A stretch of 64,000 bases of DNA. It comes from Clostridia bacterium (lineage in GTDB: Bacteria > Bacillota > Clostridia > Christensenellales > Aristaeellaceae). Under the pieces are notes generated by a model. That model saw only the letters and a list, made by a program, of their open reading frames with translations. It ran no database searches and was not told the origin of the DNA. The position numbers and the translations under genes were made by a program. This document shows, piece after piece, positions 1-64,000 of the stretch. Location: contig JAFRBK010000026.1 of the NCBI GenBank assembly GCA_017404985.1, positions 28,944-92,943 of the forward strand. Direction: 5' to 3'. Each line of letters starts with the position of its first letter. Position 1 is the first letter of the stretch.

Positions 1-756
1 ACCATCCGGGTGGAGCGCCATCGCGTGCCCAGCAAGGAATTCGGCTGCACCTACTATTATGCGCTGATCACCGTTGCGGACGCTTCCCAGCTGCGGACGC
101 TGCCGGCGGACAACAAGAATTTCCTGTCCAACACCCGGGTGCCCGTGATCAAGATGGCGAAGCGGGTCAACGCGGTGCTGGCCATCAACGGGGACTTTAC
201 CGCGGCTTTTTCCGGCAACAAGTCCAACACCTTTGTGCTGCGGCAGGGGGAACTGTACCGCGACACGGTGGAGCCGGGGCTGGACCTGCTGCTGATCGAC
301 GAGGACGGCGACTTCCACATCATCCCGCGGGAAGAGGACCTGGAAGCCCTCGACAAGACGACGGTGGACGGGAAGCGGGTGGTGAACGCATTCCAGTTCG
401 GGCCCGCACTGATCAAGGACGGCGTACCGGCGGACGACGAGAGCCTGCTGGACCAGACCCATTCCCCGACTTACGCGGGGCCCCACCAGCTGAACCAGCG
501 AATGATCATCGCGCAGGTCGGCCCGCTGCAGTACCTGACGGTTTGCTGCGCCCACTACGGGGCTACCCTGCCCACGATGCGGGATATCGTGCTGGAGATC
601 GCTCCGGACTGCCGGAATGCCTACACGCTGGACGGCGGCGATTCGACCCAGATGGTTTTCCTGGGAACGAAGATCAACAACGTGAACGAGGACGGCGGGG
701 CGGACCGGAAGGTGACGGATATCATCTATTTCGCCAGCGCGAACTTTGAGGAATAA
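1..756 (+). CDS. Phosphodiester glycosidase family (NAGPA-like) protein, 5' truncated
   Basis: The frame is open from the first base, so the gene begins outside the window and the GTG at 10 is probably internal. The visible 250 or so residues match the NAGPA/phosphodiester-glycosidase fold: an early Ala-Ile-Asn-Gly-Asp-Phe segment, a middle Phe-Gln-Phe-Gly-Pro-Ala-Leu segment with a following Asn-Gln-Arg, and a C-terminal Leu-Asp-Gly-Gly-Asp-Ser-Thr that corresponds to the family's usual LDGGGSS loop. Members remove sugar caps from phosphodiesters or act on exopolysaccharide. The substrate here is unknown. The stop is two bases before the next gene, so the two are probably cotranscribed. The signal peptide or anchor, if any, would lie upstream of the window. 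Confidence 0.8.
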   Translation, partial: TIRVERHRVPSKEFGCTYYYALITVADASQLRTLPADNKNFLSNTRVPVIKMAKRVNAVLAINGDFTAAFSGNKSNTFVLRQGELYRDTVEPGLDLLLIDEDGDFHIIPREEDLEALDKTTVDGKRVVNAFQFGPALIKDGVPADDESLLDQTHSPTYAGPHQLNQRMIIAQVGPLQYLTVCCAHYGATLPTMRDIVLEIAPDCRNAYTLDGGDSTQMVFLGTKINNVNEDGGADRKVTDIIYFASANFEE

Positions 757-758
757 CC

Positions 759-1706
759 ATGGAAAACAATATGACGGCATATTCCTGGATGATGGCCGGC
801 GGGGTGGCCGGCTGCGCCGCGCTGGCCTATGCCGGCGCCCGGAAACGGCCGGGGGCTTCCGCGGGGAAGGCGGCAGCGCTGACGGCGCTTGAAATCCTGC
901 TGGGCTTTGTGTTTGCGGCGCTCTGCGCGGCGGCGGCGCTCCTGCTGATCCGGTTTCGGAACGTGGAGGCGGTCGGTTTCGAAAAATTCTTCTCCGGGCT
1001 GACGCTGGAGGATGTGCCTTTTTTCGGCGCGGTGGCGGGGTTTACCCTGGGGGTGTACCTGGCGGGAAAATGCATGAAGCTGCCGGGGACGGACACGCTG
1101 AACCGCTTCGCGGCGGCCGGCGCCTTTCTGATCGCCGCCGCCCGGTTCGCGGAGGGCTTTCTGGGGCTTTTCGGCACCGGCGAGCTGCCGGAGGACACGG
1201 TGCTGCCCTTTCCGCTGGCGGTGGCGATTGATTTTTCCGGAGACGGGTCCTATGTGGAATACTATCTGGCGGTATTCATGTTTGAGGGAATCGCGGCGCT
1301 GGCGGCCATGGTTTTCGCCCTGCGGAAAAACGCGGAGCCGGATACCTTCCTGCGGACGCTGTTCATCATCTGCCTGACGCAGGTGTTCTTCGAGAGCCTG
1401 CGGACCACCAGCATTGCCTGGCTGTTTGTGAAGGTGGAACAGCTGGCCTGCTTCCTGTATGTGGAGGCGGTGCTGCTGCGGTACGGCCTGAAGGGAAAGG
1501 GACAGAAAAACCGCTTTCTGCCGGCGATCGCCGGGCTTGTGGTTTGCGGCCTGATCGTGGCGGAGGAGTTTGCCCTGGACAAAACGAACCTGCCGCACTG
1601 GCTGATTTATACCTGCATGGCGGCAGAACTGGCGCTGCTGGGATATCTGGAGCACAAGGCCCACCTGAGAATGGTTGCCGCGGCCGGAGAAAAAAGCGGC
1701 GCCTGA
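759..1706 (+). CDS. Polytopic membrane protein, weakly Lgt-like
   Basis: A 315-residue protein with about seven hydrophobic segments (roughly residues 8-26, 37-62, 85-105, 122-142, 165-187, 198-220 and 245-300). The middle carries an Arg-Phe-Ala-Glu-Gly-Phe-Leu-Gly stretch (about residues 128-135) that recalls the Arg/Glu-containing helix of prolipoprotein diacylglyceryl transferase, but the full Lgt signature is not evident, so no function is assigned. It starts two bases after the glycosidase stop, which suggests translational coupling and a joint role at the envelope. Codon use and GC match the neighbours. Confidence 0.6.
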   Translation: MENNMTAYSWMMAGGVAGCAALAYAGARKRPGASAGKAAALTALEILLGFVFAALCAAAALLLIRFRNVEAVGFEKFFSGLTLEDVPFFGAVAGFTLGVYLAGKCMKLPGTDTLNRFAAAGAFLIAAARFAEGFLGLFGTGELPEDTVLPFPLAVAIDFSGDGSYVEYYLAVFMFEGIAALAAMVFALRKNAEPDTFLRTLFIICLTQVFFESLRTTSIAWLFVKVEQLACFLYVEAVLLRYGLKGKGQKNRFLPAIAGLVVCGLIVAEEFALDKTNLPHWLIYTCMAAELALLGYLEHKAHLRMVAAAGEKSGA

Positions 1707-1742
1707 GAAAAATACCCGGAAAACGCAACAAAAAACGCAACG

Positions 1743-1770
1743 AAAAATCCCCTGCCAGCGCAGGGGATTT
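1743..1770 (-). terminator. Intrinsic terminator of the tRNA operon
   Basis: A perfect 10-bp stem, AAATCCCCTG with CAGGGGATTT around a 6-base loop, is followed on the minus strand by a run of five T. It lies just after the 3' end of tRNA-Glu. Confidence 0.8.
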
Positions 1771-1776
1771 CTTCAG

Positions 1777-1849
1777 CAGCTCCGACGGGATTCGAACCCG
1801 TGTTTCAGCCTTGAGAGGGCCGCGTCCTAGGCCTCTAGACAACGGAGCC
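1777..1849 (-). tRNA. tRNA-Glu (CTC anticodon)
   Basis: The minus strand folds into a cloverleaf: acceptor GGCTCCG with CGGAGCT (one G-U pair), D-arm GTCTAGAGGCCTAGGAC typical of tRNA-Glu, anticodon loop CTCTCAA giving CTC, and T-arm ACGGG-TTCGAAT-CCCGT. Length is 73 nt; CCA is not encoded. It is the second gene of a two-tRNA operon, 15 nt after tRNA-Gln. Confidence 0.93.
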
Positions 1850-1864
1850 AGGAAAACAAAAAAG

Positions 1865-1935
1865 CTGGGGAACTAGGATTCGAACCTAGACAATACGAGT
1901 CAGAGTCGTAGGTGCTGCCGTTACACCATTCCCCA
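1865..1935 (-). tRNA. tRNA-Gln (CTG anticodon)
   Basis: Acceptor TGGGGAA pairs with TTCCCCA, the anticodon stem TACGA/TCGTA encloses loop CTCTGAC giving CTG, and the T-arm is CTAGG-TTCGAAT-CCTAG. The U1-A72 pair is a known tRNA-Gln identity feature. The 3' CCA is not encoded. It is the first gene of the operon, about 15 nt after the predicted transcription start. Confidence 0.93.
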
Positions 1936-1957
1936 ACAGCGGCGAACCGCAAGGCGT

Positions 1958-1986
1958 ATTATAACAGAGTCTTCAGCGCATGTCAA
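1958..1986 (-). promoter_or_regulatory. Sigma-A promoter of the tRNA operon
   Basis: Minus strand TTGACA, 17-bp spacer, TATAAT: a full consensus promoter about 22 bp upstream of tRNA-Gln. Confidence 0.85.
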
Positions 1987-2049
1987 GCGAAAAAACCGGG
2001 AAAGTTGACGAAAGTCCCAAATTTGTTTTTGGGCCGGGCATTTTCGCCA

Positions 2050-2844
2050 TCACCGCGCATCCTCCCCGTGATACCGGGCCAGGAACTGGCGGGTGCGCTC
2101 CTGCTTCGGATTGTCGAAGACTTCCCGGGGGTCGCCCTGCTCACAGATGCGGCCGTTATCCATGAAAATCACGGTGTTGGAAACATCCCGGGCGAAATCC
2201 ATTTCGTGGGTGACGATGATCATGGTGGTATTCCGCTCCGCCAGTTTGCGAATGCTTCGGAGCACTTCGCCGGTGAGCTCAGGGTCGAGGGCGGAGGTGG
2301 GTTCATCAAAACAAAGGATATCCGGCCGAAGCGCCAGCGCCCGCGCGATTGCCACCCGCTGGCACTGGCCGCCGGAGAGCTGGTGAGGGTAGTTGTCCAT
2401 GCGGTTGGCGAGGCCGACCTCGGCCAGAAGCTCCACCCCATGATCCCGGATGCGTTTCAGCGTTTGGCTTTTGTCCGCCTTCCACTCGGGCGTATCATGC
2501 GCCAGCAGCTCCTCGGCCAGGGTGACGTTCTGAAGCGCCGTATACTGGGGAAAGAGATTGAAGGACTGGAAGACAAGCCCGAAATGGAGGCGCTTCCGCC
2601 GGGTTTCCCGGTCGGTGACCTTTTTCGGCTCGCCGGCGTCCAGGAGCACCTCATCCCGGACCCGGATGACGCCGGCATCGGGCCGCTCCAGGAAGTTGAG
2701 GCAGCGCAGCAGGGTGGTTTTTCCGCTGCCGGAGGAGCCGATGATGGACAGCGTGTTCCCGGGCTCCATCGAGAAGGAAATGTCATCCAGGACCTTCGTC
2801 TGGCCGAAGGATTTCCGGATGTGTTCGACTTGCAGGATCGGCAT
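2050..2844 (-). CDS. Polar amino-acid ABC transporter ATPase (GlnQ/HisP family)
   Basis: 264 residues, the usual length for the family. Walker A GSSGSGKTT is at about 36-44, the Q-loop Gln near 93, the signature LSGGQ at about 156-160, Walker B ILCFDEP at about 176-182, and the switch His in VTHEMDFA. It energises uptake of a polar amino acid by the permease encoded immediately upstream (18-base gap). The operon order binding protein, permease, ATPase and the E-M-D-F-A segment after the H-loop are typical of glutamine/histidine/cystine-type importers. The exact substrate cannot be read from the sequence. Confidence 0.93.
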   Translation of the reverse strand: MPILQVEHIRKSFGQTKVLDDISFSMEPGNTLSIIGSSGSGKTTLLRCLNFLERPDAGVIRVRDEVLLDAGEPKKVTDRETRRKRLHFGLVFQSFNLFPQYTALQNVTLAEELLAHDTPEWKADKSQTLKRIRDHGVELLAEVGLANRMDNYPHQLSGGQCQRVAIARALALRPDILCFDEPTSALDPELTGEVLRSIRKLAERNTTMIIVTHEMDFARDVSNTVIFMDNGRICEQGDPREVFDNPKQERTRQFLARYHGEDAR

Positions 2845-2862
2845 GGCTTCCTCCTCCTTTTC

Positions 2863-3600
2863 TCAGCGGAAATATCCGAGTTTTTTCTCAAGCTTCGCAA
2901 AGCCCACGGTGAGCAGGCCGTTGGCCGCCAGGTAATAAACTCCGGTGAAGAAAAGAGGCCAGATGACGCCGGATATACCCTGGCTGCCCTTCAGGAAGGC
3001 CTGCCCGGCCCAGATAACCTCCTGCAGGGAGATGATCCGCGCCAGGGAGGTGTCCTTCACCAGGGTAATGATTTCGTTGGAGATCGGCGGCAGAATGGCT
3101 TTCACCATCTGGAGAAGCTTCACTTTGAAAAAAATCTGCCTGCCGGTCATGCCCAGCACCAGGCCGGCTTCCTCCTGGCCCACGGGGATGCCCTGGATGC
3201 CGCCGCGGAAGATTTCACAGAAGTAGCAGGCATAGTTGATGATGAAGGCTACCGAAGCAGCGGCAAAACGCCCATCTTCACCGCCGCTCCACCTGAAATT
3301 CCGCAGCATATTCAAAAACGGGCTGGAGGCAGCCGCCTCAGCGGAGATGCTGCTGGCCAACAGACCGGGGCCATAATAGATGATCAGCAGCTGGATCATC
3401 AGGGGGGATCCACGGATGATCCAGACCAGCACCTTGATGACAGTCCGCAACACCCGGCTCCGGGAGATCTCCCCGCACGCCAGCAACAGCCCCAGCGGAA
3501 GGGCGCCCAACAGGGTGACACAGAAGAGCTTCAGCGTTTGCAAAAACCCGACATTCAGGGTTTTGAAGACCACCGGAAATTGTTGTGCAAATTGATCCAT
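2863..3600 (-). CDS. Polar amino-acid ABC transporter permease (HisM/GlnP family)
   Basis: 245 residues with about five membrane segments. The cytoplasmic EAA loop is clear near residues 150-190 (G-M-T-G-R-Q-I-F-F followed by L-P-P-I-S-N-E and L-V-K-D-T-S-L-A), which is diagnostic of amino-acid importers of the HisM/GlnP type. Only one permease gene is present, so a homodimeric channel is expected. It is the second gene of the importer operon. The start has a GAGGAG-type ribosome site, and a hairpin lies between it and the binding-protein gene. Confidence 0.92.
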   Translation of the reverse strand: MDQFAQQFPVVFKTLNVGFLQTLKLFCVTLLGALPLGLLLACGEISRSRVLRTVIKVLVWIIRGSPLMIQLLIIYYGPGLLASSISAEAAASSPFLNMLRNFRWSGGEDGRFAAASVAFIINYACYFCEIFRGGIQGIPVGQEEAGLVLGMTGRQIFFKVKLLQMVKAILPPISNEIITLVKDTSLARIISLQEVIWAGQAFLKGSQGISGVIWPLFFTGVYYLAANGLLTVGFAKLEKKLGYFR

Positions 3601-3623
3601 CAGCTTTTCTCCTCAAAGAGAAA

Positions 3624-3652
3624 GGCAAGGGCATCTGCAAGACGCCCCTGCC
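3624..3652 (-). terminator. Attenuator or mRNA-stabilising hairpin between binding protein and permease
   Basis: A 12-bp stem (GGCAGGGGCGTC with GATGCCCTTGCC, two G-U pairs, 5-base loop) on the minus strand, followed only by an interrupted T tract (TTTCTCTTT). It sits between the first and second genes of the importer operon, where such hairpins usually raise the ratio of binding protein to permease by partial termination or by blocking 3' decay. Confidence 0.6.
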
Positions 3653-3674
3653 GCATTCATCATCGTTCAAGTCC

Positions 3675-4451
3675 TTATTCCTGCGGAACCATGGCGGCCT
3701 GCACTCCGTAAAGCTCCGCGATGGTCTGCATGCTTCCATCGGCCCAGGCGGCGGCAAAGAACGTGTTCAGCGCATCCACCAGATCGGAATCCTTCCGGAA
3801 GCCCACGCCATACTTCTCCTCCGTCAGCGGCACCGTGTAGGTCAGGGTGGCATAGTCCGTGCCCTGGCCCACCATGGCGGCGGCCATCAGGGAGTCGATA
3901 ATCGCCGCATCAGAGGTCATGGCGACCACTTCCAGCAGCGCAGCAGCCTGGTTCTGAACCGGATTGAACGCATTGCCCAGCGCCTGCGCTGCGGCTTCGC
4001 CCGCGCTGCCGGCTTCCACGGCAAAGGTCAGGCCCTTCAGGCTCTCCACCGTCTGATAATCATCGGCTTTCTCCGCCGGGACGATAACGATCTGCGCATT
4101 GTTGGCATAAGGATTGGAGCAGCTCATGGCGGACAGAACCTCATCGGTGAGCGTCATGCCGTTCCAGACGCAGTCGATGTTGCCACTGTTGAGCTCCAGG
4201 ACCTTATTGTCCCAGTCAATCTCAATGAACTCCACTTCAACGCCCAGAAACTTGCCGAACGCCCGCGCCATATCGGCGTCAAAGCCGATCCAGCTGCCAT
4301 CCGTGCCACGATAATCCATGGGGGCGAAATCAGTGATTCCTACCACAAGCTTTCCCTTAGCCAGCACGGCTTCCTTATCGCTCTCGGCCAGACCGGCGCA
4401 GCAGCTCAGCAGCAGCATCAGGCACAGCATCAGGGCTAACAGTTTTTTCAT
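3675..4451 (-). CDS. Polar amino-acid ABC transporter substrate-binding lipoprotein
   Basis: 258 residues of the SBP_bac_3 family. The N-terminus is Lys-Lys plus a hydrophobic stretch ending in Leu-Leu-Ser-Cys, a usable lipobox with Cys at 17 (a second Cys follows), so it is probably a membrane-tethered lipoprotein. The body has the family's G-I-T-D-F-A-P-M opening, G-F-D-A-D-M-A and W-N-G-M-T segments. It captures a polar amino acid and delivers it to the permease. First gene of the operon, with its own promoter and an AGGAGG-like site. Confidence 0.92.
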   Translation of the reverse strand: MKKLLALMLCLMLLLSCCAGLAESDKEAVLAKGKLVVGITDFAPMDYRGTDGSWIGFDADMARAFGKFLGVEVEFIEIDWDNKVLELNSGNIDCVWNGMTLTDEVLSAMSCSNPYANNAQIVIVPAEKADDYQTVESLKGLTFAVEAGSAGEAAAQALGNAFNPVQNQAAALLEVVAMTSDAAIIDSLMAAAMVGQGTDYATLTYTVPLTEEKYGVGFRKDSDLVDALNTFFAAAWADGSMQTIAELYGVQAAMVPQE

Positions 4452-4495
4452 GAAGATACCTCCTGTTATTACATAAAATTCTTGAGTCCTTTATC

Positions 4496-4524
4496 ACCAT
4501 AGCACTTTATTACGGTGAAGTCAA
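4496..4524 (-). promoter_or_regulatory. Promoter of the amino-acid importer operon
   Basis: Minus strand TTGACT, 17-bp spacer, TATGGT, ending about 45 bp before the binding-protein start. Confidence 0.6.
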
Positions 4525-4650
4525 GAACGAATATCCCGGGTTCAGGCCCGGGCATGGAGGGAATTCTGCCCTGCACGGCGAAAAATATGGAAGAAGCTGG
4601 GAAGGGGATGGCCCCGGCAACCAGCGGAAACAAGCGCCGGAGGAAAAACA

Positions 4651-6369
4651 ATGGCCGGAGAGAACTGGTTCCAGTGGTTTTATCTGATTGTTTTTTTATT
4701 GTCCATTCTGATGACCCTGCTTTATATGTACAAATGGCACAAGCATTTTGACGTGCATATCGCGATGGTTTTTGTGCTGGTGCCGGTGGTGAACCTGGGC
4801 TATGTGCTGTTTTCCAGGGCGCAAAGCCTGGACGAAGCGCTGTCCGTCAATATGCTGTCCTTTATCGGGGGATGCTTTCTGGAGCTGCTGATTATGCTGG
4901 CGGTGTTCAGCCTGTGCAATGTGAAAATGCATCGGCTGCTGCGATGCCTGTTATTCCTGATCAGCACCGGGGTGTTTTTATCCGCCCTGACGATCGGCAG
5001 GTCCAAAATCTTCTATACCGATGTGCGTTTTATCAACCAGAACGGCATTGTGGCCCTGTCGAAGGACTACGGATGGATGCATACCGTGTTCCGCGCCATG
5101 GTTTTCGTTTATTTCCTGATCAGCCTGGGTGTGATTATTTACACCTGGTTCAGGAAAAACCAGGTATCCCGGAAGGTGCTCGCGCTGCTGTTTCTGCCGG
5201 AAGTGGTCGCCATGATTGCTTTCTTCGGCGGGCGGCAGATTCTGCCAAACGTGGAACTGCTGCCGCTGGCTTATCTATTTGCCCAGGTGATGTACCTGAT
5301 TATCGCATCGCGGATGGCCCTATACGATGTTGCGGAAACCGCTGTCGATTCCCTGGTGGAGAACGGGGCCGTCGGCCTGCTTTCCATCGACTTCAAATAC
5401 CACTACCTGGGGAGCAACGAAACGGCGAAAGAGATTTTTCCGGCACTGCATGACCTGACCGTGGACCTTTCCGTCAAGCGGATCAAAAGCTTCCAGGACC
5501 TGGTGACGCCCTGGCTGGATACCTTTCAGGAAAACGATACCCGCTGCACCCAGCACTACGAGAAGGACAGCCGGATTTACCTGGTCAAACTGTCCTGGCT
5601 GTATAACGACCAAAAAAGAAGGGGATACCAGCTGACAATCACCGACGATACCGAAGACCAGCGGTTTATCCGCCTGATCGGGCGGTACAACGATGACCTT
5701 CAGCGCCAGGTGGCGGAGAAAACGGCCCATATCGAGGAAATGCATGACCAGCTGATCCTGTCCATGGCGACCATGGTTGAAAGCCGGGACAATTCCACGG
5801 GCGGGCATATCCGGCGGACCAGCGAGGGCGTGCGGATGCTGCTGGACGCGATGGAGGGGGAGGAAACGGCGGAGCTGCCGGAAGACTTCCGGAAAAACCT
5901 GATCAAGGCGGCCCCGATGCATGATCTGGGAAAGATTGCCGTAGACGACATGATCCTGCGGAAGCCGGGCCGGTTTACACCGGAAGAATTTGAAAAAATG
6001 AAAGCCCATGCGGCCGAGGGGTACCGGATCGTTCACGAAATCCTGGCAGGGACCGACGACGCGGAATTCCGCAGGATCGCGGAAAACGTGGCTCATTATC
6101 ACCACGAACGGTGGGACGGTTCCGGCTATCCCGATGGGCTGGCCGGGGAGGCGATTCCCCGGGAGGCCCGGATCATGGCGGTCGCGGATGTATACGACGC
6201 GCTGGTGTCCAAACGGGTCTACAAAGAAAAAATGTCATTCGAAAAGGCGAATGGCATCATTATGGACGGCATGGGAAGCCAGTTTGCCCCGGAGATGGAA
6301 GCGGTTTACCTGCGGGCCCGCCCGAAGCTGGAAGCCTATTACAGCGCGATGGAGACGGAAACAGCGTGA
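4651..6369 (+). CDS. Membrane HD-GYP phosphodiesterase with 7TM sensory domain
   Basis: 572 residues. Residues 5-230 hold about seven hydrophobic helices like the HisKA_7TM sensor region, 235-345 look PAS-like, and 365-560 form an HD-GYP domain. Visible catalytic motifs include H-D-L-G-K (about 430), H-H-E-R-W-D-G-S-G-Y-P (about 494-504) and A-D-V-Y-D-A-L. HD-GYP domains hydrolyse c-di-GMP to pGpG/GMP, so the protein probably couples a membrane signal to c-di-GMP breakdown. ATG 4651 is chosen because a GGAGG site precedes it by about 7 bases. It is transcribed away from the importer operon. Confidence 0.88.
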   Translation: MAGENWFQWFYLIVFLLSILMTLLYMYKWHKHFDVHIAMVFVLVPVVNLGYVLFSRAQSLDEALSVNMLSFIGGCFLELLIMLAVFSLCNVKMHRLLRCLLFLISTGVFLSALTIGRSKIFYTDVRFINQNGIVALSKDYGWMHTVFRAMVFVYFLISLGVIIYTWFRKNQVSRKVLALLFLPEVVAMIAFFGGRQILPNVELLPLAYLFAQVMYLIIASRMALYDVAETAVDSLVENGAVGLLSIDFKYHYLGSNETAKEIFPALHDLTVDLSVKRIKSFQDLVTPWLDTFQENDTRCTQHYEKDSRIYLVKLSWLYNDQKRRGYQLTITDDTEDQRFIRLIGRYNDDLQRQVAEKTAHIEEMHDQLILSMATMVESRDNSTGGHIRRTSEGVRMLLDAMEGEETAELPEDFRKNLIKAAPMHDLGKIAVDDMILRKPGRFTPEEFEKMKAHAAEGYRIVHEILAGTDDAEFRRIAENVAHYHHERWDGSGYPDGLAGEAIPREARIMAVADVYDALVSKRVYKEKMSFEKANGIIMDGMGSQFAPEMEAVYLRARPKLEAYYSAMETETA

Positions 6370-6438
6370 GGCAGCGCACCGGGACTCCGGGAAGAGGCAA
6401 GGCATTGCACTGGCACGGTTTTTTCGTATGAGCGCTGC

Positions 6439-6466
6439 TTGACAAAGCTGAAGGGCGGGGTATAAT
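6439..6466 (+). promoter_or_regulatory. Consensus sigma-A promoter of purC
   Basis: TTGACA, 16-bp spacer, TATAAT. Transcription would begin near 6473, leaving a very short leader that contains just the ribosome site (GGAAAGGGGAG), so no purine riboswitch fits between promoter and purC. Confidence 0.85.
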
Positions 6467-6490
6467 GGCACCCGGAAAGGGGAGATGGGT

Positions 6491-7204
6491 ATGATGATGG
6501 GTAAACAGTTGTACGAGGGAAAAGCGAAAAAGGTATTCGCAACGGACGATCCGGAACTGCTGATTGTATCCTATAAGGACGATGCGACAGCGTTCAACGG
6601 GCTGAAAAGGGGAACCATCCGGGGCAAGGGAGTCATCAACAACCAGATGAGCAACCTGCTGATGCAGTATCTGGAAAAAGGCGGGGTACCCACGCATTTT
6701 GTGAAGGAACTGAACGAGCGGGAAACGCTGGTGAAGAAAGTATCCATCGTACCGCTGGAAGTCATTATCCGGAACATCTCAGCCGGATCCTTCGCCAAGC
6801 ATTACGGCGTGGAGGAGGGCATCGTGTTCGATGCGCCGACGATCGAGTTTTCTTACAAGAATGACGCGCTGGGCGATCCGCTGCTGAATGCATACCATGC
6901 GCTGGCCCTGAAGCTGGCAACCAAAGAAGAGATTGAAACCATCAAGCAATACGCATTCCGGACCAATGAGCTGCTGAAGGCTTTCTGGGCTGAATGCGGC
7001 GTGACCCTGGTGGACTTCAAGCTGGAGTTCGGCCGGCTTTCAGACGGGACGATTGTGCTGGCGGACGAGATCAGCCCGGATACCTGCCGGCTGTGGGACA
7101 GCAAGACGGGAGAAAAGCTGGACAAGGACCGTTTCCGCAGGGACCTGGGCGGCGTGGAAGACGCGTACCAGGAGATCATGAGGCGCCTGCGGGAGCATCT
7201 GTGA
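6491..7204 (+). CDS. purC: Phosphoribosylaminoimidazole-succinocarboxamide synthase
   Basis: About 237 residues, the usual length of bacterial SAICAR synthase. It joins CAIR and aspartate with ATP in step 8 of purine synthesis in the cytoplasm. Recognisable segments are Q-L-Y-E-G-K-A-K-K at the N-terminus, I-R-N-I-S-A-G-S near residue 90, [10 protein letters not shown] and [13 protein letters not shown]. Several in-frame ATGs occur at 6485, 6491, 6494 and 6497; the GGGGAG ends at 6484, so 6485 is too close and 6491-6497 are better. It stands alone with its own promoter; no other pur gene is adjacent. Confidence 0.95.
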
Positions 7205-7210
7205 CGCGAT

Positions 7211-8095
7211 TTACTTTTCCAATTTTCCAATGGCCTCTATAACGCCGGAGGACCACTGGGCGCCCTCCGCGGCCAGCGGGATTTCCTCAAAGCCGTTGTT
7301 CTCAAAACGAATAACGGCTTTTTCGTCGATATGGAGCGTGACGGGATATTTCTCTGCAATCAGCCTGTCCATTTCTTTGGATTCCATACGCCGATGGCCT
7401 TTCCGCCCGGTACCGGTGACAATCCCGGTGACGTTGACATGATACACCAGGAAGAGGTGGCGGATATGGTCCAGCGAGTGGTATTCCGATGAATAGACCC
7501 AGACATCGTAACCGTGGGTGTTCAGATAGCGGAACAGGGCAGGGATTCCGAGCCGCAGGTTCTCCCGATACAGGTGCCTCAAGAAAATGACCGGAGATTT
7601 TTCGGTCAGCTCGTCCCGCTCCGGACGGAATACCACTTCGTCCAGGTCCAGCGTGGCCCTCTTCGTGTTCTGCGATTTTCCGAGCATCTCCCTGATATCC
7701 GACAGCTGGGTCAGGTTGACAATTTCTACAGGCACTTTTTTCAGGTTCATCCGGATCGCGGCGGCCCAGCGATGATGCCCGTTCAGCAGCATATAGCCAT
7801 CCGGACGGATCCTTTCAATTGTCAGCGGCTCATCAAAAATCCTTATACCGTACTGCTGGGCCTTTTGAATTATCGATATTTACTGGCCGATAATCTGGTC
7901 ATTCGGGCCGATGTCCGGGAAGGTAAACTCGTCATCCGGGTTCGGATGGAGCTTCCGGCAGGGCAGATTCTTGACCAGCGCGCGCCGGAGAAACCCGGAT
8001 CGGACCGGGACATAAATCCCCTTATACTTTTTGACTTCTGAAGCGATAAACGATTTAAAATCCTGTATTGTTTCTTCCGCTTTTGCCTTTTCCAT
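7211..8095 (-). pseudogene. ParB/Srx-like N-domain plus HAD-like domain, interrupted by an in-frame TAA
   Basis: Two open stretches on the minus strand (8095-7880 and 7879-7211) are in the same frame and separated only by a TAA at 7880-7882 (codon 72). Read through, the product would be about 294 residues. Residues 45-135 resemble a ParB/sulfiredoxin nucleotide-binding domain (K-L-H-P-N-P-D-D..., then L-L-N-G-H-H-R-W-A-A-A). The second part has HAD-like motifs: L-D-L-D-E-V-V-F (motif I), V-W-V-Y-S-S (motif II), and T-L-H-I-D-E-K (motif IV). Changing one base of the stop (TAA to TAT/TAC) would restore Gln-Tyr-Ile. No ribosome site was seen for a restart before Met 7792. Most likely a recently inactivated gene; readthrough or a sequence error are alternatives. 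A promoter lies upstream. Confidence 0.65.
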
Positions 8096-8121
8096 TTGCC
8101 GAGCCCTCCTCCCTGCGCATT

Positions 8122-8150
8122 ATGCTAACACATGTGCCCGGCCCGGTCAA
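8122..8150 (-). promoter_or_regulatory. Promoter of the ParB/HAD fusion gene
   Basis: Minus strand TTGACC, 17-bp spacer, TAGCAT, with a GGAGG site just before the start at 8095. Confidence 0.55.
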
Positions 8151-8183
8151 TCAGGATTTACGGTTTCCGCTTTTCGGCTTTTC

Positions 8184-8212
8184 TTGCTATCCGGGGAGAA
8201 AAATGATATGAT
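8184..8212 (+). promoter_or_regulatory. Promoter of the SH3b protein gene
   Basis: TTGCTA, 17-bp spacer, TATGAT, about 48 bp before the ATG at 8260. Confidence 0.6.
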
Positions 8213-8259
8213 GAATATATACAAAACTGCGAATAACCAATGAATGCGAGGTGGATGAC

Positions 8260-8733
8260 ATGAAGACCTTGAAACGAATCGCTGCCATTCTTCTGGTTGC
8301 GGCCCTGATGATGCCGGTGGCTTCGGCGCTGGCTGCAACCTATTACCGGGTGAATACCAGCTGGCTGAAGGCCCACAGTGAGCCTAAATACTCCGCCAAG
8401 GTGCTGGACAGCTATCGGCGGGATTTTGCTGTGACCGTGATCAAGAACCTGTCAGGCGGCTGGGCCAAGGTGCGTTTCCGTCCCGGCGGGCAGACGGCTT
8501 ATGTCCAGAAAAAATACCTGACGGCCTGCAAGCGCTACACCGCTTATGTCAGCGAGGACAAGACCAATCTTCGCCTCGGCCCGGCGACCAGCTTCAATTC
8601 CAAGGGCCAGCTGAAGAAGGGAACGAAGGTGACTGTGCTGACGCACGGCGCCGCCTTCGATTATGTGTCTACGCCGAAGGGGAAAGGATATATCCGGAAT
8701 TCCTGCCTGTCCACCAAGAAGCCGAAAAAATAA
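8260..8733 (+). CDS. Secreted protein with two bacterial SH3 domains
   Basis: 157 residues. A signal peptide (Lys-Arg then hydrophobic, ending Ala-Leu-Ala-Ala near residue 25) is followed by two SH3b-like repeats: residues 27-83 and 88-150, the second with the common N-L-R-L-G-P-A-T-S element. The tail is Lys-rich. SH3b domains bind peptidoglycan cross-bridges, so the product is probably held at the wall outside the cell. ATG 8260 is preferred over the upstream GTG at 8251 because GAGGTGG ends 5 bases before it. No enzymatic domain is present. Confidence 0.8.
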   Translation: MKTLKRIAAILLVAALMMPVASALAATYYRVNTSWLKAHSEPKYSAKVLDSYRRDFAVTVIKNLSGGWAKVRFRPGGQTAYVQKKYLTACKRYTAYVSEDKTNLRLGPATSFNSKGQLKKGTKVTVLTHGAAFDYVSTPKGKGYIRNSCLSTKKPKK

Positions 8734-8742
8734 GCCAGGATG

Positions 8743-8773
8743 AAAAAACGGGGAGGCGCGATGCCTCCCCGTT
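8743..8773 (-). terminator. Terminator between convergent genes, U tract on the minus strand
   Basis: An 11-bp stem (AACGGGGAGGC with GCCTCCCCGTT, 5-base loop); on the minus strand it runs into six T, so it ends the gene at 8789-9403, and it may also slow the rightward transcript. Confidence 0.8.
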
Positions 8774-8788
8774 CATGATTGGGCCGGT

Positions 8789-9403
8789 TTACTGAGTGAC
8801 GCTGTAGTAACGGACGATCATGTGGATATAGTTCGAAGCGCCGAACAGCAGATACGTATTGTCCCGATCAAAGCCGATCGGATCGGAATCCAGATTATCG
8901 ATAAAATCCTTTCCGCTGGCGACGGTGGGCAGTTCCCGCATTTCGCCGGTCGCAGGATCCACATTATCCAGGAAGGGAATATATTCATTGACTTCCTGGG
9001 TGAAAGTACCCAGATTAATCAGGGGGTGGAAGTCGTCGTCCAGGCTGATCAGGTATTCGCCGAACTCATTGGCCTGAAGCAGCACTTCATCCTCCAGGCC
9101 CGCATTGACCGTGCAGGTTTCGTTCACCAGGGAAACCGTTTGCACCGTGACTTCCTGGCCGTCGGAGACCAGAATATCGCCCTTCTTCAGCTTTTCCAGG
9201 TCCGCTTTGGCGTAGCGCTCAGCTTCATACAGGGTGAATTCAATCCTGCCGTTGCCGGCAGACCGGACGCTGGCCAGGACAAAGCGCCCTTCCAGACGGT
9301 TCACGTCGATCAGGGGAGAAAGGGGATTAACAATTTCCGCCAGGGAGGCGGCCACAGACAGAGAAAGAATCAGAGCCATCAGGATGGCAACCAGTTTTTT
9401 CAT
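8789..9403 (-). CDS. Secreted protein of unknown function, paralogue of 28133-28882
   Basis: 204 residues with a clear signal peptide (M-K-K-L... ending S-L-A-E near residue 23). No known domain is recognised. The section from about residue 36 to 90 (L-E-G-R-F-V-L-A..., E-A-E-R-Y, L-K-K-G-D, V-T-V-Q-T-V) aligns by eye with the same region of the secreted protein encoded at 28133-28882 (L-E-G-K-Y..., S-E-D-R-Y, L-K-P-W-D, Y-T-V-A-V), so the two are likely paralogues with a small beta-rich domain. It is downstream of the LysM double-glycine gene but separated from it by a strong terminator. RBS GGAGG precedes the ATG. Confidence 0.7.
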   Translation of the reverse strand: MKKLVAILMALILSLSVAASLAEIVNPLSPLIDVNRLEGRFVLASVRSAGNGRIEFTLYEAERYAKADLEKLKKGDILVSDGQEVTVQTVSLVNETCTVNAGLEDEVLLQANEFGEYLISLDDDFHPLINLGTFTQEVNEYIPFLDNVDPATGEMRELPTVASGKDFIDNLDSDPIGFDRDNTYLLFGASNYIHMIVRYYSVTQ

Positions 9404-9494
9404 GATGCAAACCTCCTTTGAAACAAATTCGTAATATTATAATAACACTTACTTTTTATTTTGTCACCATTTTTGTAAAAATATTTCCAACAAA

Positions 9495-9543
9495 AACAGC
9501 CGGTTCCTGATGCCCTGAGGGGGCGAATCAGGGACCGGCTGTT
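9495..9543 (-). terminator. Terminator after the first LysM double-glycine gene
   Basis: A long stem (AACAGCCGGT, then TCCTGAT pairing with ATCAGGGA, closing with ACCGGCTGTT) followed on the minus strand by TTTTT. Confidence 0.8.
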
Positions 9544-9567
9544 CATGACCGGGAGTATTCGCGCTGC

Positions 9568-9828
9568 TTACAGCTTGATCCACAGCCATTCGCCGGTGCG
9601 GATCAGGTTGGTCTTATGGTCAATATGGGGATTCCAGGTGCGGATCTTCCGCCAGTCGGCAATGCCGTACTGCTTGGCGATCCTGATCAGGGTATCGGTC
9701 GCGGTGACCTTATGCTGGGTCCAGCCGGCCTTGTCGCGGCGCTTCTTGAAGGAAATTTTTCCGCCGGAAACCTCTTCCAGTTCTTCTTCGTTCAGTTCAG
9801 TAGCGTTGTTCATGATTTCGTCCGTCAT
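9568..9828 (-). CDS. Double-glycine leader peptide fused to a LysM domain (copy A)
   Basis: 86 residues. ATG 9828 is preferred because AGAGGAGG lies 8 bases upstream; longer frames starting at 9948 would run through the upstream motif. Residues 1-23 form an acidic leader with Leu12, Glu16-Leu17, Val20 and Gly22-Gly23, matching the L-x4-L-x2-V/I-x-G-G pattern of peptides cleaved by C39-type peptidases of ABC exporters. The 63-residue remainder is basic at first (K-K-R-R-D-K-A-G) and then a LysM domain (about residues 38-85: H-K-V..., D-T-L..I-A, W-N-P, G-E-W-L-W-I). LysM binds GlcNAc polymers in peptidoglycan. There is no Sec signal. Expected role: wall-binding polypeptide exported with leader removal; no exporter is in the window. 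Confidence 0.82.
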   Translation of the reverse strand: MTDEIMNNATELNEEELEEVSGGKISFKKRRDKAGWTQHKVTATDTLIRIAKQYGIADWRKIRTWNPHIDHKTNLIRTGEWLWIKL

Positions 9829-9887
9829 GGTTTTATCCTCCTCTAATCTTCCCCAATTTTTTTGTATTTCTGCATCCGGTGATTCCC

Positions 9888-9927
9888 GGTTGCACTTATT
9901 GATACGCTGCAAAAAGCGGGATGGCAG
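9888..9927 (-). promoter_or_regulatory. Conserved bipartite motif upstream of LysM gene A
   Basis: Minus strand CTGCCA, 14 bases, GCGTATCAA; the downstream half ends 71 nt before the start codon. The same motif with the same spacing precedes the other two double-glycine genes. It starts 30 bp after the stop of the upstream HD-GYP/GGDEF gene, so it would let the small gene be expressed independently. A small CCGG/CCGG hairpin follows. Confidence 0.7.
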
Positions 9928-9957
9928 TAAAATGGAAAAAAACGTCAAAAATTTTTT

Positions 9958-12213
9958 TCAGGCGGTTTCACCGGCGGGGTCTGCCATGGACCAGGTGGGC
10001 GTGAACTCACTGCCGCCGTTCATTTTATAATACCCCTTGATGATTCTGTCTACGGCAATCCGCGCTCCCTCTGAATCCGTTCCCAGAAGGATGACCAGGA
10101 ACTGCTGCCGGCTGTAACGGGTCAGGACGTCCACATTCCGGATGGCCTGCCGGATGGACTGCTCCATACAGAACATGGACTTTTCCAGGGCTTCCAGCTG
10201 CGGCCCGTCCCCGGTGGCGCTTTCCAGCGTGACCATCAACAGCAGGAACGGCTGCCCGAAACGCTTTTCCAGATTGGTAAAGAATTCATACATCTTCGCA
10301 AACTGCCTGTATTCCACATCCATAGCACCCTGGTAGTTTCCGCTGTCCCGGATGCCCTGGACGAGCCTGTTTACATCCACCAGCTCGTTTCCGAAGTCGT
10401 CGCTTTCCTCCTGGAAGAAACAGCAATCGCTTTTCCCGTTCTGCTTCACATGGTACAGGGCTTTGTCCGCCTTATTATACACGGCGGTGTAGGAATCGGC
10501 GGGCGTGCACATGACCATGCCGGCCGAGAGGGAAGAGACGGAGATTTCCGGATCCTCGTTTTTCTTCTCGCTGAACCGGTTCAGGATGGCCCGGACGCGG
10601 GTCTCCGCATCTTCCCGGGAGACGTTTTTCAAATACAGAAGGAACTCATCCCCGCCGAGCCGGCAGCTGAGGCTGTCCTTACCGCAGGACAGGATCGTTT
10701 CGCCCATCAGGCGGAGCGCACGGTCCCCGGCTTCATGGCCGCAGGTATCGTTGATCCGCTTCAGGTTATCCATATCGAAGAATACAAAGCAGCCCGGGTT
10801 TTCCTTCATGCAACCGGCGATTGCAGACTCTCCGGCGGTCCGGCTCATCAGGCCCGTGACAACATCCACCTGGCCCGCTGAAGTCTGGGAGGCAAAGGCT
10901 TCCATCACCTCCTGCAGCAGCACGGAGGGGATCTCCTTTTCCTGCTCTTCATTTTCGGAACCGTCATTGCTGACAATGGCATCCAGGGCGCCTTTCTGCC
11001 ATAACGCCAGGAAGACATCGGTAAAGCGCGGATCAAACTGTTTTCCCCGCCCGGTCTGCAGCTCGCCCAGAATATGCTCCCTGGAGCAGGCTTTCCGGTA
11101 TACGCGGTTGGAGCTCATCGCATCGAAGGCATCCGCAATCGCGACGATCCGGGCTTCCTCCGAAATTTCCTCCCCTTTCAGGCCCCGCGGATATCCTTTG
11201 CCGTCATACCGTTCATGGTGGCTGCGGGCAACGGTTTCCGCCTTTTCGATGATGATTTTGTCCCTCAGGATATCCCCGCCCATGCTGGTATGGGATTTGA
11301 TAATTTCAAATTCGACGTCGGTCAGGCGGCGGGGTTTATTGAGAATGGAATCCGGGACGCCGATTTTTCCGATATCGTGCAGCAGGGCGGCGTAGCGGAG
11401 ATCATTCACCCGCTCCCGGCTCCAGCCCAGGGCTTCCGCAACGGCGACGGAATACTGGCTGACGCGGGTGGAATGGCCTTTGGTGTACGGATCCTTCGCG
11501 TCGATGGCGTTGGCCAGGGTCTGGATGGTCTGGAGGGACATCTGTTCGATCTTCCGGCTTCTTTCCTCCGCTACGGCGGTTTGCCGGGTTACTTCCTCAT
11601 TCAGCCGGTTGGTATGGTCGATTTCGAAAAGCGCTGTCCTGTGGTACTGTACCATGGCCAGGATCGTAAAGGCGGAAAGGGAAGCGTACATCATCGGGAA
11701 ACGCATGGAGAAAGAATCCATATAGTACTGCCGGATATTGCTGCCAAGGGGGGAATAAAACACCACAAAATAAAGAACGGAATAATATACGGAAAGCACA
11801 ATCCCATAACGGATTCCGACAAAATAACACATGCCGATGGGGAGCAGAATGGACCAGAGAATGCCGGTTCCTTCCGCATAGCCGGTCAGGGCATAATACG
11901 TAAAAACGATGCAGCAGAACAGCGTAGGAATCATGACCGCCGCATTCCTGTTTTTCCTGAAATGGCTCAGATACGCGCAGCCGGCTCCGGCCAGGACGGT
12001 TACGCAGGACATGACGATTTTCGCCGTATTGACCGGCGGATTCACCAGGTTCATGACGACGAGGGCGATTCCCAGGAACGCGGTGAAAACGCTGACCGAC
12101 GTCAGCGCGGTCAGGTTGGCTTTCAGGCGGTCGCCCGTATAAATCGACCGGCCCAGGGTTTTCCACAAAGCCCCGAAGGAGCGCTGCCCTTCCTGCTTCC
12201 TTTCCTGTTTCAT
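9958..12213 (-). CDS. Membrane HD-GYP + GGDEF dual c-di-GMP enzyme
   Basis: 751 residues. Six or so membrane helices occupy 35-190. An HD-GYP domain covers about 225-420 with H-D-I-G-K-I and H-H-E-R-Y-D-G-K-G-Y-P; a GGDEF domain covers about 450-600 with the intact R-L-G-G-D-E-F active site and F-F-D-M-D-N-L-K-R-I-N. Residues 640-745 look like a second, degenerate GGDEF fold in which the active-site loop reads Y-S-R-Q-Q-F. The protein could both make and degrade c-di-GMP, with the tail domain as sensor or dimeriser. It lies between the two LysM double-glycine genes on the same strand. The gene has its own promoter at 12265-12293. Confidence 0.9.
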   Translation of the reverse strand: MKQERKQEGQRSFGALWKTLGRSIYTGDRLKANLTALTSVSVFTAFLGIALVVMNLVNPPVNTAKIVMSCVTVLAGAGCAYLSHFRKNRNAAVMIPTLFCCIVFTYYALTGYAEGTGILWSILLPIGMCYFVGIRYGIVLSVYYSVLYFVVFYSPLGSNIRQYYMDSFSMRFPMMYASLSAFTILAMVQYHRTALFEIDHTNRLNEEVTRQTAVAEERSRKIEQMSLQTIQTLANAIDAKDPYTKGHSTRVSQYSVAVAEALGWSRERVNDLRYAALLHDIGKIGVPDSILNKPRRLTDVEFEIIKSHTSMGGDILRDKIIIEKAETVARSHHERYDGKGYPRGLKGEEISEEARIVAIADAFDAMSSNRVYRKACSREHILGELQTGRGKQFDPRFTDVFLALWQKGALDAIVSNDGSENEEQEKEIPSVLLQEVMEAFASQTSAGQVDVVTGLMSRTAGESAIAGCMKENPGCFVFFDMDNLKRINDTCGHEAGDRALRLMGETILSCGKDSLSCRLGGDEFLLYLKNVSREDAETRVRAILNRFSEKKNEDPEISVSSLSAGMVMCTPADSYTAVYNKADKALYHVKQNGKSDCCFFQEESDDFGNELVDVNRLVQGIRDSGNYQGAMDVEYRQFAKMYEFFTNLEKRFGQPFLLLMVTLESATGDGPQLEALEKSMFCMEQSIRQAIRNVDVLTRYSRQQFLVILLGTDSEGARIAVDRIIKGYYKMNGGSEFTPTWSMADPAGETA

Positions 12214-12264
12214 GCTGCTGTTCCTCAGTTGATTATTGATCTCACGTGTTTATTGATTAAATTT

Positions 12265-12293
12265 ATTTTATCAGTACCCGGGAGCAAATGCAA
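12265..12293 (-). promoter_or_regulatory. Promoter of the HD-GYP/GGDEF gene
   Basis: Minus strand TTGCAT, 17-bp spacer, TAAAAT, about 50 bp before the ATG at 12213. Confidence 0.55.
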
Positions 12294-12369
12294 GATGGTT
12301 TTCCAATCACAGGAAGGGCAGAAAGGGGGCGGGCAACGAACCTGAACGCCGCCGGAGCGGAGACGGACG

Positions 12370-12408
12370 AAAAAAAACGGTCCGGAGCCCAGCCAGGGGC
12401 TCCGGACC
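12370..12408 (-). terminator. Terminator after the second LysM double-glycine gene
   Basis: A 12-bp stem GGTCCGGAGCCC with GGGCTCCGGACC, then eight T on the minus strand. Confidence 0.85.
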
Positions 12409-12424
12409 TATCCATGAGGGAGGA

Positions 12425-12676
12425 TTATACCGGGATGTAGATATAATATCCGGCGCGAATGAAGTTCCGGTTGGAGATAATTCCAATGTTCACATTCATA
12501 ATCGCCTGCACGGTGGTACGATAGGTGCCGGCAATCCCGCTCAGGCATTCACCGGATTTGACTTTGTAGACGATGCATCCGGCCTTGTCGGGCAGGCGGG
12601 TCGGGGAACCGGCAGCGCCGCCGGAGACATTTTCCAGTTCTTCCTCATGCAGTTCGTTCAGTTTCATTTCATCCAT
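12425..12676 (-). CDS. Double-glycine leader peptide fused to a LysM domain (copy B)
   Basis: 83 residues. ATG 12676 has AAGGAGG about 8 bases upstream. Leader residues 1-20 carry Leu9, Glu13-Leu14, Val17 and Gly19-Gly20. The remaining 63 residues, the same length as in copy A, contain D-K-A-G ten residues after the GG, then a LysM domain (Y-K-V-K-S-G-E-C-L-S-G-I-A, ending G-Y-Y-I-Y-I-P). Cys residues at two positions in the mature part (about 34 and 44) could form a disulfide outside the cell; copy A has none. It follows the clostripain-like protease gene on the same strand but has its own upstream motif and its own terminator. Confidence 0.82.
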   Translation of the reverse strand: MDEMKLNELHEEELENVSGGAAGSPTRLPDKAGCIVYKVKSGECLSGIAGTYRTTVQAIMNVNIGIISNRNFIRAGYYIYIPV

Positions 12677-12732
12677 TATTGTTTCCTCCTTCCGCAGAGC
12701 GGTTTTTTTATCTTCAGGCACCGTTTTCGCTC

Positions 12733-12772
12733 GGTGTCATTTATTGATACGCAGCGCCGGGCAGGATGGCAG
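12733..12772 (-). promoter_or_regulatory. Conserved bipartite motif upstream of LysM gene B
   Basis: Minus strand CTGCCA, 14 bases, GCGTATCAA, ending 68 nt before the start. Between copies A and B most of 35 aligned positions are the same with no gap. A CACCG/CGGTG hairpin follows in the leader. Confidence 0.72.
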
Positions 12773-12821
12773 CAGTGATCGAAAACATTTTTTGAAATTA
12801 ACGTCTCCGGATCATGCCGGA

Positions 12822-15101
12822 TCAGAAGGCCAGGGGGACGGAATCGGTATAATGGATCCGGCCGGAGAGATCCGTCAGGCCGAAACAATACTGATAATTC
12901 CCGGCCGGGATGGTTTCCCAGCGGAGGGAAAGGCCTTCCGCCGGGACGGTGATGGCTTTTCCTTCATACTCCCGCTCGGTACCGTCGGAAGAAACCGCGG
13001 TGAAGAGCGGAGCGATTGACATCCCTGCCTCCAGCGGGATGAAACCGCGGATCGCGAAACCGGCTTCGTCATAGCCCTGGGTGGCGCCGAGGATGGCCGT
13101 GGTACCATCGGAAGACAGGCTGCCCAGCAGATACATCTTCAGGCCTCCGATGCGGGCAGGAATCACGAAGCGAACATTCCCGTTATCATCTCCGTAGAGG
13201 ATTTCAGCCCGAACCATCTGGCCGTCCAGCACCGGCCAGGAACCGTCGAACATTGAGAAAATAAGCCCTGTGGACCAGTCGATGGTGGTTTCGCCCAGGT
13301 TGCCGAGGCGGACGGTCTCCTCACCGTTCCGGATGGACAGGATGCCGCTCGCGGAAGAAAGATGGTCCAGGTCGTTTTTATTCAACTGAATGGAATAGAC
13401 CATCTGGGAGGTCAGTGTGGCAGAGGAGAAGTAATCGGAAGCGGTTTCCAGCACGCTTTCCGCGGGAACGGCTTCACTGACCCCGGCCTGGACATTCTGG
13501 TTTGGCTCGCCGGGCTGATAGTATTCGGCGCCGGGATTCAACAACCCGGCCCAGATGTTGTTCAGTGCAGCGGAGGCGGAAACCGGCGCAGGGGTGGCGG
13601 CAGCCGGCGGAGTGGATTCAGAGCCCAGCCCGGCCCAGATTCCGGAGACGGACGGCGTTGCAGAGGGACCGTTATTATATCCGGCCCAGATTCCGGAGGA
13701 GGTGGAGAGACCTTCCCAGATCGATCCGGAGGAGGTGTTCAGCCCGGCCCAAATATTGCCGCCGCAGGAATTATACGCGTCCTGAAAGGAACAGGTATCG
13801 CCATAGTATCCGTTCCAGATATCGCAGAAAGCGCCTGAACAGGAGCCGCCGTAGCCGCTTGTGCTGTAAAAATCAAAGGGGGTGTAGGAAGAAGCTGTCA
13901 TAGCATAGCCCGATGCGGCCGTCTGGTTGGCCATGGATACTGCCAGGGCGGCATAGGAACCGAGTTCGGCACTGTAATGGGACAGAATCTCGCTTTTATC
14001 ACTGGCAACCGTCGCGAAGGGCAGGAAGAAGGAAAGCCCGTGGGCGTGGGAAGCAATATCACCGGTTGTGCAGTTGTAGCATACCGCCTGCTGCGCCGCG
14101 TCCTTCAGGGCGGCGCATTCATTTGGAAGCAGGGCAGAGAACACCGTGCACATATCCTCCACATCCACCAGGTCAGAGGCATCGTAATCAGCGAATTCGC
14201 CGAAGGAAACCAGCTGCTGCCGGAGGCGGACTACGCCGGAAAAGTTACTGCTCAGTTCTGCGGACAGCGCTGCGCTGAAAGCGTTCGCAGCATCCATGAC
14301 CGCGGGCATTTTGCCTGTGTCGACGACGGTCATGGTGGAGGTGGCGGAAAAGTGCCCCCTGGAGTTTTCCTCCACATAGGTATCAGCGATGGATTTGGCG
14401 ATGGTTTCAGAGGAAAGGGCCGGGTTATCCACGATGGGCTTCATCCAGGCGTCATAATTGAGGCCGGTACCGTTCACCAGCTCCTGGCTTACCACAGCGT
14501 AATTCGCAATGCCGGCCAGGTCGGCGCACAGGTCCACGCAGTTCATCAGGCAGCAGTCAAACCCGATGAGATCAAACCGGGTGCCGTTCAGCCCGGACTG
14601 CAGGCCGGTTTTCAGCTCGGAGAGCGAGAGGCTGTCATCCTGAAAATTCTGATCGTTGCACAGGCCGAGCACCGGGCCGCCGCCGTGATCCCAGAAAACC
14701 ATCATATATCGTTTTGCGGGAGCGGCGGAGAGAGCAAAACGCAGGAAGTCAGCCAACGTGGACGCGTCACCCATATTGCGGCGGCCGACATCTTTCAGCA
14801 ACTCAGGGGCGTTAGCACCGAGACGGTAATACTGAACGCTGCGGGAAGAAATCCCGTACCGCTTCCATTCCGTGCAGCCGCCGGTCGCAATCAGCACCTT
14901 CACTGTGCCGGAAGCACCGATCCCGGAGGAAATCATCTCCGCAATATCTTCGGTGGCCTGACCGTCATCGCTTTCCAGGTCTGACCCGCAGATATAGGCC
15001 AGGATAGTCAGCTCATTTTCCGCGGCTTCGGCGGGAACCGGGGCTGCCGAAACGGAAAAAAACAGCACGGCGGCCAGAACAAGGCAAAGGGCTTTTTTCA
15101 C
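12822..15101 (-). CDS. Secreted clostripain-family (C11) cysteine peptidase with IWAGL repeats
   Basis: 759 residues from a GTG at 15101, chosen because AAGGAGGT lies 8 bases before it and a signal peptide begins exactly there (ending A-E-A-A-E near residue 27). The catalytic dyad fits C11 peptidases: His about 139 in F-W-D-H-G-G-G and Cys about 184 in G-F-D-C-C-L-M. Residues around 430-530 form a low-complexity Gly/Ser/Asn-rich segment with at least six Ile-Trp-x-Gly elements (I-W-A-G-L-N, I-W-E-G-L-S, I-W-A-G-Y, I-W-A-G-L-G and others). The C-terminal 200 residues look beta-rich. Acts outside the cell, cleaving after basic residues if like clostripain. A terminator separates it from the upstream gene. 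Confidence 0.85.
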   Translation of the reverse strand: MKKALCLVLAAVLFFSVSAAPVPAEAAENELTILAYICGSDLESDDGQATEDIAEMISSGIGASGTVKVLIATGGCTEWKRYGISSRSVQYYRLGANAPELLKDVGRRNMGDASTLADFLRFALSAAPAKRYMMVFWDHGGGPVLGLCNDQNFQDDSLSLSELKTGLQSGLNGTRFDLIGFDCCLMNCVDLCADLAGIANYAVVSQELVNGTGLNYDAWMKPIVDNPALSSETIAKSIADTYVEENSRGHFSATSTMTVVDTGKMPAVMDAANAFSAALSAELSSNFSGVVRLRQQLVSFGEFADYDASDLVDVEDMCTVFSALLPNECAALKDAAQQAVCYNCTTGDIASHAHGLSFFLPFATVASDKSEILSHYSAELGSYAALAVSMANQTAASGYAMTASSYTPFDFYSTSGYGGSCSGAFCDIWNGYYGDTCSFQDAYNSCGGNIWAGLNTSSGSIWEGLSTSSGIWAGYNNGPSATPSVSGIWAGLGSESTPPAAATPAPVSASAALNNIWAGLLNPGAEYYQPGEPNQNVQAGVSEAVPAESVLETASDYFSSATLTSQMVYSIQLNKNDLDHLSSASGILSIRNGEETVRLGNLGETTIDWSTGLIFSMFDGSWPVLDGQMVRAEILYGDDNGNVRFVIPARIGGLKMYLLGSLSSDGTTAILGATQGYDEAGFAIRGFIPLEAGMSIAPLFTAVSSDGTEREYEGKAITVPAEGLSLRWETIPAGNYQYCFGLTDLSGRIHYTDSVPLAF

Positions 15102-15119
15102 GGGCAGGACCTCCTTAAC

Positions 15120-15143
15120 GAAAAAAACCGCCGTTTCCGGCGG
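15120..15143 (-). terminator. Terminator after the secreted protein at 15157-15699
   Basis: CCGCCG-TTTC-CGGCGG (plus-strand reading), followed on the minus strand by seven or more T, directly upstream of the protease ribosome site. Confidence 0.75.
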
Positions 15144-15156
15144 GAAAATGCATGGT

Positions 15157-15699
15157 TCAGGTGACCGGGACAAAGGTGGCAAGAATGCTCTTGAACTGTT
15201 CGACCTGGTCCGCTGTCAGGGGATGGAACTTGTTGGCGTCCGCGGAATAGGCCATAAACATGATGTAGTATCCGTTGGTGAGAGTATCGGCATAGATATA
15301 CTCGGATTCACTGTCATCGCAGCGGATCAGCACGAAAGGAATGTTGCCGGCTTTAATTGTGCCGATATATTCCGGCTTGTCATCCGCATAGGTCTCCATG
15401 ACCTCCTGGGCATAGGCTTTCAGCTCTTCCTCGCTGGCGTTCCAGAGAGATTTATCCTTGGCATCTTCATCGTACAGGAGAAAGGATTCAATGACCAGGC
15501 CGGGCTCTTCCGGGGAAGCGACACAGCCGAGGTCTTCCATTCCGTCCTCCGTTTCCATAACCTCCGTTTCAATCTCCCAGCCCTGCGGCAGGGTCAGGGT
15601 AAAGTACTTGGTCGAAAAGGTGACGCCGTCTGCCAGGGCGCCGACAGCCATAGCCAGAACCAGCGCCAGGGCAAGCAGCAAACCGGTGATTCGTTTCAT
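15157..15699 (-). CDS. Small secreted protein, PsbP/LpqN-like fold suspected
   Basis: 180 residues. The signal peptide ends A-L-A-D near residue 24. The mature part opens with Y-F-T-L-T-L-P-Q-G-W-E-I-E, the pattern of PsbP-like or lipoprotein-LpqN-like domains that begin with a beta strand and Pro-x-Gly-Trp turn. No catalytic motif is visible. It precedes the clostripain gene on the same strand but a terminator separates them. RBS AGGGAGG precedes ATG 15699. Function unknown. Confidence 0.65.
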   Translation of the reverse strand: MKRITGLLLALALVLAMAVGALADGVTFSTKYFTLTLPQGWEIETEVMETEDGMEDLGCVASPEEPGLVIESFLLYDEDAKDKSLWNASEEELKAYAQEVMETYADDKPEYIGTIKAGNIPFVLIRCDDSESEYIYADTLTNGYYIMFMAYSADANKFHPLTADQVEQFKSILATFVPVT

Positions 15700-15797
15700 C
15701 TGAAAATCCTCCCTGTTTCATAGAATCAAGTTGCCACAACGAGCATTATATCACCGGATGGGAAAAAAAACGAGAGGTTTTTTTGGTGCGTTTTCGG

Positions 15798-15826
15798 TTG
15801 TCCGGAAGGGGAAAAGCGGATATAAT
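15798..15826 (+). promoter_or_regulatory. Promoter of the lipoprotein gene at 15903
   Basis: TTGTCC, 17-bp spacer, TATAAT. Confidence 0.65.
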
Positions 15827-15902
15827 ACTAATACTCAAAGAAACCTGAGGTGAACGGAATAAAAACGCTCTGTGCAGCGGAAAACACCGGAGGATGATTG
15901 AT

Positions 15903-16598
15903 ATGAAACGCTGGATGGCCCTGTTCACTGTCCTGATGCTGCTGGCGGCCTGCATTCCCGGCCTGGCGGAAGCACCGGAGGAGACGGTTCCGGAGGGAAA
16001 ACAGCTGATGACGCTGACGTTGCCGGATACGGAGACGATGCGGGATCCCGGATGGCAGCTGCTGGCCCATCAGCTGAACGGGAATTCCATCAGTTACCTG
16101 TCCCTGATTTCTGAAACGCTGGTTCGCTTCGCGGTATTCGGCGGAACCGATGAAGCAATCGCCCATGCCCGGGAAGACATTCTGGAGTTTCTGCAGCTGG
16201 CCGGCATGGAGAAGGCGGCAGAAGAAATTCAAAAAACGGATTCTGACAGGGAAGACCGGATTATCCTCTTTTCATCCGTGCTGCAGGCGCTGACATCAGA
16301 CCAGGCAACCTTATCTGTTTCTCCGGACCGGTCTTTTTCAGCGATTCAGGACCAGCGGCCGACGATTTTCCTGCTGATGAACCACGATCCGGAAACGGGG
16401 CTTTTACGGGGGTTGGCCCTGCTGGCGGACGGTGAGTGGGTGGATATTCTGCCTCTGTCCCAGACGGATGAAATCTGGCGTTATCCGGACCAGATTCTGA
16501 AGATTCTTTCCGGCCTTTCGCCGCTGGTCAATCCGGCGAATTACCGCACAGAGCGGCTGGAGCTTCCGCAGGCCGGGCTGGAGGCCATTACTTTTTGA
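15903..16598 (+). CDS. Putative lipoprotein of unknown function
   Basis: 231 residues from ATG 15903, which sits better than 15894 relative to the GGAGG at 15887-15891. The N-terminus M-K-R-W plus hydrophobic run ends in L-L-A-A-C, a good lipobox (Cys about 17), so the protein is probably lipid-anchored; a signal peptidase I site (G-L-A-E) a few residues later is an alternative. The rest has no recognised domain. It is followed after 18 bases by ybaK, so the two may form an operon. Confidence 0.65.
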   Translation: MKRWMALFTVLMLLAACIPGLAEAPEETVPEGKQLMTLTLPDTETMRDPGWQLLAHQLNGNSISYLSLISETLVRFAVFGGTDEAIAHAREDILEFLQLAGMEKAAEEIQKTDSDREDRIILFSSVLQALTSDQATLSVSPDRSFSAIQDQRPTIFLLMNHDPETGLLRGLALLADGEWVDILPLSQTDEIWRYPDQILKILSGLSPLVNPANYRTERLELPQAGLEAITF

Positions 16599-16616
16599 GA
16601 AACGGGTGAAAAACGG

Positions 16617-17090
16617 ATGAAAGCGGCGGAGAAAACCAACGTGATGCGGGTGCTGGACAGCAAAAAGATCCCATACACCGCCCATTTCTACGAAGCAGAT
16701 CCAACCCTGACGGGCGCACAGATTGCAGCGCTGCTGGGGGAACCGGCGGAGCATGTTTTCAAGACGCTGGTAACCCAGGGCAAGAGCAACCAGTATTATG
16801 TTTTTGTGATTCCGGTGGAGGCGGAGCTGGACCTGAAAAAAGCAGCGAAAGCCGCAGGGGAGAAGGCGGTAGCCATGATTAAACAGAAGGAACTGCTGCC
16901 GCTGACGGGATATGTGCACGGCGGGTGCTCACCCATCGGGATGAAGAAAGCTTTTCCGACCTGGATTCATGAGAGCGCGGCGGAGGCCGACATCATCTGT
17001 GTCAGTGCCGGCAGGGTCGGCGCACAGATTGAACTGAAAACAGACGATCTGTGCAGGGCGGCTGCCTGCAGGCTGGCGGATCTGGTCTGA
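16617..17090 (+). CDS. ybaK: Cys-tRNA(Pro)/Cys-tRNA(Cys) deacylase YbaK/EbsC
   Basis: 157 residues, normal for YbaK. It hydrolyses mischarged Cys-tRNA(Pro) in the cytoplasm. The family's conserved Lys sits in H-V-F-K-T-L-V (about residue 46), and the G-Y-V-H-G-G-C-S-P-I-G-M-K-K loop near residues 98-111 is characteristic. The C-terminal G-x-x-x-x-Q-I-E-L segment is also present. It overlaps no neighbour; a hairpin 25 bases downstream mainly serves the convergent gene. Confidence 0.92.
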   Translation: MKAAEKTNVMRVLDSKKIPYTAHFYEADPTLTGAQIAALLGEPAEHVFKTLVTQGKSNQYYVFVIPVEAELDLKKAAKAAGEKAVAMIKQKELLPLTGYVHGGCSPIGMKKAFPTWIHESAAEADIICVSAGRVGAQIELKTDDLCRAAACRLADLV

Positions 17091-17106
17091 AACGAAAAAA
17101 ACGCGT

Positions 17107-17139
17107 AAAAAAACAGCTGCTGCGGAAAAGCGCAGCAGC
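17107..17139 (-). terminator. Terminator of the surface-anchored protein gene
   Basis: 9-bp stem GCTGCTGCG/CGCAGCAGC, with a run of seven T on the minus strand. It lies between convergent genes and may act both ways. Confidence 0.8.
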
Positions 17140-17172
17140 ACAGGAAACACGGCGACGCATTCACAGCGCCTG

Positions 17173-18132
17173 TCAGCGGCGTTTACGCCGAAGCAGGAGC
17201 AGGCCGGCGGAGCCGCCTGCCAGGCAGCAGAGCCACAGCAGGAGGCTGGCATTATCGCCGGTGGTGGGAACAATGCCGCTCTTATAGGAGTATTTTGCAT
17301 TTGCAGGAGTCAGGGTGGCGCCGTTTTCATTGATGGCGGCAAGCTGTTCCGCGGTCAGGGTTCCAAGATAGAGATTCGTACCGTCGGTGAAGGTTTTGCC
17401 GGCGGCAGTTTTGATTCTGCCGGTGCCGAAACTGTTCATCCTTTTAATGGAGATTTTATCCTCAATATACCGCCATCCCAAGGTGATGCCTTTGTCGCTG
17501 AAAAGGCCGACGGGGGAGGAATCCTCCAGAATGCCGCCCGTGATTTTCAGTTCCCCGTTCGTGTTGATGGAATTATCCGGGCTGGAGATGGCCAGCGTTC
17601 CGCCATTCAGCCAGAAGCCGCCCCCGGCGAAGATGCCTTCTCCGGAGGGATCGGTTACGGCAATATCCACGTTGCCGCCGTTCTGCAGATAGGTTCCCTC
17701 CGTAAGCCGGATGCCGACGCCGGTGGCCCGGATGGAGAGCGTGCCCGCCTCAGCGGGATCCAGGCTTTGGCCGGTGACGGTAAAAGTCGTTTTCATCGTA
17801 TGGTTTACGCCGACCGGAACATCATGAACGGACATTTTGCAGCTATCGGCAAGGATCAGGACGGTTTCCCCCGTCGGGTCAATGGCCAGGGTTTCATAGT
17901 CCACTTCTCCCCGTACAACATACCAGCCGGAAAGATAAACCACCTTGTTATCCTTATCAATCACGGTCACTTCCGTGCCGGCAGGCGTGGTTCTGAGGAC
18001 TCCGGAGGCATCCCGGTAAGGGACGCCGGTTTCCGCGGAGGCCGCCAGGGAAACCCCAAGGGCCAGCAGAAACAACGCGATAGCCAGCAGCGCACGCGGA
18101 AGGCCGGATTTTGTTACAAATAATTTCTTCAT
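17173..18132 (-). CDS. Secreted beta-helix-like protein with sortase-type PTTGD wall anchor
   Basis: About 319 residues from ATG 18132, which has AAAGGGC upstream. A signal peptide (K-S-G-L-P-R... ending A-A-S-A-E) is followed by Gly/Asn-rich short strands (for example L-Q-N-G-G-N-V-D-I, W-L-N-G-G-T-L-A-I-S-S, I-T-G-G-I-L) typical of the carbohydrate-binding-type (DUF4353-like) repeats and parallel beta-helices. The C-terminus has V-P-T-T-G-D-N, a hydrophobic segment and R-R-K-R-R, the layout of an LPXTG-like cell-wall sorting signal. It should be covalently attached to peptidoglycan by a sortase not seen here. A strong promoter lies upstream. Confidence 0.75.
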   Translation of the reverse strand: MKKLFVTKSGLPRALLAIALFLLALGVSLAASAETGVPYRDASGVLRTTPAGTEVTVIDKDNKVVYLSGWYVVRGEVDYETLAIDPTGETVLILADSCKMSVHDVPVGVNHTMKTTFTVTGQSLDPAEAGTLSIRATGVGIRLTEGTYLQNGGNVDIAVTDPSGEGIFAGGGFWLNGGTLAISSPDNSINTNGELKITGGILEDSSPVGLFSDKGITLGWRYIEDKISIKRMNSFGTGRIKTAAGKTFTDGTNLYLGTLTAEQLAAINENGATLTPANAKYSYKSGIVPTTGDNASLLLWLCCLAGGSAGLLLLRRKRR

Positions 18133-18235
18133 GGCATAATGCCCTTTCATCTTCAGTCGGTTTCGTGGGCCGGAACAGGGTTCTGCCCCACAGTTTGAAA
18201 CAGTTCCAATGCGAAATCGTTAACAAACCATTACA

Positions 18236-18264
18236 ATTATATCAAAATACAGTGGGAATTTCAA
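18236..18264 (-). promoter_or_regulatory. Promoter of the surface-anchored protein gene
   Basis: Minus strand TTGAAA, 17-bp spacer, TATAAT, leaving a leader of about 95 nt. Confidence 0.75.
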
Positions 18265-18477
18265 GGGAAAACCACAAGATCATGGGAATTCCGCTGCACA
18301 ATGTCGGCCAAAACCCGACGCACCATCTTTTCCGGAAGCCTCCTGAAACTCCCGGCTAATGATATATACGAATGAGATTACCCAAAAGCATGCACTTTTT
18401 ATTTTTTTTTGACACTTTTTTGCTGCCACACCGGGGAGGCCGGCTGCGGATGCGTCTTTCCGGCTGCCGCCGGAATG
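18265..18477. other. Non-coding stretch without a gene
   Basis: Between the promoter at 18236-18264 and the GH51 terminator there is no open frame with a ribosome site. It holds an A/T run (18398-18420) and a few short inverted repeats. Nothing else is recognised. Confidence 0.5.
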
Positions 18478-18509
18478 AAAAAAGCCGGGGCGGCAGAAGC
18501 CGCTCCGGC
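18478..18509 (-). terminator. Terminator of the GH51 gene
   Basis: 11-bp GC-rich stem (GCCGGAGCGGC/GCCGCCCCGGC, one G-U) and six T on the minus strand. Confidence 0.85.
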
Positions 18510-18523
18510 CCATTGGGAAGGCA

Positions 18524-20128
18524 TTATCCTTTACGGAATCTCAGCACATTCCACGATTCCTTCTTCAGGACCGCGGTGACAATGCCGTGATCCATGGTGG
18601 TGTCGGCGTTTTTTCGGGGCATGATCCGGTCCGGATGGCTGAAGGTATTCTGCGCCTCAGGATCATCAGAAAATAATTCAGTGTGTTCCTTCAGCTGCCA
18701 GTTTTCGAAGGCGCGAAGATCCATCGTCAGTTCCTGGTCCTCCTCCGGATCCGCGTTGATGACGAAAACGGAGAGCTCTTCCTCCGGTTCGTTCAGGGCC
18801 GCGGCGGCCTGGATTGTCTCCACACCGGTGAAGCCGCCGTACTGGTTCATGTCGTCGATGGCATAGCCGGGCACGTCGTAGGTTTCGCAGGTGACTTCGC
18901 ATTGCAGGGAATCGCCCTTGGCCAGGCGAATCAGCTGGGTGAAGGGCCAGTAGGATGCCCCCTTCCAGACATGCTCCCGGTCTGTGCGGCACAGGGCAGC
19001 CAGGCCGCCGGTGGCACAGCCGATCCGGATTCGATCCGCGTGGCGCAGCATCACCAGCATCGTGCCGGCAAGGCCGAGCGCCTGCAGCATTTCGTGATCC
19101 GATGGCGGGTTCCGGCGGGTGGACCAATCGTCCGGATCATGGCGGACATAGGTTCTTTCCGGATTGAAGAGGCCGAACATTTCCGGGTTCTGGCGGCCGC
19201 CAAGGCCGAGGTGCGCCTCGCTCCGCGGGCGGAACATGGAAGCATATTCATCCAGCGCCAGCATCATGGTCTTTTTTGAGCGGAGCTTGGTTCGGATATA
19301 ATCGCACAGGGCGATTTCCGTGCGGATATAATCCTCATAAGCCAGGTAACCGGCCATCAGGGCCCGGGGCAGATCCGGCGGCGCGGAATGATAGTGATGC
19401 AGAGAAATGTAATCCACGGTGCTGTAGCATTCTTCCAGCACTTCCCGATCCCAGTCCGGATAATGGTTCAGGAAAGGGGAGGAGGAGACACATGCCATGG
19501 TTTCGATTGTGGGGTCTATCCATTTCATGGCTTTGGAGGTTTCGTGCGCCAGAATGCCGTAACCCCGGGGATTTTTCTCCATGGAACCGACCTGCCAGGG
19601 GCCGTCCATTTCATTGCCGAGGCACCAGATTTTAACGCCGTAGGGCGCTTCACGGCCGTTCTGCTTCCGCAGGTCAGACCAGTAAGTGCCGCCTGTGAAA
19701 TTGGTATATTCGACGCAGTCCATCGCGTCCTGCATGGTGCCGGTGGCCAGATTAACGGTGTAGATGGCTTCTGCGCCGGCTTTTTCCGCCCACTGCAGAT
19801 ATTCATCATGGCCGACATCGTTGGGGATGAACTGGAACCAGGCCGGATCCAGGTGTGCTTTACGCTTCTCCTTCGGGCCGATGGAGTCCTTCCACTGCCA
19901 GCCGGAAACAAAGTTGCCGCCGGGGAGGCGCACCGCCGGCAGGCGGGTTTCCCGCAGGGCTTCATAGAAATCCCGGCGAAGCCCCTGCTCATCCGCAAAA
20001 GGATGCTTCGGATTGTACATGCTGCCGTTGACCATGGAACCGATCGGCTCCAGGAATGCCCCGAAAAGCCGGGGTGAAATGCTTCCGACCCGGTAGGAAG
20101 GGTGCAGCGCCAGGCTCGATTTTTTCAT
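18524..20128 (-). CDS. Alpha-L-arabinofuranosidase, glycoside hydrolase family 51
   Basis: 534 residues from ATG 20128, preceded by GAGGAGG; the frame runs open further upstream but without protein-like character. The sequence begins R-V-G-S-I-S-P-R-L-F-G-A-F-L-E-P-I-G and has R-L-P-G-G-N-F, the acid/base Glu in C-L-G-N-E-M-D-G (about residue 177), S-L-H-H-Y-H and a probable nucleophile Glu in L-A-L-D-E-Y-A (about residue 297). It lacks a signal peptide, so it probably removes arabinose from imported oligosaccharides in the cytoplasm. GH127 at 30500 would act on related substrates. Confidence 0.93.
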   Translation of the reverse strand: MKKSSLALHPSYRVGSISPRLFGAFLEPIGSMVNGSMYNPKHPFADEQGLRRDFYEALRETRLPAVRLPGGNFVSGWQWKDSIGPKEKRKAHLDPAWFQFIPNDVGHDEYLQWAEKAGAEAIYTVNLATGTMQDAMDCVEYTNFTGGTYWSDLRKQNGREAPYGVKIWCLGNEMDGPWQVGSMEKNPRGYGILAHETSKAMKWIDPTIETMACVSSSPFLNHYPDWDREVLEECYSTVDYISLHHYHSAPPDLPRALMAGYLAYEDYIRTEIALCDYIRTKLRSKKTMMLALDEYASMFRPRSEAHLGLGGRQNPEMFGLFNPERTYVRHDPDDWSTRRNPPSDHEMLQALGLAGTMLVMLRHADRIRIGCATGGLAALCRTDREHVWKGASYWPFTQLIRLAKGDSLQCEVTCETYDVPGYAIDDMNQYGGFTGVETIQAAAALNEPEEELSVFVINADPEEDQELTMDLRAFENWQLKEHTELFSDDPEAQNTFSHPDRIMPRKNADTTMDHGIVTAVLKKESWNVLRFRKG

Positions 20129-20293
20129 TGGCAAGGTTCCTCCTCTGTAATCAACAGGATGGTCTCTGCGCGCGATATAAAATATTGTAATCCGGAAGAA
20201 AAGCCGGAGCAACACTTTTATCTGTCTTTTTTCTGAGAAGAATGATATAATTCGGTAATTCCCGGTAAAGCCGCTGTTGATGGAGTGAATGGA

Positions 20294-21055
20294 ATGCAGG
20301 TTACGCCCGTAATGTTTCTGATTGTCTGCCCGATGCTGTTTCTGGCGGGGCTGGTGGATTCCATCGGCGGGGGAGGAGGGCTGATCTCCCTGCCGGCTTA
20401 TCTTTTTGCGGGATTGCCGGCGCATATGGCGGTGGCAACGAACAAGCTTTCTTCCACATGCGGCACATCCCTGGCCACAGCCCGTTTTTTTCGCAGGGGG
20501 CTGGTGAACCTTCGCCTGGCGGCCCCGTCCGTGGTGACAGGGGTTGCCGGATCCGCCCTGGGGGCGAGGCTGTCCTTGGCTGTCAGCGAGGATGTAATGA
20601 AATACGTCCTGTTCGCGGTTCTTCCGCTGGCGGCGTTTGTTGTCCTGAACCGGCATTTGTTCCGGGACGAGGGAAAGCACGCGGCTGTGGCGGACCGGAA
20701 AACCGTGGCGATCTGCGTTGCCTCCGCTTTTGTGATTGGGGTGTATGACGGGTTTTACGGCCCCGGTACGGGGACTTTTCTGATTATTGCATTTACGGCT
20801 TTTGCCGGGATGACGGTCGGTTCCGCCAATGCGCAGGCCAAGGTGATTAACCTGACGACGAACATTACCTCCCTGGCTGTCTTTTTGCTGAACGGGCAGG
20901 TGCTGGTTCCGCTGGGGCTGGCTGCTGCGGCGTGCAACATGGCGGGAAACTGGATCGGCTCAGGGCTGGCGGTATCCAAAGGTGCGAAGATTGTCCGCCC
21001 GGTCATTCTGCTGGTCCTGATCCTTCTGCTGCTTAAAATTCTGATTGGCTTCTGA
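20294..21055 (+). CDS. TSUP (TauE/SafE) family membrane exporter
   Basis: 253 residues, eight hydrophobic helices. The two family half-repeats begin with D-S-I-G-G-G-G-G-L-I-S-L-P and Y-D-G-F-Y-G-P-G-T-G-T-F-L, the diagnostic glycine-rich loops. Members move sulfite, sulfonates or other organic anions; the substrate here is unknown. ATG 20294 is preferred to the GTG at 20285 because GGAG ends 8 bases before it. A TATAAT near 20246 marks the promoter region. It is divergent from the GH51 gene. Confidence 0.88.
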   Translation: MQVTPVMFLIVCPMLFLAGLVDSIGGGGGLISLPAYLFAGLPAHMAVATNKLSSTCGTSLATARFFRRGLVNLRLAAPSVVTGVAGSALGARLSLAVSEDVMKYVLFAVLPLAAFVVLNRHLFRDEGKHAAVADRKTVAICVASAFVIGVYDGFYGPGTGTFLIIAFTAFAGMTVGSANAQAKVINLTTNITSLAVFLLNGQVLVPLGLAAAACNMAGNWIGSGLAVSKGAKIVRPVILLVLILLLLKILIGF

Positions 21056-21083
21056 AGGGAAACAGGGCAGTTCCTCCGGCACC

Positions 21084-21632
21084 CTATTCACGGACCAGTT
21101 CCAGCTTCGGAACGCCCTTTTCCCCCTCCATATCGCGGAAGAGCTTATCATAGGAAGCACGGTCAAAATCCCTGCCCCGGGTGCTCATCACCCAGTACTT
21201 CACGCCTTCGTCCATGGTCTTGTATCCTGTGAAGGCATAACCGTTCCGCTCGTAAAAGCGAAGCCGCCGAATGGTCTGGTCGCCGGCGGTATCCGAGGGC
21301 TTGGGCATTTCAATATGGCAGACAATCTCCTGATCCGGATACTTTTCCCGGATCGCTTTCTGGATGGCCCCGCCGTATCCCTTTGACTGCCGGTCCGCTG
21401 CTACAGCCGTATAGAGAAGAAAATGCAGTTTTTCAGAAAGAAGCAGATAGTAGAATCCGACAAACTGGCCTTCGTCCAGAAACGCAGTGCAGTCAAAATT
21501 CCTTTTCAGCGTCATCAATCGAAGCGGGAGAATAGGATACAGTTCATCCTTTGGAAATTGGGACAGAAGAAGCTGCCGGATCTTTCCGAAAACCCTGCTC
21601 CACGGTTTCACCCTGACTGATTGAAGTGCCAT
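21084..21632 (-). CDS. GNAT-family acetyltransferase
   Basis: 182 residues from ATG 21632, which follows CAGGAGG. The central segment (L-L-Y-T-A-V-A-A-D-R-Q-S-K-G-Y-G-G-A-I) is the acetyl-CoA-binding motif A of GNAT proteins (R/Q-x-x-G-x-G/A), and F-Y-E-R-N-G-Y is motif B. The acceptor substrate is unknown. It is convergent with the TSUP gene. Confidence 0.8.
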   Translation of the reverse strand: MALQSVRVKPWSRVFGKIRQLLLSQFPKDELYPILPLRLMTLKRNFDCTAFLDEGQFVGFYYLLLSEKLHFLLYTAVAADRQSKGYGGAIQKAIREKYPDQEIVCHIEMPKPSDTAGDQTIRRLRFYERNGYAFTGYKTMDEGVKYWVMSTRGRDFDRASYDKLFRDMEGEKGVPKLELVRE

Positions 21633-21666
21633 CTTGCGTCCTCCTGTGCGGTTCATTCATTGGATG

Positions 21667-21700
21667 GCCCGGGCTTTGCATATGAAAACAGAGCCCGGGC
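21667..21700 (-). terminator. Hairpin between zinc-ribbon and GNAT genes
   Basis: Perfect 9-bp stem GCCCGGGCT/AGCCCGGGC around a 16-base loop, without a T tract on either strand. It may be a weak terminator or a decay barrier after the zinc-ribbon gene. Confidence 0.45.
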
Positions 21701-21728
21701 GATTCTTCGACCGTTATCCTGGCTGCTG

Positions 21729-21950
21729 TCAGCTGTTGATCGTCCAGTGAGAATTGCCGTTGCAGTCCACGGTAACAAGCGTCTTTCTTCCGCACTCAGG
21801 ACAGGTGAATGCATAAGCGTCCGAAGCGATCTTTTCAAACAGGGAATCAGCAATATAAGCACCGCAAACCGGACAGAGGTTTTTCCTGAAATCCGGTTTT
21901 GAGCTTCCGGGCTGGACAATGTCCGGATAATCTTTTTCGTTGTCAGCCAT
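21729..21950 (-). CDS. Small zinc-ribbon protein
   Basis: 73 residues. Two Cys pairs (C-P-V-C near 26-29 and C-P-E-C near 50-53) form a four-Cys zinc ribbon, followed by a basic/hydrophobic tail. No signal peptide. Such proteins often bind nucleic acid or act as subunits, but no role can be assigned. The start has GGAAGG upstream. Confidence 0.65.
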   Translation of the reverse strand: MADNEKDYPDIVQPGSSKPDFRKNLCPVCGAYIADSLFEKIASDAYAFTCPECGRKTLVTVDCNGNSHWTINS

Positions 21951-22101
21951 GTTTGCTTCCTTTCTGCCGCTGTGCGGCCTGTGTTGTATCTTTTGATGTA
22001 TTGTATCATAGGGAATCGAAAAAGTACACCATGCTCACCCGGCGCTGTCCGGCACAGTAAATTCCGGCTTTTTTCTGCTTTTGGAAATGAAAAGAGTATG
22101 C

Positions 22102-22107
22102 TATAAT
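22102..22107 (+). promoter_or_regulatory. -10 element of the SBP-EAL gene
   Basis: TATAAT, with a poor -35 (TTTTGG at 17 bp). Transcription would start near 22114, after the first possible in-frame start codons, supporting the GTG start at 22183. Confidence 0.5.
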
Positions 22108-22182
22108 ACAAAAAAATTGATCACTTGCATGAAATACGATACAGCTGATTCCGAAAAAGCCGATGTTCCGGAGGCGAATAAA

Positions 22183-25137
22183 GTGCAGAATCCAGAAAGA
22201 AAAGTCAACAGGGAGGGCGCCCAGAGGCCGGTATTCATCCGGGCAGGGGCTGCCGCGGCAGCCCTTTGCCTGCTGCTGGTGCTGGTTTCGGGAATTGCTG
22301 CTCCGCGGGCGGCTGCCGCCCAGGAAAAAGAACAGAAAAAAGTCCGCGTTGGCTGGTATGAATCTGCGTTTCACCGGACGGATCCGTTCGGACGGCGTTC
22401 CGGATACGGGTATGAATACCAGCAGCGGATCTCGATCTATACCGGCTGGGAATATGAATATGTGGAAGGCAGCTGGTCGGAACTGCTGGAGAAACTGATC
22501 GCCGGCGAGCTGGATCTGCTCAGCGATGTGTCCTATACCCCCGAGCGGGCGGAAAAGATTCTGTATTCCGCTGAAGCGATGGGATCAGAAGGCTATCATG
22601 TTTTCATAGCACCGGATAATAACGAGATTCGGCCGGACGATTTTTCCACCCTGAACGGAAAACGGGTCGGCGTCAACAAGAACAGCATTCAGGAACGGCT
22701 GTTCATCAGCTGGGCGGAGAGCCACGGCGTGACGCCGGAAATCATTGAATCGACCGAGAAAACGCCGGTGTTGCTGGAAATGCTGGCGAAGGGCGATTTC
22801 GACGCGCTGGTAACGCTGGATACCTACGGAAACTCCGCTGATGTGATTCCGGTGTGCAAGGTTGGTTATGCTGAATCTTTTTTTGGAATCAACAGGAACC
22901 GCCCAGACCTGAAGCAGGATCTGGATGTGGCCATGAACCGCCTCTTTGAGGACAATCGGGATTACAACCAGCAGTTGACGGAGAAATTCAATCGTTCCAG
23001 CTCGGTCAACAGTTTTCTGACGCCGGAAGAAAAAAATTGGCTTGCAGGCAGGGAAACGATTCGGGTAGGCTACCGGAACAACTTCCTCCCGTTCTGCTCG
23101 CAGGATAAAGAAACAAAGCAGGTTTCCGGCGCGCTGGCAGACTACCTCTACTTCGCGGAAACATGCCAGAAGAATGCCCGCCTGAGCTTTGAGACACGGG
23201 CTTTCAGCTCAACAGAGGAGGCGCTGAAAGCCCTGGCAGACGGCGAGATCGACTGTGTATTTCCCCTGAGCCTCAGCGCTTATGATGGGGAACAGCGGGG
23301 CGTGATCAGCACGGATCCGCTGGTTCGTTCGGAGATGTATGCCATCGTCCGGACTGCGGACCACCAGGGACTGGAGCGGGAACGGGAGACGACCGTTGCC
23401 ATCGTCAGGGGAAACCCGAATTACGAAGCGTTCGTGAAAGACTATTTTCCCAACTGGAAGGTAGTTGAATATGACAGCGGCGAAGCGGCCTATGCAGCGG
23501 TGTCTTCCGGGGATGTGGACTGCGGGCTGGTAAGCAATTACCGGATCAGCCGTGTGAGTGACCAGCTCAGGGAATACAAGCTTTCCGCCCTCGCGACCGA
23601 TGAAGTGATGGATGCTGCTTTTACCGTGAGGCGGAAGGATGACTGCCTCTATTCCATTCTCAACAAGATAACCCGCCTTTATCCGGAGAGCATGGTCAAT
23701 TCCTCCCTGACGAATTACGGCTTCCGGGAGGAAGAAGTTTCCTTCATTGATTTTATCCGGAAGAATCTGCTTTATATTGTTGCGGCAGCAGCGCTGATTA
23801 TTATCACAATTCTGCTCCTGGCGCTGCGGAACGCGAAGACCAGCGCAAGGGAAAAGGAGGGCCGCCGGATTATTTCCGAGGCGGAGAAGGATTCCCTGAC
23901 GCAGCTGTACAACTGGAACTTTTTCCTTGTTTATGCCAACAATATCTGCCGGGACAACCCGGACCGCCCAATGGACGCGGTGGCGCTGAATATTGACCGG
24001 TTTCATTCCGTGAATGCCCTGCACGGGCGGGAGTATGGGAACCGGATGCTGAAGGCTTTGGGCGATGAGATTCACAGTTTCCTTGAAAAAGCGGACGGAA
24101 TAGCCTGCCGTTCCGTTGCGGACCGCTTCAATATATATTGCCTTCACCGGGAGGACTGGCAGGCTGTGCTGGAACGCTTTCAGGGGCGCCTGGACCGTGA
24201 GTTCCGGGAAGCCAACGCCCATCTGCGCATGGGCGTCAAGCCCTGGCAGAAGGTCCTGGAGCCTGAAACACAGCTGGACAAGGCCCGCACTGCTTGCAAC
24301 AAGGTGCGCGGCGGAATCAAATCCCAGGCGGTAATCTATGATGCAGAGATGGAACAGCGGGAGGAACGTGACCAGCGCCTGCTGAACGATCTTCCCCGGG
24401 CGCTGGAAAACCATGAGCTGGAAGTGTATTATCAGCCGAAGTATAACATCACAGGGGAGAAGCCGAAGCTGGCGAGCGCTGAGGCACTGGTTCGCTGGAA
24501 ACACCCGGAACTGGGAATGATTTCCCCGGAGGACTTTATCAATCTGTTTGAGAGAAGCGGCCAGATCAGTCTGCTGGACAACTATGTGTGGTCGGAGGCG
24601 GCCCGGCAGATTGCCGCCTGGCGGGACCAGTACGGCAGAACCCTGCCGGTATCCGTTAACCTTTCCCGTGTGGACGTGTTTGATCCGGAACTGATTTCCA
24701 TCCTGGACCGCATTGTGGCAGAAAACAGGCTGAAGCACTGCGACCTGAAGCTGGAGATGACTGAATCCGCCTACACTGAAAACGCAGACCAGCTGATTCG
24801 GGTCATCAACCAGCTCCGGAGCAGGGGATATGAGATCGAAATGGATGACTTTGGTTCCGGCTATTCCTCGCTGAATATGCTGTCCTCCCTGCCCGTGGAT
24901 GTGCTGAAGATGGATATCGACTTTATCCGGAATATTGAAAGAAATGAGAAGGATTTCCGCCTTGTGGAGCTGATCATCGATATTGCCCGGTATCTGCATG
25001 TGCCTGTCGTGGCGGAGGGCGTGGAGACGGAAACCCAGCTAAAACTGCTCAAAAATGCGGGCTGCGACCTGGTGCAGGGATACTATTTCTCGCGTCCGCT
25101 GCCCGCGAAGGAGTTTGCCCGGACACTCCTTGGCTGA
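22183..25137 (+). CDS. Membrane sensor with two periplasmic-binding-protein domains, degenerate GGDEF and EAL
   Basis: 984 residues from GTG 22183, which has GGAGG 8 bases upstream; earlier starts precede the promoter. Order: membrane anchor (about 22-45), SBP_bac_3 domain 1 (about 60-280), SBP_bac_3 domain 2 (about 300-520), second membrane helix (about 535-555), GGDEF-like domain (about 575-720), EAL domain (about 740-980). The GGDEF loop reads S-V-A-D-R-F, so cyclase activity is not expected. The EAL domain keeps A-E-A-L-V-R-W, the E-M-T-E-S and D-D-F-G-S-G-Y-S-S motifs and so probably hydrolyses c-di-GMP. The outside domains would sense a small ligand such as an amino acid. Confidence 0.88.
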   Translation: MQNPERKVNREGAQRPVFIRAGAAAAALCLLLVLVSGIAAPRAAAAQEKEQKKVRVGWYESAFHRTDPFGRRSGYGYEYQQRISIYTGWEYEYVEGSWSELLEKLIAGELDLLSDVSYTPERAEKILYSAEAMGSEGYHVFIAPDNNEIRPDDFSTLNGKRVGVNKNSIQERLFISWAESHGVTPEIIESTEKTPVLLEMLAKGDFDALVTLDTYGNSADVIPVCKVGYAESFFGINRNRPDLKQDLDVAMNRLFEDNRDYNQQLTEKFNRSSSVNSFLTPEEKNWLAGRETIRVGYRNNFLPFCSQDKETKQVSGALADYLYFAETCQKNARLSFETRAFSSTEEALKALADGEIDCVFPLSLSAYDGEQRGVISTDPLVRSEMYAIVRTADHQGLERERETTVAIVRGNPNYEAFVKDYFPNWKVVEYDSGEAAYAAVSSGDVDCGLVSNYRISRVSDQLREYKLSALATDEVMDAAFTVRRKDDCLYSILNKITRLYPESMVNSSLTNYGFREEEVSFIDFIRKNLLYIVAAAALIIITILLLALRNAKTSAREKEGRRIISEAEKDSLTQLYNWNFFLVYANNICRDNPDRPMDAVALNIDRFHSVNALHGREYGNRMLKALGDEIHSFLEKADGIACRSVADRFNIYCLHREDWQAVLERFQGRLDREFREANAHLRMGVKPWQKVLEPETQLDKARTACNKVRGGIKSQAVIYDAEMEQREERDQRLLNDLPRALENHELEVYYQPKYNITGEKPKLASAEALVRWKHPELGMISPEDFINLFERSGQISLLDNYVWSEAARQIAAWRDQYGRTLPVSVNLSRVDVFDPELISILDRIVAENRLKHCDLKLEMTESAYTENADQLIRVINQLRSRGYEIEMDDFGSGYSSLNMLSSLPVDVLKMDIDFIRNIERNEKDFRLVELIIDIARYLHVPVVAEGVETETQLKLLKNAGCDLVQGYYFSRPLPAKEFARTLLG

Positions 25138-25151
25138 AAGGATGGTTGGGG

Positions 25152-25838
25152 ATGAAAACGCGATGCCTGCTGCTGCTCCTGTGCCTGATAGCGGCTGTTG
25201 TTCCTGCGCTGGCTGAACAGCCGGGGATTGCCGCCGCACCGGGACAGACGGTGATAGCCTTTCAGGAATATACCGGAATGGAATATGCAACATGGTTCCT
25301 GACCGGAAAGAAGGAGTATACGGTCCACGCGATGATGGTATCGAAAGACACCTCGTTTCATAACGAACTGGAAGTCACGGATTATACGGTGAAAAATGAC
25401 GGGGAAACAGTCATTCTGAAAGGCTGCCTGGGCGAAATGTGGGCTTCCAAATTGTCGAAGGTGGCTGATACTTATACAAAAGCAGACGGTACCGCGGTCA
25501 GCAGAGAGGATTTTGTAATAAAGGATCGGTTTATTGACCTCAAAACGAAGGCGGAACCGGAAGAGTATTATGCAATGCATGTTCCGCTGACGTTTTCCGT
25601 GACGGTGGAAACCGCATGGGGTGACGTCCTGCATACCAATCTGCCGAACGCGCCGCACGGCAGGGGAGACTATCTGGTATGCCGCAGGGGCGGAGACGGG
25701 GAGCCGGATCTTTCCGACGTTTGGATTCTCAACGGCGTTTTGTTTCCCGAATATTATGATATGGAAGACACTGATGGCCTGCCGGCAGAAAGCGCGGCAG
25801 GCCATCAGTATGCAATGGTTTTATTTCTGTGTTTGTGA
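25152..25838 (+). CDS. Secreted protein of unknown function
   Basis: About 228 residues. ATG 25152 is preferred to the TTG at 25146. The signal peptide ends V-P-A-L-A-E near residue 22. The body is rich in beta-type sequence with no recognised domain. The last 20 or so residues are encoded across a 12-bp inverted repeat at 25774-25807 and overlap the convergent gene by 18 bp, so the natural stop may have been lost and the tail gained by extension. It is 15 bases after the EAL gene and could share its transcript. Confidence 0.6.
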   Translation: MKTRCLLLLLCLIAAVVPALAEQPGIAAAPGQTVIAFQEYTGMEYATWFLTGKKEYTVHAMMVSKDTSFHNELEVTDYTVKNDGETVILKGCLGEMWASKLSKVADTYTKADGTAVSREDFVIKDRFIDLKTKAEPEEYYAMHVPLTFSVTVETAWGDVLHTNLPNAPHGRGDYLVCRRGGDGEPDLSDVWILNGVLFPEYYDMEDTDGLPAESAAGHQYAMVLFLCL

Positions 25839-27575
25839 ATGCTTCCATTCCGCTTCCATCAGTTTCTCTGCTTCCTCAGGAGACATGGGCTTTCCCCACA
25901 GGAAGCCCTGAATATAATCGCAGCCAATCTCCCGCAGGTCTTCCAGCTGGTCTGTTTCCTCGACGCCCTCAGCCACCACGCGGAAGTTCATCACATGGCC
26001 GATGGCGATAATGGCGGCGACATACTGCTTTGAGGCTTCGCCGGAGTGCATCTTGATGATAAAGGACTGATCCACCTTCAGCACATCCACCGGGAAGGAA
26101 TTCAGATAGCTCAGGGAGGAATAACCGGTGCCGAAATCATCAATCGCGATATGCACGCCAAGGGCTGTAATCTGGTGAATGCAGTCAATCGCCTTCTCCA
26201 CGGAATCAATCATGATGGATTCGGTGATCTCAATTTCCAGCTGTTCCGGCGGGAGCCCGCTCCGCTCCAGCGCGGTTTTGACCTCCTCCACGAAACCGTT
26301 CCGCAAAAGATGCCGTACGGAAGCGTTCACGCTGAGGACGACGCCGGAGTGGTATTTTTTCACCATTCTGCCGATGAATTCGGTGGCGCCGAAGAGTACT
26401 TCATGGTCAATCCGCTCCACCAGGCCGCTTTTCTCTGCCACGGGAATGAAATCCCCCGGAGGAATAAGGTTGCCGTTTTCATCCGTCATTCGGGCCAGCG
26501 CCTCAAATCCGCGAAGCCTGTGGTCCATGTCGAACTGGGGCTGCAGCTTGAAGAACAGGCGGCCTTTGTCCAGCGCTTCCCGGATCCTGCGGGCGGTTTC
26601 GATGGCCTGGCCGCTGTCGATCATGTCCTCCGTGAAGCGGCAGATATAACCGGTATGGTCCGTGGTTTTTGCCCGGATCATGGCGGCATAGGCATTGTCA
26701 AAAAGGGTTTCGCTGTCTTTGGCATCCGCCGGGAAGGATGCGTAACCGAAACTGGCGGAGAGGACGAAATCGCTGTCATCGATGACGATCTTTTCCTTCA
26801 GGGCTTCGGCATAGCATTCCACGCTCCGGTGAAGCATCTCCTCGGAATGATAATCCCGGATAATCACGGCGAACTCGTTTCCGTTCTGGCAGGCCACAAT
26901 ATCCCGGGTGCCTGTTTTGCCGCTTTCGGCAAGCTTCTGCCAGCGGTCGGCAAGCTGGACAAGCGCTTTGTCCCCTGCCTGCTGCCCCATGGCATTGTTG
27001 ATATTCTTGAAATAATTAAGGTTGATGAGGGCGATGGCAAAAGGCTCGTTTTTCCGGATCATGCCGTCCATGAGCTCCGTGACGGCGAAGCGGTTCGGCA
27101 GGCCGGTCAGCCGGTCCGTGAGGGCCTGATCCCGCATTTTGGCCTGAAAACTGGCGGAACGTTCGATGAAGGCCCGGAGAATGCTGACCGTGACGATCAT
27201 CAGAATATTGGTGAAGAAACCGGGAATGACCGAGTAGTTGCCCTGGATCATCCTAATCAGCAGCGACGGGAACTGAACCAGAAGCGCAACGATGGCTGCG
27301 ATGAAACCCGGCTTTTTATACAGAACCACCAGCATGACAATACAGAGATTATCGATTGAGGAAAATGCTCCGGTAAGCGTCCTGTGCATTACGCGCTGGT
27401 TGTTGATGATAATAAAGCCTTCCGACGCGGAAGTGAGATTCACAAAAACATTTGCGGCAATGTACACTGCGACAAGCGCAAAGAAACCCCATGCAGGAGC
27501 GGATTTGACAGTGAATTCATCCAGCATCTTTTCAACTCTGGTACGCCGGCTGAAGCGCTTTTTCCATTTTTCCAC
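25821..27575 (-). CDS. Membrane GGDEF(degenerate)-EAL protein, likely c-di-GMP phosphodiesterase
   Basis: 584 residues. About four to five membrane helices occupy residues 28-140, a GGDEF-like domain about 150-310 has its loop changed to Q-N-G-N-E-F, and an EAL domain covers about 325-575. EAL keeps F-E-A-L-A-R, N-A-S, E-I-T-E-S, D-D-F-G-T-G-Y-S-S and A-E-G-V-E, so phosphodiesterase activity is likely; the altered GGDEF loop could bind GTP as a regulator. It overlaps the convergent secreted-protein gene by 18 bp. Confidence 0.9.
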   Translation of the reverse strand: MEKWKKRFSRRTRVEKMLDEFTVKSAPAWGFFALVAVYIAANVFVNLTSASEGFIIINNQRVMHRTLTGAFSSIDNLCIVMLVVLYKKPGFIAAIVALLVQFPSLLIRMIQGNYSVIPGFFTNILMIVTVSILRAFIERSASFQAKMRDQALTDRLTGLPNRFAVTELMDGMIRKNEPFAIALINLNYFKNINNAMGQQAGDKALVQLADRWQKLAESGKTGTRDIVACQNGNEFAVIIRDYHSEEMLHRSVECYAEALKEKIVIDDSDFVLSASFGYASFPADAKDSETLFDNAYAAMIRAKTTDHTGYICRFTEDMIDSGQAIETARRIREALDKGRLFFKLQPQFDMDHRLRGFEALARMTDENGNLIPPGDFIPVAEKSGLVERIDHEVLFGATEFIGRMVKKYHSGVVLSVNASVRHLLRNGFVEEVKTALERSGLPPEQLEIEITESIMIDSVEKAIDCIHQITALGVHIAIDDFGTGYSSLSYLNSFPVDVLKVDQSFIIKMHSGEASKQYVAAIIAIGHVMNFRVVAEGVEETDQLEDLREIGCDYIQGFLWGKPMSPEEAEKLMEAEWKHSQTQK

Positions 27576-27684
27576 AGTGAAATAGTCTCCTTCTCCAAAG
27601 CCTGTGGCTACGAAAGACCCTGTTTCAGTATATCATGCGGCGGAACAAGTGTAAACCGCCAAAAAGAAAAGCACCGGAAAGAAA

Positions 27685-28116
27685 TCAGCGAAAGACGAAT
27701 ATTTGCGCCAGGAGGCTCAGCACAGCCGAAGCGGCGATCCAGATCCATCCGACGCGGACCATCCAGGAGCCAGACTCATGATTTTCCTCCTCCAGATGAA
27801 AGCGGGAAGGATTGTTTCTGTCATAGAACAGCGGAACGATGTCGCCCGGGCGCAGCTTCTGCTCCCAGTGGTACACGCGGGACTGAACCCGGTATTGCTT
27901 GCCTTCTGCGGAAAAGTCCAGCACCGGGTGATACCCGTATTTCCAGGAATACCGGCCGGTCGAATGGGCTTTTTTGACGTAATGCACAAACACGGCGTCG
28001 GCCTGCTCCAGTTCTGTTCTCTGGCGGCGGTTGTATCGCAGCATGGATATCAGGCCATAGGCTAGAAAAGCCCAGCCTGCCAGGGAAAAGGCGAGAAAAC
28101 ACCACAGCATTTTCAT
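27685..28116 (-). CDS. DUF3592-type membrane protein
   Basis: 143 residues with a hydrophobic helix at each end (about 5-27 and 117-140) around an extracytoplasmic beta domain. The centre (Y-H-P-V-L-D-F-S-A-E-G-K-Q-Y, then G-D-I-V-P-L-F-Y-D-R-N-N-P) is the DUF3592 pattern. Function unknown. It follows the secreted-protein gene by 16 bases on the same strand, so the pair is probably cotranscribed. Confidence 0.75.
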   Translation of the reverse strand: MKMLWCFLAFSLAGWAFLAYGLISMLRYNRRQRTELEQADAVFVHYVKKAHSTGRYSWKYGYHPVLDFSAEGKQYRVQSRVYHWEQKLRPGDIVPLFYDRNNPSRFHLEEENHESGSWMVRVGWIWIAASAVLSLLAQIFVFR

Positions 28117-28132
28117 CTTCAGGCACCGTCCG

Positions 28133-28882
28133 TCAATCCATCGGGCCGGCCGGATAATCCGAGTGGCTCACTTTGACCAGCAGCCCGGCCTCAAACCATG
28201 CGTCCGTATTCCAGGGGGTATACCATGCTTCCGAGATATCCGCCAGGAAGGCTTCCGGCCCGCCTTCATTGCCGGCAGCATAATCCTCGAAGATGAATTT
28301 TTCGGGCAGCGGCAGCCGGATCGCGATCTCCTCCAGATACGTGCAGGGCGACCAGTCATTCTGCACAGCTCTGTACTCATTTTCCGAAACCGGCGCGAAG
28401 CCGATGTAGCCGTCAACAGTTTCCGATGGAATCAGCTCATAGTGCGAGAATTCAAAGCTCCCCGGCGCATCTTTCAGGTCGCCGTCCACCACGCGCTCAC
28501 AGGCATCCAGCAGTTCCCGGTTCTTTTCCAGGTCCTGAACCAGCGTGCAGGAGAGGTCGGCTTCCCCGTCTCCGTCTGAATCAAAATAACCGCAGGTCAG
28601 CATTACGGCGACAGTGTACGCTGTCCCGTTCACAGCCACGGTATCCCAGGGCTTCAGGTTCTCAATCTGCGCCCCGTCATACCGGTCTTCCGAATAAACA
28701 GAAAGCCTGAACCAGCCCTCCTCCAGATGCCCGGCGTCCTCAACGCCGATGCAGTATTTCCCTTCCAGGGGCCCGGAACTGTCCCGGGCCGCCGGCTTTG
28801 GCAGCACGGATACCGGTCCGTCCGCGCAGGCGGCGCCGGCCAGCAGCAACACTGAGAGAAGCAAAACAACGATTTTTTTCAT
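28133..28882 (-). CDS. Secreted protein of unknown function, paralogue of 8789-9403
   Basis: About 249 residues from the second Met of an M-G-M-K-K start. Signal peptide ends G-A-A-C-A-D; the Cys near residue 20 (A-G-A-A-C) could also be a lipobox. The part around residues 40-95 matches by eye the secreted protein at 8789-9403 (L-E-G-x-Y/F, Y-x-E-x-R-Y, L-K-x-x-D, V-x-G-x-x-x-T-V). A D-S-D-G-D-G-E-A-D segment near residue 103 looks like a Ca-binding loop. First gene of a pair with the DUF3592 gene; TATAAT on the minus strand at 28911-28916. Confidence 0.65.
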   Translation of the reverse strand: MKKIVVLLLSVLLLAGAACADGPVSVLPKPAARDSSGPLEGKYCIGVEDAGHLEEGWFRLSVYSEDRYDGAQIENLKPWDTVAVNGTAYTVAVMLTCGYFDSDGDGEADLSCTLVQDLEKNRELLDACERVVDGDLKDAPGSFEFSHYELIPSETVDGYIGFAPVSENEYRAVQNDWSPCTYLEEIAIRLPLPEKFIFEDYAAGNEGGPEAFLADISEAWYTPWNTDAWFEAGLLVKVSHSDYPAGPMD

Positions 28883-28953
28883 GCCCATGTCCTCCGTTTA
28901 TGCGCTATTATACCACAAAGAATCCATGGCTGAAAAGGAACGTTCAGGATGAA

Positions 28954-28982
28954 ATGACAAGACGAATCAATGATGGTATAAT
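28954..28982 (+). promoter_or_regulatory. Promoter of the MATE exporter gene
   Basis: ATGACA, 17-bp spacer, TATAAT. Confidence 0.65.
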
Positions 28983-29036
28983 CCCTCATGGCTTCCGGGA
29001 GGAAAAAAGGCGGGAAACGCGGAAGGGGGAAACACG

Positions 29037-30428
29037 GTGAGAGCCAAAGGCAGGTTTGACTGGGCGATGCTGGGCACTGTGTTTGCCCTGGCCTGGCCCA
29101 CCATGCTCGAGCAGCTGACCCAGACCGCCGTGCAGTATATCGACACGGCCATGGTGGGGTCCCTGGGCACTGAAGCCACCGCTGCCGTCGGCGCAACCGG
29201 CACCGTGAACTGGATGATTGGCAGCATCGTTTCCGCGGCCGGCGTCGGTTTCCTGGCCTATATTGCCCGGAATATCGGGGCGGGGGAACCGGAGGCGGCG
29301 AAAAAAGCCAGCGCCCAGGCCTGTATGATTACCCTGGTGCTTGGTACTGTGCTGACGGCGGTCACCGTGTCGCTTTCCGGCCGGATTCCGGCCTGGATGC
29401 AGGCGGATCCTGCCATCCGGGATCTGGCATCCCGGTATTTCCGGATTTTGTATTGGCCGATGCTGTTCCGCACCGCCTCCATTCTGCTGGCCACTGTGCT
29501 CCGTGCCGCCGGGGATACACGCACGCCCATGCGCGTAGGCCTGGTGGTAAATGGGCTGAACATTCTGCTGAACTTTTTCCTGATCTATCCGGCCCGACAG
29601 GTGAACCTGTTTGGACTGGCCGTATCCCTGCCCGGCGCAGGCCTCGGAGTGGAGGGGGCAGCCCTGGCCAGTGCGCTCTGCTTTGTTTATGGCGGTGCTG
29701 CCATGTTCCGGGCGGTATGGAAGCATCCGGCGGTTTCCCCAAAGGGGTATTCGCTCCGGCCGAACCCGGTTATTCTGCGGCCCTGTTTCCGGGTGGCGCT
29801 GCCCAACCTGGCGCAGCGCTTTGGGACCTGTTTCGGATATGTGGTGTTCGCTTCAATGATCAACGGCCTGGGCGGGACTTCCACCGCCGCCCATACCATT
29901 GCGAATACGGTGGAAAGCCTCTTTTATATTCCCGGCTACGGCATGCAGACGGCCGCGGCCACTCTGAGCGGAAACGCCTGGGGAGCGAAGGACCACGATC
30001 GGCTGAAGCGCCTGGGCAGCACGGTGCTTCCTCTGGAAGTCTGCCTGATGGTTTTCTCCGGCGCCGCGCTTTTCCTGACCGCGGAACCGCTGGTTCGCCT
30101 GTTTACCCGGGATGAGAACGTAGTTCGCCTGGGGACGACGGTGCTTCGTATGGTGGCGGTTTCCGAGCCTTTCTACGGTGTACCCATCGTTGTGGAAGGG
30201 CTTATGCAGGGCGTCGGAAAAACGACGGCTCCCTTTGTTTATAACATTATCGGCATGTGGGCCGTGCGGATTGCCGGCACCTTTATCTGTATCCGTGTGC
30301 TGCATCTGGGGCTCGAGGCGGCCTGGGGCTGCATGATCGGCCATAACCTGCTGCTCTTTTTCCTGTTTACCTGTCACTACCTGACCGGGCGGTGGGACCC
30401 GTTTCAGAAAAAAAGCAGGGCGGCGTGA
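29037..30428 (+). CDS. MATE-family multidrug/cation antiporter
   Basis: 463 residues with twelve hydrophobic helices in two homologous halves. The N-terminal W-P-T-M-L-E-Q-L and D-T-A-M-V-G-S-L-G segments and the mid-protein A-A-H-T-I-A-N element are standard for MATE proteins. It exports organic cations or drugs using Na+ or H+. The GTG start is supported by GGGGG 7 bases upstream. The substrate cannot be inferred from the neighbours; GH127 follows after 70 bases with its own promoter. Confidence 0.93.
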   Translation: MRAKGRFDWAMLGTVFALAWPTMLEQLTQTAVQYIDTAMVGSLGTEATAAVGATGTVNWMIGSIVSAAGVGFLAYIARNIGAGEPEAAKKASAQACMITLVLGTVLTAVTVSLSGRIPAWMQADPAIRDLASRYFRILYWPMLFRTASILLATVLRAAGDTRTPMRVGLVVNGLNILLNFFLIYPARQVNLFGLAVSLPGAGLGVEGAALASALCFVYGGAAMFRAVWKHPAVSPKGYSLRPNPVILRPCFRVALPNLAQRFGTCFGYVVFASMINGLGGTSTAAHTIANTVESLFYIPGYGMQTAAATLSGNAWGAKDHDRLKRLGSTVLPLEVCLMVFSGAALFLTAEPLVRLFTRDENVVRLGTTVLRMVAVSEPFYGVPIVVEGLMQGVGKTTAPFVYNIIGMWAVRIAGTFICIRVLHLGLEAAWGCMIGHNLLLFFLFTCHYLTGRWDPFQKKSRAA

Positions 30429-30434
30429 TTCCGC

Positions 30435-30463
30435 TTGTGCCATGCCGGCGGTTCTGATACAAT
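30435..30463 (+). promoter_or_regulatory. Promoter of the GH127 gene
   Basis: TTGTGC, 17-bp spacer, TACAAT. Confidence 0.55.
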
Positions 30464-30499
30464 GGAAAAAAGAAAAAATCGACAGGGGAGGCGGAGCGG

Positions 30500-32512
30500 A
30501 TGATCAGCCCGAAGGATGTCCGTATCACCGACGAATTCTGGCAGACGGAGCAGGAGCTTGTGCGCACGGAAGTGATTCCGTATCAGTGGGAGGCGTTGAA
30601 CGACCGCGTTCCGGGGGCAGCTCCCAGCTTTGCGATCCATAATTTCCGGGCGGCGCGGTCGCTGCGGGAGCGGTCCCATGCGCCTGGTTTCCGGGCGCCG
30701 GTATTCGGAAATGTACCCTTTGAGGTGCTGCCGGAGGACCCTGAACATCCGGATCCGGAGCGGTTTTACGGCTTCGTGTTCCAGGATACGGATCTGTATA
30801 AATGGATCGAGGCGGTGGCCTATTCCCTGATGCGCCACCCGGACGCCGAACTGCAGGCGACGGCGGACGGGGCGATCCGCCTGATTGCGGAAGCCCAGGC
30901 GGAGGATGGGTATCTGGATACCTATTATATTCTGAACGGGCGGGACAGAACCTTTACCAACCTGCGGGACCATCACGAGCTGTACTGCTTCGGCCATCTG
31001 ACGGAAGCCGCCGTGGCATATCACCAGGCGACGGGAAACGGGATGCTGCTGGAGGTGGCGGAACGGTTCGCGGGGTATATTGCGGAGAAAATCGGCCCGG
31101 AAGAGGGAAAGAAGCACGGCTACCCCGGCCACGAAATCGCGGAAATGGCGCTGGTCCGCCTGTATGAGGAAACCGGGAAGGATGAATACCTGCGGCTGAG
31201 CCGGTATTTTATTGACGAGCGCGGGAAGGAGCCGAACTGGTTCGCGCTGGAGGGAAACCCGCCGCCGGAGTATGAAAAGCCGGAAATCCCTTATTCCTAC
31301 TATCAGGCACACCGCCCCGTGCGGGAACAGGATGAGGCGAAAGGCCACGCGGTGCGGGCCATGTATCTGTACAGCGGAATGGCGGATATCGCCCGGCTGA
31401 CGGGGGATGAGTCGCTGAAGGAAGCCTGCCGCGCCCTGTTCCGGAGCACGACCCGCGAAAAGATGTATATTACCGGCGGCGTGGGCTCCACCCATATCGG
31501 TGAAGCATTTACCTTTCCCTTTGACCTGCCGAACGACCTTGCATATACGGAATCCTGCGCTGCCATCGGGCTTTGCTTCTTCGCACGCAGAATGCTGGAG
31601 CTGGAGGCAAGGGCGGAATACGCCGACGTGATGGAGCGGGCTCTGTATAACAATGTGCTGAGCGGGATTGCCCTGGACGGAAAGAGCTTTTTCTATGTCA
31701 ATCCGCTGGAGGTCTGGCCGGAGGCGACTCACCGGGATGCCCGCAAGCTTCATGTCAAGCCGGTGCGCCAGAAATGGTTCGGCTGCGCCTGCTGCCCGCC
31801 GAATATCGCGAGGCTGCTGGGCTCGCTCGGCTCCTATGCCTATACGGAGCGGGACAACACGCTGTATGTCCACCTGTATATGGGATCGGAAGTCACCCTG
31901 CACAGGGAGAGCGGAGAGGTTCGCGTGCGGGTTGCGGTGGACCGGGAGGATCCGGAACGGTGGACGGTTCGGATCCGGATATACGCGGCGGCAAAGGATT
32001 TCACCCTGGCGCTGCGGATTCCCGGGTGGAGCCGGGAGTGTGTTCTCCGCGGCGCGGAAGGCGCCGAAAACAGGGAGGAAAACGGATACATTTACCTGCG
32101 GAAAGATTGGAAAGACGGGGAGGAAATCACGCTGGAACTGCCCTGCCCGGTGCGCTTCCTTCGCGCGGACAGCCGCGTCAGGGAAGACAGCGGGAAGATT
32201 GCTGTGATGCACGGGCCCTTCGTTTACTGCCTGGAGGAGTGGGATAACGGGAAAAACCTGAACCTTGTCTCCATCCGGCGCGGGACCAGGCCGGAGGAGG
32301 TTGCTTTTGAAAAAGCGGAGGTTGCCGGGCGGCCGGTAACCGTGCTGCGGGTGCCTGGGCAGCGGGAGGAGGAAGTGACGGACCGGGGCCTGTATTACGA
32401 GGCGGAATGCGCCGGAACGGAGGCAGGGCCGGTGACCCTGGCCATGATTCCGTATTACGCCTGGGCGAACCGGGGGGAGAATGAAATGCAGGTATGGACC
32501 AGAATTTTTTAA
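30500..32512 (+). CDS. Beta-L-arabinofuranosidase, glycoside hydrolase family 127
   Basis: 670 residues, close to the family norm. The zinc/cysteine centre known from HypBA1 is visible: Glu351-x-Cys353 in T-E-S-C and the Cys431-Cys432 pair in G-C-A-C-C-P-P-N; the first Cys of that pair is the expected nucleophile. K-H-G-Y-P-G-H-E and D-F-A-M/I-type helices fit the (alpha/alpha)6 barrel, and the last 180 residues are beta-rich. It has no signal peptide, so it removes beta-L-arabinofuranose from imported oligosaccharides, complementing the GH51 enzyme. GAGGCGG-type site before ATG 30500. Confidence 0.93.
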   Translation: MISPKDVRITDEFWQTEQELVRTEVIPYQWEALNDRVPGAAPSFAIHNFRAARSLRERSHAPGFRAPVFGNVPFEVLPEDPEHPDPERFYGFVFQDTDLYKWIEAVAYSLMRHPDAELQATADGAIRLIAEAQAEDGYLDTYYILNGRDRTFTNLRDHHELYCFGHLTEAAVAYHQATGNGMLLEVAERFAGYIAEKIGPEEGKKHGYPGHEIAEMALVRLYEETGKDEYLRLSRYFIDERGKEPNWFALEGNPPPEYEKPEIPYSYYQAHRPVREQDEAKGHAVRAMYLYSGMADIARLTGDESLKEACRALFRSTTREKMYITGGVGSTHIGEAFTFPFDLPNDLAYTESCAAIGLCFFARRMLELEARAEYADVMERALYNNVLSGIALDGKSFFYVNPLEVWPEATHRDARKLHVKPVRQKWFGCACCPPNIARLLGSLGSYAYTERDNTLYVHLYMGSEVTLHRESGEVRVRVAVDREDPERWTVRIRIYAAAKDFTLALRIPGWSRECVLRGAEGAENREENGYIYLRKDWKDGEEITLELPCPVRFLRADSRVREDSGKIAVMHGPFVYCLEEWDNGKNLNLVSIRRGTRPEEVAFEKAEVAGRPVTVLRVPGQREEEVTDRGLYYEAECAGTEAGPVTLAMIPYYAWANRGENEMQVWTRIF

Positions 32513-32519
32513 ATTTCTG

Positions 32520-32559
32520 CTGCCACATTTCCAAACCATGCGTATCAACATATGACAGC
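32520..32559 (+). promoter_or_regulatory. Conserved bipartite motif upstream of the SH3b double-glycine gene
   Basis: CTGCCA, 14 bases, GCGTATCAA, then ATGACA, at the same internal spacing as upstream of LysM genes A and B; the second half ends 75 nt before the start. It begins 7 bp after the GH127 stop. Confidence 0.72.
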
Positions 32560-32622
32560 CCTGAGGGAGGATGAAGAAAAGAAATGAACAATCAACGAAA
32601 TGATTTAAAGGAGGACGAACCC

Positions 32623-32919
32623 ATGAGCGAAAAGAACGAAATGTTTGAACTGAATGCTGACCAGCTGGAGCAGGTCATCGGCGGTGTGAACAAGACCGTG
32701 AATACCGGCACAAACGACAAGGCCGCGATCCGCAAGGGCCCCGGCAAGGGCTACGGCCAGATCACTTCCATCGTGAACGGCACTCCCGTAAACACGATCA
32801 GCGACCCGGTGTGGGATGATGTGTCCGGCAGGCATTTTATTGAGATCGAGTTCTACGACAGGAACGGCATTTTCCGGACCGGCTGGATCGCGACGTCTCT
32901 GATCGGCATGAAGCGGTAA
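32623..32919 (+). CDS. Double-glycine leader peptide fused to an SH3b domain (copy C)
   Basis: 98 residues. ATG 32623 is preferred over 32584 since AAAGGAGG lies 8 bases upstream. Leader residues 1-21 carry Leu10, Gln14-Leu15, Val18 and Gly20-Gly21, the C39-peptidase pattern. The 77-residue remainder has N-D-K-A eleven residues after the GG, then an SH3b domain (A-I-R-K-G-P-G-K-G-Y-G near the start, G-W-I-A-T-S-L-I near the end). So it joins the same type of leader to another wall-binding fold. No Sec signal. It has its own upstream motif and a downstream hairpin and is a single-gene unit. Confidence 0.82.
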   Translation: MSEKNEMFELNADQLEQVIGGVNKTVNTGTNDKAAIRKGPGKGYGQITSIVNGTPVNTISDPVWDDVSGRHFIEIEFYDRNGIFRTGWIATSLIGMKR

Positions 32920-32936
32920 ACACGGCATACAGCCCG

Positions 32937-32960
32937 GGGAGACAGATGATTCTGTCTCCC
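32937..32960 (+). terminator. Terminator-like hairpin after the SH3b double-glycine gene
   Basis: 9-bp stem GGGAGACAG/CTGTCTCCC with a 6-base loop, followed by a weak T-rich stretch (TGTTTGCTGT). Confidence 0.6.
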
Positions 32961-33052
32961 TGTTTGCTGTCCCGCGGGGGAACTTTTTCTGTTTCTCCGC
33001 GTCTGACAGTGTGCGGGCGGAAAAACGCCCTGAAGAAAGGATGAAGCTGAAT

Positions 33053-33739
33053 ATGAGAAAACTGATGATCCTGGTGCTGGCCCTGATGATGCTGGCCGGT
33101 GCGGCGGCAGCGGAAACGAAAATCACTGTCAGCGGAACCGGGGAAACGCGAATCAGCGCGGATACTGCGGTGATCTCCCTGGGCGTCAACGCCCGGGACA
33201 GGGATGTGCTGGCAGCGCAGAAAAAGGTGAACGAAGCCATCGCGGCCATCCGGAAAGCCCTGGCGGAAAAGGGCGTGAAAGAGGAAGACACCAGCACGGA
33301 ATATATCAATATCTACGCGATCTATGATTACAAGGGCGACCAGGAACAGCTGGCTGCCTATAACGCTTCTTCCACGCTTGCCATTCGGGTCACGGATCCG
33401 GATGACGTCGGCGCCCTGATTGACGCTGCTTTTGCAGCCGGGGCCAACACGCTGAACGGTATTTCCTTCTCCGCCTCGGAAACCGAAGAGGCGAAGGCCG
33501 AAGCCATGAAAAAGGCGATGGAGGATGCACGGGCAAAGGCGGAAATTCTGGCAGGAGCCGCCGGGCTGAAGGTTTCAGGAATCGAAACCATTTCCGAAGG
33601 CGGCGTGGCCAGCTATGAAAACACGGTCGGCAATTTTTACGCCAAAGGCCGGGAGGAAAGCATGGATGCCGGAACCGTGGTGCAGGCGGCCAAGCTGGTG
33701 ATTACTGCGACCGTCAGCGTCACTTTCACCGCGGAATAA
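33053..33739 (+). CDS. Secreted SIMPL (DUF541) domain protein
   Basis: About 228 residues with a signal peptide (M-R-K-L-M-I-L-V... ending A-A-A-E). The mature part starts K-I-T-V-S-G-T-G-E and continues as one SIMPL domain to the end, including I-x-L-G-V-x-A and the E-A-K-A-E-A-M-K-K-A-M-E-D-A-R-A-K-A-E helix. Family members form oligomers at the cell surface; the molecular role is not defined. Start could also be ATG 33041; the A/G-rich site fits neither perfectly. Confidence 0.85.
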   Translation: MRKLMILVLALMMLAGAAAAETKITVSGTGETRISADTAVISLGVNARDRDVLAAQKKVNEAIAAIRKALAEKGVKEEDTSTEYINIYAIYDYKGDQEQLAAYNASSTLAIRVTDPDDVGALIDAAFAAGANTLNGISFSASETEEAKAEAMKKAMEDARAKAEILAGAAGLKVSGIETISEGGVASYENTVGNFYAKGREESMDAGTVVQAAKLVITATVSVTFTAE

Positions 33740-33772
33740 AAAAACCGGAGGCGGGGATTTCCCTCTGCCTCC
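33738..33772 (-). terminator. Terminator between convergent SIMPL and YdcF-like genes
   Basis: GGAGGC/GCCTCC with an inner GGG/CCC stem; seven T on the minus strand and TTTATG on the plus strand. Confidence 0.65.
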
Positions 33773-33790
33773 TTTATGAAGGAGTCCCGT

Positions 33791-35242
33791 TTACCACAGA
33801 ATCATCGACAGAAAACCGAAAAAGACGACCAGGAGCAGGAGAAACAGAATCTCCTGCTTCCATCTTTTCTGGAAAAGGCCGGCGGTTTCCCGCATGAAGG
33901 CGTTGGGCCAGAACCACCACTTGGTTTTGCTGCCGATTCCTTCGGCGGCGAGGCCCGTCTGGCGGGCCCAGAGGCCGCTGCGGAAGACGTGGTAATTGCT
34001 GGTGGCGAAGACGGCTTTTCCTTCCGGAATGGTATCCCGGATAATCCTGCCGGAGAAGGACATATTCTGGAAGGTGTTCAGGGATTGGTCCTCCGGCAGG
34101 ATGGCCCGGTCCTCGATGCCCTTTGAGACCAGGTAACGGCGCATGGCTTCCGCCTCCGGCATGGACTCATTCTTTCCCTGTCCGCCGGAGGGGATAAAGA
34201 ACGCTTCCTTGCCGGCGGTTTCCTTTTGCATTGTCCAGAAGGAGAGGGCCCGATCCACCCGGCTGCGGATCAGCGGCGGCAGGGATCCGTCCTTTCGGAA
34301 CCAGCAGCCGAGGATGATGATAAAATCCTTGTCCGGGTCGGGGTTGTGCCTGGCGGCGGTGATGCCGCAGATGACGGAGCCCGTCAGCATGCACTGAAAA
34401 TAGACGAAGATCGTGGCGTAGGTGTTCAGGATCGTGTTCTGGATCTGGCCATCAAGCTCCGAGCCGGAAAAATCGCGGGTGAACATGTAGGCGCCAACGC
34501 CTTCCCCGATCACAAGGCGGGCGCTGACCAGCAGGCCGAGCCCGTTCTGGAGGCGGGGCCGCTCGTGACGCAGCAGGACGATGTTGCTGACGGCCATCGC
34601 TCCGGCGAAAAGGAGCATCAGCGGGGCGGTCAGCTGCATATACCGGATGCTGGCGCTGTTGATGGCGGAATACGCTGCCATCATGGTGAAACTCTCCGGA
34701 TGAATCAGGCGGGAGAGCGTCACGTTCAGCATGGCCAGGCCGGTAGCCAGGGCAAACAGGGAGAACCCGGCATAATAAATCGTTCCATAGTCATAGAAGA
34801 GGACGCCTTTGGCCTGAAAAAAATGCCAGACCATAATTGCGCTGACCAGCAGCCAGAACAGTGTGAAACCAATCAGGACTGCGGCGTCTCCGGTGAAGTT
34901 CCCGGTGCTCAGATCATAGACGGTATTGAACCGCCCCACCCGTACGGGGTGCAGGGAGGAGGGATTGTCCGTGTCCGGATTGATCTGGATATCGGTTTCG
35001 CCCTTTTCCTGGGGCATGAGGGAGAGCTGGGCATAGCCGCCCTCCCTCATGCTGATGTCCTCCAGCTTCACCGCGGGCCCGTCCAGCGCAACCGTAACAT
35101 TCTGCTGTCCGTCCGCTGCCTCCGGAATATTCGAAACCGGGATCCAGATGCTGAAACGGTTAAAGAATACGTATCGGCACAGCACGCAGAACACTACCAG
35201 CCCGGCGGCGCACCACAGAATTTGTTTTAAGGCTTTTCTCAT
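33791..35242 (-). CDS. Membrane protein with C-terminal YdcF/SanA-like (DUF218) domain
   Basis: 483 residues. A helix at about 8-28, an outside beta domain (about 30-110), then five or six helices (about 120-300), and a DUF218 domain at about 305-460: I-I-I-L-G-C-W-F-R-K-D-G, S-R-V-D-R-A, S-G-G-Q-G, L-P-E-D-Q-S-L-N-T and T-S-N-Y-H-V-F-R. A final helix closes the protein. SanA/ElyC-type DUF218 proteins are linked to peptidoglycan or lipid-carrier maintenance in other bacteria. ATG 35242 is used. Confidence 0.85.
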   Translation of the reverse strand: MRKALKQILWCAAGLVVFCVLCRYVFFNRFSIWIPVSNIPEAADGQQNVTVALDGPAVKLEDISMREGGYAQLSLMPQEKGETDIQINPDTDNPSSLHPVRVGRFNTVYDLSTGNFTGDAAVLIGFTLFWLLVSAIMVWHFFQAKGVLFYDYGTIYYAGFSLFALATGLAMLNVTLSRLIHPESFTMMAAYSAINSASIRYMQLTAPLMLLFAGAMAVSNIVLLRHERPRLQNGLGLLVSARLVIGEGVGAYMFTRDFSGSELDGQIQNTILNTYATIFVYFQCMLTGSVICGITAARHNPDPDKDFIIILGCWFRKDGSLPPLIRSRVDRALSFWTMQKETAGKEAFFIPSGGQGKNESMPEAEAMRRYLVSKGIEDRAILPEDQSLNTFQNMSFSGRIIRDTIPEGKAVFATSNYHVFRSGLWARQTGLAAEGIGSKTKWWFWPNAFMRETAGLFQKRWKQEILFLLLLVVFFGFLSMILW

Positions 35243-35323
35243 GCTTTCCGGAAACTCCGATCGGTGTTGTTTTGCTGAAAAACGATGTTTCCGGGAAAAT
35301 AGTAACCGGTTTTCCGGACGGCG

Positions 35324-36199
35324 TCAATGCCCTTCTTCTCTGTTTTCGCTGCCCAGGTTCAGAATGGGGAGCGTGGTGCTGCCCTCGCCGCTGACATAGG
35401 TGGGAAGTTTGCCGTCCCAGGCTTTGACCTGGTTGAATTCGATCAGGTTCTGCGTCAGGGATTCGGCGATTTTCTTGTTGGCTTCCGCTTCCGCTTCGCT
35501 GCGGACCTTGACCGCATAGGCTTCCGCATCCGCGTTGATCCGGGCCACGTTGGCTTCGGCTTCCGCGTTGATGCGCTGCCGCTCCGCCTGCTGCTGGGTT
35601 TCCATGGTCATCTGGCTCTGCTCGATTTCGGCCTGCAGTTTCCGCTGGGCGGCAACCTGCTTCGCCTCAACCGCGTCGGTAAAGGCGTCGGTGAAGTCAA
35701 TGTTTTCGATGCTCAGGCTGATGACGTTGATGCCGTATCCTTCCAGTTCACTGTACAGGCCTTCCCGGATGGATTCGCTCAGCTTTTCCCGGTTTGCCAC
35801 CAGGTTCTCCGCGGTGTATTTGCTGAAGACGCCTTTGGTGATTTCCAGCATGCGGGGGTTCACCAATTTATTGAAGTAGTCGGTGCCGACCTCCTTGAAG
35901 AGGTTCATGGCCGTTTTTTTGTTGATGGCGTAGTTGATGCTGCCGGTGACGTTGACCTGCTGGATGTCACTGGAAAACGCCTCGGTGGTGAAGCTGGTCT
36001 TCTGTTCCCGGTTATCCATGGTGATAATCCGCTGGAAGGGACTCTTGAAGTGCAGCCCGGCCTCCAGGGTCACATCTTCCACCCGGCCGAAGGTGGTCAC
36101 GATGCCGGTGTATCCGGTTTCGACGGTGGCGGTGCAGGTGGCGGCGACCAGAATGGCCAGCAGCACAGTGGCGCCCGCAATAATCATGCCTTTCTTCAT
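35324..36199 (-). CDS. Prohibitin-like SPFH/Band 7 membrane scaffold protein
   Basis: 291 residues. One N-terminal membrane helix (about 4-24) is followed by an SPFH domain (G-Y-T-G-I-V-T-T-F-G-R-V..., L-E-A-G-L-H-F-K-S-P) and a long Ala/Glu/Gln-rich coiled coil (about 175-250), ending in V-S-G-E-G-S-T-T-L-P-I-L, a common prohibitin-family tail. It would form membrane-associated rings that organise or protect other membrane proteins. It is a single gene with AGGGAGG upstream. Confidence 0.88.
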   Translation of the reverse strand: MKKGMIIAGATVLLAILVAATCTATVETGYTGIVTTFGRVEDVTLEAGLHFKSPFQRIITMDNREQKTSFTTEAFSSDIQQVNVTGSINYAINKKTAMNLFKEVGTDYFNKLVNPRMLEITKGVFSKYTAENLVANREKLSESIREGLYSELEGYGINVISLSIENIDFTDAFTDAVEAKQVAAQRKLQAEIEQSQMTMETQQQAERQRINAEAEANVARINADAEAYAVKVRSEAEAEANKKIAESLTQNLIEFNQVKAWDGKLPTYVSGEGSTTLPILNLGSENREEGH

Positions 36200-36396
36200 G
36201 GTTTCATTTCCTCCCTTGTTTTTTTCGCCGGAGGCTTTTTCCGGCTATGAATAAAGAATACCACGGAAGAAGTCAGAAATAAACGATCGGTTCGGACAAA
36301 TATATATGGTTATTTTTCGGGTAGGAATCCGGGAAGCATGCGTCGAATAATACAATTTGGTGAAGAATATCCACAGTGAAGGATGGGAAAACAGCG

Positions 36397-37455
36397 ATGG
36401 AAGAAATCATGGTCCGGGAATTTCATACCGAAGGGCGCGTGATCGCCTGCGTACCCTTTGGGTCGGGACATATCAACCGGACGTGGCTGGTGGTGACCAA
36501 TACACCGCGGCTCTACATCATGCAGCAGGTGAACACGCAGATCTTCCGGAATCCGGACGGCCTGATGAACAACATCCTGCTCGTGACGGAACACCTTCGC
36601 AGGAAAGATCCGGCGCCCGGCCGGGTGATGGCCCTGGTGGATACCCTGGATGGGCGAAAGTACATCACACGGGAGGACGGGCTCTGGCGGATGTATGACT
36701 ACGTGGCAGGCGGCGTATGCCTGGAGCAGGCGGAAACGACGGAAGATTTCATGATGAGCGGGAAGGCCTTCGGCCAGTTCCAGCGGGACATGGCGGATTT
36801 CCCGGCGGAGAAGCTGACGGAGGCGATTCCCGGGTTCCATGATACGCCAGCGCGTTTCGAAGCGCTGCGCCGGGCGGCGAAGGCGGATACCATGGGCCGG
36901 GCGGCGCAGGCCGCGGCTGAGCTGGATTTCCTGACGGCACGGGAGGAATATGCCGGGATGCTGACAAGGCTCCAGCGGGCCGGGACGCTTCCGCTGCGGG
37001 TGACGCATAATGACACGAAGCTGAACAACGTCATGCTGGACGGGGAAACCCACGAGCCGAAGTGCATTCTGGATCTCGACACAGTGATGCCGGGCCTGGC
37101 GGCGACGGATTTCGGGGATGCGATCCGCTTCGGGGCGAGCACGGCGGCGGAGGATGAGCCGGACCTCAGCAAGGTCCATCTGGATTTGCGGCTGTATGAA
37201 GCCTTTGCGCGCGGCTTCCTCGGAGCCTGCGGCGGAAGCCTGACGGAGGCTGAGCGGGAAACGCTGGCGGACGGGGCGCGGATCATGACGCTGGAGCTGG
37301 CTTCCCGTTTTCTGGCGGACTATCTGGCGGGCGATACGTATTTCCATATCGATCGGGAGGGCCATAATCTGGACCGGGCCAGGACCCAGATTGCCCTGGT
37401 GAAGGACATGGAGGAGCACGACGCGGAGATTCGGCGGATGCTGCAAAGCATCTGA
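36397..37455 (+). CDS. NahK-like sugar 1-kinase (APH phosphotransferase fold)
   Basis: 352 residues from ATG 36397 (GGATGGG 9 bases upstream; the GTG at 36376 is an alternative). The kinase motifs T-H-N-D-T-K-L-N-N-V-M-L-D (about 208-220) and I-L-D-L-D-T-V-M-P-G-L-A-A-T-D-F-G-D-A-I-R match N-acetylhexosamine 1-kinase of bifidobacteria more than antibiotic kinases. The expected reaction is ATP-dependent C1 phosphorylation of GlcNAc/GalNAc. The MFS transporter gene starts 52 bases downstream and may import the sugar. Confidence 0.85.
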   Translation: MEEIMVREFHTEGRVIACVPFGSGHINRTWLVVTNTPRLYIMQQVNTQIFRNPDGLMNNILLVTEHLRRKDPAPGRVMALVDTLDGRKYITREDGLWRMYDYVAGGVCLEQAETTEDFMMSGKAFGQFQRDMADFPAEKLTEAIPGFHDTPARFEALRRAAKADTMGRAAQAAAELDFLTAREEYAGMLTRLQRAGTLPLRVTHNDTKLNNVMLDGETHEPKCILDLDTVMPGLAATDFGDAIRFGASTAAEDEPDLSKVHLDLRLYEAFARGFLGACGGSLTEAERETLADGARIMTLELASRFLADYLAGDTYFHIDREGHNLDRARTQIALVKDMEEHDAEIRRMLQSI

Positions 37456-37507
37456 AGCATCCGAATGAAGAGCGGATGGAGGAGCACTTTATGAGGAGCA
37501 ATTTATA

Positions 37508-38707
37508 ATGAAGAAACGCATTACCCCGGTCACGTTTCACTACCTGCTGATTACCGGCGGGTTCTGGATGAGCTTCTGTATCATCTCTTCCTATGCGGCG
37601 GTATACCTGCAGGGAATCGGATACAATAATCAGGAACTGGGCATCATCATGGCTCTGGGCAATGTGGGCGCGGCGGTGCTGGGGCCGGCGCTGGGCGCCT
37701 GGATTGACCGGGACCGCAGGGTGCGGCATGCCGCGGTGGTCTATGCGCTGCTGGGGGTGCAGGCGGTGCTGCTGGTTCTGCTGCGGGTCAATCCGGAGCG
37801 GAACTGGATGAGCGCCGTATGCTATGCGCTGTATATGGCCATGCTGCTCCCGGTGAATGCGGTGAACCTGGACCTGTGCGTGCGCCTGGAGCGTGCGAAG
37901 GCGCCGCTGGATTTCGGCTTTGCCCGGTCCATGGGCAGCTTTGCCTTTGTGTTGGTCTCCACGCTGCTCGGGGTGCTGACGGAGAAGTTCAGTTTTCTGG
38001 TGCTGCCTTTTGCAGGGCTGGGGATCATCGCGCTGCAGGCCTTCGGGAACCGGCTGATTGACCGGGACCTGCGGCAGGCGGAAGCCGGCGCGCCGGCGGA
38101 AGCGGTGGAAATGAAGGAACGCTCCTCTTCCCTGGTCACCTTTGTCCGGGAAAACCGGATGTTCTGCGTGATGCTGGCGGGTACGATTCTGATTTATATC
38201 GGCCACAGCGTGGACGGAAACTTCCTGATCAACCTGGTCGAGAATCTGGGCGGCGGCACGGCGATCATGGGCTATGTTGCCGCGTTCACGGCGATCGTCG
38301 AGGTGCCGGTGATGATGTTTTCGTCGAAGCTGCCGAAGCGCTTCAGCACGGTGCAGTATATCCGGGTGAGCTTTGTGTTTTTCACGCTGAAAATCCTGGC
38401 GTATGCCCTGGCGCCGAACATCCCGCTGTTTTTCGCGGCCAGGCTTCTGCAGGCGCCGAGCTATGCCCTGTATACGGTGCTGGTCGTATCCTATACGAGC
38501 TCGGTGGTGGCCCGGAAGGATTCCGCCAAAGCCCAAAGCCTTGTTTACAGCATGACGACCATCGGGTCGGTGCTGGCCAGCCTGCTGGGCGGAAGAATGT
38601 TTGACACGATGGGTGTGAAAGGCACCATGCTGGCCTCGGCTGCCATCTGTGCCGTCGGCACGGTGATTGCCATCGCGGGAACCTTCGGGAAGAAAAACGC
38701 GGCTTGA
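37508..38707 (+). CDS. MFS transporter
   Basis: 399 residues with twelve hydrophobic helices in two six-helix halves separated by a hydrophilic loop (about 195-215). The loop 2-3 segment A-W-I-D-R-D-R-R-V-R-H fits the MFS G-x-x-x-D-R-x-x-R-R pattern. Close to the NahK-like gene, so a sugar or nucleoside substrate is possible. AGGAG precedes ATG 37508. Confidence 0.85.
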   Translation: MKKRITPVTFHYLLITGGFWMSFCIISSYAAVYLQGIGYNNQELGIIMALGNVGAAVLGPALGAWIDRDRRVRHAAVVYALLGVQAVLLVLLRVNPERNWMSAVCYALYMAMLLPVNAVNLDLCVRLERAKAPLDFGFARSMGSFAFVLVSTLLGVLTEKFSFLVLPFAGLGIIALQAFGNRLIDRDLRQAEAGAPAEAVEMKERSSSLVTFVRENRMFCVMLAGTILIYIGHSVDGNFLINLVENLGGGTAIMGYVAAFTAIVEVPVMMFSSKLPKRFSTVQYIRVSFVFFTLKILAYALAPNIPLFFAARLLQAPSYALYTVLVVSYTSSVVARKDSAKAQSLVYSMTTIGSVLASLLGGRMFDTMGVKGTMLASAAICAVGTVIAIAGTFGKKNAA

Positions 38708-38713
38708 ATCGTC

Positions 38714-38741
38714 TTGTTTTTTGCGGGACCTGGATTATAAT
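38714..38741 (+). promoter_or_regulatory. Promoter of the three-SH3b protein gene
   Basis: TTGTTT, 16-bp spacer, TATAAT. Confidence 0.6.
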
Positions 38742-38805
38742 AAAGGCGTTCCGGAAAACAGATTATGCTGTTTCACGGCTCCGGCTGTGAGGAAAGGGGT
38801 TGGAA

Positions 38806-39648
38806 ATGAAAAGGATATTTGCGCTGTTGCTTGCCCTGGGCCTGCTGTGTGCCGCGCTGCCCATCCTGGCGGAGGGCGATGCGTCAGGAGAAACGAAAGA
38901 GGACTGGATGGCGGTTGTGAAGTCAACTGCGGCCGGTTCCATCAATCTGCGGACAGGGCCTACCGCACGGAGTGAATCCCTCGGATTAATCCGTCCGGGA
39001 ACCCAGCTGAAGGTGCTCAAAGTGCTGGAAAAATGGACGCTGGTGGATGCAGGCGGCAAATCCGGATACATGTATTCGGACTATCTGGACTTTTATGTGG
39101 ACGGCAGGCCCACGGAGAATCCTTATGTGGCGGAGGTTGTAGCGGCCACGGGAACCACGACTGCCGTGGTGGCTGCCGCCTCTTCCTCCTCTGTTGCCGG
39201 CCCGGAGATCACCTGGCCGAAGACGGAAAGCACCGCCATGTATGTTTCCACGGAAAATGGCAAGGGCCTGAACCTGCGGGCCCGGCCGGAAACCGGTTCC
39301 ACGCTGCTGAACACCTATGCCGTCGGAACGGCGGTCACCGTGCTGCACCGGAAGGGCGACTGGGCATACGTGAAGGTCGGCAGGCGCTACGGCTTCATGA
39401 TGCTGAAGTTCCTATCGACGGAAAAGCCCAAGGATCCGGATCCCATCGGAACCGCTGTGGTGCAGCATCCCTGGGGATCCTTCGTCAACCTGCGGTCCAG
39501 CCGGACGACGGAGGATAATTCGAACGTGATCGCCCAGCTGCCGACCGGGACAACGGTGGAAGTGTATTCAAGGGATATGTGGTATACCAAGGTCCGCTGG
39601 AGCGAGCAAACCGGGTGGATTGTTACGAAATACCTGAACTTTAACTGA
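38806..39648 (+). CDS. Secreted protein with three SH3b domains
   Basis: 280 residues from ATG 38806 (the TTG at 38800 is an alternative; AAGGGG is upstream). Signal peptide ends L-P-I-L-A-E. Three SH3b repeats at about 35-95, 145-205 and 215-278 contain I-N-L-R-T-G-P-T, L-N-L-R-A-R-P-E and V-N-L-R-S-S-R-T. Thr/Ala/Ser-rich linker around 115-135. It should bind the cell wall and lacks an enzymatic domain. It uses an ordinary Sec signal, unlike the double-glycine SH3b protein. Confidence 0.82.
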   Translation: MKRIFALLLALGLLCAALPILAEGDASGETKEDWMAVVKSTAAGSINLRTGPTARSESLGLIRPGTQLKVLKVLEKWTLVDAGGKSGYMYSDYLDFYVDGRPTENPYVAEVVAATGTTTAVVAAASSSSVAGPEITWPKTESTAMYVSTENGKGLNLRARPETGSTLLNTYAVGTAVTVLHRKGDWAYVKVGRRYGFMMLKFLSTEKPKDPDPIGTAVVQHPWGSFVNLRSSRTTEDNSNVIAQLPTGTTVEVYSRDMWYTKVRWSEQTGWIVTKYLNFN

Positions 39649-39653
39649 GAAGG

Positions 39654-39691
39654 AAAAAAGGGAGCTGTGAGTTCGTTCACAGCCCCTTTTT
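39654..39691 (+). terminator. Bidirectional terminator
   Basis: AAAAAGGG, then GCTGTGA-GTTCG-TTCACAGC, then CCCTTTTT: a long stem with T tracts on both strands, between convergent genes. Confidence 0.88.
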
Positions 39692-39693
39692 CT

Positions 39694-40638
39694 TCAGTCA
39701 ACCCGGCAGCGGCGTTCGCCGGCCCGGAAGGCCCGGATGTTTTCGATGATTTCCCGCAGGCAGCGCTCCCGGGCTTCCTTTGCGCCCCAGGCCATGTGCG
39801 GGGTCAGGCAGGCCCGGGGGTGATCCTTCAGGGCATAGAAAGGGTGGTCTTCCGGGAAGGGTTCTCTGGTATATACATCGATGCCGAGGCCGCCGAGCTT
39901 TCCGGCCAGAAGCGCCTCCGCCAGGGCGGCCTCGTCTGCCACGGCGCCCCGGGCCACATTGATAAACAAGGTCTCCGGTTTCATCAGGGCGATTTTCTCC
40001 CGGCTGAAAAGGTTCCGGGTGCCGTCGTTCAGGGGCAGGTGCACGCTGAGGATGTCGCTTTCCCGGCAGAGGGTATCCAGGTCCACGCGGTTGGCGCCTT
40101 CTTCCGGTGAACGCTTGAAGACGATGACCCGGCAGCCCAGGGCCCGGGCCACCCGTCCCACGGCTTTGCCGATATTGCCGTAGCCGGCGATTCCCCAGGT
40201 TTTTTCCGCGACTTCATGGAAGGCCGGGGTGAGCTTGTTGGCCACGCCGCCCCGGGAATAGCTGCCGTCCCGGACAGCCCCGGTATATTCCGGCATCCGG
40301 TTGGCCAGATACAGGGCCATGCCGACCGTCAGCTGGGCGACGGAATCCGTGGAGTAGCCGACCACGTTGCACACGGCGATGCCGTGGCGGCCGCACCAGG
40401 CCGCGTCCACGTTGTCGTAGCCCGTGGCCGCAATGCAGATCTGGCGAAGGGTGGTGTTTCCCTCCAGGTTGCTTTCGTTCAGCCTGACTTTGTTCAGGAT
40501 GACCGTATCCGCATCGCCGATATGGTTCCGCACCGTTTCCGGCGTGGTGGACGGATACACCGTCACTTCGCCCAGGGCGTGGAGGGGGGACAGGTCCAGA
40601 TCCCCCAGGGTTGCCGCGTCCAGCACAACGATTTTCAT
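39694..40638 (-). CDS. D-2-hydroxyacid dehydrogenase (glycerate dehydrogenase type)
   Basis: 314 residues from ATG 40638, with GGAGG 7 bases upstream. NAD-binding G-Y-G-N-I-G at about 142-147. Catalytic triad: Arg in N-V-A-R-G-A, Glu in Y-T-R-E-P-F, and His in L-T-P-H-M-A-W. It reduces a 2-keto acid such as hydroxypyruvate or glyoxylate with NAD(P)H in the cytoplasm. It stands alone. Confidence 0.9.
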   Translation of the reverse strand: MKIVVLDAATLGDLDLSPLHALGEVTVYPSTTPETVRNHIGDADTVILNKVRLNESNLEGNTTLRQICIAATGYDNVDAAWCGRHGIAVCNVVGYSTDSVAQLTVGMALYLANRMPEYTGAVRDGSYSRGGVANKLTPAFHEVAEKTWGIAGYGNIGKAVGRVARALGCRVIVFKRSPEEGANRVDLDTLCRESDILSVHLPLNDGTRNLFSREKIALMKPETLFINVARGAVADEAALAEALLAGKLGGLGIDVYTREPFPEDHPFYALKDHPRACLTPHMAWGAKEARERCLREIIENIRAFRAGERRCRVD

Positions 40639-40726
40639 GTTCATTCCTCCGTTCTGTAGTTTAATCATAACGGGTTTCAGGAGGGTGTCAACGGTATCGG
40701 CTGTTTTTCCGTCGTTTCTGTTTCAC

Positions 40727-40755
40727 TTGTCATTCCGGGGCGGATTGGATATAAT
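40727..40755 (+). promoter_or_regulatory. Promoter of the FprA flavoprotein gene
   Basis: TTGTCA, 17-bp spacer, TATAAT, about 36 bp before the TTG start. Confidence 0.8.
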
Positions 40756-40790
40756 GGGGATATCAAAGGAAGAAACAGGAGGGCGATCCC

Positions 40791-41951
40791 TTGAAAAACA
40801 TTACCGGCGATATCCTTTACATCGGTGTCAATGACCACCGGATTGACCTGTTTGAAGGCCAGTATGTGGTTCCTAACGGCATGGCTTATAACTCCTACCT
40901 GATCAAAGATGAGAAAATTGCCGTGATGGACACGGTGGACCGGAACTTTACTGAGGAGTGGCTGGGCAACCTGGCCGAGGCCCTGGGCGGGCGGACGCCG
41001 GACTATCTGGTCGTGCAGCATATGGAGCCGGACCATTCTGCCAATATCATGCAGTTCATGGCGGCCTATCCCGGCGCTGTCGTGGTTGCCTCTGCCAAGG
41101 CATTTGCCATGATGAAGAACTTTTTCGGCACGGAGTTTGAGGACAGGCGGATCGTGGCCGGGGAGGGAAGCACGCTGCCCCTTGGTGCGCATACGCTACA
41201 TTTTATCACCGCGCCGATGGTGCACTGGCCGGAAGTGCTCATGACCTGGGATGAGCAGGACAAGGTGCTTTTTTCCGCCGACGGCTTCGGCAAGTTCGGG
41301 GCGCTGGACGCGGAGGAAGAGGACTGGGCCTGCGAGGCCCGGCGCTACTATTTTGGCATCGTCGGCAAATACGGCGCCCAGGTGCAGGCCGTGCTGAAAA
41401 AGGCCGCGAATCTGGAGATCCGGACCATCTGCCCGCTCCACGGGCCGGTGCTTGCGGAGAATCTGGAGTATTATCTGGGCCTGTATAATACCTGGTCGTC
41501 CTATGGGGTCGAAACTGACGGGGTCGTCATCTGCTATACCTCCGTCTACGGCCACACGCAGGAGGCGGCGGAGTTGCTGGCGGAAAAACTGAGGGAAAAG
41601 GGCTGCCCCAAGGTTGCTGTCAATGATCTGGCGCGCTGCGATATGGCGGAGGCGGTTGAGGATGCTTTCCGTTACGGCGGGTTGGTGCTGGCCACCACGA
41701 CCTATAATGCGGACATCTTCCCCTTTATGCGGGAGTTCATCAATCATTTGGTCGAGCGGGGATACAAAAACCGCACCATCGGCCTGATCGAGAACGGATC
41801 CTGGGCGCCGACGGCGGCCAAGGTGATGAAGGGCATGCTGGAAGGGTGCAAAAACCTGACGTTCACGGAAACCACCGTGAAGATCATGTCCGCGCTGAAT
41901 GATGAATCGAAGCAGCAGCTGGAAAAGCTGGCGGAAGAACTGTGCAAATAA
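40791..41951 (+). CDS. FprA-family A-type flavoprotein (diiron NO/O2 reductase)
   Basis: 386 residues from a TTG start at 40791 supported by CAGGAGGG 8 bases upstream. The metallo-beta-lactamase domain (about 1-245) carries the diiron ligands H-M-E-P-D-H and further His residues in A-P-M-V-H-W and L-H-G-P; the flavodoxin domain (about 250-386) has Y-T-S-V-Y-G-H-T for FMN. It reduces oxygen to water or NO to N2O with electrons from rubredoxin or reduced flavin, protecting an anaerobe. No rubredoxin gene is adjacent. Confidence 0.93.
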   Translation: MKNITGDILYIGVNDHRIDLFEGQYVVPNGMAYNSYLIKDEKIAVMDTVDRNFTEEWLGNLAEALGGRTPDYLVVQHMEPDHSANIMQFMAAYPGAVVVASAKAFAMMKNFFGTEFEDRRIVAGEGSTLPLGAHTLHFITAPMVHWPEVLMTWDEQDKVLFSADGFGKFGALDAEEEDWACEARRYYFGIVGKYGAQVQAVLKKAANLEIRTICPLHGPVLAENLEYYLGLYNTWSSYGVETDGVVICYTSVYGHTQEAAELLAEKLREKGCPKVAVNDLARCDMAEAVEDAFRYGGLVLATTTYNADIFPFMREFINHLVERGYKNRTIGLIENGSWAPTAAKVMKGMLEGCKNLTFTETTVKIMSALNDESKQQLEKLAEELCK

Positions 41952-41967
41952 TCGGATGGCAATAAGG

Positions 41968-42000
41968 AAGCCGGAAGGGACGATCGCCCTTCCGGCTTTT
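41968..42000 (+). terminator. Terminator after the FprA gene
   Basis: 12-bp stem AAGCCGGAAGGG/CCCTTCCGGCTT and TTTT on the plus strand; it lies between convergent genes. Confidence 0.85.
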
Positions 42001-42004
42001 GAAT

Positions 42005-43318
42005 TCACTTGTCGAAGGCCGGGGGAACAGGCTTGGTAACCTCTTCCAGCTGCTTTTTGCGGCGCTGGGAAACTTCCTTCGGGATGGCCTGAATATCGCC
42101 GGCTTTGGTCAGGGCCATCTTGGTCAGGCTCGGGCCGATCAGTTCATAGATCAGGACGGAAAACAGAATAATGTTGCGGATCAGGGTACCCTCCGCGCCC
42201 ATGACCCGCGCCGCGGTGGCGCACATGCCGAGGGCTACGCCGGCCTGGGGCAGCAGGGTGATGCCCAGGTATTTCCGTACGGTTTCCGGGCTCTTCGCCA
42301 GCCGTGAGGACCATTGGGCGCCGAAATATTTGCCGATGGATCGGGCCGCGATATAGATCAGGCCGATCAGGATCACGGATGGCTGGGAGAAAACCTGAAA
42401 CTGGAGCTCCGCGCCGCTGAGCACGAAGAAGAGCGTGATGGCCGGGCCGCTCCAGCGGTCAGCCTGCAGCATCAGCTCCTCGCTCAGGGGGCAGAGGTTG
42501 CAGAACACGGTGCCCAGCATCATGCAGACCAGCAGGGAGGAAAAGCCGAAGGTGAAGGGCCCCACGTCCAGCTTCAGCTGGCTCAGGGCCACCGTCAGGA
42601 TCACGCTGCCGACGATCAGGGCATTCCGGTTCCGATGGGAATGGAAATAGCGTTCCAGCCAGGTCAGCACCACGCCGGTGATGCCGCCCAGGGCCAGGGA
42701 AAGAATAACCTCCATCAAGGGCTCAAGAATCAGGGCCAGGGCATTGGTGCTGCCGTCCTGCATGCTTTGGGCCGCGCCGAAGGAAACGGCGAAAATAATC
42801 AGGCCCACTGCGTCATCCAGCGCGACGACGGGCAGCAGCACGTCCGTCACCGGGCCCTTGGCCTTATACTGGCGGACGACCATCAGGGTGGCTGCCGGGG
42901 CGGTGGCCGCGGCGATGGCGCCCAGCGTGATGGCCACCGGCAGGCTGATCAGGTCCGGCCGCAGGAAGTGGAGGGTCACCAGCACCGCGTCCACCAGCGC
43001 CGTGGTAATGACCGCCTGCAGGATGCCGATGATGGTCGCCTGTTTCCCGGTCTGCTTCAGGGCTGAGAGGCGGAATTCATGGCCGATGGCGAAGGCGATG
43101 AAGCCCAGGGCCACATCGCTGATCAGGGAGAGGCTTTCCACCTGGTCAAAGGAGGTGAAGCCGAGGCCGGTGATATTCAGCCGGCCCAGCACGCAGGGGC
43201 CGATCAGAACGCCGGCGACGAGATAGGCGGTGACGTCCGGCAAATGGAATTTGATGAAAAGCCGGGTCATCAGGAGCCCGGCGAAAAGGGCGAAGGCAAC
43301 GAGCAGCAGGGTTTGCAT
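42005..43318 (-). CDS. CPA2-family cation:proton antiporter (Kef-like membrane domain)
   Basis: 437 residues from ATG 43318 (an AAAGGAAG site is 12 bases upstream, a little far). About twelve to thirteen helices. The family's L-P-D-V-T-A-Y-L-V-A-G-V-L-I-G-P segment is near residue 24, and L-D-D-A-V-G near 165 carries the antiport Asp pair. It lacks a C-terminal TrkA-N domain, so it is a Na+/H+ or K+/H+ exchanger without the usual Kef regulator. Confidence 0.88.
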   Translation of the reverse strand: MQTLLLVAFALFAGLLMTRLFIKFHLPDVTAYLVAGVLIGPCVLGRLNITGLGFTSFDQVESLSLISDVALGFIAFAIGHEFRLSALKQTGKQATIIGILQAVITTALVDAVLVTLHFLRPDLISLPVAITLGAIAAATAPAATLMVVRQYKAKGPVTDVLLPVVALDDAVGLIIFAVSFGAAQSMQDGSTNALALILEPLMEVILSLALGGITGVVLTWLERYFHSHRNRNALIVGSVILTVALSQLKLDVGPFTFGFSSLLVCMMLGTVFCNLCPLSEELMLQADRWSGPAITLFFVLSGAELQFQVFSQPSVILIGLIYIAARSIGKYFGAQWSSRLAKSPETVRKYLGITLLPQAGVALGMCATAARVMGAEGTLIRNIILFSVLIYELIGPSLTKMALTKAGDIQAIPKEVSQRRKKQLEEVTKPVPPAFDK

Positions 43319-43372
43319 AGGGGAAAACGCGCTTCCTTTCGGATAAAGTGATGGCGGTTCAGGCATAATGAA

Positions 43373-43402
43373 AACCGGAACCCCGGGACCGGGGCTCCGG
43401 TT
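43373..43402 (-). terminator. Terminator of the arginine/carbamoyl-phosphate cluster
   Basis: AACCGGA and CCCC pair with GGGG and TCCGGTT, then TTTT on the minus strand, 46 bp after the carB stop. Confidence 0.75.
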
Positions 43403-43447
43403 CAGAGACAGATTGTAGCACCTGGATGCCGAAAAAACAAGAGGAAT

Positions 43448-46400
43448 TTACATGTGGTTGATGTCGACGAGCTTGGTGTTCTCCGCGGAAAAACGGGAGC
43501 CGAGGATATCGGCCAGGGCGTTGGCCGTGTCCAGGGAGGTCATGCAGGGAATGCCCAGGAGCATGGCCCGGCGGTGGAGCACGCGGTAGTCGCCGACGGT
43601 ATCATCCTTGACCGCGCCGGTATAGATGATATAGCTGATGGCGCCTTCCTCCATCAGGTGGACGATCTCGTCGGAGATTTTCGGGTCGGCGACTGTGGTC
43701 ACGTCGATGCCGACGGAGGAAACGGCCCGGGCGGTGTCCTTCGTGGCGAAGAGGCGGATGCCCAGGTCATAGCAGCGCTTCGCCATGGCGATGGTGTCCG
43801 GGAAGTCTTCGTCCTCGACGGAGAGCAGAACGCCGGTGTGGGAGCGGTCCCGGGCGGTTGGCAGGGAGAAACCGGCCGCGGTCAGCCCCTTGAAGAGGGC
43901 TTCCGCTTTGGTGATGCCGATGCCCAGAACCTCGCCGGTGGATTTCATTTCCGGCCCGAGGATGGAGTCGGCGTCGTTCAGCTTCTCAAAGGAGAATACC
44001 GGCACTTTGATGGCGCAGCAGGGGGGAACGGGATAGAGCCCGGTTCCGTAGCCCAGGTCCTTCAGGGGTTCGCCGAGCATGACGCGGGAGGCCAGGTCCA
44101 CCATGGGAACGCCGGTGACCTTTGAGATATAGGGAATTGTCCGGGAAGCCCGGGGATTGACCTCAATCACGTAGAGTTCGTTGTCGTAGATCAGGTACTG
44201 GATGTTGACCAGCCCCTGGGTGCCGAGCGCGAGGGCCAGTTTAACGGAAATATCGCAGACTTTTTCCTGGAACTTCTCCGTCAGGTTGAAGGGCGGATAG
44301 ACGGCGATCGAGTCGCCGGAATGGACGCCAGCCCGCTCGATATGCTCCATGATGCCGGGAATCAGCACGTCCTTTCCGTCGGAGATGACATCCACTTCCA
44401 GCTCGATGCCGGGCAGATACTGGTCCACGAGCACCGGGTTTTCGATGCCGCCGGAAAGAATCCGGGACATATAATCCTCGGTCTGGGCCCGGGACCGTGA
44501 GATGGTCATGTTCTGGCCGCCGATGACATAGGAGGGGCGCAGGAGCACGGGGTAGCCCAGCTCTTCCGCCGCGGCAATGGCTTCCTCCATCGTGCGGACG
44601 CCCATGCCCCGGGGCCGGCGGATGCCGAACTGTTCGAGCAGGGCGTCAAAGCGCTCCCGGTCCTCGGCGATGTCGATGGATTCGGCGGAGGTGCCCAGGA
44701 TCCGGATGCCGTGGGAGTCCAGGAACTGGGTCAGCTTGATGGCTGTCTGGCCGCCGAAGGCCACCACGACCCCGACGGGTTTTTCCACCTTGATGACGTT
44801 CATCACGTCTTCGGGGGTCAGGGGCTCGAAATAGAGCCGGTCCGCGGTGTCATAGTCGGTGGAGACGGTTTCCGGGTTGTTGTTGATGATCACTACGTCG
44901 TAGCCGATGCGGCGCAGGGTCCAGACGCAGTGGACCGAAGAGTAGTCAAACTCGATACCCTGCCCGATGCGGATGGGGCCGGAGCCCAGCACGATGACCA
45001 CGGGGCGGCCGGAACGTTTCAGGCTTCGGGATTCGCAGGCCTTGTCCGTGCAGGAATAGAAATAGGGCGTTTCCGCGGCAAACTCGGCGGCGCAGGTATC
45101 GACCATTTTATAGCTCATGTCCCACCCGGGGACGGTGTCGACGCCGGCGATGCGCTTCACGGCGGCGTCCGGATACCCCAGCTGCTTCATGCGCTTGTAG
45201 TCAGCGTCCGTGAGCCCTTCGGCGGCAACCTTCATCTCCATCTCCGCCATAGCTTGCAGGCGGAAAAGGAAGAAACGGTCGATCTTCGTGATCTCAAAGA
45301 TTTCGTCCGGCGTGAGGCCGGCCTTCAGGGCTTCGAAGACGGTGAACAGCCGGCGGTCGTCCTGCAGGGTAAGGCGCGTGCGGATATCCTCGTCCGTCAG
45401 CGGCGGGGCGTTCAGGGTGTCCAGGGAGATTTCCGCGCCGCGGATGGCCTTCATCAGGGCTTCCTCAAAGCGCTGGCCGATGGCCATCACCTCGCCGGTG
45501 GCCTTCATTTGGGTACCCAGGCGGCGGGAGGAACCGTAGAACTTGTCGAAGGGCCACTTGGGGAATTTGACCACCACGTAATCCAGCGTCGGCTCGAAGC
45601 AGGCGCAGGTTTTGCCCGTGATGTCGTTCGGGATTTCGTCCAGGGTATAGCCCAGGGCGATTCGGGTCGTGATCTTGGCGATGGGATAGCCCGAAGCCTT
45701 GCTGGCCAGGGCGGAGGAGCGGCTGACCCGGGGATTGACCTCGATGACCGCGTACTCAAAGGAGTCGGGATTCAGCGCGAACTGGCAGTTGCACCCGCCG
45801 ACGATGCCGATGGCGGAAATGATCTCCAGCGAGGCGCTGCGGAGCATCTGGTATTCCTTGTCCGAAAGGGTCAGGGCCGGGGCGACGACCACGCTGTCGC
45901 CGGTATGGATGCCGACGGGGTCCACGTTTTCCATTGAGCAGACGGCGATCACGTTGCCGGCGGCGTCCCGCATGGTTTCAAATTCGATTTCCTTCCAGCC
46001 GGAGATGCATTTTTCCACCAGGATCTGGGTGATCGGGGAGGCGTCCAGGCCGCCCCGGGCGATCCGGCGCATTTCCTCCTCGTTTTCCGCGATGCCGCCG
46101 CCGCTGCCGCCCAGGGTATAGGCGGGGCGCACGATGACCGGATAGCCGATCTCCCCGGCGGCCTTCATGGCGTCTTCCAGGGTTTCGGCGATTTCTGAGG
46201 GTACGCAGGGCTGGCCGATGGCCTGCATCGTATCCCGGAATTTTTCCCGGTCTTCGGCCTTCTCGATGGCCTCAATGGGGGAGCCCAGCAGGCGGACCCC
46301 GTATTTGTCCAGCGTGCCGTCCTTCGACAGCTGCATGGCCAGGGTCAGGCCGGTCTGGCCGCCGAGCCCGGCGATGAGGCCGTCCGGGCGCTCCTTCTCG

Positions 46401-46633
46401 ATAATCCGCCGCAGGGTGGCGGTGTTCAGGGGCTCCAGATAGATTTCGTCCGCCAGGTGCTGGTCGGTCATGATCGTGGCGGGGTTCGAGTTCACCAGCA
46501 CCACGTTGATGCCTTCCGCCTTCAGCACGCGGCAGGCCTGGGCGCCGGCGTAGTCAAACTCTGCCGCCTGGCCGATCACGATGGGGCCGGAGCCGATGAC
46601 GAGGGCTTTTTTGATCGACAGGTCTTTAGGCAT
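43448..46633 (-). CDS. carB: Carbamoyl-phosphate synthase large subunit
   Basis: 1061 residues, full length. It makes carbamoyl phosphate from bicarbonate, ammonia and two ATP. Two homologous ATP-grasp halves are visible (each begins with G-S-G-P-I, at about 14 and 556), with G-G-S-G-G-G-I in the first carboxyphosphate domain, V-N-P-R-V/A-S-R-S/T twice, and a C-terminal MGS-like allosteric domain (about 930-1061). It overlaps carA by 8 bp and belongs to the arginine cluster, which suggests arginine-linked control. Confidence 0.97.
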   Translation of the reverse strand: MPKDLSIKKALVIGSGPIVIGQAAEFDYAGAQACRVLKAEGINVVLVNSNPATIMTDQHLADEIYLEPLNTATLRRIIEKERPDGLIAGLGGQTGLTLAMQLSKDGTLDKYGVRLLGSPIEAIEKAEDREKFRDTMQAIGQPCVPSEIAETLEDAMKAAGEIGYPVIVRPAYTLGGSGGGIAENEEEMRRIARGGLDASPITQILVEKCISGWKEIEFETMRDAAGNVIAVCSMENVDPVGIHTGDSVVVAPALTLSDKEYQMLRSASLEIISAIGIVGGCNCQFALNPDSFEYAVIEVNPRVSRSSALASKASGYPIAKITTRIALGYTLDEIPNDITGKTCACFEPTLDYVVVKFPKWPFDKFYGSSRRLGTQMKATGEVMAIGQRFEEALMKAIRGAEISLDTLNAPPLTDEDIRTRLTLQDDRRLFTVFEALKAGLTPDEIFEITKIDRFFLFRLQAMAEMEMKVAAEGLTDADYKRMKQLGYPDAAVKRIAGVDTVPGWDMSYKMVDTCAAEFAAETPYFYSCTDKACESRSLKRSGRPVVIVLGSGPIRIGQGIEFDYSSVHCVWTLRRIGYDVVIINNNPETVSTDYDTADRLYFEPLTPEDVMNVIKVEKPVGVVVAFGGQTAIKLTQFLDSHGIRILGTSAESIDIAEDRERFDALLEQFGIRRPRGMGVRTMEEAIAAAEELGYPVLLRPSYVIGGQNMTISRSRAQTEDYMSRILSGGIENPVLVDQYLPGIELEVDVISDGKDVLIPGIMEHIERAGVHSGDSIAVYPPFNLTEKFQEKVCDISVKLALALGTQGLVNIQYLIYDNELYVIEVNPRASRTIPYISKVTGVPMVDLASRVMLGEPLKDLGYGTGLYPVPPCCAIKVPVFSFEKLNDADSILGPEMKSTGEVLGIGITKAEALFKGLTAAGFSLPTARDRSHTGVLLSVEDEDFPDTIAMAKRCYDLGIRLFATKDTARAVSSVGIDVTTVADPKISDEIVHLMEEGAISYIIYTGAVKDDTVGDYRVLHRRAMLLGIPCMTSLDTANALADILGSRFSAENTKLVDINHM

Positions 46634-47690
46634 GTGTCTTCCCTCCCATCCTGGCGATGAACTGGTCGAAAAGGAAGCCGGTGTCCCGGGGGCCGGAGGC
46701 GGCTTCCGGATGGAACTGAACGGTCACGCAGTTCAGTTCCGGATATACCATGCCCTCGCAGCTTCCGTCGTTGGCGTTGACGAAGGATTCGATGCCCGTC
46801 CCTTTCAGGGAATCGGAAAGGACGGCGTAGCCGTGGTTCTGGGAGGTAATGTATGCCCTGCCGCTCTTCAGGTCCCGAACCGGCTGGTTGCCGCCCCGGT
46901 GGCCGTATTTGAGCTTTGCGGTGTCGCCGCCCAGGGCCAGGGCCGTCAGCTGGTGTCCGAGGCAGATGCCGAAGACAGGCTTTTTGCCCAGCATTTTTTT
47001 GATCTCCCCGATGGGGCCCACGGCTTCCTTGGGGTCTCCGGGGCCGTTGGACAGCATGATGCCGTCCGGGTCGGAGGCGAGCACGGTTTCCGCCGGGGTG
47101 GAAGCGGGGTAAACCGTGACGGAGCAGCCGCGGCGTGTGAGGGAGCGGATAATGTTTTGCTTGGCGCCGTAATCCATCAGGGCGATGCGGGCGGCCTCCT
47201 TTCCCTGGGCGGGGAAGGTCCGGGCGCAGCTGCCGGTGACGGAAGCCACGGCGTTTTGAACCTGATACGCATTAATTGCGGAAAGGTCCGCCGGCAGTTC
47301 GTCGCAGATCATGGCGTTCATGACGCCTTCCTCCCGGGTGATCCGGACGATTTCCCGCGTGTCGACGCCGCAGAGGCCGGGAATGCCCCGGGCGACCAGA
47401 AAGTCGTTCAGGGGATAGCCGCTGCGGAAGTTCGATGGCGTCGGGCAAAGCTCCCGGACGATGTAGCCGAAGAGGGCGCCGGGGCCTTCAAAGTCTTCCT
47501 CGATCACGCCGTAGTTGCCGATCAGCGGAAAGGTCTGGGTAACGATCTGGCCGTAATAGCTTGGATCGGTCAGGGTTTCCAGATAGCCTTCCATGCCGGT
47601 GGTGAAGACGAGTTCGCCGATCCGGTCGACAGGGGCGCCGATGCGGCTGCCTTCAAAGACGGCGCCGTTGCCCAGAATCAGAAATGCCAT
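46626..47690 (-). CDS. carA: Carbamoyl-phosphate synthase small subunit (glutaminase)
   Basis: 354 residues. Class I glutamine amidotransferase: nucleophile Cys in G-I-C-L-G-H-Q (about 238), and the His-Glu pair in V-Q-F-H-P-E-A (about 325). N-terminal small-subunit domain has the E-x-V-F-T-T-G-M-E-G-Y pattern. It feeds ammonia to CarB. The upstream gap to argD carries a palindromic repeat. GGAGG precedes the start. Confidence 0.97.
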   Translation of the reverse strand: MAFLILGNGAVFEGSRIGAPVDRIGELVFTTGMEGYLETLTDPSYYGQIVTQTFPLIGNYGVIEEDFEGPGALFGYIVRELCPTPSNFRSGYPLNDFLVARGIPGLCGVDTREIVRITREEGVMNAMICDELPADLSAINAYQVQNAVASVTGSCARTFPAQGKEAARIALMDYGAKQNIIRSLTRRGCSVTVYPASTPAETVLASDPDGIMLSNGPGDPKEAVGPIGEIKKMLGKKPVFGICLGHQLTALALGGDTAKLKYGHRGGNQPVRDLKSGRAYITSQNHGYAVLSDSLKGTGIESFVNANDGSCEGMVYPELNCVTVQFHPEAASGPRDTGFLFDQFIARMGGKTHA

Positions 47691-47716
47691 TGGATAGCCT
47701 CCTTCTGTGTGAATCA

Positions 47717-47760
47717 GGGTACCAGGGAGGTACCAGGGGGACGGTTCCTGTGGTACCCTC
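47717..47760. repeat. Imperfect palindrome with GGTACC repeats (REP-like)
   Basis: GGTACCAGGGA, GGTACCAGGGGGACGG and TGGTACC occur within 44 bases; GAGGTACCA can pair with TGGTACCCTC. The core resembles the GGGGACGG-TTCC palindromes scattered in many bacterial genomes. It is inserted between argD and carA and may affect readthrough from the arg genes into carAB. Confidence 0.5.
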
Positions 47761-47765
47761 AGCGT

Positions 47766-48929
47766 TTATCCGGCACAGCATGCAAGGATGATGTCCGCCG
47801 CTTTTTTCAGCAGTTCATCCGGAATGTTGAGGGCGGGAAGAAGGCGGACCTTGTCCTTTGCGGTGAGGCAGAGAACGCCTTTTTCCATACAGGCAGCAAC
47901 GACCTCCGCGGCGGGCTTCACGGTTTTCAGGCCCATCATCAGGCCGAGGCCGGTAACCGTCTCAATGCCGGGAGCGCCCCCGAACAGGTTTCGGAGCATG
48001 GCGGCCTTCGCGGATACAGCCTGCAGCAAATCGTCGGTCAGCCGATTGACCACGGACAGGGCGGCGGCGGCGGCTACGGGGTTGCCCCCGAAGGTGGAGC
48101 CGTGATCCCCGTAGGAAAGCACATCCTTCACCTTCTCCGACAGGAGGGTAGCGCCGAGGGGCAGGCCGCCGGCCAGGCCCTTGGCGGTGGAAACCACATC
48201 CGGGTGCAGGCCGTAGTGCATGTAGGCATACAGGGCGCCGGTGCGGCCGTTGCCGGTCTGGACCTCGTCCACCATCAGAAGGATATTCTGTTCCCGGGTG
48301 AAATCGTCCAGGGCTTTCGCGAATTCCGGATCCAGGGGAATGACGCCGCCTTCGCCCTGCACGCACTCGATCAGGATCGCGGCGACCGTGCCGCTCCCGC
48401 AGAGGGCTTTCAGGGTGTCCATATCCCCGGCGGCAATGTGCGCAAAGCCGGGGGTCAGCGGCTGAAAGAGCTCATGGTAGTGGGCCTGGCCCGTGGCGGA
48501 AAGGGTCGTCAGCGTCCGGCCGTGGAAACTGTTTTCCAGCGTAACGATCGTGGAGCAGGCGGGAGACTTTGTCTCCGCGGCCCATTTGCGTGCAACCTTG
48601 ATGGCGCACTCATTGGCTTCCGCGCCGGAATTGGAAAAGAAAACCCGGCTCATGCCGGTCCTGCTGCACAGGGCTTCGGCCAGCAGGGCGCAGGGCTCCG
48701 TGTAGTAAAGGTTCGACATATGCTGAACCTTGTGGATCTGTTCTTCGACAGCCCGGATCCAGTCCTCGTCCGCCACGCCGAAGGAGGTCACGGCGATGCC
48801 GGAACCCATGTCAATGTATTCCTTTCCGTCCCGGTCCTGCACGAGGGATCCTTTGCCGGAGACGATCTCCACCGGGAAGCGCTTGTAGGTATGGGCAATG
48901 TATTGCTGGTCGCGTTCAAAAGTATTCAT
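47766..48929 (-). CDS. argD: Acetylornithine aminotransferase
   Basis: 387 residues. PLP enzyme of the class III aminotransferase family that converts N-acetylglutamate semialdehyde to N-acetylornithine. Visible: S-N-S-G-A-E-A-N-E near 98, Asp in [10 protein letters not shown], and the PLP Lys in [11 protein letters not shown] (about 250). Follows argB by 26 bases on the same strand. GGAGGA-type site upstream. Confidence 0.95.
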
Positions 48930-48955
48930 CGCTTGTCCTCCTCCGTCAGCGGAAA

Positions 48956-49819
48956 TCAGCCTTTTGAGACCATGGTGCCGGCGCCCTCATTGGTCAGGAG
49001 CTCCATCAGAATGGAATGGGGGACGCGGCCGTCCATGATGACCACGTTCCGGACGCCCCGGGAAAGGGCGGTGGCGCAGCATTCGACCTTCGGGATCATG
49101 CCGCCGGAAATGATGCCGCCGGCGGTCAGGCCGGGCAGCTCTTCCAGGGTGATCCGGTGGATCAGGGTGGAAGGGTCGTTTTTATCCCGCAGGATGCCGG
49201 CGATGTCGGTCATCATGATTAGCCTCTCGGCGCCCAGGGCTCCGGCGATATAGGCCGCGGCGGTGTCGCCGTTGATGTTGTAGGCGTTGCCGGACTTATC
49301 GCATCCGACGGTCGAGATGACCGGGATGTAGCCGTTTTCCAGCAGGTCCGTGACGGGCTGGATATGAATCTTCTGAATTTCGCCCACGAAGCCCAGCCGC
49401 TCGTCCTTGACGGTGCACTGGAGCAGGCGGCCGTCCATGCCGGAAAGGCCGATGGCCCGGCCGCCCTTCATCTCCAGCAGGTTGACCAGGGTTTTGTTGA
49501 TCTTCCCGGCCAGAACCATCTGGACGATATCCATGGTCTCCTTGTCGGTGACGCGGAGACCGTCGACGAACTCCGGTTTCTTGCCCAGCCTGTCCATGAG
49601 GTCGTTGATCTCCGGCCCGCCGCCGTGGACCAGGACGATTTTGACGCCGATCAGGCGCAGCAGCACGATGTCTTCCATCACCTGCTGCTTCAGCTGGTCG
49701 TTGATCATGGCGTTGCCGCCGTATTTGACGACGACGATTTTGCCGGTGTAGTGGCGGATGTAGGGGAGGGCGGCGGTCAGGACTTCCGCGCGCTCCATAT
49801 TGGTCAGTTCAGTATTCAT
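48956..49819 (-). CDS. argB: Acetylglutamate kinase
   Basis: 287 residues. It phosphorylates N-acetylglutamate. K-Y-G-G-N-A-M (about 33-39), H-G-G-G-P-E-I (about 65-71), and Gly-rich G-G-I-I-S-G-G-M-I-P-K near the C-terminus fit the amino-acid kinase family. The N-terminal A-E-V-L-T-A-A-L-P-Y-I-R helix resembles arginine-sensitive kinases, so feedback inhibition by arginine is likely. argJ ends 9 bases upstream. Confidence 0.96.
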   Translation of the reverse strand: MNTELTNMERAEVLTAALPYIRHYTGKIVVVKYGGNAMINDQLKQQVMEDIVLLRLIGVKIVLVHGGGPEINDLMDRLGKKPEFVDGLRVTDKETMDIVQMVLAGKINKTLVNLLEMKGGRAIGLSGMDGRLLQCTVKDERLGFVGEIQKIHIQPVTDLLENGYIPVISTVGCDKSGNAYNINGDTAAAYIAGALGAERLIMMTDIAGILRDKNDPSTLIHRITLEELPGLTAGGIISGGMIPKVECCATALSRGVRNVVIMDGRVPHSILMELLTNEGAGTMVSKG

Positions 49820-49828
49820 AGGCTTCCC

Positions 49829-51070
49829 TCACGAACGGTAATCACCGTTGATTTTCACATAGTCGTAGGTCAGGTCGCAGCCCCAGGCGGTGGCTTCCTG
49901 GTTTCCCATATGCATGTCGCACAGGAAGCGGACTGTGGGCTCGGACAGGATATTCAGCGCCTTGTCCTCGTCGAACTCCTGCACCCGGCCGTCGGTGTAG
50001 AAGATGACGCGCTCCTCCTTTCCTTCCAGGAAGAGTTCGATGGCGGACGGGTCGAACGCCGGTCCGGCATAGCCCAGGGCGCACAGAATCCGGCCGCAGT
50101 TCGCGTCCTTGCCGTAGATCATGGCCTTGACCAGGCTGGAGGAGACGACGGCGCGGGCCAGGATCCGCGCGTTTTCCTTCGTGTCCGCGTTCACCACCTG
50201 CATTTCCACCAGATGGGTGGCGCCCTCGCCGTCGGCGGCCATCTTCATGGCCAGTTCCCGGCATACGTTGAAGAGCGCTTCTTTCAGCAGGGCATAGCTT
50301 TCGTCCTCTGTGTTGATGGGCTGGTTGCAGGCCAGGCCGTTGGCCAGCACGAGCAGCGTGTCGTTGGTGCTGGTATCCCCGTCCACCGAGATCATATTAA
50401 AGGTGTCCTTCACCACTTCGGCCACCGCCTTCTGCAGCAGGCGCCGGTCGACGGCGCAGTCGGTGGCCAGGTAGGCCAGCATGGTGCACATGTTCGGATG
50501 GATCATGCCGGAGCCCTTGCTCATGCCGCCGAGGGTTACGGTAACGGTTCCCTCGCCGGAGGCGGCGGGGAGCTCGAAGCGGACCGCGCATTCCTTGTTC
50601 ACGGTATCCGTGGTCATGATGGCCTTGCTGGCGGCAGTGCCGGCCTCCGGCGTGTCCGAAAGGGCGGCGGCCAGCTTTTCCGTCCCGGCGACCAGCCGGT
50701 CCAGGGGCAGCAGCGGGCCGATGACGCCGGTGGAGCCGATCAGCACGGACTTTGCGGGAATCTTCAGAATGGCGCCGGCGGCTTCGGCGGTTTTACGGCA
50801 GAGGTCCAGCCCTGCCTGGCCGGTGGCGGCATTGGCGATGCCGGAGTTGACAATCACGGCCTGGGCGGTGCCGGAAGTGTTCACAATTTCCCGGTCCCAC
50901 AGCACGGGAGCTGCCTTCACCTGGTTCGAGGTGAAGACGCCGGCTGCCGCGCAGGGCGCCGCGCTGAAGACCATGGCCATGTCCGTCCGGCCCTTGTACT
51001 TGATGTTCGCTTCGCAGGAAGCGGCCAGGAATCCCCGGGCCGAAGTGATCCCGCCTTCGCTGATGTTCAT
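49829..51070 (-). CDS. argJ: Glutamate N-acetyltransferase / ornithine acetyltransferase
   Basis: 413 residues from ATG 51070. The autocleavage site is in H-P-N-M-C-T-M-L-A, with Thr (about 197) becoming the N-terminal nucleophile of the beta chain; here Cys stands where Ala is usual just before it. G-G-M-S-K-G-S-G and the C-terminal D-L-T-Y-D-Y-V-K-I-N-G-D-Y-R-S end fit the family. It recycles acetyl groups from acetylornithine to glutamate. The GNAT gene overlaps its start by 4 bp (ATGA), so translation is coupled. Confidence 0.95.
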   Translation of the reverse strand: MNISEGGITSARGFLAASCEANIKYKGRTDMAMVFSAAPCAAAGVFTSNQVKAAPVLWDREIVNTSGTAQAVIVNSGIANAATGQAGLDLCRKTAEAAGAILKIPAKSVLIGSTGVIGPLLPLDRLVAGTEKLAAALSDTPEAGTAASKAIMTTDTVNKECAVRFELPAASGEGTVTVTLGGMSKGSGMIHPNMCTMLAYLATDCAVDRRLLQKAVAEVVKDTFNMISVDGDTSTNDTLLVLANGLACNQPINTEDESYALLKEALFNVCRELAMKMAADGEGATHLVEMQVVNADTKENARILARAVVSSSLVKAMIYGKDANCGRILCALGYAGPAFDPSAIELFLEGKEERVIFYTDGRVQEFDEDKALNILSEPTVRFLCDMHMGNQEATAWGCDLTYDYVKINGDYRS

Positions 51071-51534
51071 TCGTCCGTCTCCTCTCCGATAAACCGGGTG
51101 ATGTTTTTTTCGTTCAGCACAAATTCGTAGTAGTTCACATCGGACCGTTTCCAGCCGATGGTTTTCCAGAAGGCATTGCCGGCGTCGTTGCCGGGAAAAG
51201 CGATCAGGGCCACCTTGTTGATGCCCAGCGCCTTCAGCTGGTGCATGCACCAGCCCACCATGTGGGTGCCGATGTGGCGGCGCCGGAACTCCTCGGCCAC
51301 ACAGACATGGTAGAGCGCGCCCTGGCGCCCGTCCGATCCGCAGAGGATGGACCCGACGATTCTGCCGTTCAGGCGGGCGACCACGCTGGTGGTCGGGTTC
51401 CGGTTGATGAAGCGCTCAATGTCTTCCCGCGAGTCGTCCAGGGCGCGGATGCCGAAGCCCCGGATGGTCATCCACAGCGCCCGCACTTCGTCGTAATCCG
51501 CGATGGTCATGGGCATGATGTTCAGTTCATCCAT
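51067..51534 (-). CDS. GNAT acetyltransferase inside the arginine cluster
   Basis: 155 residues from ATG 51534. A GNAT fold: V-C-V-A-E-E-F-R-R-R-H-I-G-T-H-M is the acetyl-CoA loop (R-R-x-x-I-G), followed by V-A-L-I-A-F-P-G-N-D-A-G-N-A-F-W-K-T-I-G-W. It lies between argC and argJ and overlaps argJ by 4 bp. Short stand-alone GNATs can act as N-acetylglutamate synthases in some bacteria, so this could supply the first acetyl group; RimI-like or unrelated activity is also possible. Confidence 0.8.
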   Translation of the reverse strand: MDELNIMPMTIADYDEVRALWMTIRGFGIRALDDSREDIERFINRNPTTSVVARLNGRIVGSILCGSDGRQGALYHVCVAEEFRRRHIGTHMVGWCMHQLKALGINKVALIAFPGNDAGNAFWKTIGWKRSDVNYYEFVLNEKNITRFIGEETDE

Positions 51535-51548
51535 CCGTTTTTCTCCCG

Positions 51549-52484
51549 TCAGGCCTCCGGCCCCTCGGCGCAAACCAGGCCTGTTTTTTCGTCCAGGCTC
51601 AGGGCCAGGTTCATGTTCTGGATTGCCGCGCCCGAGGCGCCTTTGCCCAGGTTGTCAAAGCGGGCCACCAGCAGCATTCGCTCCTCGTTGCCGAAGACCG
51701 AGACCTCCATGTCGTCCCGGCCGGCCATGGCGCCTGCGGACAGGAAGCCGCCTTCCTCTGAAGCGGAAAAGCGCACGAGGCCGCAGCGGTAGAATTCCCG
51801 ATAGGTTTCGGCGATCTCTTCCGGCTTCGCGCCTGTTTCCGCCGGCGTCAGGGGCACCGTCACCTCCATGCCGGCATAGTACGGCGCAACGATAGGGCAG
51901 AAGACGGGGGAATGCGTCAGCCCGCAGACGGCGGCCATCTCCGGCAGGTGCTTGTGGGCCTGGGCAAGGCCGTATTGCCGGGGGGCGGAGAGCAGGGGAT
52001 CCCGGTCCGCCGCCTCATATTCCGCAATCATCTTTTTCCCGCCGCCGGAGTATCCGGTCAGCGAGAAGCAGGAAAGTCGGGCCTCCTTTTTCACAAGCCC
52101 CGCGGCCATCAGGGGGAAAACCAGGGCGATGAAGCCGCTGGCGTGGCAGCCGGGGTTTGCAATCCGCTTTGCGGAGCGGATCCGGTCCCGGTATCCCGTC
52201 AGCTCCGGAAAGCCGTAAACCCAGCCCGGCGCTGTGCGGTGGGCCGTCGAGGTGTCTATGATCACTGTGTCCGCGGATGCCAGGGATACAGCCTCCACGG
52301 CCGCGGCATCCGGCAGGCAGAGGAAGGCGATGTCCGCCGCGTCCAGGGCTTCCCGGCGGGCGGAGGGATCCTTCCGGAGTTCTTCCGGCAGGGAAATCAG
52401 GTGGAGGTCCGGGCGTGCGGAAAGGCGCTCCCGGATCCGGAGGCCCGTGGTGCCGGCGCTGCCGTCGATAAAGATTTTCGTCAT
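51549..52484 (-). CDS. argC: N-acetyl-gamma-glutamyl-phosphate reductase, short (type 2) form
   Basis: 311 residues from ATG 52484 (AAAGGA 7 bases upstream). The N-terminus I-F-I-D-G-S-A-G-T-T-G-L-R-I binds NADP; the catalytic Cys is in I-A-N-P-G-C-H-A-S-G (about 115). It belongs to the shorter argC class, which differs from the 345-residue enterobacterial type. It reduces N-acetylglutamyl phosphate. First gene of the argC-GNAT-argJ-argB-argD group. Confidence 0.95.
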   Translation of the reverse strand: MTKIFIDGSAGTTGLRIRERLSARPDLHLISLPEELRKDPSARREALDAADIAFLCLPDAAAVEAVSLASADTVIIDTSTAHRTAPGWVYGFPELTGYRDRIRSAKRIANPGCHASGFIALVFPLMAAGLVKKEARLSCFSLTGYSGGGKKMIAEYEAADRDPLLSAPRQYGLAQAHKHLPEMAAVCGLTHSPVFCPIVAPYYAGMEVTVPLTPAETGAKPEEIAETYREFYRCGLVRFSASEEGGFLSAGAMAGRDDMEVSVFGNEERMLLVARFDNLGKGASGAAIQNMNLALSLDEKTGLVCAEGPEA

Positions 52485-52567
52485 ATGGTTCCTTTCGGTT
52501 GTCAGGCATCCCCGGATCCCTTCCGGATGCCGGGGTGGGCCCTGATGGCGCGTGATAATATGACAGA

Positions 52568-52591
52568 TGTCCCGCCGCGGCCGGCGGGACA
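52568..52591 (-). terminator. Hairpin between argG and argC
   Basis: Perfect 10-bp stem TGTCCCGCCG/CGGCGGGACA with a 4-base loop, no T tract on the minus strand. Probably partial termination or mRNA processing. Confidence 0.5.
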
Positions 52592-52615
52592 AGAAAGGGG
52601 GTGGAGGGAAAAGAA

Positions 52616-53842
52616 TTATTTCTTTGCGTTGGCAGCATCAACCATCGCCTGAACCTTGGTCGGCAGGCCGAAGAGGGTGATGAAGCCGGCGGAATCCTTC
52701 TGGTTGTAGTCGCTGGCGCCGAAGGTGGCGATATCCTCGGAATACAGGGAGTAATCGCTCCAGAGGCCGGCTTTGATGATGTTGCCCTTGTAAAGCTTGA
52801 GCTTCACCTTGCCGGTAACCTTTTCCTGGGTCTTGTCCACGAAGGCGGAAAGGGCTTCGCGCAGGGGAGAGAACCAGAGCCCGTTGTAGACCAGCTCGGC
52901 GAAGGTGATGGACAGCTTCTGTTTCTCGTGCATGGTCAGTTTGTCCAGGCACACAGATTCGAGGGCTTCGTGGGCCTTGTAGAGGATGGTTCCGCCTGGG
53001 GTCTCGTAGACGCCGCGGCACTTCATGCCCACCAGACGGTTTTCGACGATATCGATGATGCCGATGCCGTTTTTGCCGCCGAGCTCATTGAGCTTCAGGA
53101 TGATGTTCTTGGCGCTCATCTTCTCGCCGTCCAGGGCGACGGGGATGCCTTTCTCAAACTCCAGGGTCACGTAGGTCGGCACGTCGGGCGCGTCGATCGG
53201 GGAAACGCCCATTTCCAGGAAGCCGGGCTTTTCGTACTGGGGTTCGTTGGCGGTGTCCTCCAGGTCGAGGCCTTCGTGGGAAAGGTGCCACAGGTTCTTG
53301 TCCTTGGAGTAGTTGGTTTCCCGCGTAATCTTCAGGGGGATGTTGTGGGCTTCGGCGTAATCAATCTCTTCGTCCCGGGACTTGATGCTCCACTCCCGCC
53401 AGGGGGCGATGATTGGCATGTCGGGGGCGAAGTGCTTCACCGCCAGCTCAAAGCGAACCTGGTCGTTGCCCTTGCCGGTGCAGCCGTGGCAGATGGCGTC
53501 GGCGCCCTCTTTCTTCGCGATTTCCACCAGGCCCTTGGCGATGCAGGGCCGGGCGTGGCTGGTGCCCAGCAGATAATCTTCGTATACGGCGCCGGCCTTC
53601 ATGGTCGGGATAATATAGTTGTCTACATATTCATCGGTCAGGTCCAGAATGTAGAGCTTGGATGCGCCGGTTTTCAGCGCTTTCTCCTCCAGGCCTTCCA
53701 GCTCGTCCGCCTGGCCCACGTTGCCGGACACGGCAATGATTTCAGGATTGTTGTAGTTCTCCTTCAGCCACGGGATGATGATCGATGTATCGAGACCGCC
53801 GGAATAGGCGAGGACGACCTTCTTGATGTTTTCCTTGTTCAT
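52616..53842 (-). CDS. argG: Argininosuccinate synthase
   Basis: 408 residues from ATG 53842 (AAGGAGGGG upstream). A-Y-S-G-G-L-D-T-S (about 13-21) is the ATP pyrophosphatase P-loop. [12 protein letters not shown] and the E-x-G-x-x-x-x-D-A segments are present. It joins citrulline and aspartate. Its promoter region has ARG-box-like repeats. argH and argF are not in the window. Confidence 0.97.
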
Positions 53843-53871
53843 GGAAACCCCTCCTTGCTCTTGAATATGCA

Positions 53872-53910
53872 TGGAATATACACGACTCGCAGGGCTTTGT
53901 CAAGGGGGTA
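53872..53910 (-). promoter_or_regulatory. argG promoter
   Basis: Minus strand TTGACA, 17-bp spacer, TATATT, directly upstream of argG; the -10 region overlaps a TGCATATTCA element. Confidence 0.75.
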
Positions 53911-53961
53911 AATAAATATTTCTATTAATTTTTCAGGAAAGACAATCGAAAAACAACACTG

Positions 53962-54014
53962 TATATATGCATGCATAAATGCATAAATATACATTATGAG
54001 TGCATAATTCAGGC
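53962..54014. promoter_or_regulatory. Candidate ArgR operator region
   Basis: An AT-rich block holds TGCATAAATATACA, which matches 12 of 14 positions of the ARG-box consensus TGAATWWWWATTCA, beside further TGCATAAATGCATA and GCATAATTCA elements. It is about 60 bp upstream of the argG promoter. Direct evidence of ArgR binding is lacking. Confidence 0.45.
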
Positions 54015-54107
54015 GCCTGCAGGGAAAGGGATCCGGTTGACGAACGCGAAAAAGAAATTTACAATGAAGCCGTTCAGAAAAAAAGATCGGATGGGGAGAA
54101 GCAAAAG

Positions 54108-55907
54108 ATGTCATACAGGGGGCGCGGGCCGGGGGAGGAAAAAGCGGCAAAACGCAGCAAAACCCAGACAAGGAGCCTGCTGAGGCGCTTTGTTGCCTAT
54201 TACAAACCGCATAAAAAACTGTTCTGCATGGATATGGCTGCCTCGCTCGCGGTGGCGGTCATCGGCGTGGTTTATCCGATTATTACCCGAACCATGCTGA
54301 ACACGCTGATTCCGGACAGAAACTACCGGATGATCGTGATCCTGGGGATTACGCTGCTCTGCCTTTATATCGCGAAAATGCTGCTGAATTACTTTATTCA
54401 GTATCAGGGCCATATGATGGGCGTATATATGCAGGCACGGATGCGGAGTGATCTCTTCGAGCATCTGGAGGCGCTGCCCTACAGTTTCTATGATAATCAT
54501 GAAACGGGCAAGATCATGAGCCGGATGACCAACGATCTGTTTGACGTGGTCGAACTGGCCCATCACGGGCCCGAGAACCTGATCATTTCCGTCCTGAGCA
54601 TCATCCTGAGCTTCACCTATCTCAGCACGATCAACATCTGGCTCACGCTGATTATTTTTGCCTGCGTGCCCTTCCTGGTGGTGATTTCCTGGACGCTGCG
54701 CCAGAAAATGCGCATCGCGTTCCGGGATACCCGCAGCGCCATGGCGGATATCAATGCCAGCCTGGAAAGCAGCATCAGCGGCATCCGGGTGACGAAGGCC
54801 TTCACCAATGCGGAAAAGGAGAAGGAAAAGTTCGAGGAGGGAAACGAAAAATTCAAGGCGGCCCGGAAGGATTCCTACAGCGCGATGGGCCGTTTCCACA
54901 GCGGGAACACGTTTGTCACGGACATTTTCAACGTGGTGGTGCTGATCGCCGGCGGTCTGTTCCTATATAATGGAAAGATTCAGTTCGGCGACTACAGCGC
55001 CTTCATCGTCAGCGTGAATATGTTCATCGGGCCGGTCATGACCCTGATCAACTTCATGGAGCAGTTTGAAAACGGCATTACCGGGTTTGAGCGCTTTTGC
55101 GAGATTATGGACGCGGAACCGGAGAAGGATGCGGAAGGCGCCGTGGATGCCGGGCAGATGGAAGGCCATATCGAGTTCAGGGACGTCACCTATGCGTATG
55201 ATGAGGATAAGCGGGTGCTGCGCCATGTGGACCTGGATATCGAAAAAGGAAAGAAATTCGCCCTGGTCGGGCCCTCCGGCGGCGGCAAAACCACGATCTG
55301 CCACCTGATTCCGCATTTTTATGATGTCACCAGCGGGGAAATCCTCCTGGACGGGAAGGAAATCCATACCCTCACCATGGAAAGCCTGCGCCGGAATATC
55401 GGCATCGTGCAGCAGGATATCTATCTGTTTAACGACACCCTGAAGGAAAATATCCGTTATGGCCGCCTCGACGCGACGGACGCGGAGATTATCGAGGCGG
55501 CGAAACGGGCGAATATTCATGATTATATTTTGACCCTGCCCAGGGGATATGACACGCCCATCGGTGAGCGCGGCGTGCGGCTCAGCGGCGGCCAGAAACA
55601 GCGGCTGAGCATCGCGCGGGTCTTCCTCAAGAATCCGCCGATCCTGATCCTGGATGAGGCCACCAGCGCCCTGGACAACACGACGGAAATCCTGATCCAG
55701 AACGCATTGGATGAGCTGTGCGTCGGGCGGACGACGCTGGTCGTCGCCCACCGGCTGAGCACTATCAAGAACGCGGACGAGATCGCCGTGGTTGATGACG
55801 GCCGGATTATCGAACAGGGTACCCATGAAGAGCTGATGGCGAAACAGGGTGAGTATTTTGAGCTGTATCAGCTGCAGTTCCGCGCGAACAGCGGAATCAT
55901 CGTCTGA
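54108..55907 (+). CDS. ABC exporter half-transporter (MsbA/BmrA type)
   Basis: 599 residues from ATG 54108 (GGGGAG about 9 bases upstream; an earlier ATG at 54000 lacks a ribosome site). Six membrane helices (about 30-325) and a nucleotide-binding domain with G-P-S-G-G-G-K-T-T (about 387-395), L-S-G-G-Q and I-L-I-L-D-E-A-T-S-A-L-D. It probably forms a homodimer exporting lipids or drugs. It lacks an N-terminal C39 peptidase, so it is unlikely to process the double-glycine peptides. Confidence 0.9.
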   Translation: MSYRGRGPGEEKAAKRSKTQTRSLLRRFVAYYKPHKKLFCMDMAASLAVAVIGVVYPIITRTMLNTLIPDRNYRMIVILGITLLCLYIAKMLLNYFIQYQGHMMGVYMQARMRSDLFEHLEALPYSFYDNHETGKIMSRMTNDLFDVVELAHHGPENLIISVLSIILSFTYLSTINIWLTLIIFACVPFLVVISWTLRQKMRIAFRDTRSAMADINASLESSISGIRVTKAFTNAEKEKEKFEEGNEKFKAARKDSYSAMGRFHSGNTFVTDIFNVVVLIAGGLFLYNGKIQFGDYSAFIVSVNMFIGPVMTLINFMEQFENGITGFERFCEIMDAEPEKDAEGAVDAGQMEGHIEFRDVTYAYDEDKRVLRHVDLDIEKGKKFALVGPSGGGKTTICHLIPHFYDVTSGEILLDGKEIHTLTMESLRRNIGIVQQDIYLFNDTLKENIRYGRLDATDAEIIEAAKRANIHDYILTLPRGYDTPIGERGVRLSGGQKQRLSIARVFLKNPPILILDEATSALDNTTEILIQNALDELCVGRTTLVVAHRLSTIKNADEIAVVDDGRIIEQGTHEELMAKQGEYFELYQLQFRANSGIIV

Positions 55908-55993
55908 TCACGGGCCCCAAAACCGAAGGTGAAAAACCCGGGGAAATATGTTATAATCATCTTTTGTCAGGTGTTTTGGAAGGGGGAGGGCGA

Positions 55994-56935
55994 ATGCTGG
56001 AGCTGTGTACGCTGGGAACCGGCGGAACGCTTCCGCTGGCGGACCGCGCCCTGTCCTCCCTGTATGTGAGGGAAAACGGCCGGGGCTTCCTGGTCGACTG
56101 CGGCGAGGGGACCCAGGTCGGGATCCGGAAGCTCGGCTGGGGGTTCAAATGCCTGGACGGCTTGGCCATGACTCATTTTCACGGGGACCACTGCACGGGG
56201 CTGCCGGGGCTCCTGCTGAGCCTGGAAAAGGCCGGCCGGGAGGAAACCTTCCACATTTGGGGCCCCCGGGGGCTGAAACAGGTCGTCGAGGGGCTGTGCG
56301 TGATTGTGCCGAAGCTGGGCTTCCCCGTGATGCTGCATGAGCTTCCGCCGGAGGGCGGTGAGTTTGAAATCATCGGGCTGAAGATCAAGGCCTTCCCGGT
56401 GGACCACGGCGGGATTCCCTGCCTCGGGTTCCGGCTGCAGCTGGAGCGCGCCGCGGCCTTCGACCCGGAAAAGGCGAAGGCGCTGAATGTGCCGGTTTCG
56501 GAGTGGAAAAAGCTGCAGGCCGGGGAAAGCGTCCGGATGGGGCTCCGAAAGGTCCGCCCGGAGGACGTGACCGGAAAGAAGCGGAAAGGGATCACCGTGG
56601 TGTTTTCCACGGATACCCGTCCGTGCGAAACCCTGAGGAAGAACCTGCCGGGGGCGGACCTGGCTATCCTGGAGGGGATGTATGGCGAGGAGGAAAAGCG
56701 GCCCCAGGCGCTGAAAAACCATCATATGATGATGGTGGAAGCGGCGGAGCTGGCCCGGGATGCCGGAGTCGGGGCGCTGTTGCTGACGCATTTCAGCACG
56801 AGCCTGGAGGATCCGGAAGCCTGCCTGCCTGCGGCCCGGGCTGTTTTTGAAAAGACCTTTGCGGCGTCGGACGGGTTGGCCGTCACGCTGCGTTACCCGA
56901 AGGAAGAGGAGAACGCATGGACCAGTTTGTGCTGA
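55994..56935 (+). CDS. rnz: Ribonuclease Z
   Basis: 313 residues from ATG 55994 (GGGGGAGGG upstream). Metallo-beta-lactamase fold: T-H-F-H-G-D-H (about 62-68), the RNase Z S-T-D-T-R-P segment, E-G-M-Y and the C-terminal T-H-F-S-T. The exosite arm seems short. It removes the 3' trailer of tRNA precursors, consistent with tRNA genes that lack encoded CCA. It overlaps uvrB by 19 bp; a TATAAT is near 55951. Confidence 0.92.
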
Positions 56936-58929
56936 AGGCGCCATACCAGGCCAGCGGAGACCAGCCCCAGGCCATTGAAAAGCTTGCGGAGGGGGTCCGG
57001 AACGGGCTCAAGGACCAGATCCTGCTGGGCGTCACCGGCAGCGGCAAAACCTTCACGATGGCCTCCGTCATTGAAAAGGTGCAGAAGCCGACGCTGGTGA
57101 TTGCCCATAATAAGACGCTGGCGGCCCAGCTGTGCAGCGAACTGCGGGCCTTTTTTCCGGACAGCCGGGTGGAGTATTTCGTTTCCTATTATGATTATTA
57201 TCAGCCGGAGGCCTATATTGCTTCCTCCGATACCTATATTGAGAAGGATGCTTCCATTAACGATGAGATTGACCGGCTGCGCCACAGCGCCACCGCGGCC
57301 CTGCGGGAGCGGAGGGATGTCATCATCGTCGCGTCGGTCAGCTGCATTTACTCCATGGGCGATCCCAGTGAGTATGAAGGCATGATGATCAGCCTGCGCC
57401 CGGGCATGGAAATGTCCAGGAATAAGCTGATCCGGGAGCTGGTGGATATCCAGTATGAGCGGAACGACACGGAATTTGTCCGGGGCACGTTCCGGGTTCG
57501 GGGGGATGTGATTGAGATCATTCCCGCGGGAGAGAAGCAGAAGGCCCTGCGGGTGGAGTATTTCGGGGACGAAATCGACCGGATCAGCGAAATTGACGCG
57601 GTCAGCGGCCATGTGCTGGCGACGCTGGAGCACGCGGCGCTCTTTCCCGCCACCCACTATGCCACGGATCCCGCGAACCTGGAGGCTCATATCGGGGATA
57701 TTGAGAAGGACCTGAAGGAACGGATCGAAACGTTCGAGAAGGAAGGGCGGTTGCTGGAAGCCCAGCGGATCGCCCAGCGCACCCGCTACGATATCGAGAT
57801 GATGCGGGAAATCGGTTACTGCCAGGGGATCGAAAATTATTCGCGCTATTTCGACGGGCGGAAGCCCGGGGACGCGCCCTACACGCTCCTGGATTACTTC
57901 ACGGGCGATTTTCTGGTCATGATTGATGAAAGCCACGTGACCGTGCCCCAGATCCGCGCTATGTACAACGGGGACCGGGCCAGAAAGGAAACCCTGGTGG
58001 ATTACGGGTTCCGCCTTCCTTCCGCTTTTGATAACCGGCCGCTGCTCTTCAATGAGTTCGAGGCCAGGATCGGCCAGACCATCTATGTCTCCGCGACCCC
58101 GGGCCCGTATGAAAAGGAACGCGCGCAGCAGGTGGTGGAGCAGATCATCCGGCCCACCGGGCTGCTGGATCCCGAAGTGGTGATGAAAAAAGCCACGGGC
58201 CAGGTGGATGACCTGGTAGGGGAGATCCGGGCCGTGGTGGCCCGGGGCGAACGGGTCCTGGTCACCACGCTGACGAAGCGGATGGCGGAGAGCCTCACGG
58301 AATACCTGCATGATCTGGATATCCGGGTGCGGTATCTGCACAGCGATATCCAGACCATCGAGCGCATGGAGCTCCTGCGTGACCTGCGGCTGGGGGAATT
58401 CGATGTGCTGGTCGGCATCAACCTGCTGCGGGAAGGCCTGGACCTGCCGGAAGTGGCGCTGGTGGCGATTCTGGATGCGGACAAGGAAGGCTTCCTGCGC
58501 AGTGAAACCAGCCTGATTCAGACCATCGGGCGCGCCGCGCGGAATGTCAACGGCCGCGTCATTCTCTATGGGGACACGCTGACGGACAGCATGCTGAGCG
58601 CCATGACGGAAACGAACCGCCGTCGGGCGATTCAGGAGGAATACAACCGGCTTCACGGCATCACGCCGGAAAGCGTCCGGAACGCGATCCGCAGCGTGAT
58701 TGAGATCACGAAGAAGGTGGAGGAAACCTCTGCCACGGCGCTGAGCGAGGAAGAACGGGATGCGCTGATGCGCCAGATTGAAAGCGAAATGCTGGCGGCA
58801 GCCAAGGGCCTCGAGTTTGAGCGGGCGGCAAAGCTGAGGGACCGGCTGCTGGAGCTGCGGGGAGATGCGCCCATGAAGGACGATACCCAGCAAAGACGGC
58901 ACAGGAGAAGGGAGCGGACCAGAAAATGA
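56917..58929 (+). CDS. uvrB: Excinuclease ABC subunit B
   Basis: 670 residues, full length. Walker [10 protein letters not shown] (about 40-48), beta-hairpin [10 protein letters not shown] (about 91-100), D-E-S-H, and the C-terminal UVR domain (about 625-660) that binds UvrC. It verifies DNA damage in nucleotide excision repair. It starts inside the 3' end of rnz and its stop overlaps the next small ORF (ATGA), indicating coupling. Confidence 0.97.
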
Positions 58930-59087
58930 CCCGGAAAACGGAACCGGCGGGAAAGAAAACCGCCTGGGCAGGCATTCTGACAGCAGCATTGCCGGGCGCG
59001 GCCCTTGTGGTCGCGGGCGTGCTGATCGCGAAACCGTATATTTTGAAGGCGCTGGACCTGGTGCTGAAGATGGTGGTGAGAAGATGA
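58926..59087 (+). CDS. Small one-helix membrane protein (53 residues)
   Basis: A short frame of 53 codons that is coupled at both ends: its ATG overlaps the uvrB stop (ATGA) and its TGA overlaps the ATG of the next gene (ATGA). The product is basic at the N-terminus, with one hydrophobic helix (about residues 14-36) and a basic tail. The double four-base overlap is strong evidence that it is translated. Function unknown; it may be a partner of the membrane protein that follows. Confidence 0.72.
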
Positions 59088-59992
59088 GCACGACAGCGAG
59101 GAAAACAAGCCCCGGTGTGCTGGCCAGGGGATTCGCCTGGGCGGTGGCGGCGCTGCTGGCCCTGACGCTGATGCTGGCCGCCTTCGGCGGGGTTGCGCTG
59201 TGGGCGCTGAACTCCAAAAGCCTTCGGGAGAAAGTGGCGACCGATGATGCCCTGATCCGGAAGGAAACGGAGTGGGCCGGGCAGCGGATCAGGGAACTGG
59301 GTGCGGTGTACGGGTTTGACCCGGCGCCGGTGATGGTGATCCTGGACCGGGAAATGCTGGAGAAGCAAAACCTGGCGGGGCTGGATTGGCTGGCGGCGAT
59401 GCTGAACAGCATGAAGCCCGGCGGGAATCCGGAGGTGGATGAAGGCGAGATTGAGGAAAAGCTGAGCATGGTGCTCCGCTTTCCGGATATCAAGGACCAG
59501 GATGAGCTTCAGAAGGTTTATGGCGAGGCGGCCTCCAAAATCTCCGGCGTCATTCAGAATGCCACCTTCTCGATCCGGCACCAGATCACGGATAAGGGCC
59601 TGGAAAAAGCCAGGGAAATGGCGGATGTGCGCAGCTTCCTGGATCTGATTAAAAAGATTCCGCTGATTCTGGGTATCTGTGCCGCGTTCGCGGCGGGGCT
59701 GATCGTGCTGCTGATCGCGGGGAATCCGAAGCAGGCGTTGAAATATCTGGGCTGTGCTGCCGGCGGTGCGGCGCTCCTGATGGCTGTCACGGTGGTGATG
59801 GTCCGCTCCGTGGGTATCATGGCGGCGGTGGAAGCGGCCAACAGCCGCCTGGCGGTGCTGATTTCTGCGCTGGAGTCGCATCTGCTGGTGGTCCTGGGCA
59901 TCGTGGCGGGAGTGCTGCTGCTGGTTTATGTGGTGTTTCTGATCCTGTATACCCGGAAAGGAAAGGTGCCTGCGGGCACGGCGGAAGCATGA
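59084..59992 (+). CDS. Membrane protein of unknown function
   Basis: 302 residues. A helix at about 17-42, a mostly helical outside domain of about 150 residues, then three more helices (about 198-220, 228-252, 270-293). No family recognised. ATGA overlaps on both sides place it in one translational unit with the small membrane protein and the phosphoesterase, so these three may act together. Confidence 0.65.
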   Translation: MSTTARKTSPGVLARGFAWAVAALLALTLMLAAFGGVALWALNSKSLREKVATDDALIRKETEWAGQRIRELGAVYGFDPAPVMVILDREMLEKQNLAGLDWLAAMLNSMKPGGNPEVDEGEIEEKLSMVLRFPDIKDQDELQKVYGEAASKISGVIQNATFSIRHQITDKGLEKAREMADVRSFLDLIKKIPLILGICAAFAAGLIVLLIAGNPKQALKYLGCAAGGAALLMAVTVVMVRSVGIMAAVEAANSRLAVLISALESHLLVVLGIVAGVLLLVYVVFLILYTRKGKVPAGTAEA

Positions 59993-60708
59993 CGCGGCAG
60001 ATTACGGTACATGAAATCGTCTCGGAAAAGATCCCGCAAAGGCTTCGTCTGGCGGTGGCGTCGGATCTCCACAGTTCGCCTTTTGGGGATGTCATGGAGG
60101 AATTCGCCCGCTGCGACGCGGTCCTGGTGCCGGGCGACCTGGTGGACCGGCACAGGCGGGATAACCGGAATGCGGAGCGTTTCCTGCGGGAGGCGCCGGA
60201 GGCGGCGCCTGTGTTTTATTCCGTCGGCAATCACGAGCGGAAGTTCAGGCAGCGGGATGCGTGGCTGGAATGGGTGCGAAAAAGCCGGGTCACGCTGCTG
60301 GATAACGAAAGCACGGAGTTCCGGGGCATCCGGATCGGCGGGCTCTCCAGCCGGAAGGAGCGGATGCCGGATCTGGCTTTTCTGGATCGGTTCGAAAAAG
60401 AGGAGGGCTTCCGCCTCCTGCTCTGCCATCACCCGGAAATGTGGCGGGATTGGGTACAGGGCCGGGATATCGATTTTACCCTGTGCGGCCATGCCCACGG
60501 CGGCCAGATCCAGTTCCGCGGGCACGGGCTGTATGCGCCGGGCCAGGGCCTGTTTCCGGAGCTGACCCATGGGTTGTACGGCGGCGGAAAAATGTTGCTT
60601 TCCCGGGGAATGACCAACGGGGCAAAACCAAGGGTGCCCCGGTGGGGGAACCCCTGTGAATTAATTATTCTGGAATTGTTTCCAAAGGAGGAAAAAAGCA
60701 ATGAGTGA
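59989..60708 (+). CDS. Metallophosphoesterase (YkuE-like)
   Basis: 239 residues. Calcineurin-type motifs: A-S-D-L-H (about 24-28), P-G-D-L-V-D (about 47-52), G-N-H-E (about 75-78), and C-G-H-A-H-G-G-Q-I (about 166-174). No signal peptide or N-terminal helix is visible. YkuE-type enzymes hydrolyse phosphodiesters, possibly UDP-linked lipids. It overlaps the next small ORF by 8 bp. Confidence 0.88.
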   Translation: MTRQITVHEIVSEKIPQRLRLAVASDLHSSPFGDVMEEFARCDAVLVPGDLVDRHRRDNRNAERFLREAPEAAPVFYSVGNHERKFRQRDAWLEWVRKSRVTLLDNESTEFRGIRIGGLSSRKERMPDLAFLDRFEKEEGFRLLLCHHPEMWRDWVQGRDIDFTLCGHAHGGQIQFRGHGLYAPGQGLFPELTHGLYGGGKMLLSRGMTNGAKPRVPRWGNPCELIILELFPKEEKSNE

Positions 60709-60865
60709 CGAGGACCTGAAGTTGCTGATGGATTGGTTTGAAAACAACAAGGACCATAAACTGAACCTGCTGGAAAAGGAAGCCATCAAGCTGGCCGTCC
60801 GCCGTGCGTCCACTGTCGGCGACCTGCTGAAGACCGCGCTGGACCTGCTTAAAGCAGGCAAGTAA
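60701..60865 (+). CDS. Small acidic/helical protein (54 residues)
   Basis: A 54-codon frame preceded by AAAGGAGG at ideal distance and overlapping the phosphoesterase stop by 8 bp. The product has two predicted amphipathic helices (about 3-17 and 22-52) with L-L-E-K-E-A-I-K-L-A and D-L-L-K-T-A-L-D-L-L. No homologue is recognised. The ribosome site is among the best in the window, so translation is likely. Confidence 0.72.
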   Translation: MSDEDLKLLMDWFENNKDHKLNLLEKEAIKLAVRRASTVGDLLKTALDLLKAGK

Positions 60866-60883
60866 AAAGCCCGGCGCGCGGGT

Positions 60884-60912
60884 TTGACAAGCTGTGGGAA
60901 AACGGGTATAAT
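60884..60912 (+). promoter_or_regulatory. Sigma-A promoter of greA
   Basis: TTGACA, 17-bp spacer, TATAAT: perfect consensus, about 89 bp before the greA ATG. Confidence 0.88.
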
Positions 60913-60928
60913 CCCTTTACCCTCAGAA

Positions 60929-60974
60929 GATGCGGAAACACCTTGTACCCGGCTGACGGCGGCAGGGTGTTTCT
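60929..60974 (+). promoter_or_regulatory. Leader hairpin upstream of greA
   Basis: GAAACACCTTG pairs with CAGGGTGTTTC in an 11-bp stem (one G-U pair) around a GC-rich loop of about 17 bases, inside the greA 5' leader and just after the predicted start. It could be an attenuator, an mRNA stabiliser or yield a short RNA. There is no T tract long enough for a standard terminator. Confidence 0.5.
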
Positions 60975-61000
60975 TATATGTGAAAGGAGCCCTGAATAAC

Positions 61001-61483
61001 ATGGCAGATGAAAAAGGCGTTATTCTGACCGAGAGCGGCCTGAAAAAGCTGGAGGAGGAACTGGATTATCTGGTGTCCGTCCGCCGGAATGAAATCAGCG
61101 AGCAGATCGCGGTGGCCCGCGGTTTCGGTGACCTGAGTGAAAACGCCGAGTACGACGAAGCAAAAAAAGAACAGGCCAAGGTGGAAAATGAGATCACCCG
61201 CCTGCAGCAGACGATCCGCACCGCGACCGTGGTGGCGGATGACGAAATCAGCACCGATCGCGTGAATATCGGTACCGTCGTCAGTGTGAAGGACCTGGAA
61301 GATGGCGAAACCTATGAATACGCGATCGTCGGCGCCAACGAGGCGGATCCGACGGAGGACAGGATCTCCAATGAAAGCCCTGTCGGAGCCGGGCTGATCG
61401 GCGCGAAAAAGGGCCAGACCGTGACGATCCAGATCCCCGCGGGCGAGCTGAAGTATAAGATTCTGAGCATCAAGAAGCTGTAA
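61001..61483 (+). CDS. greA: Transcript cleavage factor GreA
   Basis: 160 residues. N-terminal coiled coil with L-T-x-x-G and the acidic tip G-D-L-S-E-N-A-E-Y-D-E-A-K (about 43-55), then a C-terminal FKBP-like domain (about 85-160) with S-P-V-G and A-G. It rescues backtracked RNA polymerase. ATG 61001 is used (AAAGGAG upstream). lysS follows after 31 bases and may be cotranscribed. Confidence 0.96.
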   Translation: MADEKGVILTESGLKKLEEELDYLVSVRRNEISEQIAVARGFGDLSENAEYDEAKKEQAKVENEITRLQQTIRTATVVADDEISTDRVNIGTVVSVKDLEDGETYEYAIVGANEADPTEDRISNESPVGAGLIGAKKGQTVTIQIPAGELKYKILSIKKL

Positions 61484-61514
61484 GAAAAGAACGATGGATT
61501 AAAGGAGAAAGCAC

Positions 61515-63011
61515 ATGGCAGACATGGAAGTCCGGAATACCAATGAGCTGCTCCAGATTCGCCGGGATAAGCTGGCGGAGCTGCAGGCGGCAGGCAAGGA
61601 TCCCTTTGTCATCACGAAGTATGATGTCACGCATCACAGCAGCGATATCAAGGATAACTTTGACGGGCTGGAGGGTAAGGAAGTCTCCGTAGCCGGCCGG
61701 ATGATGTCCAAACGCGTGATGGGGAAGGCTTCCTTCTGCCATGTGCAGGACCTCAAGGGCATGATCCAGTGCTATGTCGCCCGGGATGCCATCGGCGAGG
61801 AAGCCTATAAGGACTTCAAGAAGATGGATATCGGGGATATTATCGGCGTGAAAGGAACTGTTTTCAGAACGAAGACGGGGGAAACTTCCGTTCATGCTTC
61901 TGAACTTGTGCTCCTGAGCAAGAGCCTGCAGATCCTGCCGGAAAAGTTCCACGGGCTGACCAATACCGACCTGCGCTACCGCCAGCGTTATGTGGACCTG
62001 ATCATGAATCCCGAGGTGAAGGATACCTTCATCAAGCGCTCCAGGATCATCAGCACGATCCGGCGCTATCTGGATTCTCAGGGCTTCATCGAAGTGGAAA
62101 CGCCGATGCTGGTCTCCAATGCCGGCGGCGCTGCGGCCCGGCCCTTTGAAACCCATTTCAACGCCCTGGATGAAAACTTCAAGCTGCGCATCTCCCTGGA
62201 GCTGTATCTGAAGCGCCTGATTGTCGGCGGCCTGGAGCGCGTGTATGAAATCGGCCGGGTCTTCCGGAACGAGGGCCTGGATACGCGCCATAACCCGGAG
62301 TTCACCCTGATGGAGCTGTATCAGGCGTATACCGACTATCATGGCATGATGGACCTGACGGAGAACCTGTACCGCACGGTGGCGCAGGAAGTGCTCGGAA
62401 CCACCAAAATCGTATATAACGGCATTGAGATGGATCTCGGCAAGCCCTTTGCCCGGATGACGATGGTGGAAGCGGTGAAGCAGTATGCCGGCGTGGATTT
62501 TGACCAGATCCACAGCCTGGAGGAAGCGCGTGCCGCCGCGAAGGAGCACCATGTGGAATATGAAGAGCGCCATAAGAAGGGCGATATCCTGAATCTGTTC
62601 TTTGAGGAATTCTGCGAGGAGCACATGATTCAGCCGACCTTTATTATGGATCATCCGACGGATATTTCTCCGCTGACCAAGATGAAACCCAGCAACCCCG
62701 AATATGTGGAGCGTTTCGAGTTCTTCATGAATGGCTGGGAAATGGCCAACGCCTATTCCGAGCTGAACGACCCGATCGACCAGCGGCATCGTTTTGCCCT
62801 CCAGGAGGAGCAGTTTGCCGCCGGCGACGAGGAAGCCAACCACACGGATGAGGATTTCCTGAACGCGCTGGAAATCGGTATGCCCCCGACGGGCGGCATC
62901 GGCTTCGGCATTGACCGGATGTGTATGCTCCTGACCGATTCCGCGGCCATCCGTGATGTGCTCCTGTTCCCGACGATGAAATCGTTGGCGGTTGGAGACG
63001 CTGAAAAATAA
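61515..63011 (+). CDS. lysS: Lysyl-tRNA synthetase, class II
   Basis: 498 residues. OB-fold anticodon domain (about 60-165), class II catalytic core with motif 1 in the D-L-I-M-N segment, motif 2 E-I-G-R-V-F-R-N-E-G-L-D-T-R-H (about 242-256), and motif 3 G-I-G-F-G-I-D-R-M (about 458-466). It charges tRNA-Lys. AAAGGAG upstream. It marks the right border of the GC-rich core region. Confidence 0.97.
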   Translation: MADMEVRNTNELLQIRRDKLAELQAAGKDPFVITKYDVTHHSSDIKDNFDGLEGKEVSVAGRMMSKRVMGKASFCHVQDLKGMIQCYVARDAIGEEAYKDFKKMDIGDIIGVKGTVFRTKTGETSVHASELVLLSKSLQILPEKFHGLTNTDLRYRQRYVDLIMNPEVKDTFIKRSRIISTIRRYLDSQGFIEVETPMLVSNAGGAAARPFETHFNALDENFKLRISLELYLKRLIVGGLERVYEIGRVFRNEGLDTRHNPEFTLMELYQAYTDYHGMMDLTENLYRTVAQEVLGTTKIVYNGIEMDLGKPFARMTMVEAVKQYAGVDFDQIHSLEEARAAAKEHHVEYEERHKKGDILNLFFEEFCEEHMIQPTFIMDHPTDISPLTKMKPSNPEYVERFEFFMNGWEMANAYSELNDPIDQRHRFALQEEQFAAGDEEANHTDEDFLNALEIGMPPTGGIGFGIDRMCMLLTDSAAIRDVLLFPTMKSLAVGDAEK

Positions 63012-63056
63012 AGATTTTTAGTTTTTCTCCATTTGTGCTTTGTTCAGATTATTCGG

Positions 63057-63263
63057 CTATTTTTCTTCTTCGACGTTTTGTGGGGTGTCAGGAGTATCCT
63101 TCTCAGGATTTATGCCGCCGACTTTCTGGCCGCAGCCGGGACAGATGAAACCGAGCAGCGCCTTTTGAAGGTCTACTTTGGTGACTGTGCCGCAATTCGG
63201 ACATTTTATGGGAATATCTTTCGGTATCGGAACGGGGGTTGGGCCTGGCTCTCTGGGTGACAT
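63057..63263 (-). CDS. Small zinc-ribbon protein, Pro-rich N-terminus
   Basis: 68 residues. Pro-rich start (P-T-P-V-P-I-P), then C-P-N-C and C-P-G-C pairs forming one zinc ribbon, then an acidic tail (D-T-P-D-T-P-Q-N-V-E-E-E-K). GGAGG precedes the ATG. A decayed second copy follows immediately upstream on the same strand. Function unknown. Confidence 0.65.
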   Translation of the reverse strand: MSPREPGPTPVPIPKDIPIKCPNCGTVTKVDLQKALLGFICPGCGQKVGGINPEKDTPDTPQNVEEEK

Positions 63264-63282
63264 GCTAATCTTCCTCCTTCTG

Positions 63283-63372
63283 TGCTTTTATTCAGGGGAT
63301 TCGGTCATTTTTCCTCTTCGATGATTGGTAAGGTGTCAGGGTCGGGCTGGGTTCTTTGTGTGGCATGCTGAT
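63283..63372 (-). pseudogene. Decayed duplicate of the zinc-ribbon gene
   Basis: The minus strand repeats the ribosome site and first dozen codons (M-P-H-K-E-P-S-P-T-L-T-P against M-S-P-R-E-P-G-P-T-P-V-P) and then jumps to a copy of the last 14 or so codons plus the 3' flank (A-T-C-G-A-A-G-A-G-G-A-A-A-A-A and C-C-G-A-A-T), out of frame. The zinc-ribbon core is missing. It reads as a tandem duplicate with an internal deletion of roughly 130 bp. Confidence 0.6.
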
Positions 63373-63412
63373 CTTCCTCCTTATGGAGCTGCGTTCTGAT
63401 ATGCTTCCTGTT

Positions 63413-63718
63413 TCAGTACTGATGAACGCTGTTCCAGCTGATCTTTCCGCAATTTCTGCAGTAAGGATCATTACCGTTCTTTTTCTCGAAGATATAAACC
63501 TGTCCGTTGCAATTGTTGCAGCCGGCGCCAAGCAGCGTATGATTCCAGACCGAACTGCTGGTGGAATCTTTTTCTTCCTTTGTCTTCCAGCATCTTTTAC
63601 ACTTGTACATTGTGACTTTAGTCATGTTTTCCGGGCTGCCTTCATACCATTCTCTTTCATACTCAAACTGATGGCCTTCTTTCTCGCAGGCGATTGCTCC
63701 GACGGAAAATTCGCTCAT
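63413..63718 (-). CDS. Zinc-ribbon protein with three Cys pairs
   Basis: About 101 residues from ATG 63718; a TTG at 63736 is possible. Cys pairs: C-K-R-C, C-N-N-C and C-R-N-C, plus His residues near the N-terminus, suggesting one or two zinc sites. The frame stays open to 63823, just after a TGA, and its translation (K-F-I-T-L-G-N-K-T-Y and beyond) looks protein-like but has no standard start codon, so the true start is uncertain. Base composition is lower in GC than the core genes. Confidence 0.5.
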   Translation of the reverse strand: MSEFSVGAIACEKEGHQFEYEREWYEGSPENMTKVTMYKCKRCWKTKEEKDSTSSSVWNHTLLGAGCNNCNGQVYIFEKKNGNDPYCRNCGKISWNSVHQY

Positions 63719-63893
63719 AGGTTGATCTTCTCTCAAAGTATTGTTTTGCTGCTGAATATATTCGGCTTCCGGAAAATGTTTTCCTGCATTGTATGTTTTA
63801 TTGCCTAATGTTATGAATTTGGATCACATTTTGCGGTGAATGATCATTGTTAAATGCTTTAACCTGAATTATTCACGGATATTCGCCACCACG

Positions 63894-63955
63894 AAAAAAG
63901 CCTGCTGAAGTGCTGACATTTCAGTTCGAGGCACTGAAGTCAGCAAAAGCAGACT
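63894..63955 (-). terminator. Terminator of a leftward gene outside the window
   Basis: AGTCTGC pairs with GCAGGCT, TGCTGA with TCAGCA and TTCAGT with ACTGAA in one long stem, followed on the minus strand by six T. The gene it ends lies to the right of the window. No gene was found at 63827-64000. Confidence 0.7.
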
Positions 63956-64000
63956 GAACAAAGTGAAATCTGAAGCCCCAAAAGGGCAGATAACCCCCAA

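Follow-up and report, generated by a model that had tools for sequence, protein, structure and literature searches.

Three genes for double-glycine (GG) leader peptides lie in a 64-kb stretch of DNA from a Clostridia bacterium (this whole stretch is hereafter termed the window), and each is preceded by the same bipartite sequence, raising the questions of whether that sequence is a promoter, what would read it, and which other genes it would serve. The answer favored here, with a probability of roughly 0.9, is that the motif is the promoter of one ECF sigma factor, that the regulon so defined is one of exported proteins, and that a small protein termed SP is the probable anti-sigma regulator of that factor. 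A pattern scan of the 64 kb for CTGCCA-N14-GCGTATCAA returned exactly three perfect copies, which are exact matches with identical spacing ahead of the three GG genes, as the first-pass annotation had described. That annotation had found no other copy by eye, and this agrees with the scan, in which up to 3 mismatches were allowed and no further copy was detected elsewhere in the 64 kb. A total of 100 dinucleotide shuffles of the window gave zero exact matches. A chance origin of the motif is ruled out by these shuffles and by the low counts obtained with reversed-pattern controls (see below). Several details required correction. The 40-nt ranges first assigned to the motif include it but extend 11 nt downstream of it, and the distance to the start codon, initially put at 68-75 nt, is 70, 67, and 74 nt when measured from the final base of the motif to the start codons, which lie at 9828, 12676, and 32623. 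Further, the proposed spacer of 14 nt is present at all three window sites but is not fixed, as N15 also exists.

Table 1. Positions of putative promoters, genes, and hairpins in the window, and of the sigma gene and its neighbor on contig C48 of the same genome.
Feature	Position	Strand	Basis
Putative ECF-type promoter 1, -35 CTGCCA, -10 GCGTATCAA, N14	9899..9927	-	exact match, shuffles, 45-site position profile
Putative ECF-type promoter 2, N14	12744..12772	-	exact match, shuffles
Putative ECF-type promoter 3, N14	32520..32548	+	exact match, shuffles
Gene 1, GG-leader peptide with LysM domain, MTDEIMNNATELNEEELEEVSGG...	9568..9828	-	LysM E 9e-5
Gene 2, GG-leader peptide with LysM domain, MDEMKLNELHEEELENVSGG...	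12425..12676	-	LysM E 2e-9
Gene 3, GG-leader peptide with SH3_3-like domain, MSEKNEMFELNADQLEQVIGG...	32623..32919	+	SH3_3 E 1.2e-4
Terminator-like hairpin after gene 2, 12 pairs, T run	12379..12408	-	
Terminator-like hairpin after gene 3, 12 pairs, short T run	32935..32962	+	
ECF sigma gene	C48:37581-38057	-	A1 profile, E 5e-80
SP gene directly before the sigma gene	C48:38060-38242		

The domain assignments in Table 1 should be read with two qualifications, namely that the SH3_3 match of gene 3 scores 22.7 bits, below the Pfam curated cut-off of 27, and that the LysM query for gene 2 had one additional residue ahead of the Met. For gene 1, the Bacteriocin_IIc leader matched with an E-value of 0.0012, which is under the curated cut-off, and bacteriocin_sig scored 15.8 bits against a cut-off of 15.7. 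Genes 2 and 3 look like single-gene units because terminator-like hairpins come after them. The leaders of the window genes show the features of C39 substrates (L at -12, an acidic residue at -8, a hydrophobic residue at -7, and Gly-Gly), with Q at -8 in the third leader, and the full code fits 12 of 18 GG leaders in the genus. For C39 (AMS/PCAT) exporters such as ComA and LahT150, this code is published as Leu(-12)-X3-Glu(-8)-Leu(-7), with Gly-Gly, Gly-Ala, or Gly-Ser at the cleavage site that follows (PMC6363468), and the window genes share it before Gly-Gly.

The window lies on contig C6 of an assembly (G000) of 2.98 Mb that is 85% complete. In this genome, the pattern CTGCCAN{14,15}SCGTATNNA has 10 matches and its reversed control has 0, indicating a non-random distribution. 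Seven of the 10 lie upstream of GG-leader genes (those of the window and four more at C14:467, C17:1162, C42:133731, and C47:77242), an enrichment that had been proposed as a check on the motif and that is also seen across the genus. The remaining matches precede SP, a small orphan protein (C48:30923), a Sec-exported protein (C29:95169), and, at a distance of 226 nt, an aquaporin-like gene (C30:3168), the last of which is doubtful. Two weaker sites were located near C47:81286, where it was read by eye ahead of a further GG gene, and near C48:35202, ahead of a Sec-exported gene; three GG genes of the same genome (L312, L350, and L351) had no promoter site. Across 45 genomes of the genus, the pattern occurs 218 times versus 15 times when reversed (from a summed table in which the 218 was rechecked). 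In a sample of 300 genomes of the family, the 77 that encode SP hold 410 motifs (control, 29), a mean of 5.3, and the 223 that lack SP hold 138 (control, 82), a mean of 0.62. Motif number thus tracks the presence of SP (p 3.6e-22 overall and p 1.5e-13 outside the genus of the window), with exceptions in both directions: 12 of the 77 SP-encoding genomes are motif-free and 10 of the 223 others have three or more.

Profiles of 45 and 129 sites show conservation of a purine, of CTGCCA(T/C)CC, then of T-G-CGTATnAA, and of a T-G located 5-6 nt further downstream. The T and G of this last element, at 5-6 nt past TATnAA, are present in 113 and 123 of the 129 sites, respectively, and lie outside the search pattern. 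They form part of a conserved purine-T-G at 4-6 nt past TATnAA, which is suggestive of a transcription start a few nt past the -10 element; the purine, which directly precedes the conserved TG, is the likely start. Starts in the window are predicted near 9895 (-), 12740 (-), and 32552 (+). Folding of the initial 45 nt is more favorable than that of shuffled sequences (mean z of -1.18 for 129 sites versus -0.37 for 128 upstream stretches), and transcripts may therefore begin with a hairpin. The motif could also be viewed as an ordinary sigma-A promoter of the form CTGCCA-N17-TATCAA, with four of six positions per hexamer and, when GCG is counted as spacer, the ideal distance of 17 nt. However, CG precedes TAT in 45 of 45 sites and C1 and C4 of the -35 element are nearly invariant (these letters are also in the search pattern), and in SP-negative genomes of the family, all of which should have sigma-A, motif counts are close to those of the control. 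Moreover, simple sigma-70-type scans of positions 9500-13200 and 32200-33200 were empty, in keeping with the first impression that no sigma-A promoter is apparent at these genes. The conserved CG, the empty scans, and the near-control counts led us to reject the sigma-A reading, which we consider scarcely credible.

A candidate for the factor that reads the motif as an ECF-type promoter emerged from genus relatives, where the motif precedes a two-gene operon with SP as the first gene and an ECF sigma gene as the second. A profile of eight sequences detected the sigma gene in 29 of the 45 genus genomes, including that of the window; SP (~65 aa) occurs in 30 of the 45 and adjoins the sigma gene in all 29, the two genes being divergent in G026. 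Three genus members were scanned for the architecture expected of ECF factors (sigma-70 regions 2 and 4 only, ~160-185 aa) and agree with it: Sigma70_r2, Sigma70_r4_2, and the sigma70-ECF superfamily matched above cut-off, and no region 1 or region 3 family was among the matches listed. The prediction that an ECF sigma gene with a self-copy of the motif would be found was borne out, as the promoter is present on 22 of 29 genus SP-sigma operons. This count was obtained with a two-block matrix that was trained on 45 non-sigma sites, picked by eye for plausible downstream gene starts (GG, Sec, or other), and tested on the 260 nt ahead of SP, with the threshold set at the 99.5% quantile of shuffled windows. 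With a fixed spacer, 11 of the 29 operons exceeded the threshold, and allowing N15 raised this to the 22 reported, many of these self-promoters using N15. It should be noted that the 29 operons represent 28 genomes (G029 has two), some of which are close relatives and hence not independent of each other, and that they include neither the divergent pair of G026 nor the weaker of two ECF matches in G018. Given self-promoters at this frequency, autoregulation of the sigma operon is predicted for most genomes examined. The sigma operon in the genome of the window has no recognizable promoter copy, and a second SP located 7 kb away carries one. At least six further SP copies outside SP-sigma operons, identified by comparing positions, have the motif just upstream; such a second copy is present in four genomes (G000, G008, G030, and G032) among those of the seven operons without a promoter. 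G024 and G026 have one too.

The motif might instead be the operator of a classical DNA-binding regulator, with ECF genes merely among its targets. Two-part motifs whose spacer hardly varies can serve as operators as well, but a variation of one nt in the spacer suits contacts with -35 and -10 elements, the two halves as read from the sequence are not inverted copies of each other, and the motif tracks the ECF-linked SP across 300 genomes; we regard an operator as very improbable. Nearly as improbable is that the promoter is read by another ECF sigma factor of the same genomes. Some genomes without SP carry motifs, and a loose first look yielded 4-43 candidates per genus genome, from which it follows that further sigma factors exist. 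Nevertheless, it is the SP-linked operon itself that bears the motif in the majority of cases (22 of 29), and it is the presence of SP that motif number follows. The SP-linked sigma factor is thus retained here as the presumed reader of the promoter.

The targets were evaluated by locating GG-leader genes with a leader profile alone, ignoring the motif. The 70 matches examined comprised 30 loci, one per genome, and 40 chosen roughly by E-value, skipping loci that had been fetched for the motif. Among GG genes in genomes that encode the ECF factor, the promoter is no more than 300 nt away for 45 of 60 (for 39 of 54 when the six profile seeds are excluded), compared to 8 of 246 background genes, three of those 8 being the sigma gene. 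In genus genomes without the ECF factor the promoter precedes 4 of 10 GG genes, several of these assemblies being incomplete. The N15 spacer occurs in 35 of 39 promoter-bearing GG genes of relatives. When a stricter first pattern was used with at most 1 mismatch, 86 distinct matches were recovered in the genus, which an automatic rule assigned to GG genes (18), Sec-like genes (29), and SP (9), leaving 30 in none of these classes. Since genus matches also precede Sec-like genes, SP, and others, the regulon is broader than wall-binding peptides. The initial characterization as a regulon of exported wall-binding peptides was too narrow, other GG peptides and many Sec-exported proteins being included.

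Domains of the C39 type were found at 56 places in 35 of the 45 genus genomes. In 13 of the 29 genomes with the ECF factor, a C39 domain is located no more than 15 kb from the sigma gene, compared to 0.49 expected by random placement; in the genome of the window there is none on the contig of the sigma gene. The first-pass annotation had also expected the C39 exporter to be under the motif. This was not substantiated: although the exporter is genetically linked to the sigma gene, none of the 22 evaluable loci (of 30) carries the promoter in the ~300 nt before the exporter N-terminus. At three loci (L035, L039, and L074) a motif lies ~1-2.3 kb from a C39 exporter gene, directed away from it and with no clear gene behind it.

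The distribution of SP extends beyond the genus. A scan of named genomes gave 174 relatives, and the best 80 of these derive from Clostridia, Clostridiales, Lachnospiraceae, Butyrivibrio, Blautia, Ruminococcus, Treponema, and others, many from ruminants. An ECF sigma gene is found within 800 nt and on the same strand in 67 of these 80 loci, and the promoter is on 31 of the 67 SP-ECF pairs, some of these pairs coming from genus genomes already counted above. Sigma precedes SP in 12 of the 67 pairs, mostly from Lachnospiraceae; these gave one marginal matrix match, and their promoter may differ. Three SP proteins showed no match to an anti-sigma family up to an E-value of 1 in Pfam or NCBIfam, comparison to the PDB gave only weak, chance-like matches (best E 0.22), and a structure model was helical with low confidence (pLDDT 70). 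The C-terminal half of SP follows the code of a C39 leader, with L at -12 in 72 of 73 aligned sequences, E or D at -8 in 71, L, M, A, or V at -7 in 71, and V, L, or I at -4 in 72. At the cleavage position, all 73 have Ala-Ala rather than the Gly-Gly, Gly-Ala, or Gly-Ser of C39 substrates; the exception is a homolog designated L269, which lies outside the 73. The 80 loci hold 88 SP matches, 13 of which the alignment does not represent because they are truncated or over-long, nearly duplicate another sequence, or are second copies; by eye these have Ala-Ala at about the same place, with L234 shifted by one residue and L269 having Gly-Gly. Scored singly against the leader HMM, SP sequences reached a median of 5.6 bits, far above shuffled SP (-2.8) and segments of real proteins (-4.4). 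This result was clearer than that of profile-profile comparison with GG leaders by hhalign, which was weak (36% probability over 13 columns).

These features admit two readings of SP. Instead of being an anti-sigma factor, it could itself pass through the C39 transporter as a cargo or pheromone peptide, for which the fit of its C-terminal half to the leader code and the L269 homolog both speak. The latter (L269:7915-8352, from 7992, in Lachnospiraceae bacterium AC3007) is longer than the aligned SP, has the same N-terminus followed by a genuine GG and a cargo that contains cysteine, and sits under a CTGCCA-N15-TCGTATAAA site; it may connect SP with conventional GG precursors. Against a cargo role are the Ala-Ala at the cleavage site in all aligned sequences, the poor conservation of tails past that site, and the position of SP close beside a sigma gene at 67 of the best 80 loci, and we consider such a role rather unlikely. 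Alternatively, SP may be an anti-sigma factor that mimics a leader and senses the occupancy of the exporter, a role that is possible because SP keeps the C39-leader code with Ala-Ala in place of Gly-Gly. This is the boldest model considered and is likewise put forward as rather unlikely.

The promoter family, the sigma-SP operon and its self-promoters, the targets, the linkage to the exporter, and the leader code of SP are all read from the sequences, and from them we infer promoter recognition by the sigma factor, the transcription start, binding of sigma by SP, and docking of SP on the exporter, which could operate together as follows. The sigma factor, encoded elsewhere in the genome directly after its partner gene SP, would form a holoenzyme recognizing ACTGCCAT, a 14-15 nt spacer after CTGCCA, and then (G/C)CGTATnAA, and transcription would begin at the purine ~7 nt past CGTAT. 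This would switch on Sec-exported proteins and the GG-leader peptides that are destined for ABC exporters with a C39 peptidase; many of these peptides carry LysM or SH3 domains. In most of the genomes examined the SP-sigma operon would be a target as well, amounting to positive autoregulation. As gene order would suggest, SP would hold the sigma factor, probably as a small soluble anti-sigma factor. In the leader-mimic version of the model, the C-terminal half of SP would dock on the C39 peptidase domain of the exporter, where Ala-Ala should resist cleavage. While the exporter is free it would retain SP, and the sigma factor would stay active; once jammed by GG-leader substrates it would let SP go, and SP would silence the sigma factor. 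Peptide synthesis would then be matched to export capacity, as an ABC-exporter counterpart of FlgM-FliA. In the FliA/FlgM system of flagella, an anti-sigma factor reports the state of an export machine; the likeness concerns a possible mode of action only, with a C39 ABC exporter replacing the flagellar export apparatus.

Among Clostridia, the alternative sigma factors TcdR, BotR, and UviA drive secreted products, in the case of UviA a bacteriocin, and the SP-linked sigma factor would be like them in belonging to Clostridia and in serving exported products. In its two-domain ECF sigma factor, bipartite promoter, self-promoter, and small neighboring gene, the system is like ECF sigma/anti-sigma pairs, among which soluble anti-sigma factors are a known kind (PMC8103513). 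Unlike those pairs, SP matches no Pfam or NCBIfam anti-sigma family and has no convincing relative of solved structure, its C-terminus is C39-leader-like, and the regulon is dominated by exported products. SP likewise differs from C39 leaders in combining their code with Ala-Ala and a position beside a sigma gene. Control of a GG peptide by ECF factors is already known from sublancin of Bacillus subtilis, a GG-leader peptide whose production involves sigma-M and sigma-X (PMC4336743). Sublancin is encoded by one phage-borne glycopeptide cluster with several regulators, whereas here one SP-linked sigma factor would act through a dedicated promoter on numerous GG and Sec genes at scattered sites. 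Similarly, MibX/MibW of microbisporicin are described as a pathway-specific ECF sigma and anti-sigma factor exerting feed-forward control on a secreted ribosomal peptide (PMC4973701); they belong to one actinomycete biosynthetic cluster, in contrast to the dispersed regulon in Clostridia. In the literature covered, whose scope excluded most subscription papers, neither an ECF sigma factor with double-glycine leaders or C39 nor an ECF partner with the leader code of an exporter was found described. Three look-alike promoters lead to a putative regulon that comprises a sigma factor and a family of partner proteins and whose sequence code can be tested. Most of what is known of the lineage concerned comes from gut genomes of uncultured bacteria. 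The motif offers a genome-wide means of finding exported GG peptides, and the SP family, which is also present in Lachnospiraceae and Treponema, suggests a possible coupling of peptide transcription to the peptide exporter.

Individual loci behind the motif add several minor observations. A stretch containing CTGCCATCCTGTGTAAAATAGCGCATGAA is common to L021, L027, L060, L088, and L091 (genomes G026, G033, G027, G042, and G043), and is perhaps a mobile element and a false match. At L013, L024, and L066, the motif precedes similar-looking genes whose products are seemingly cytosolic. Finally, the gene behind the motif at L065 encodes what we take to resemble a Nif11-type leader peptide; if it is of this type, the regulon gains another leader class.
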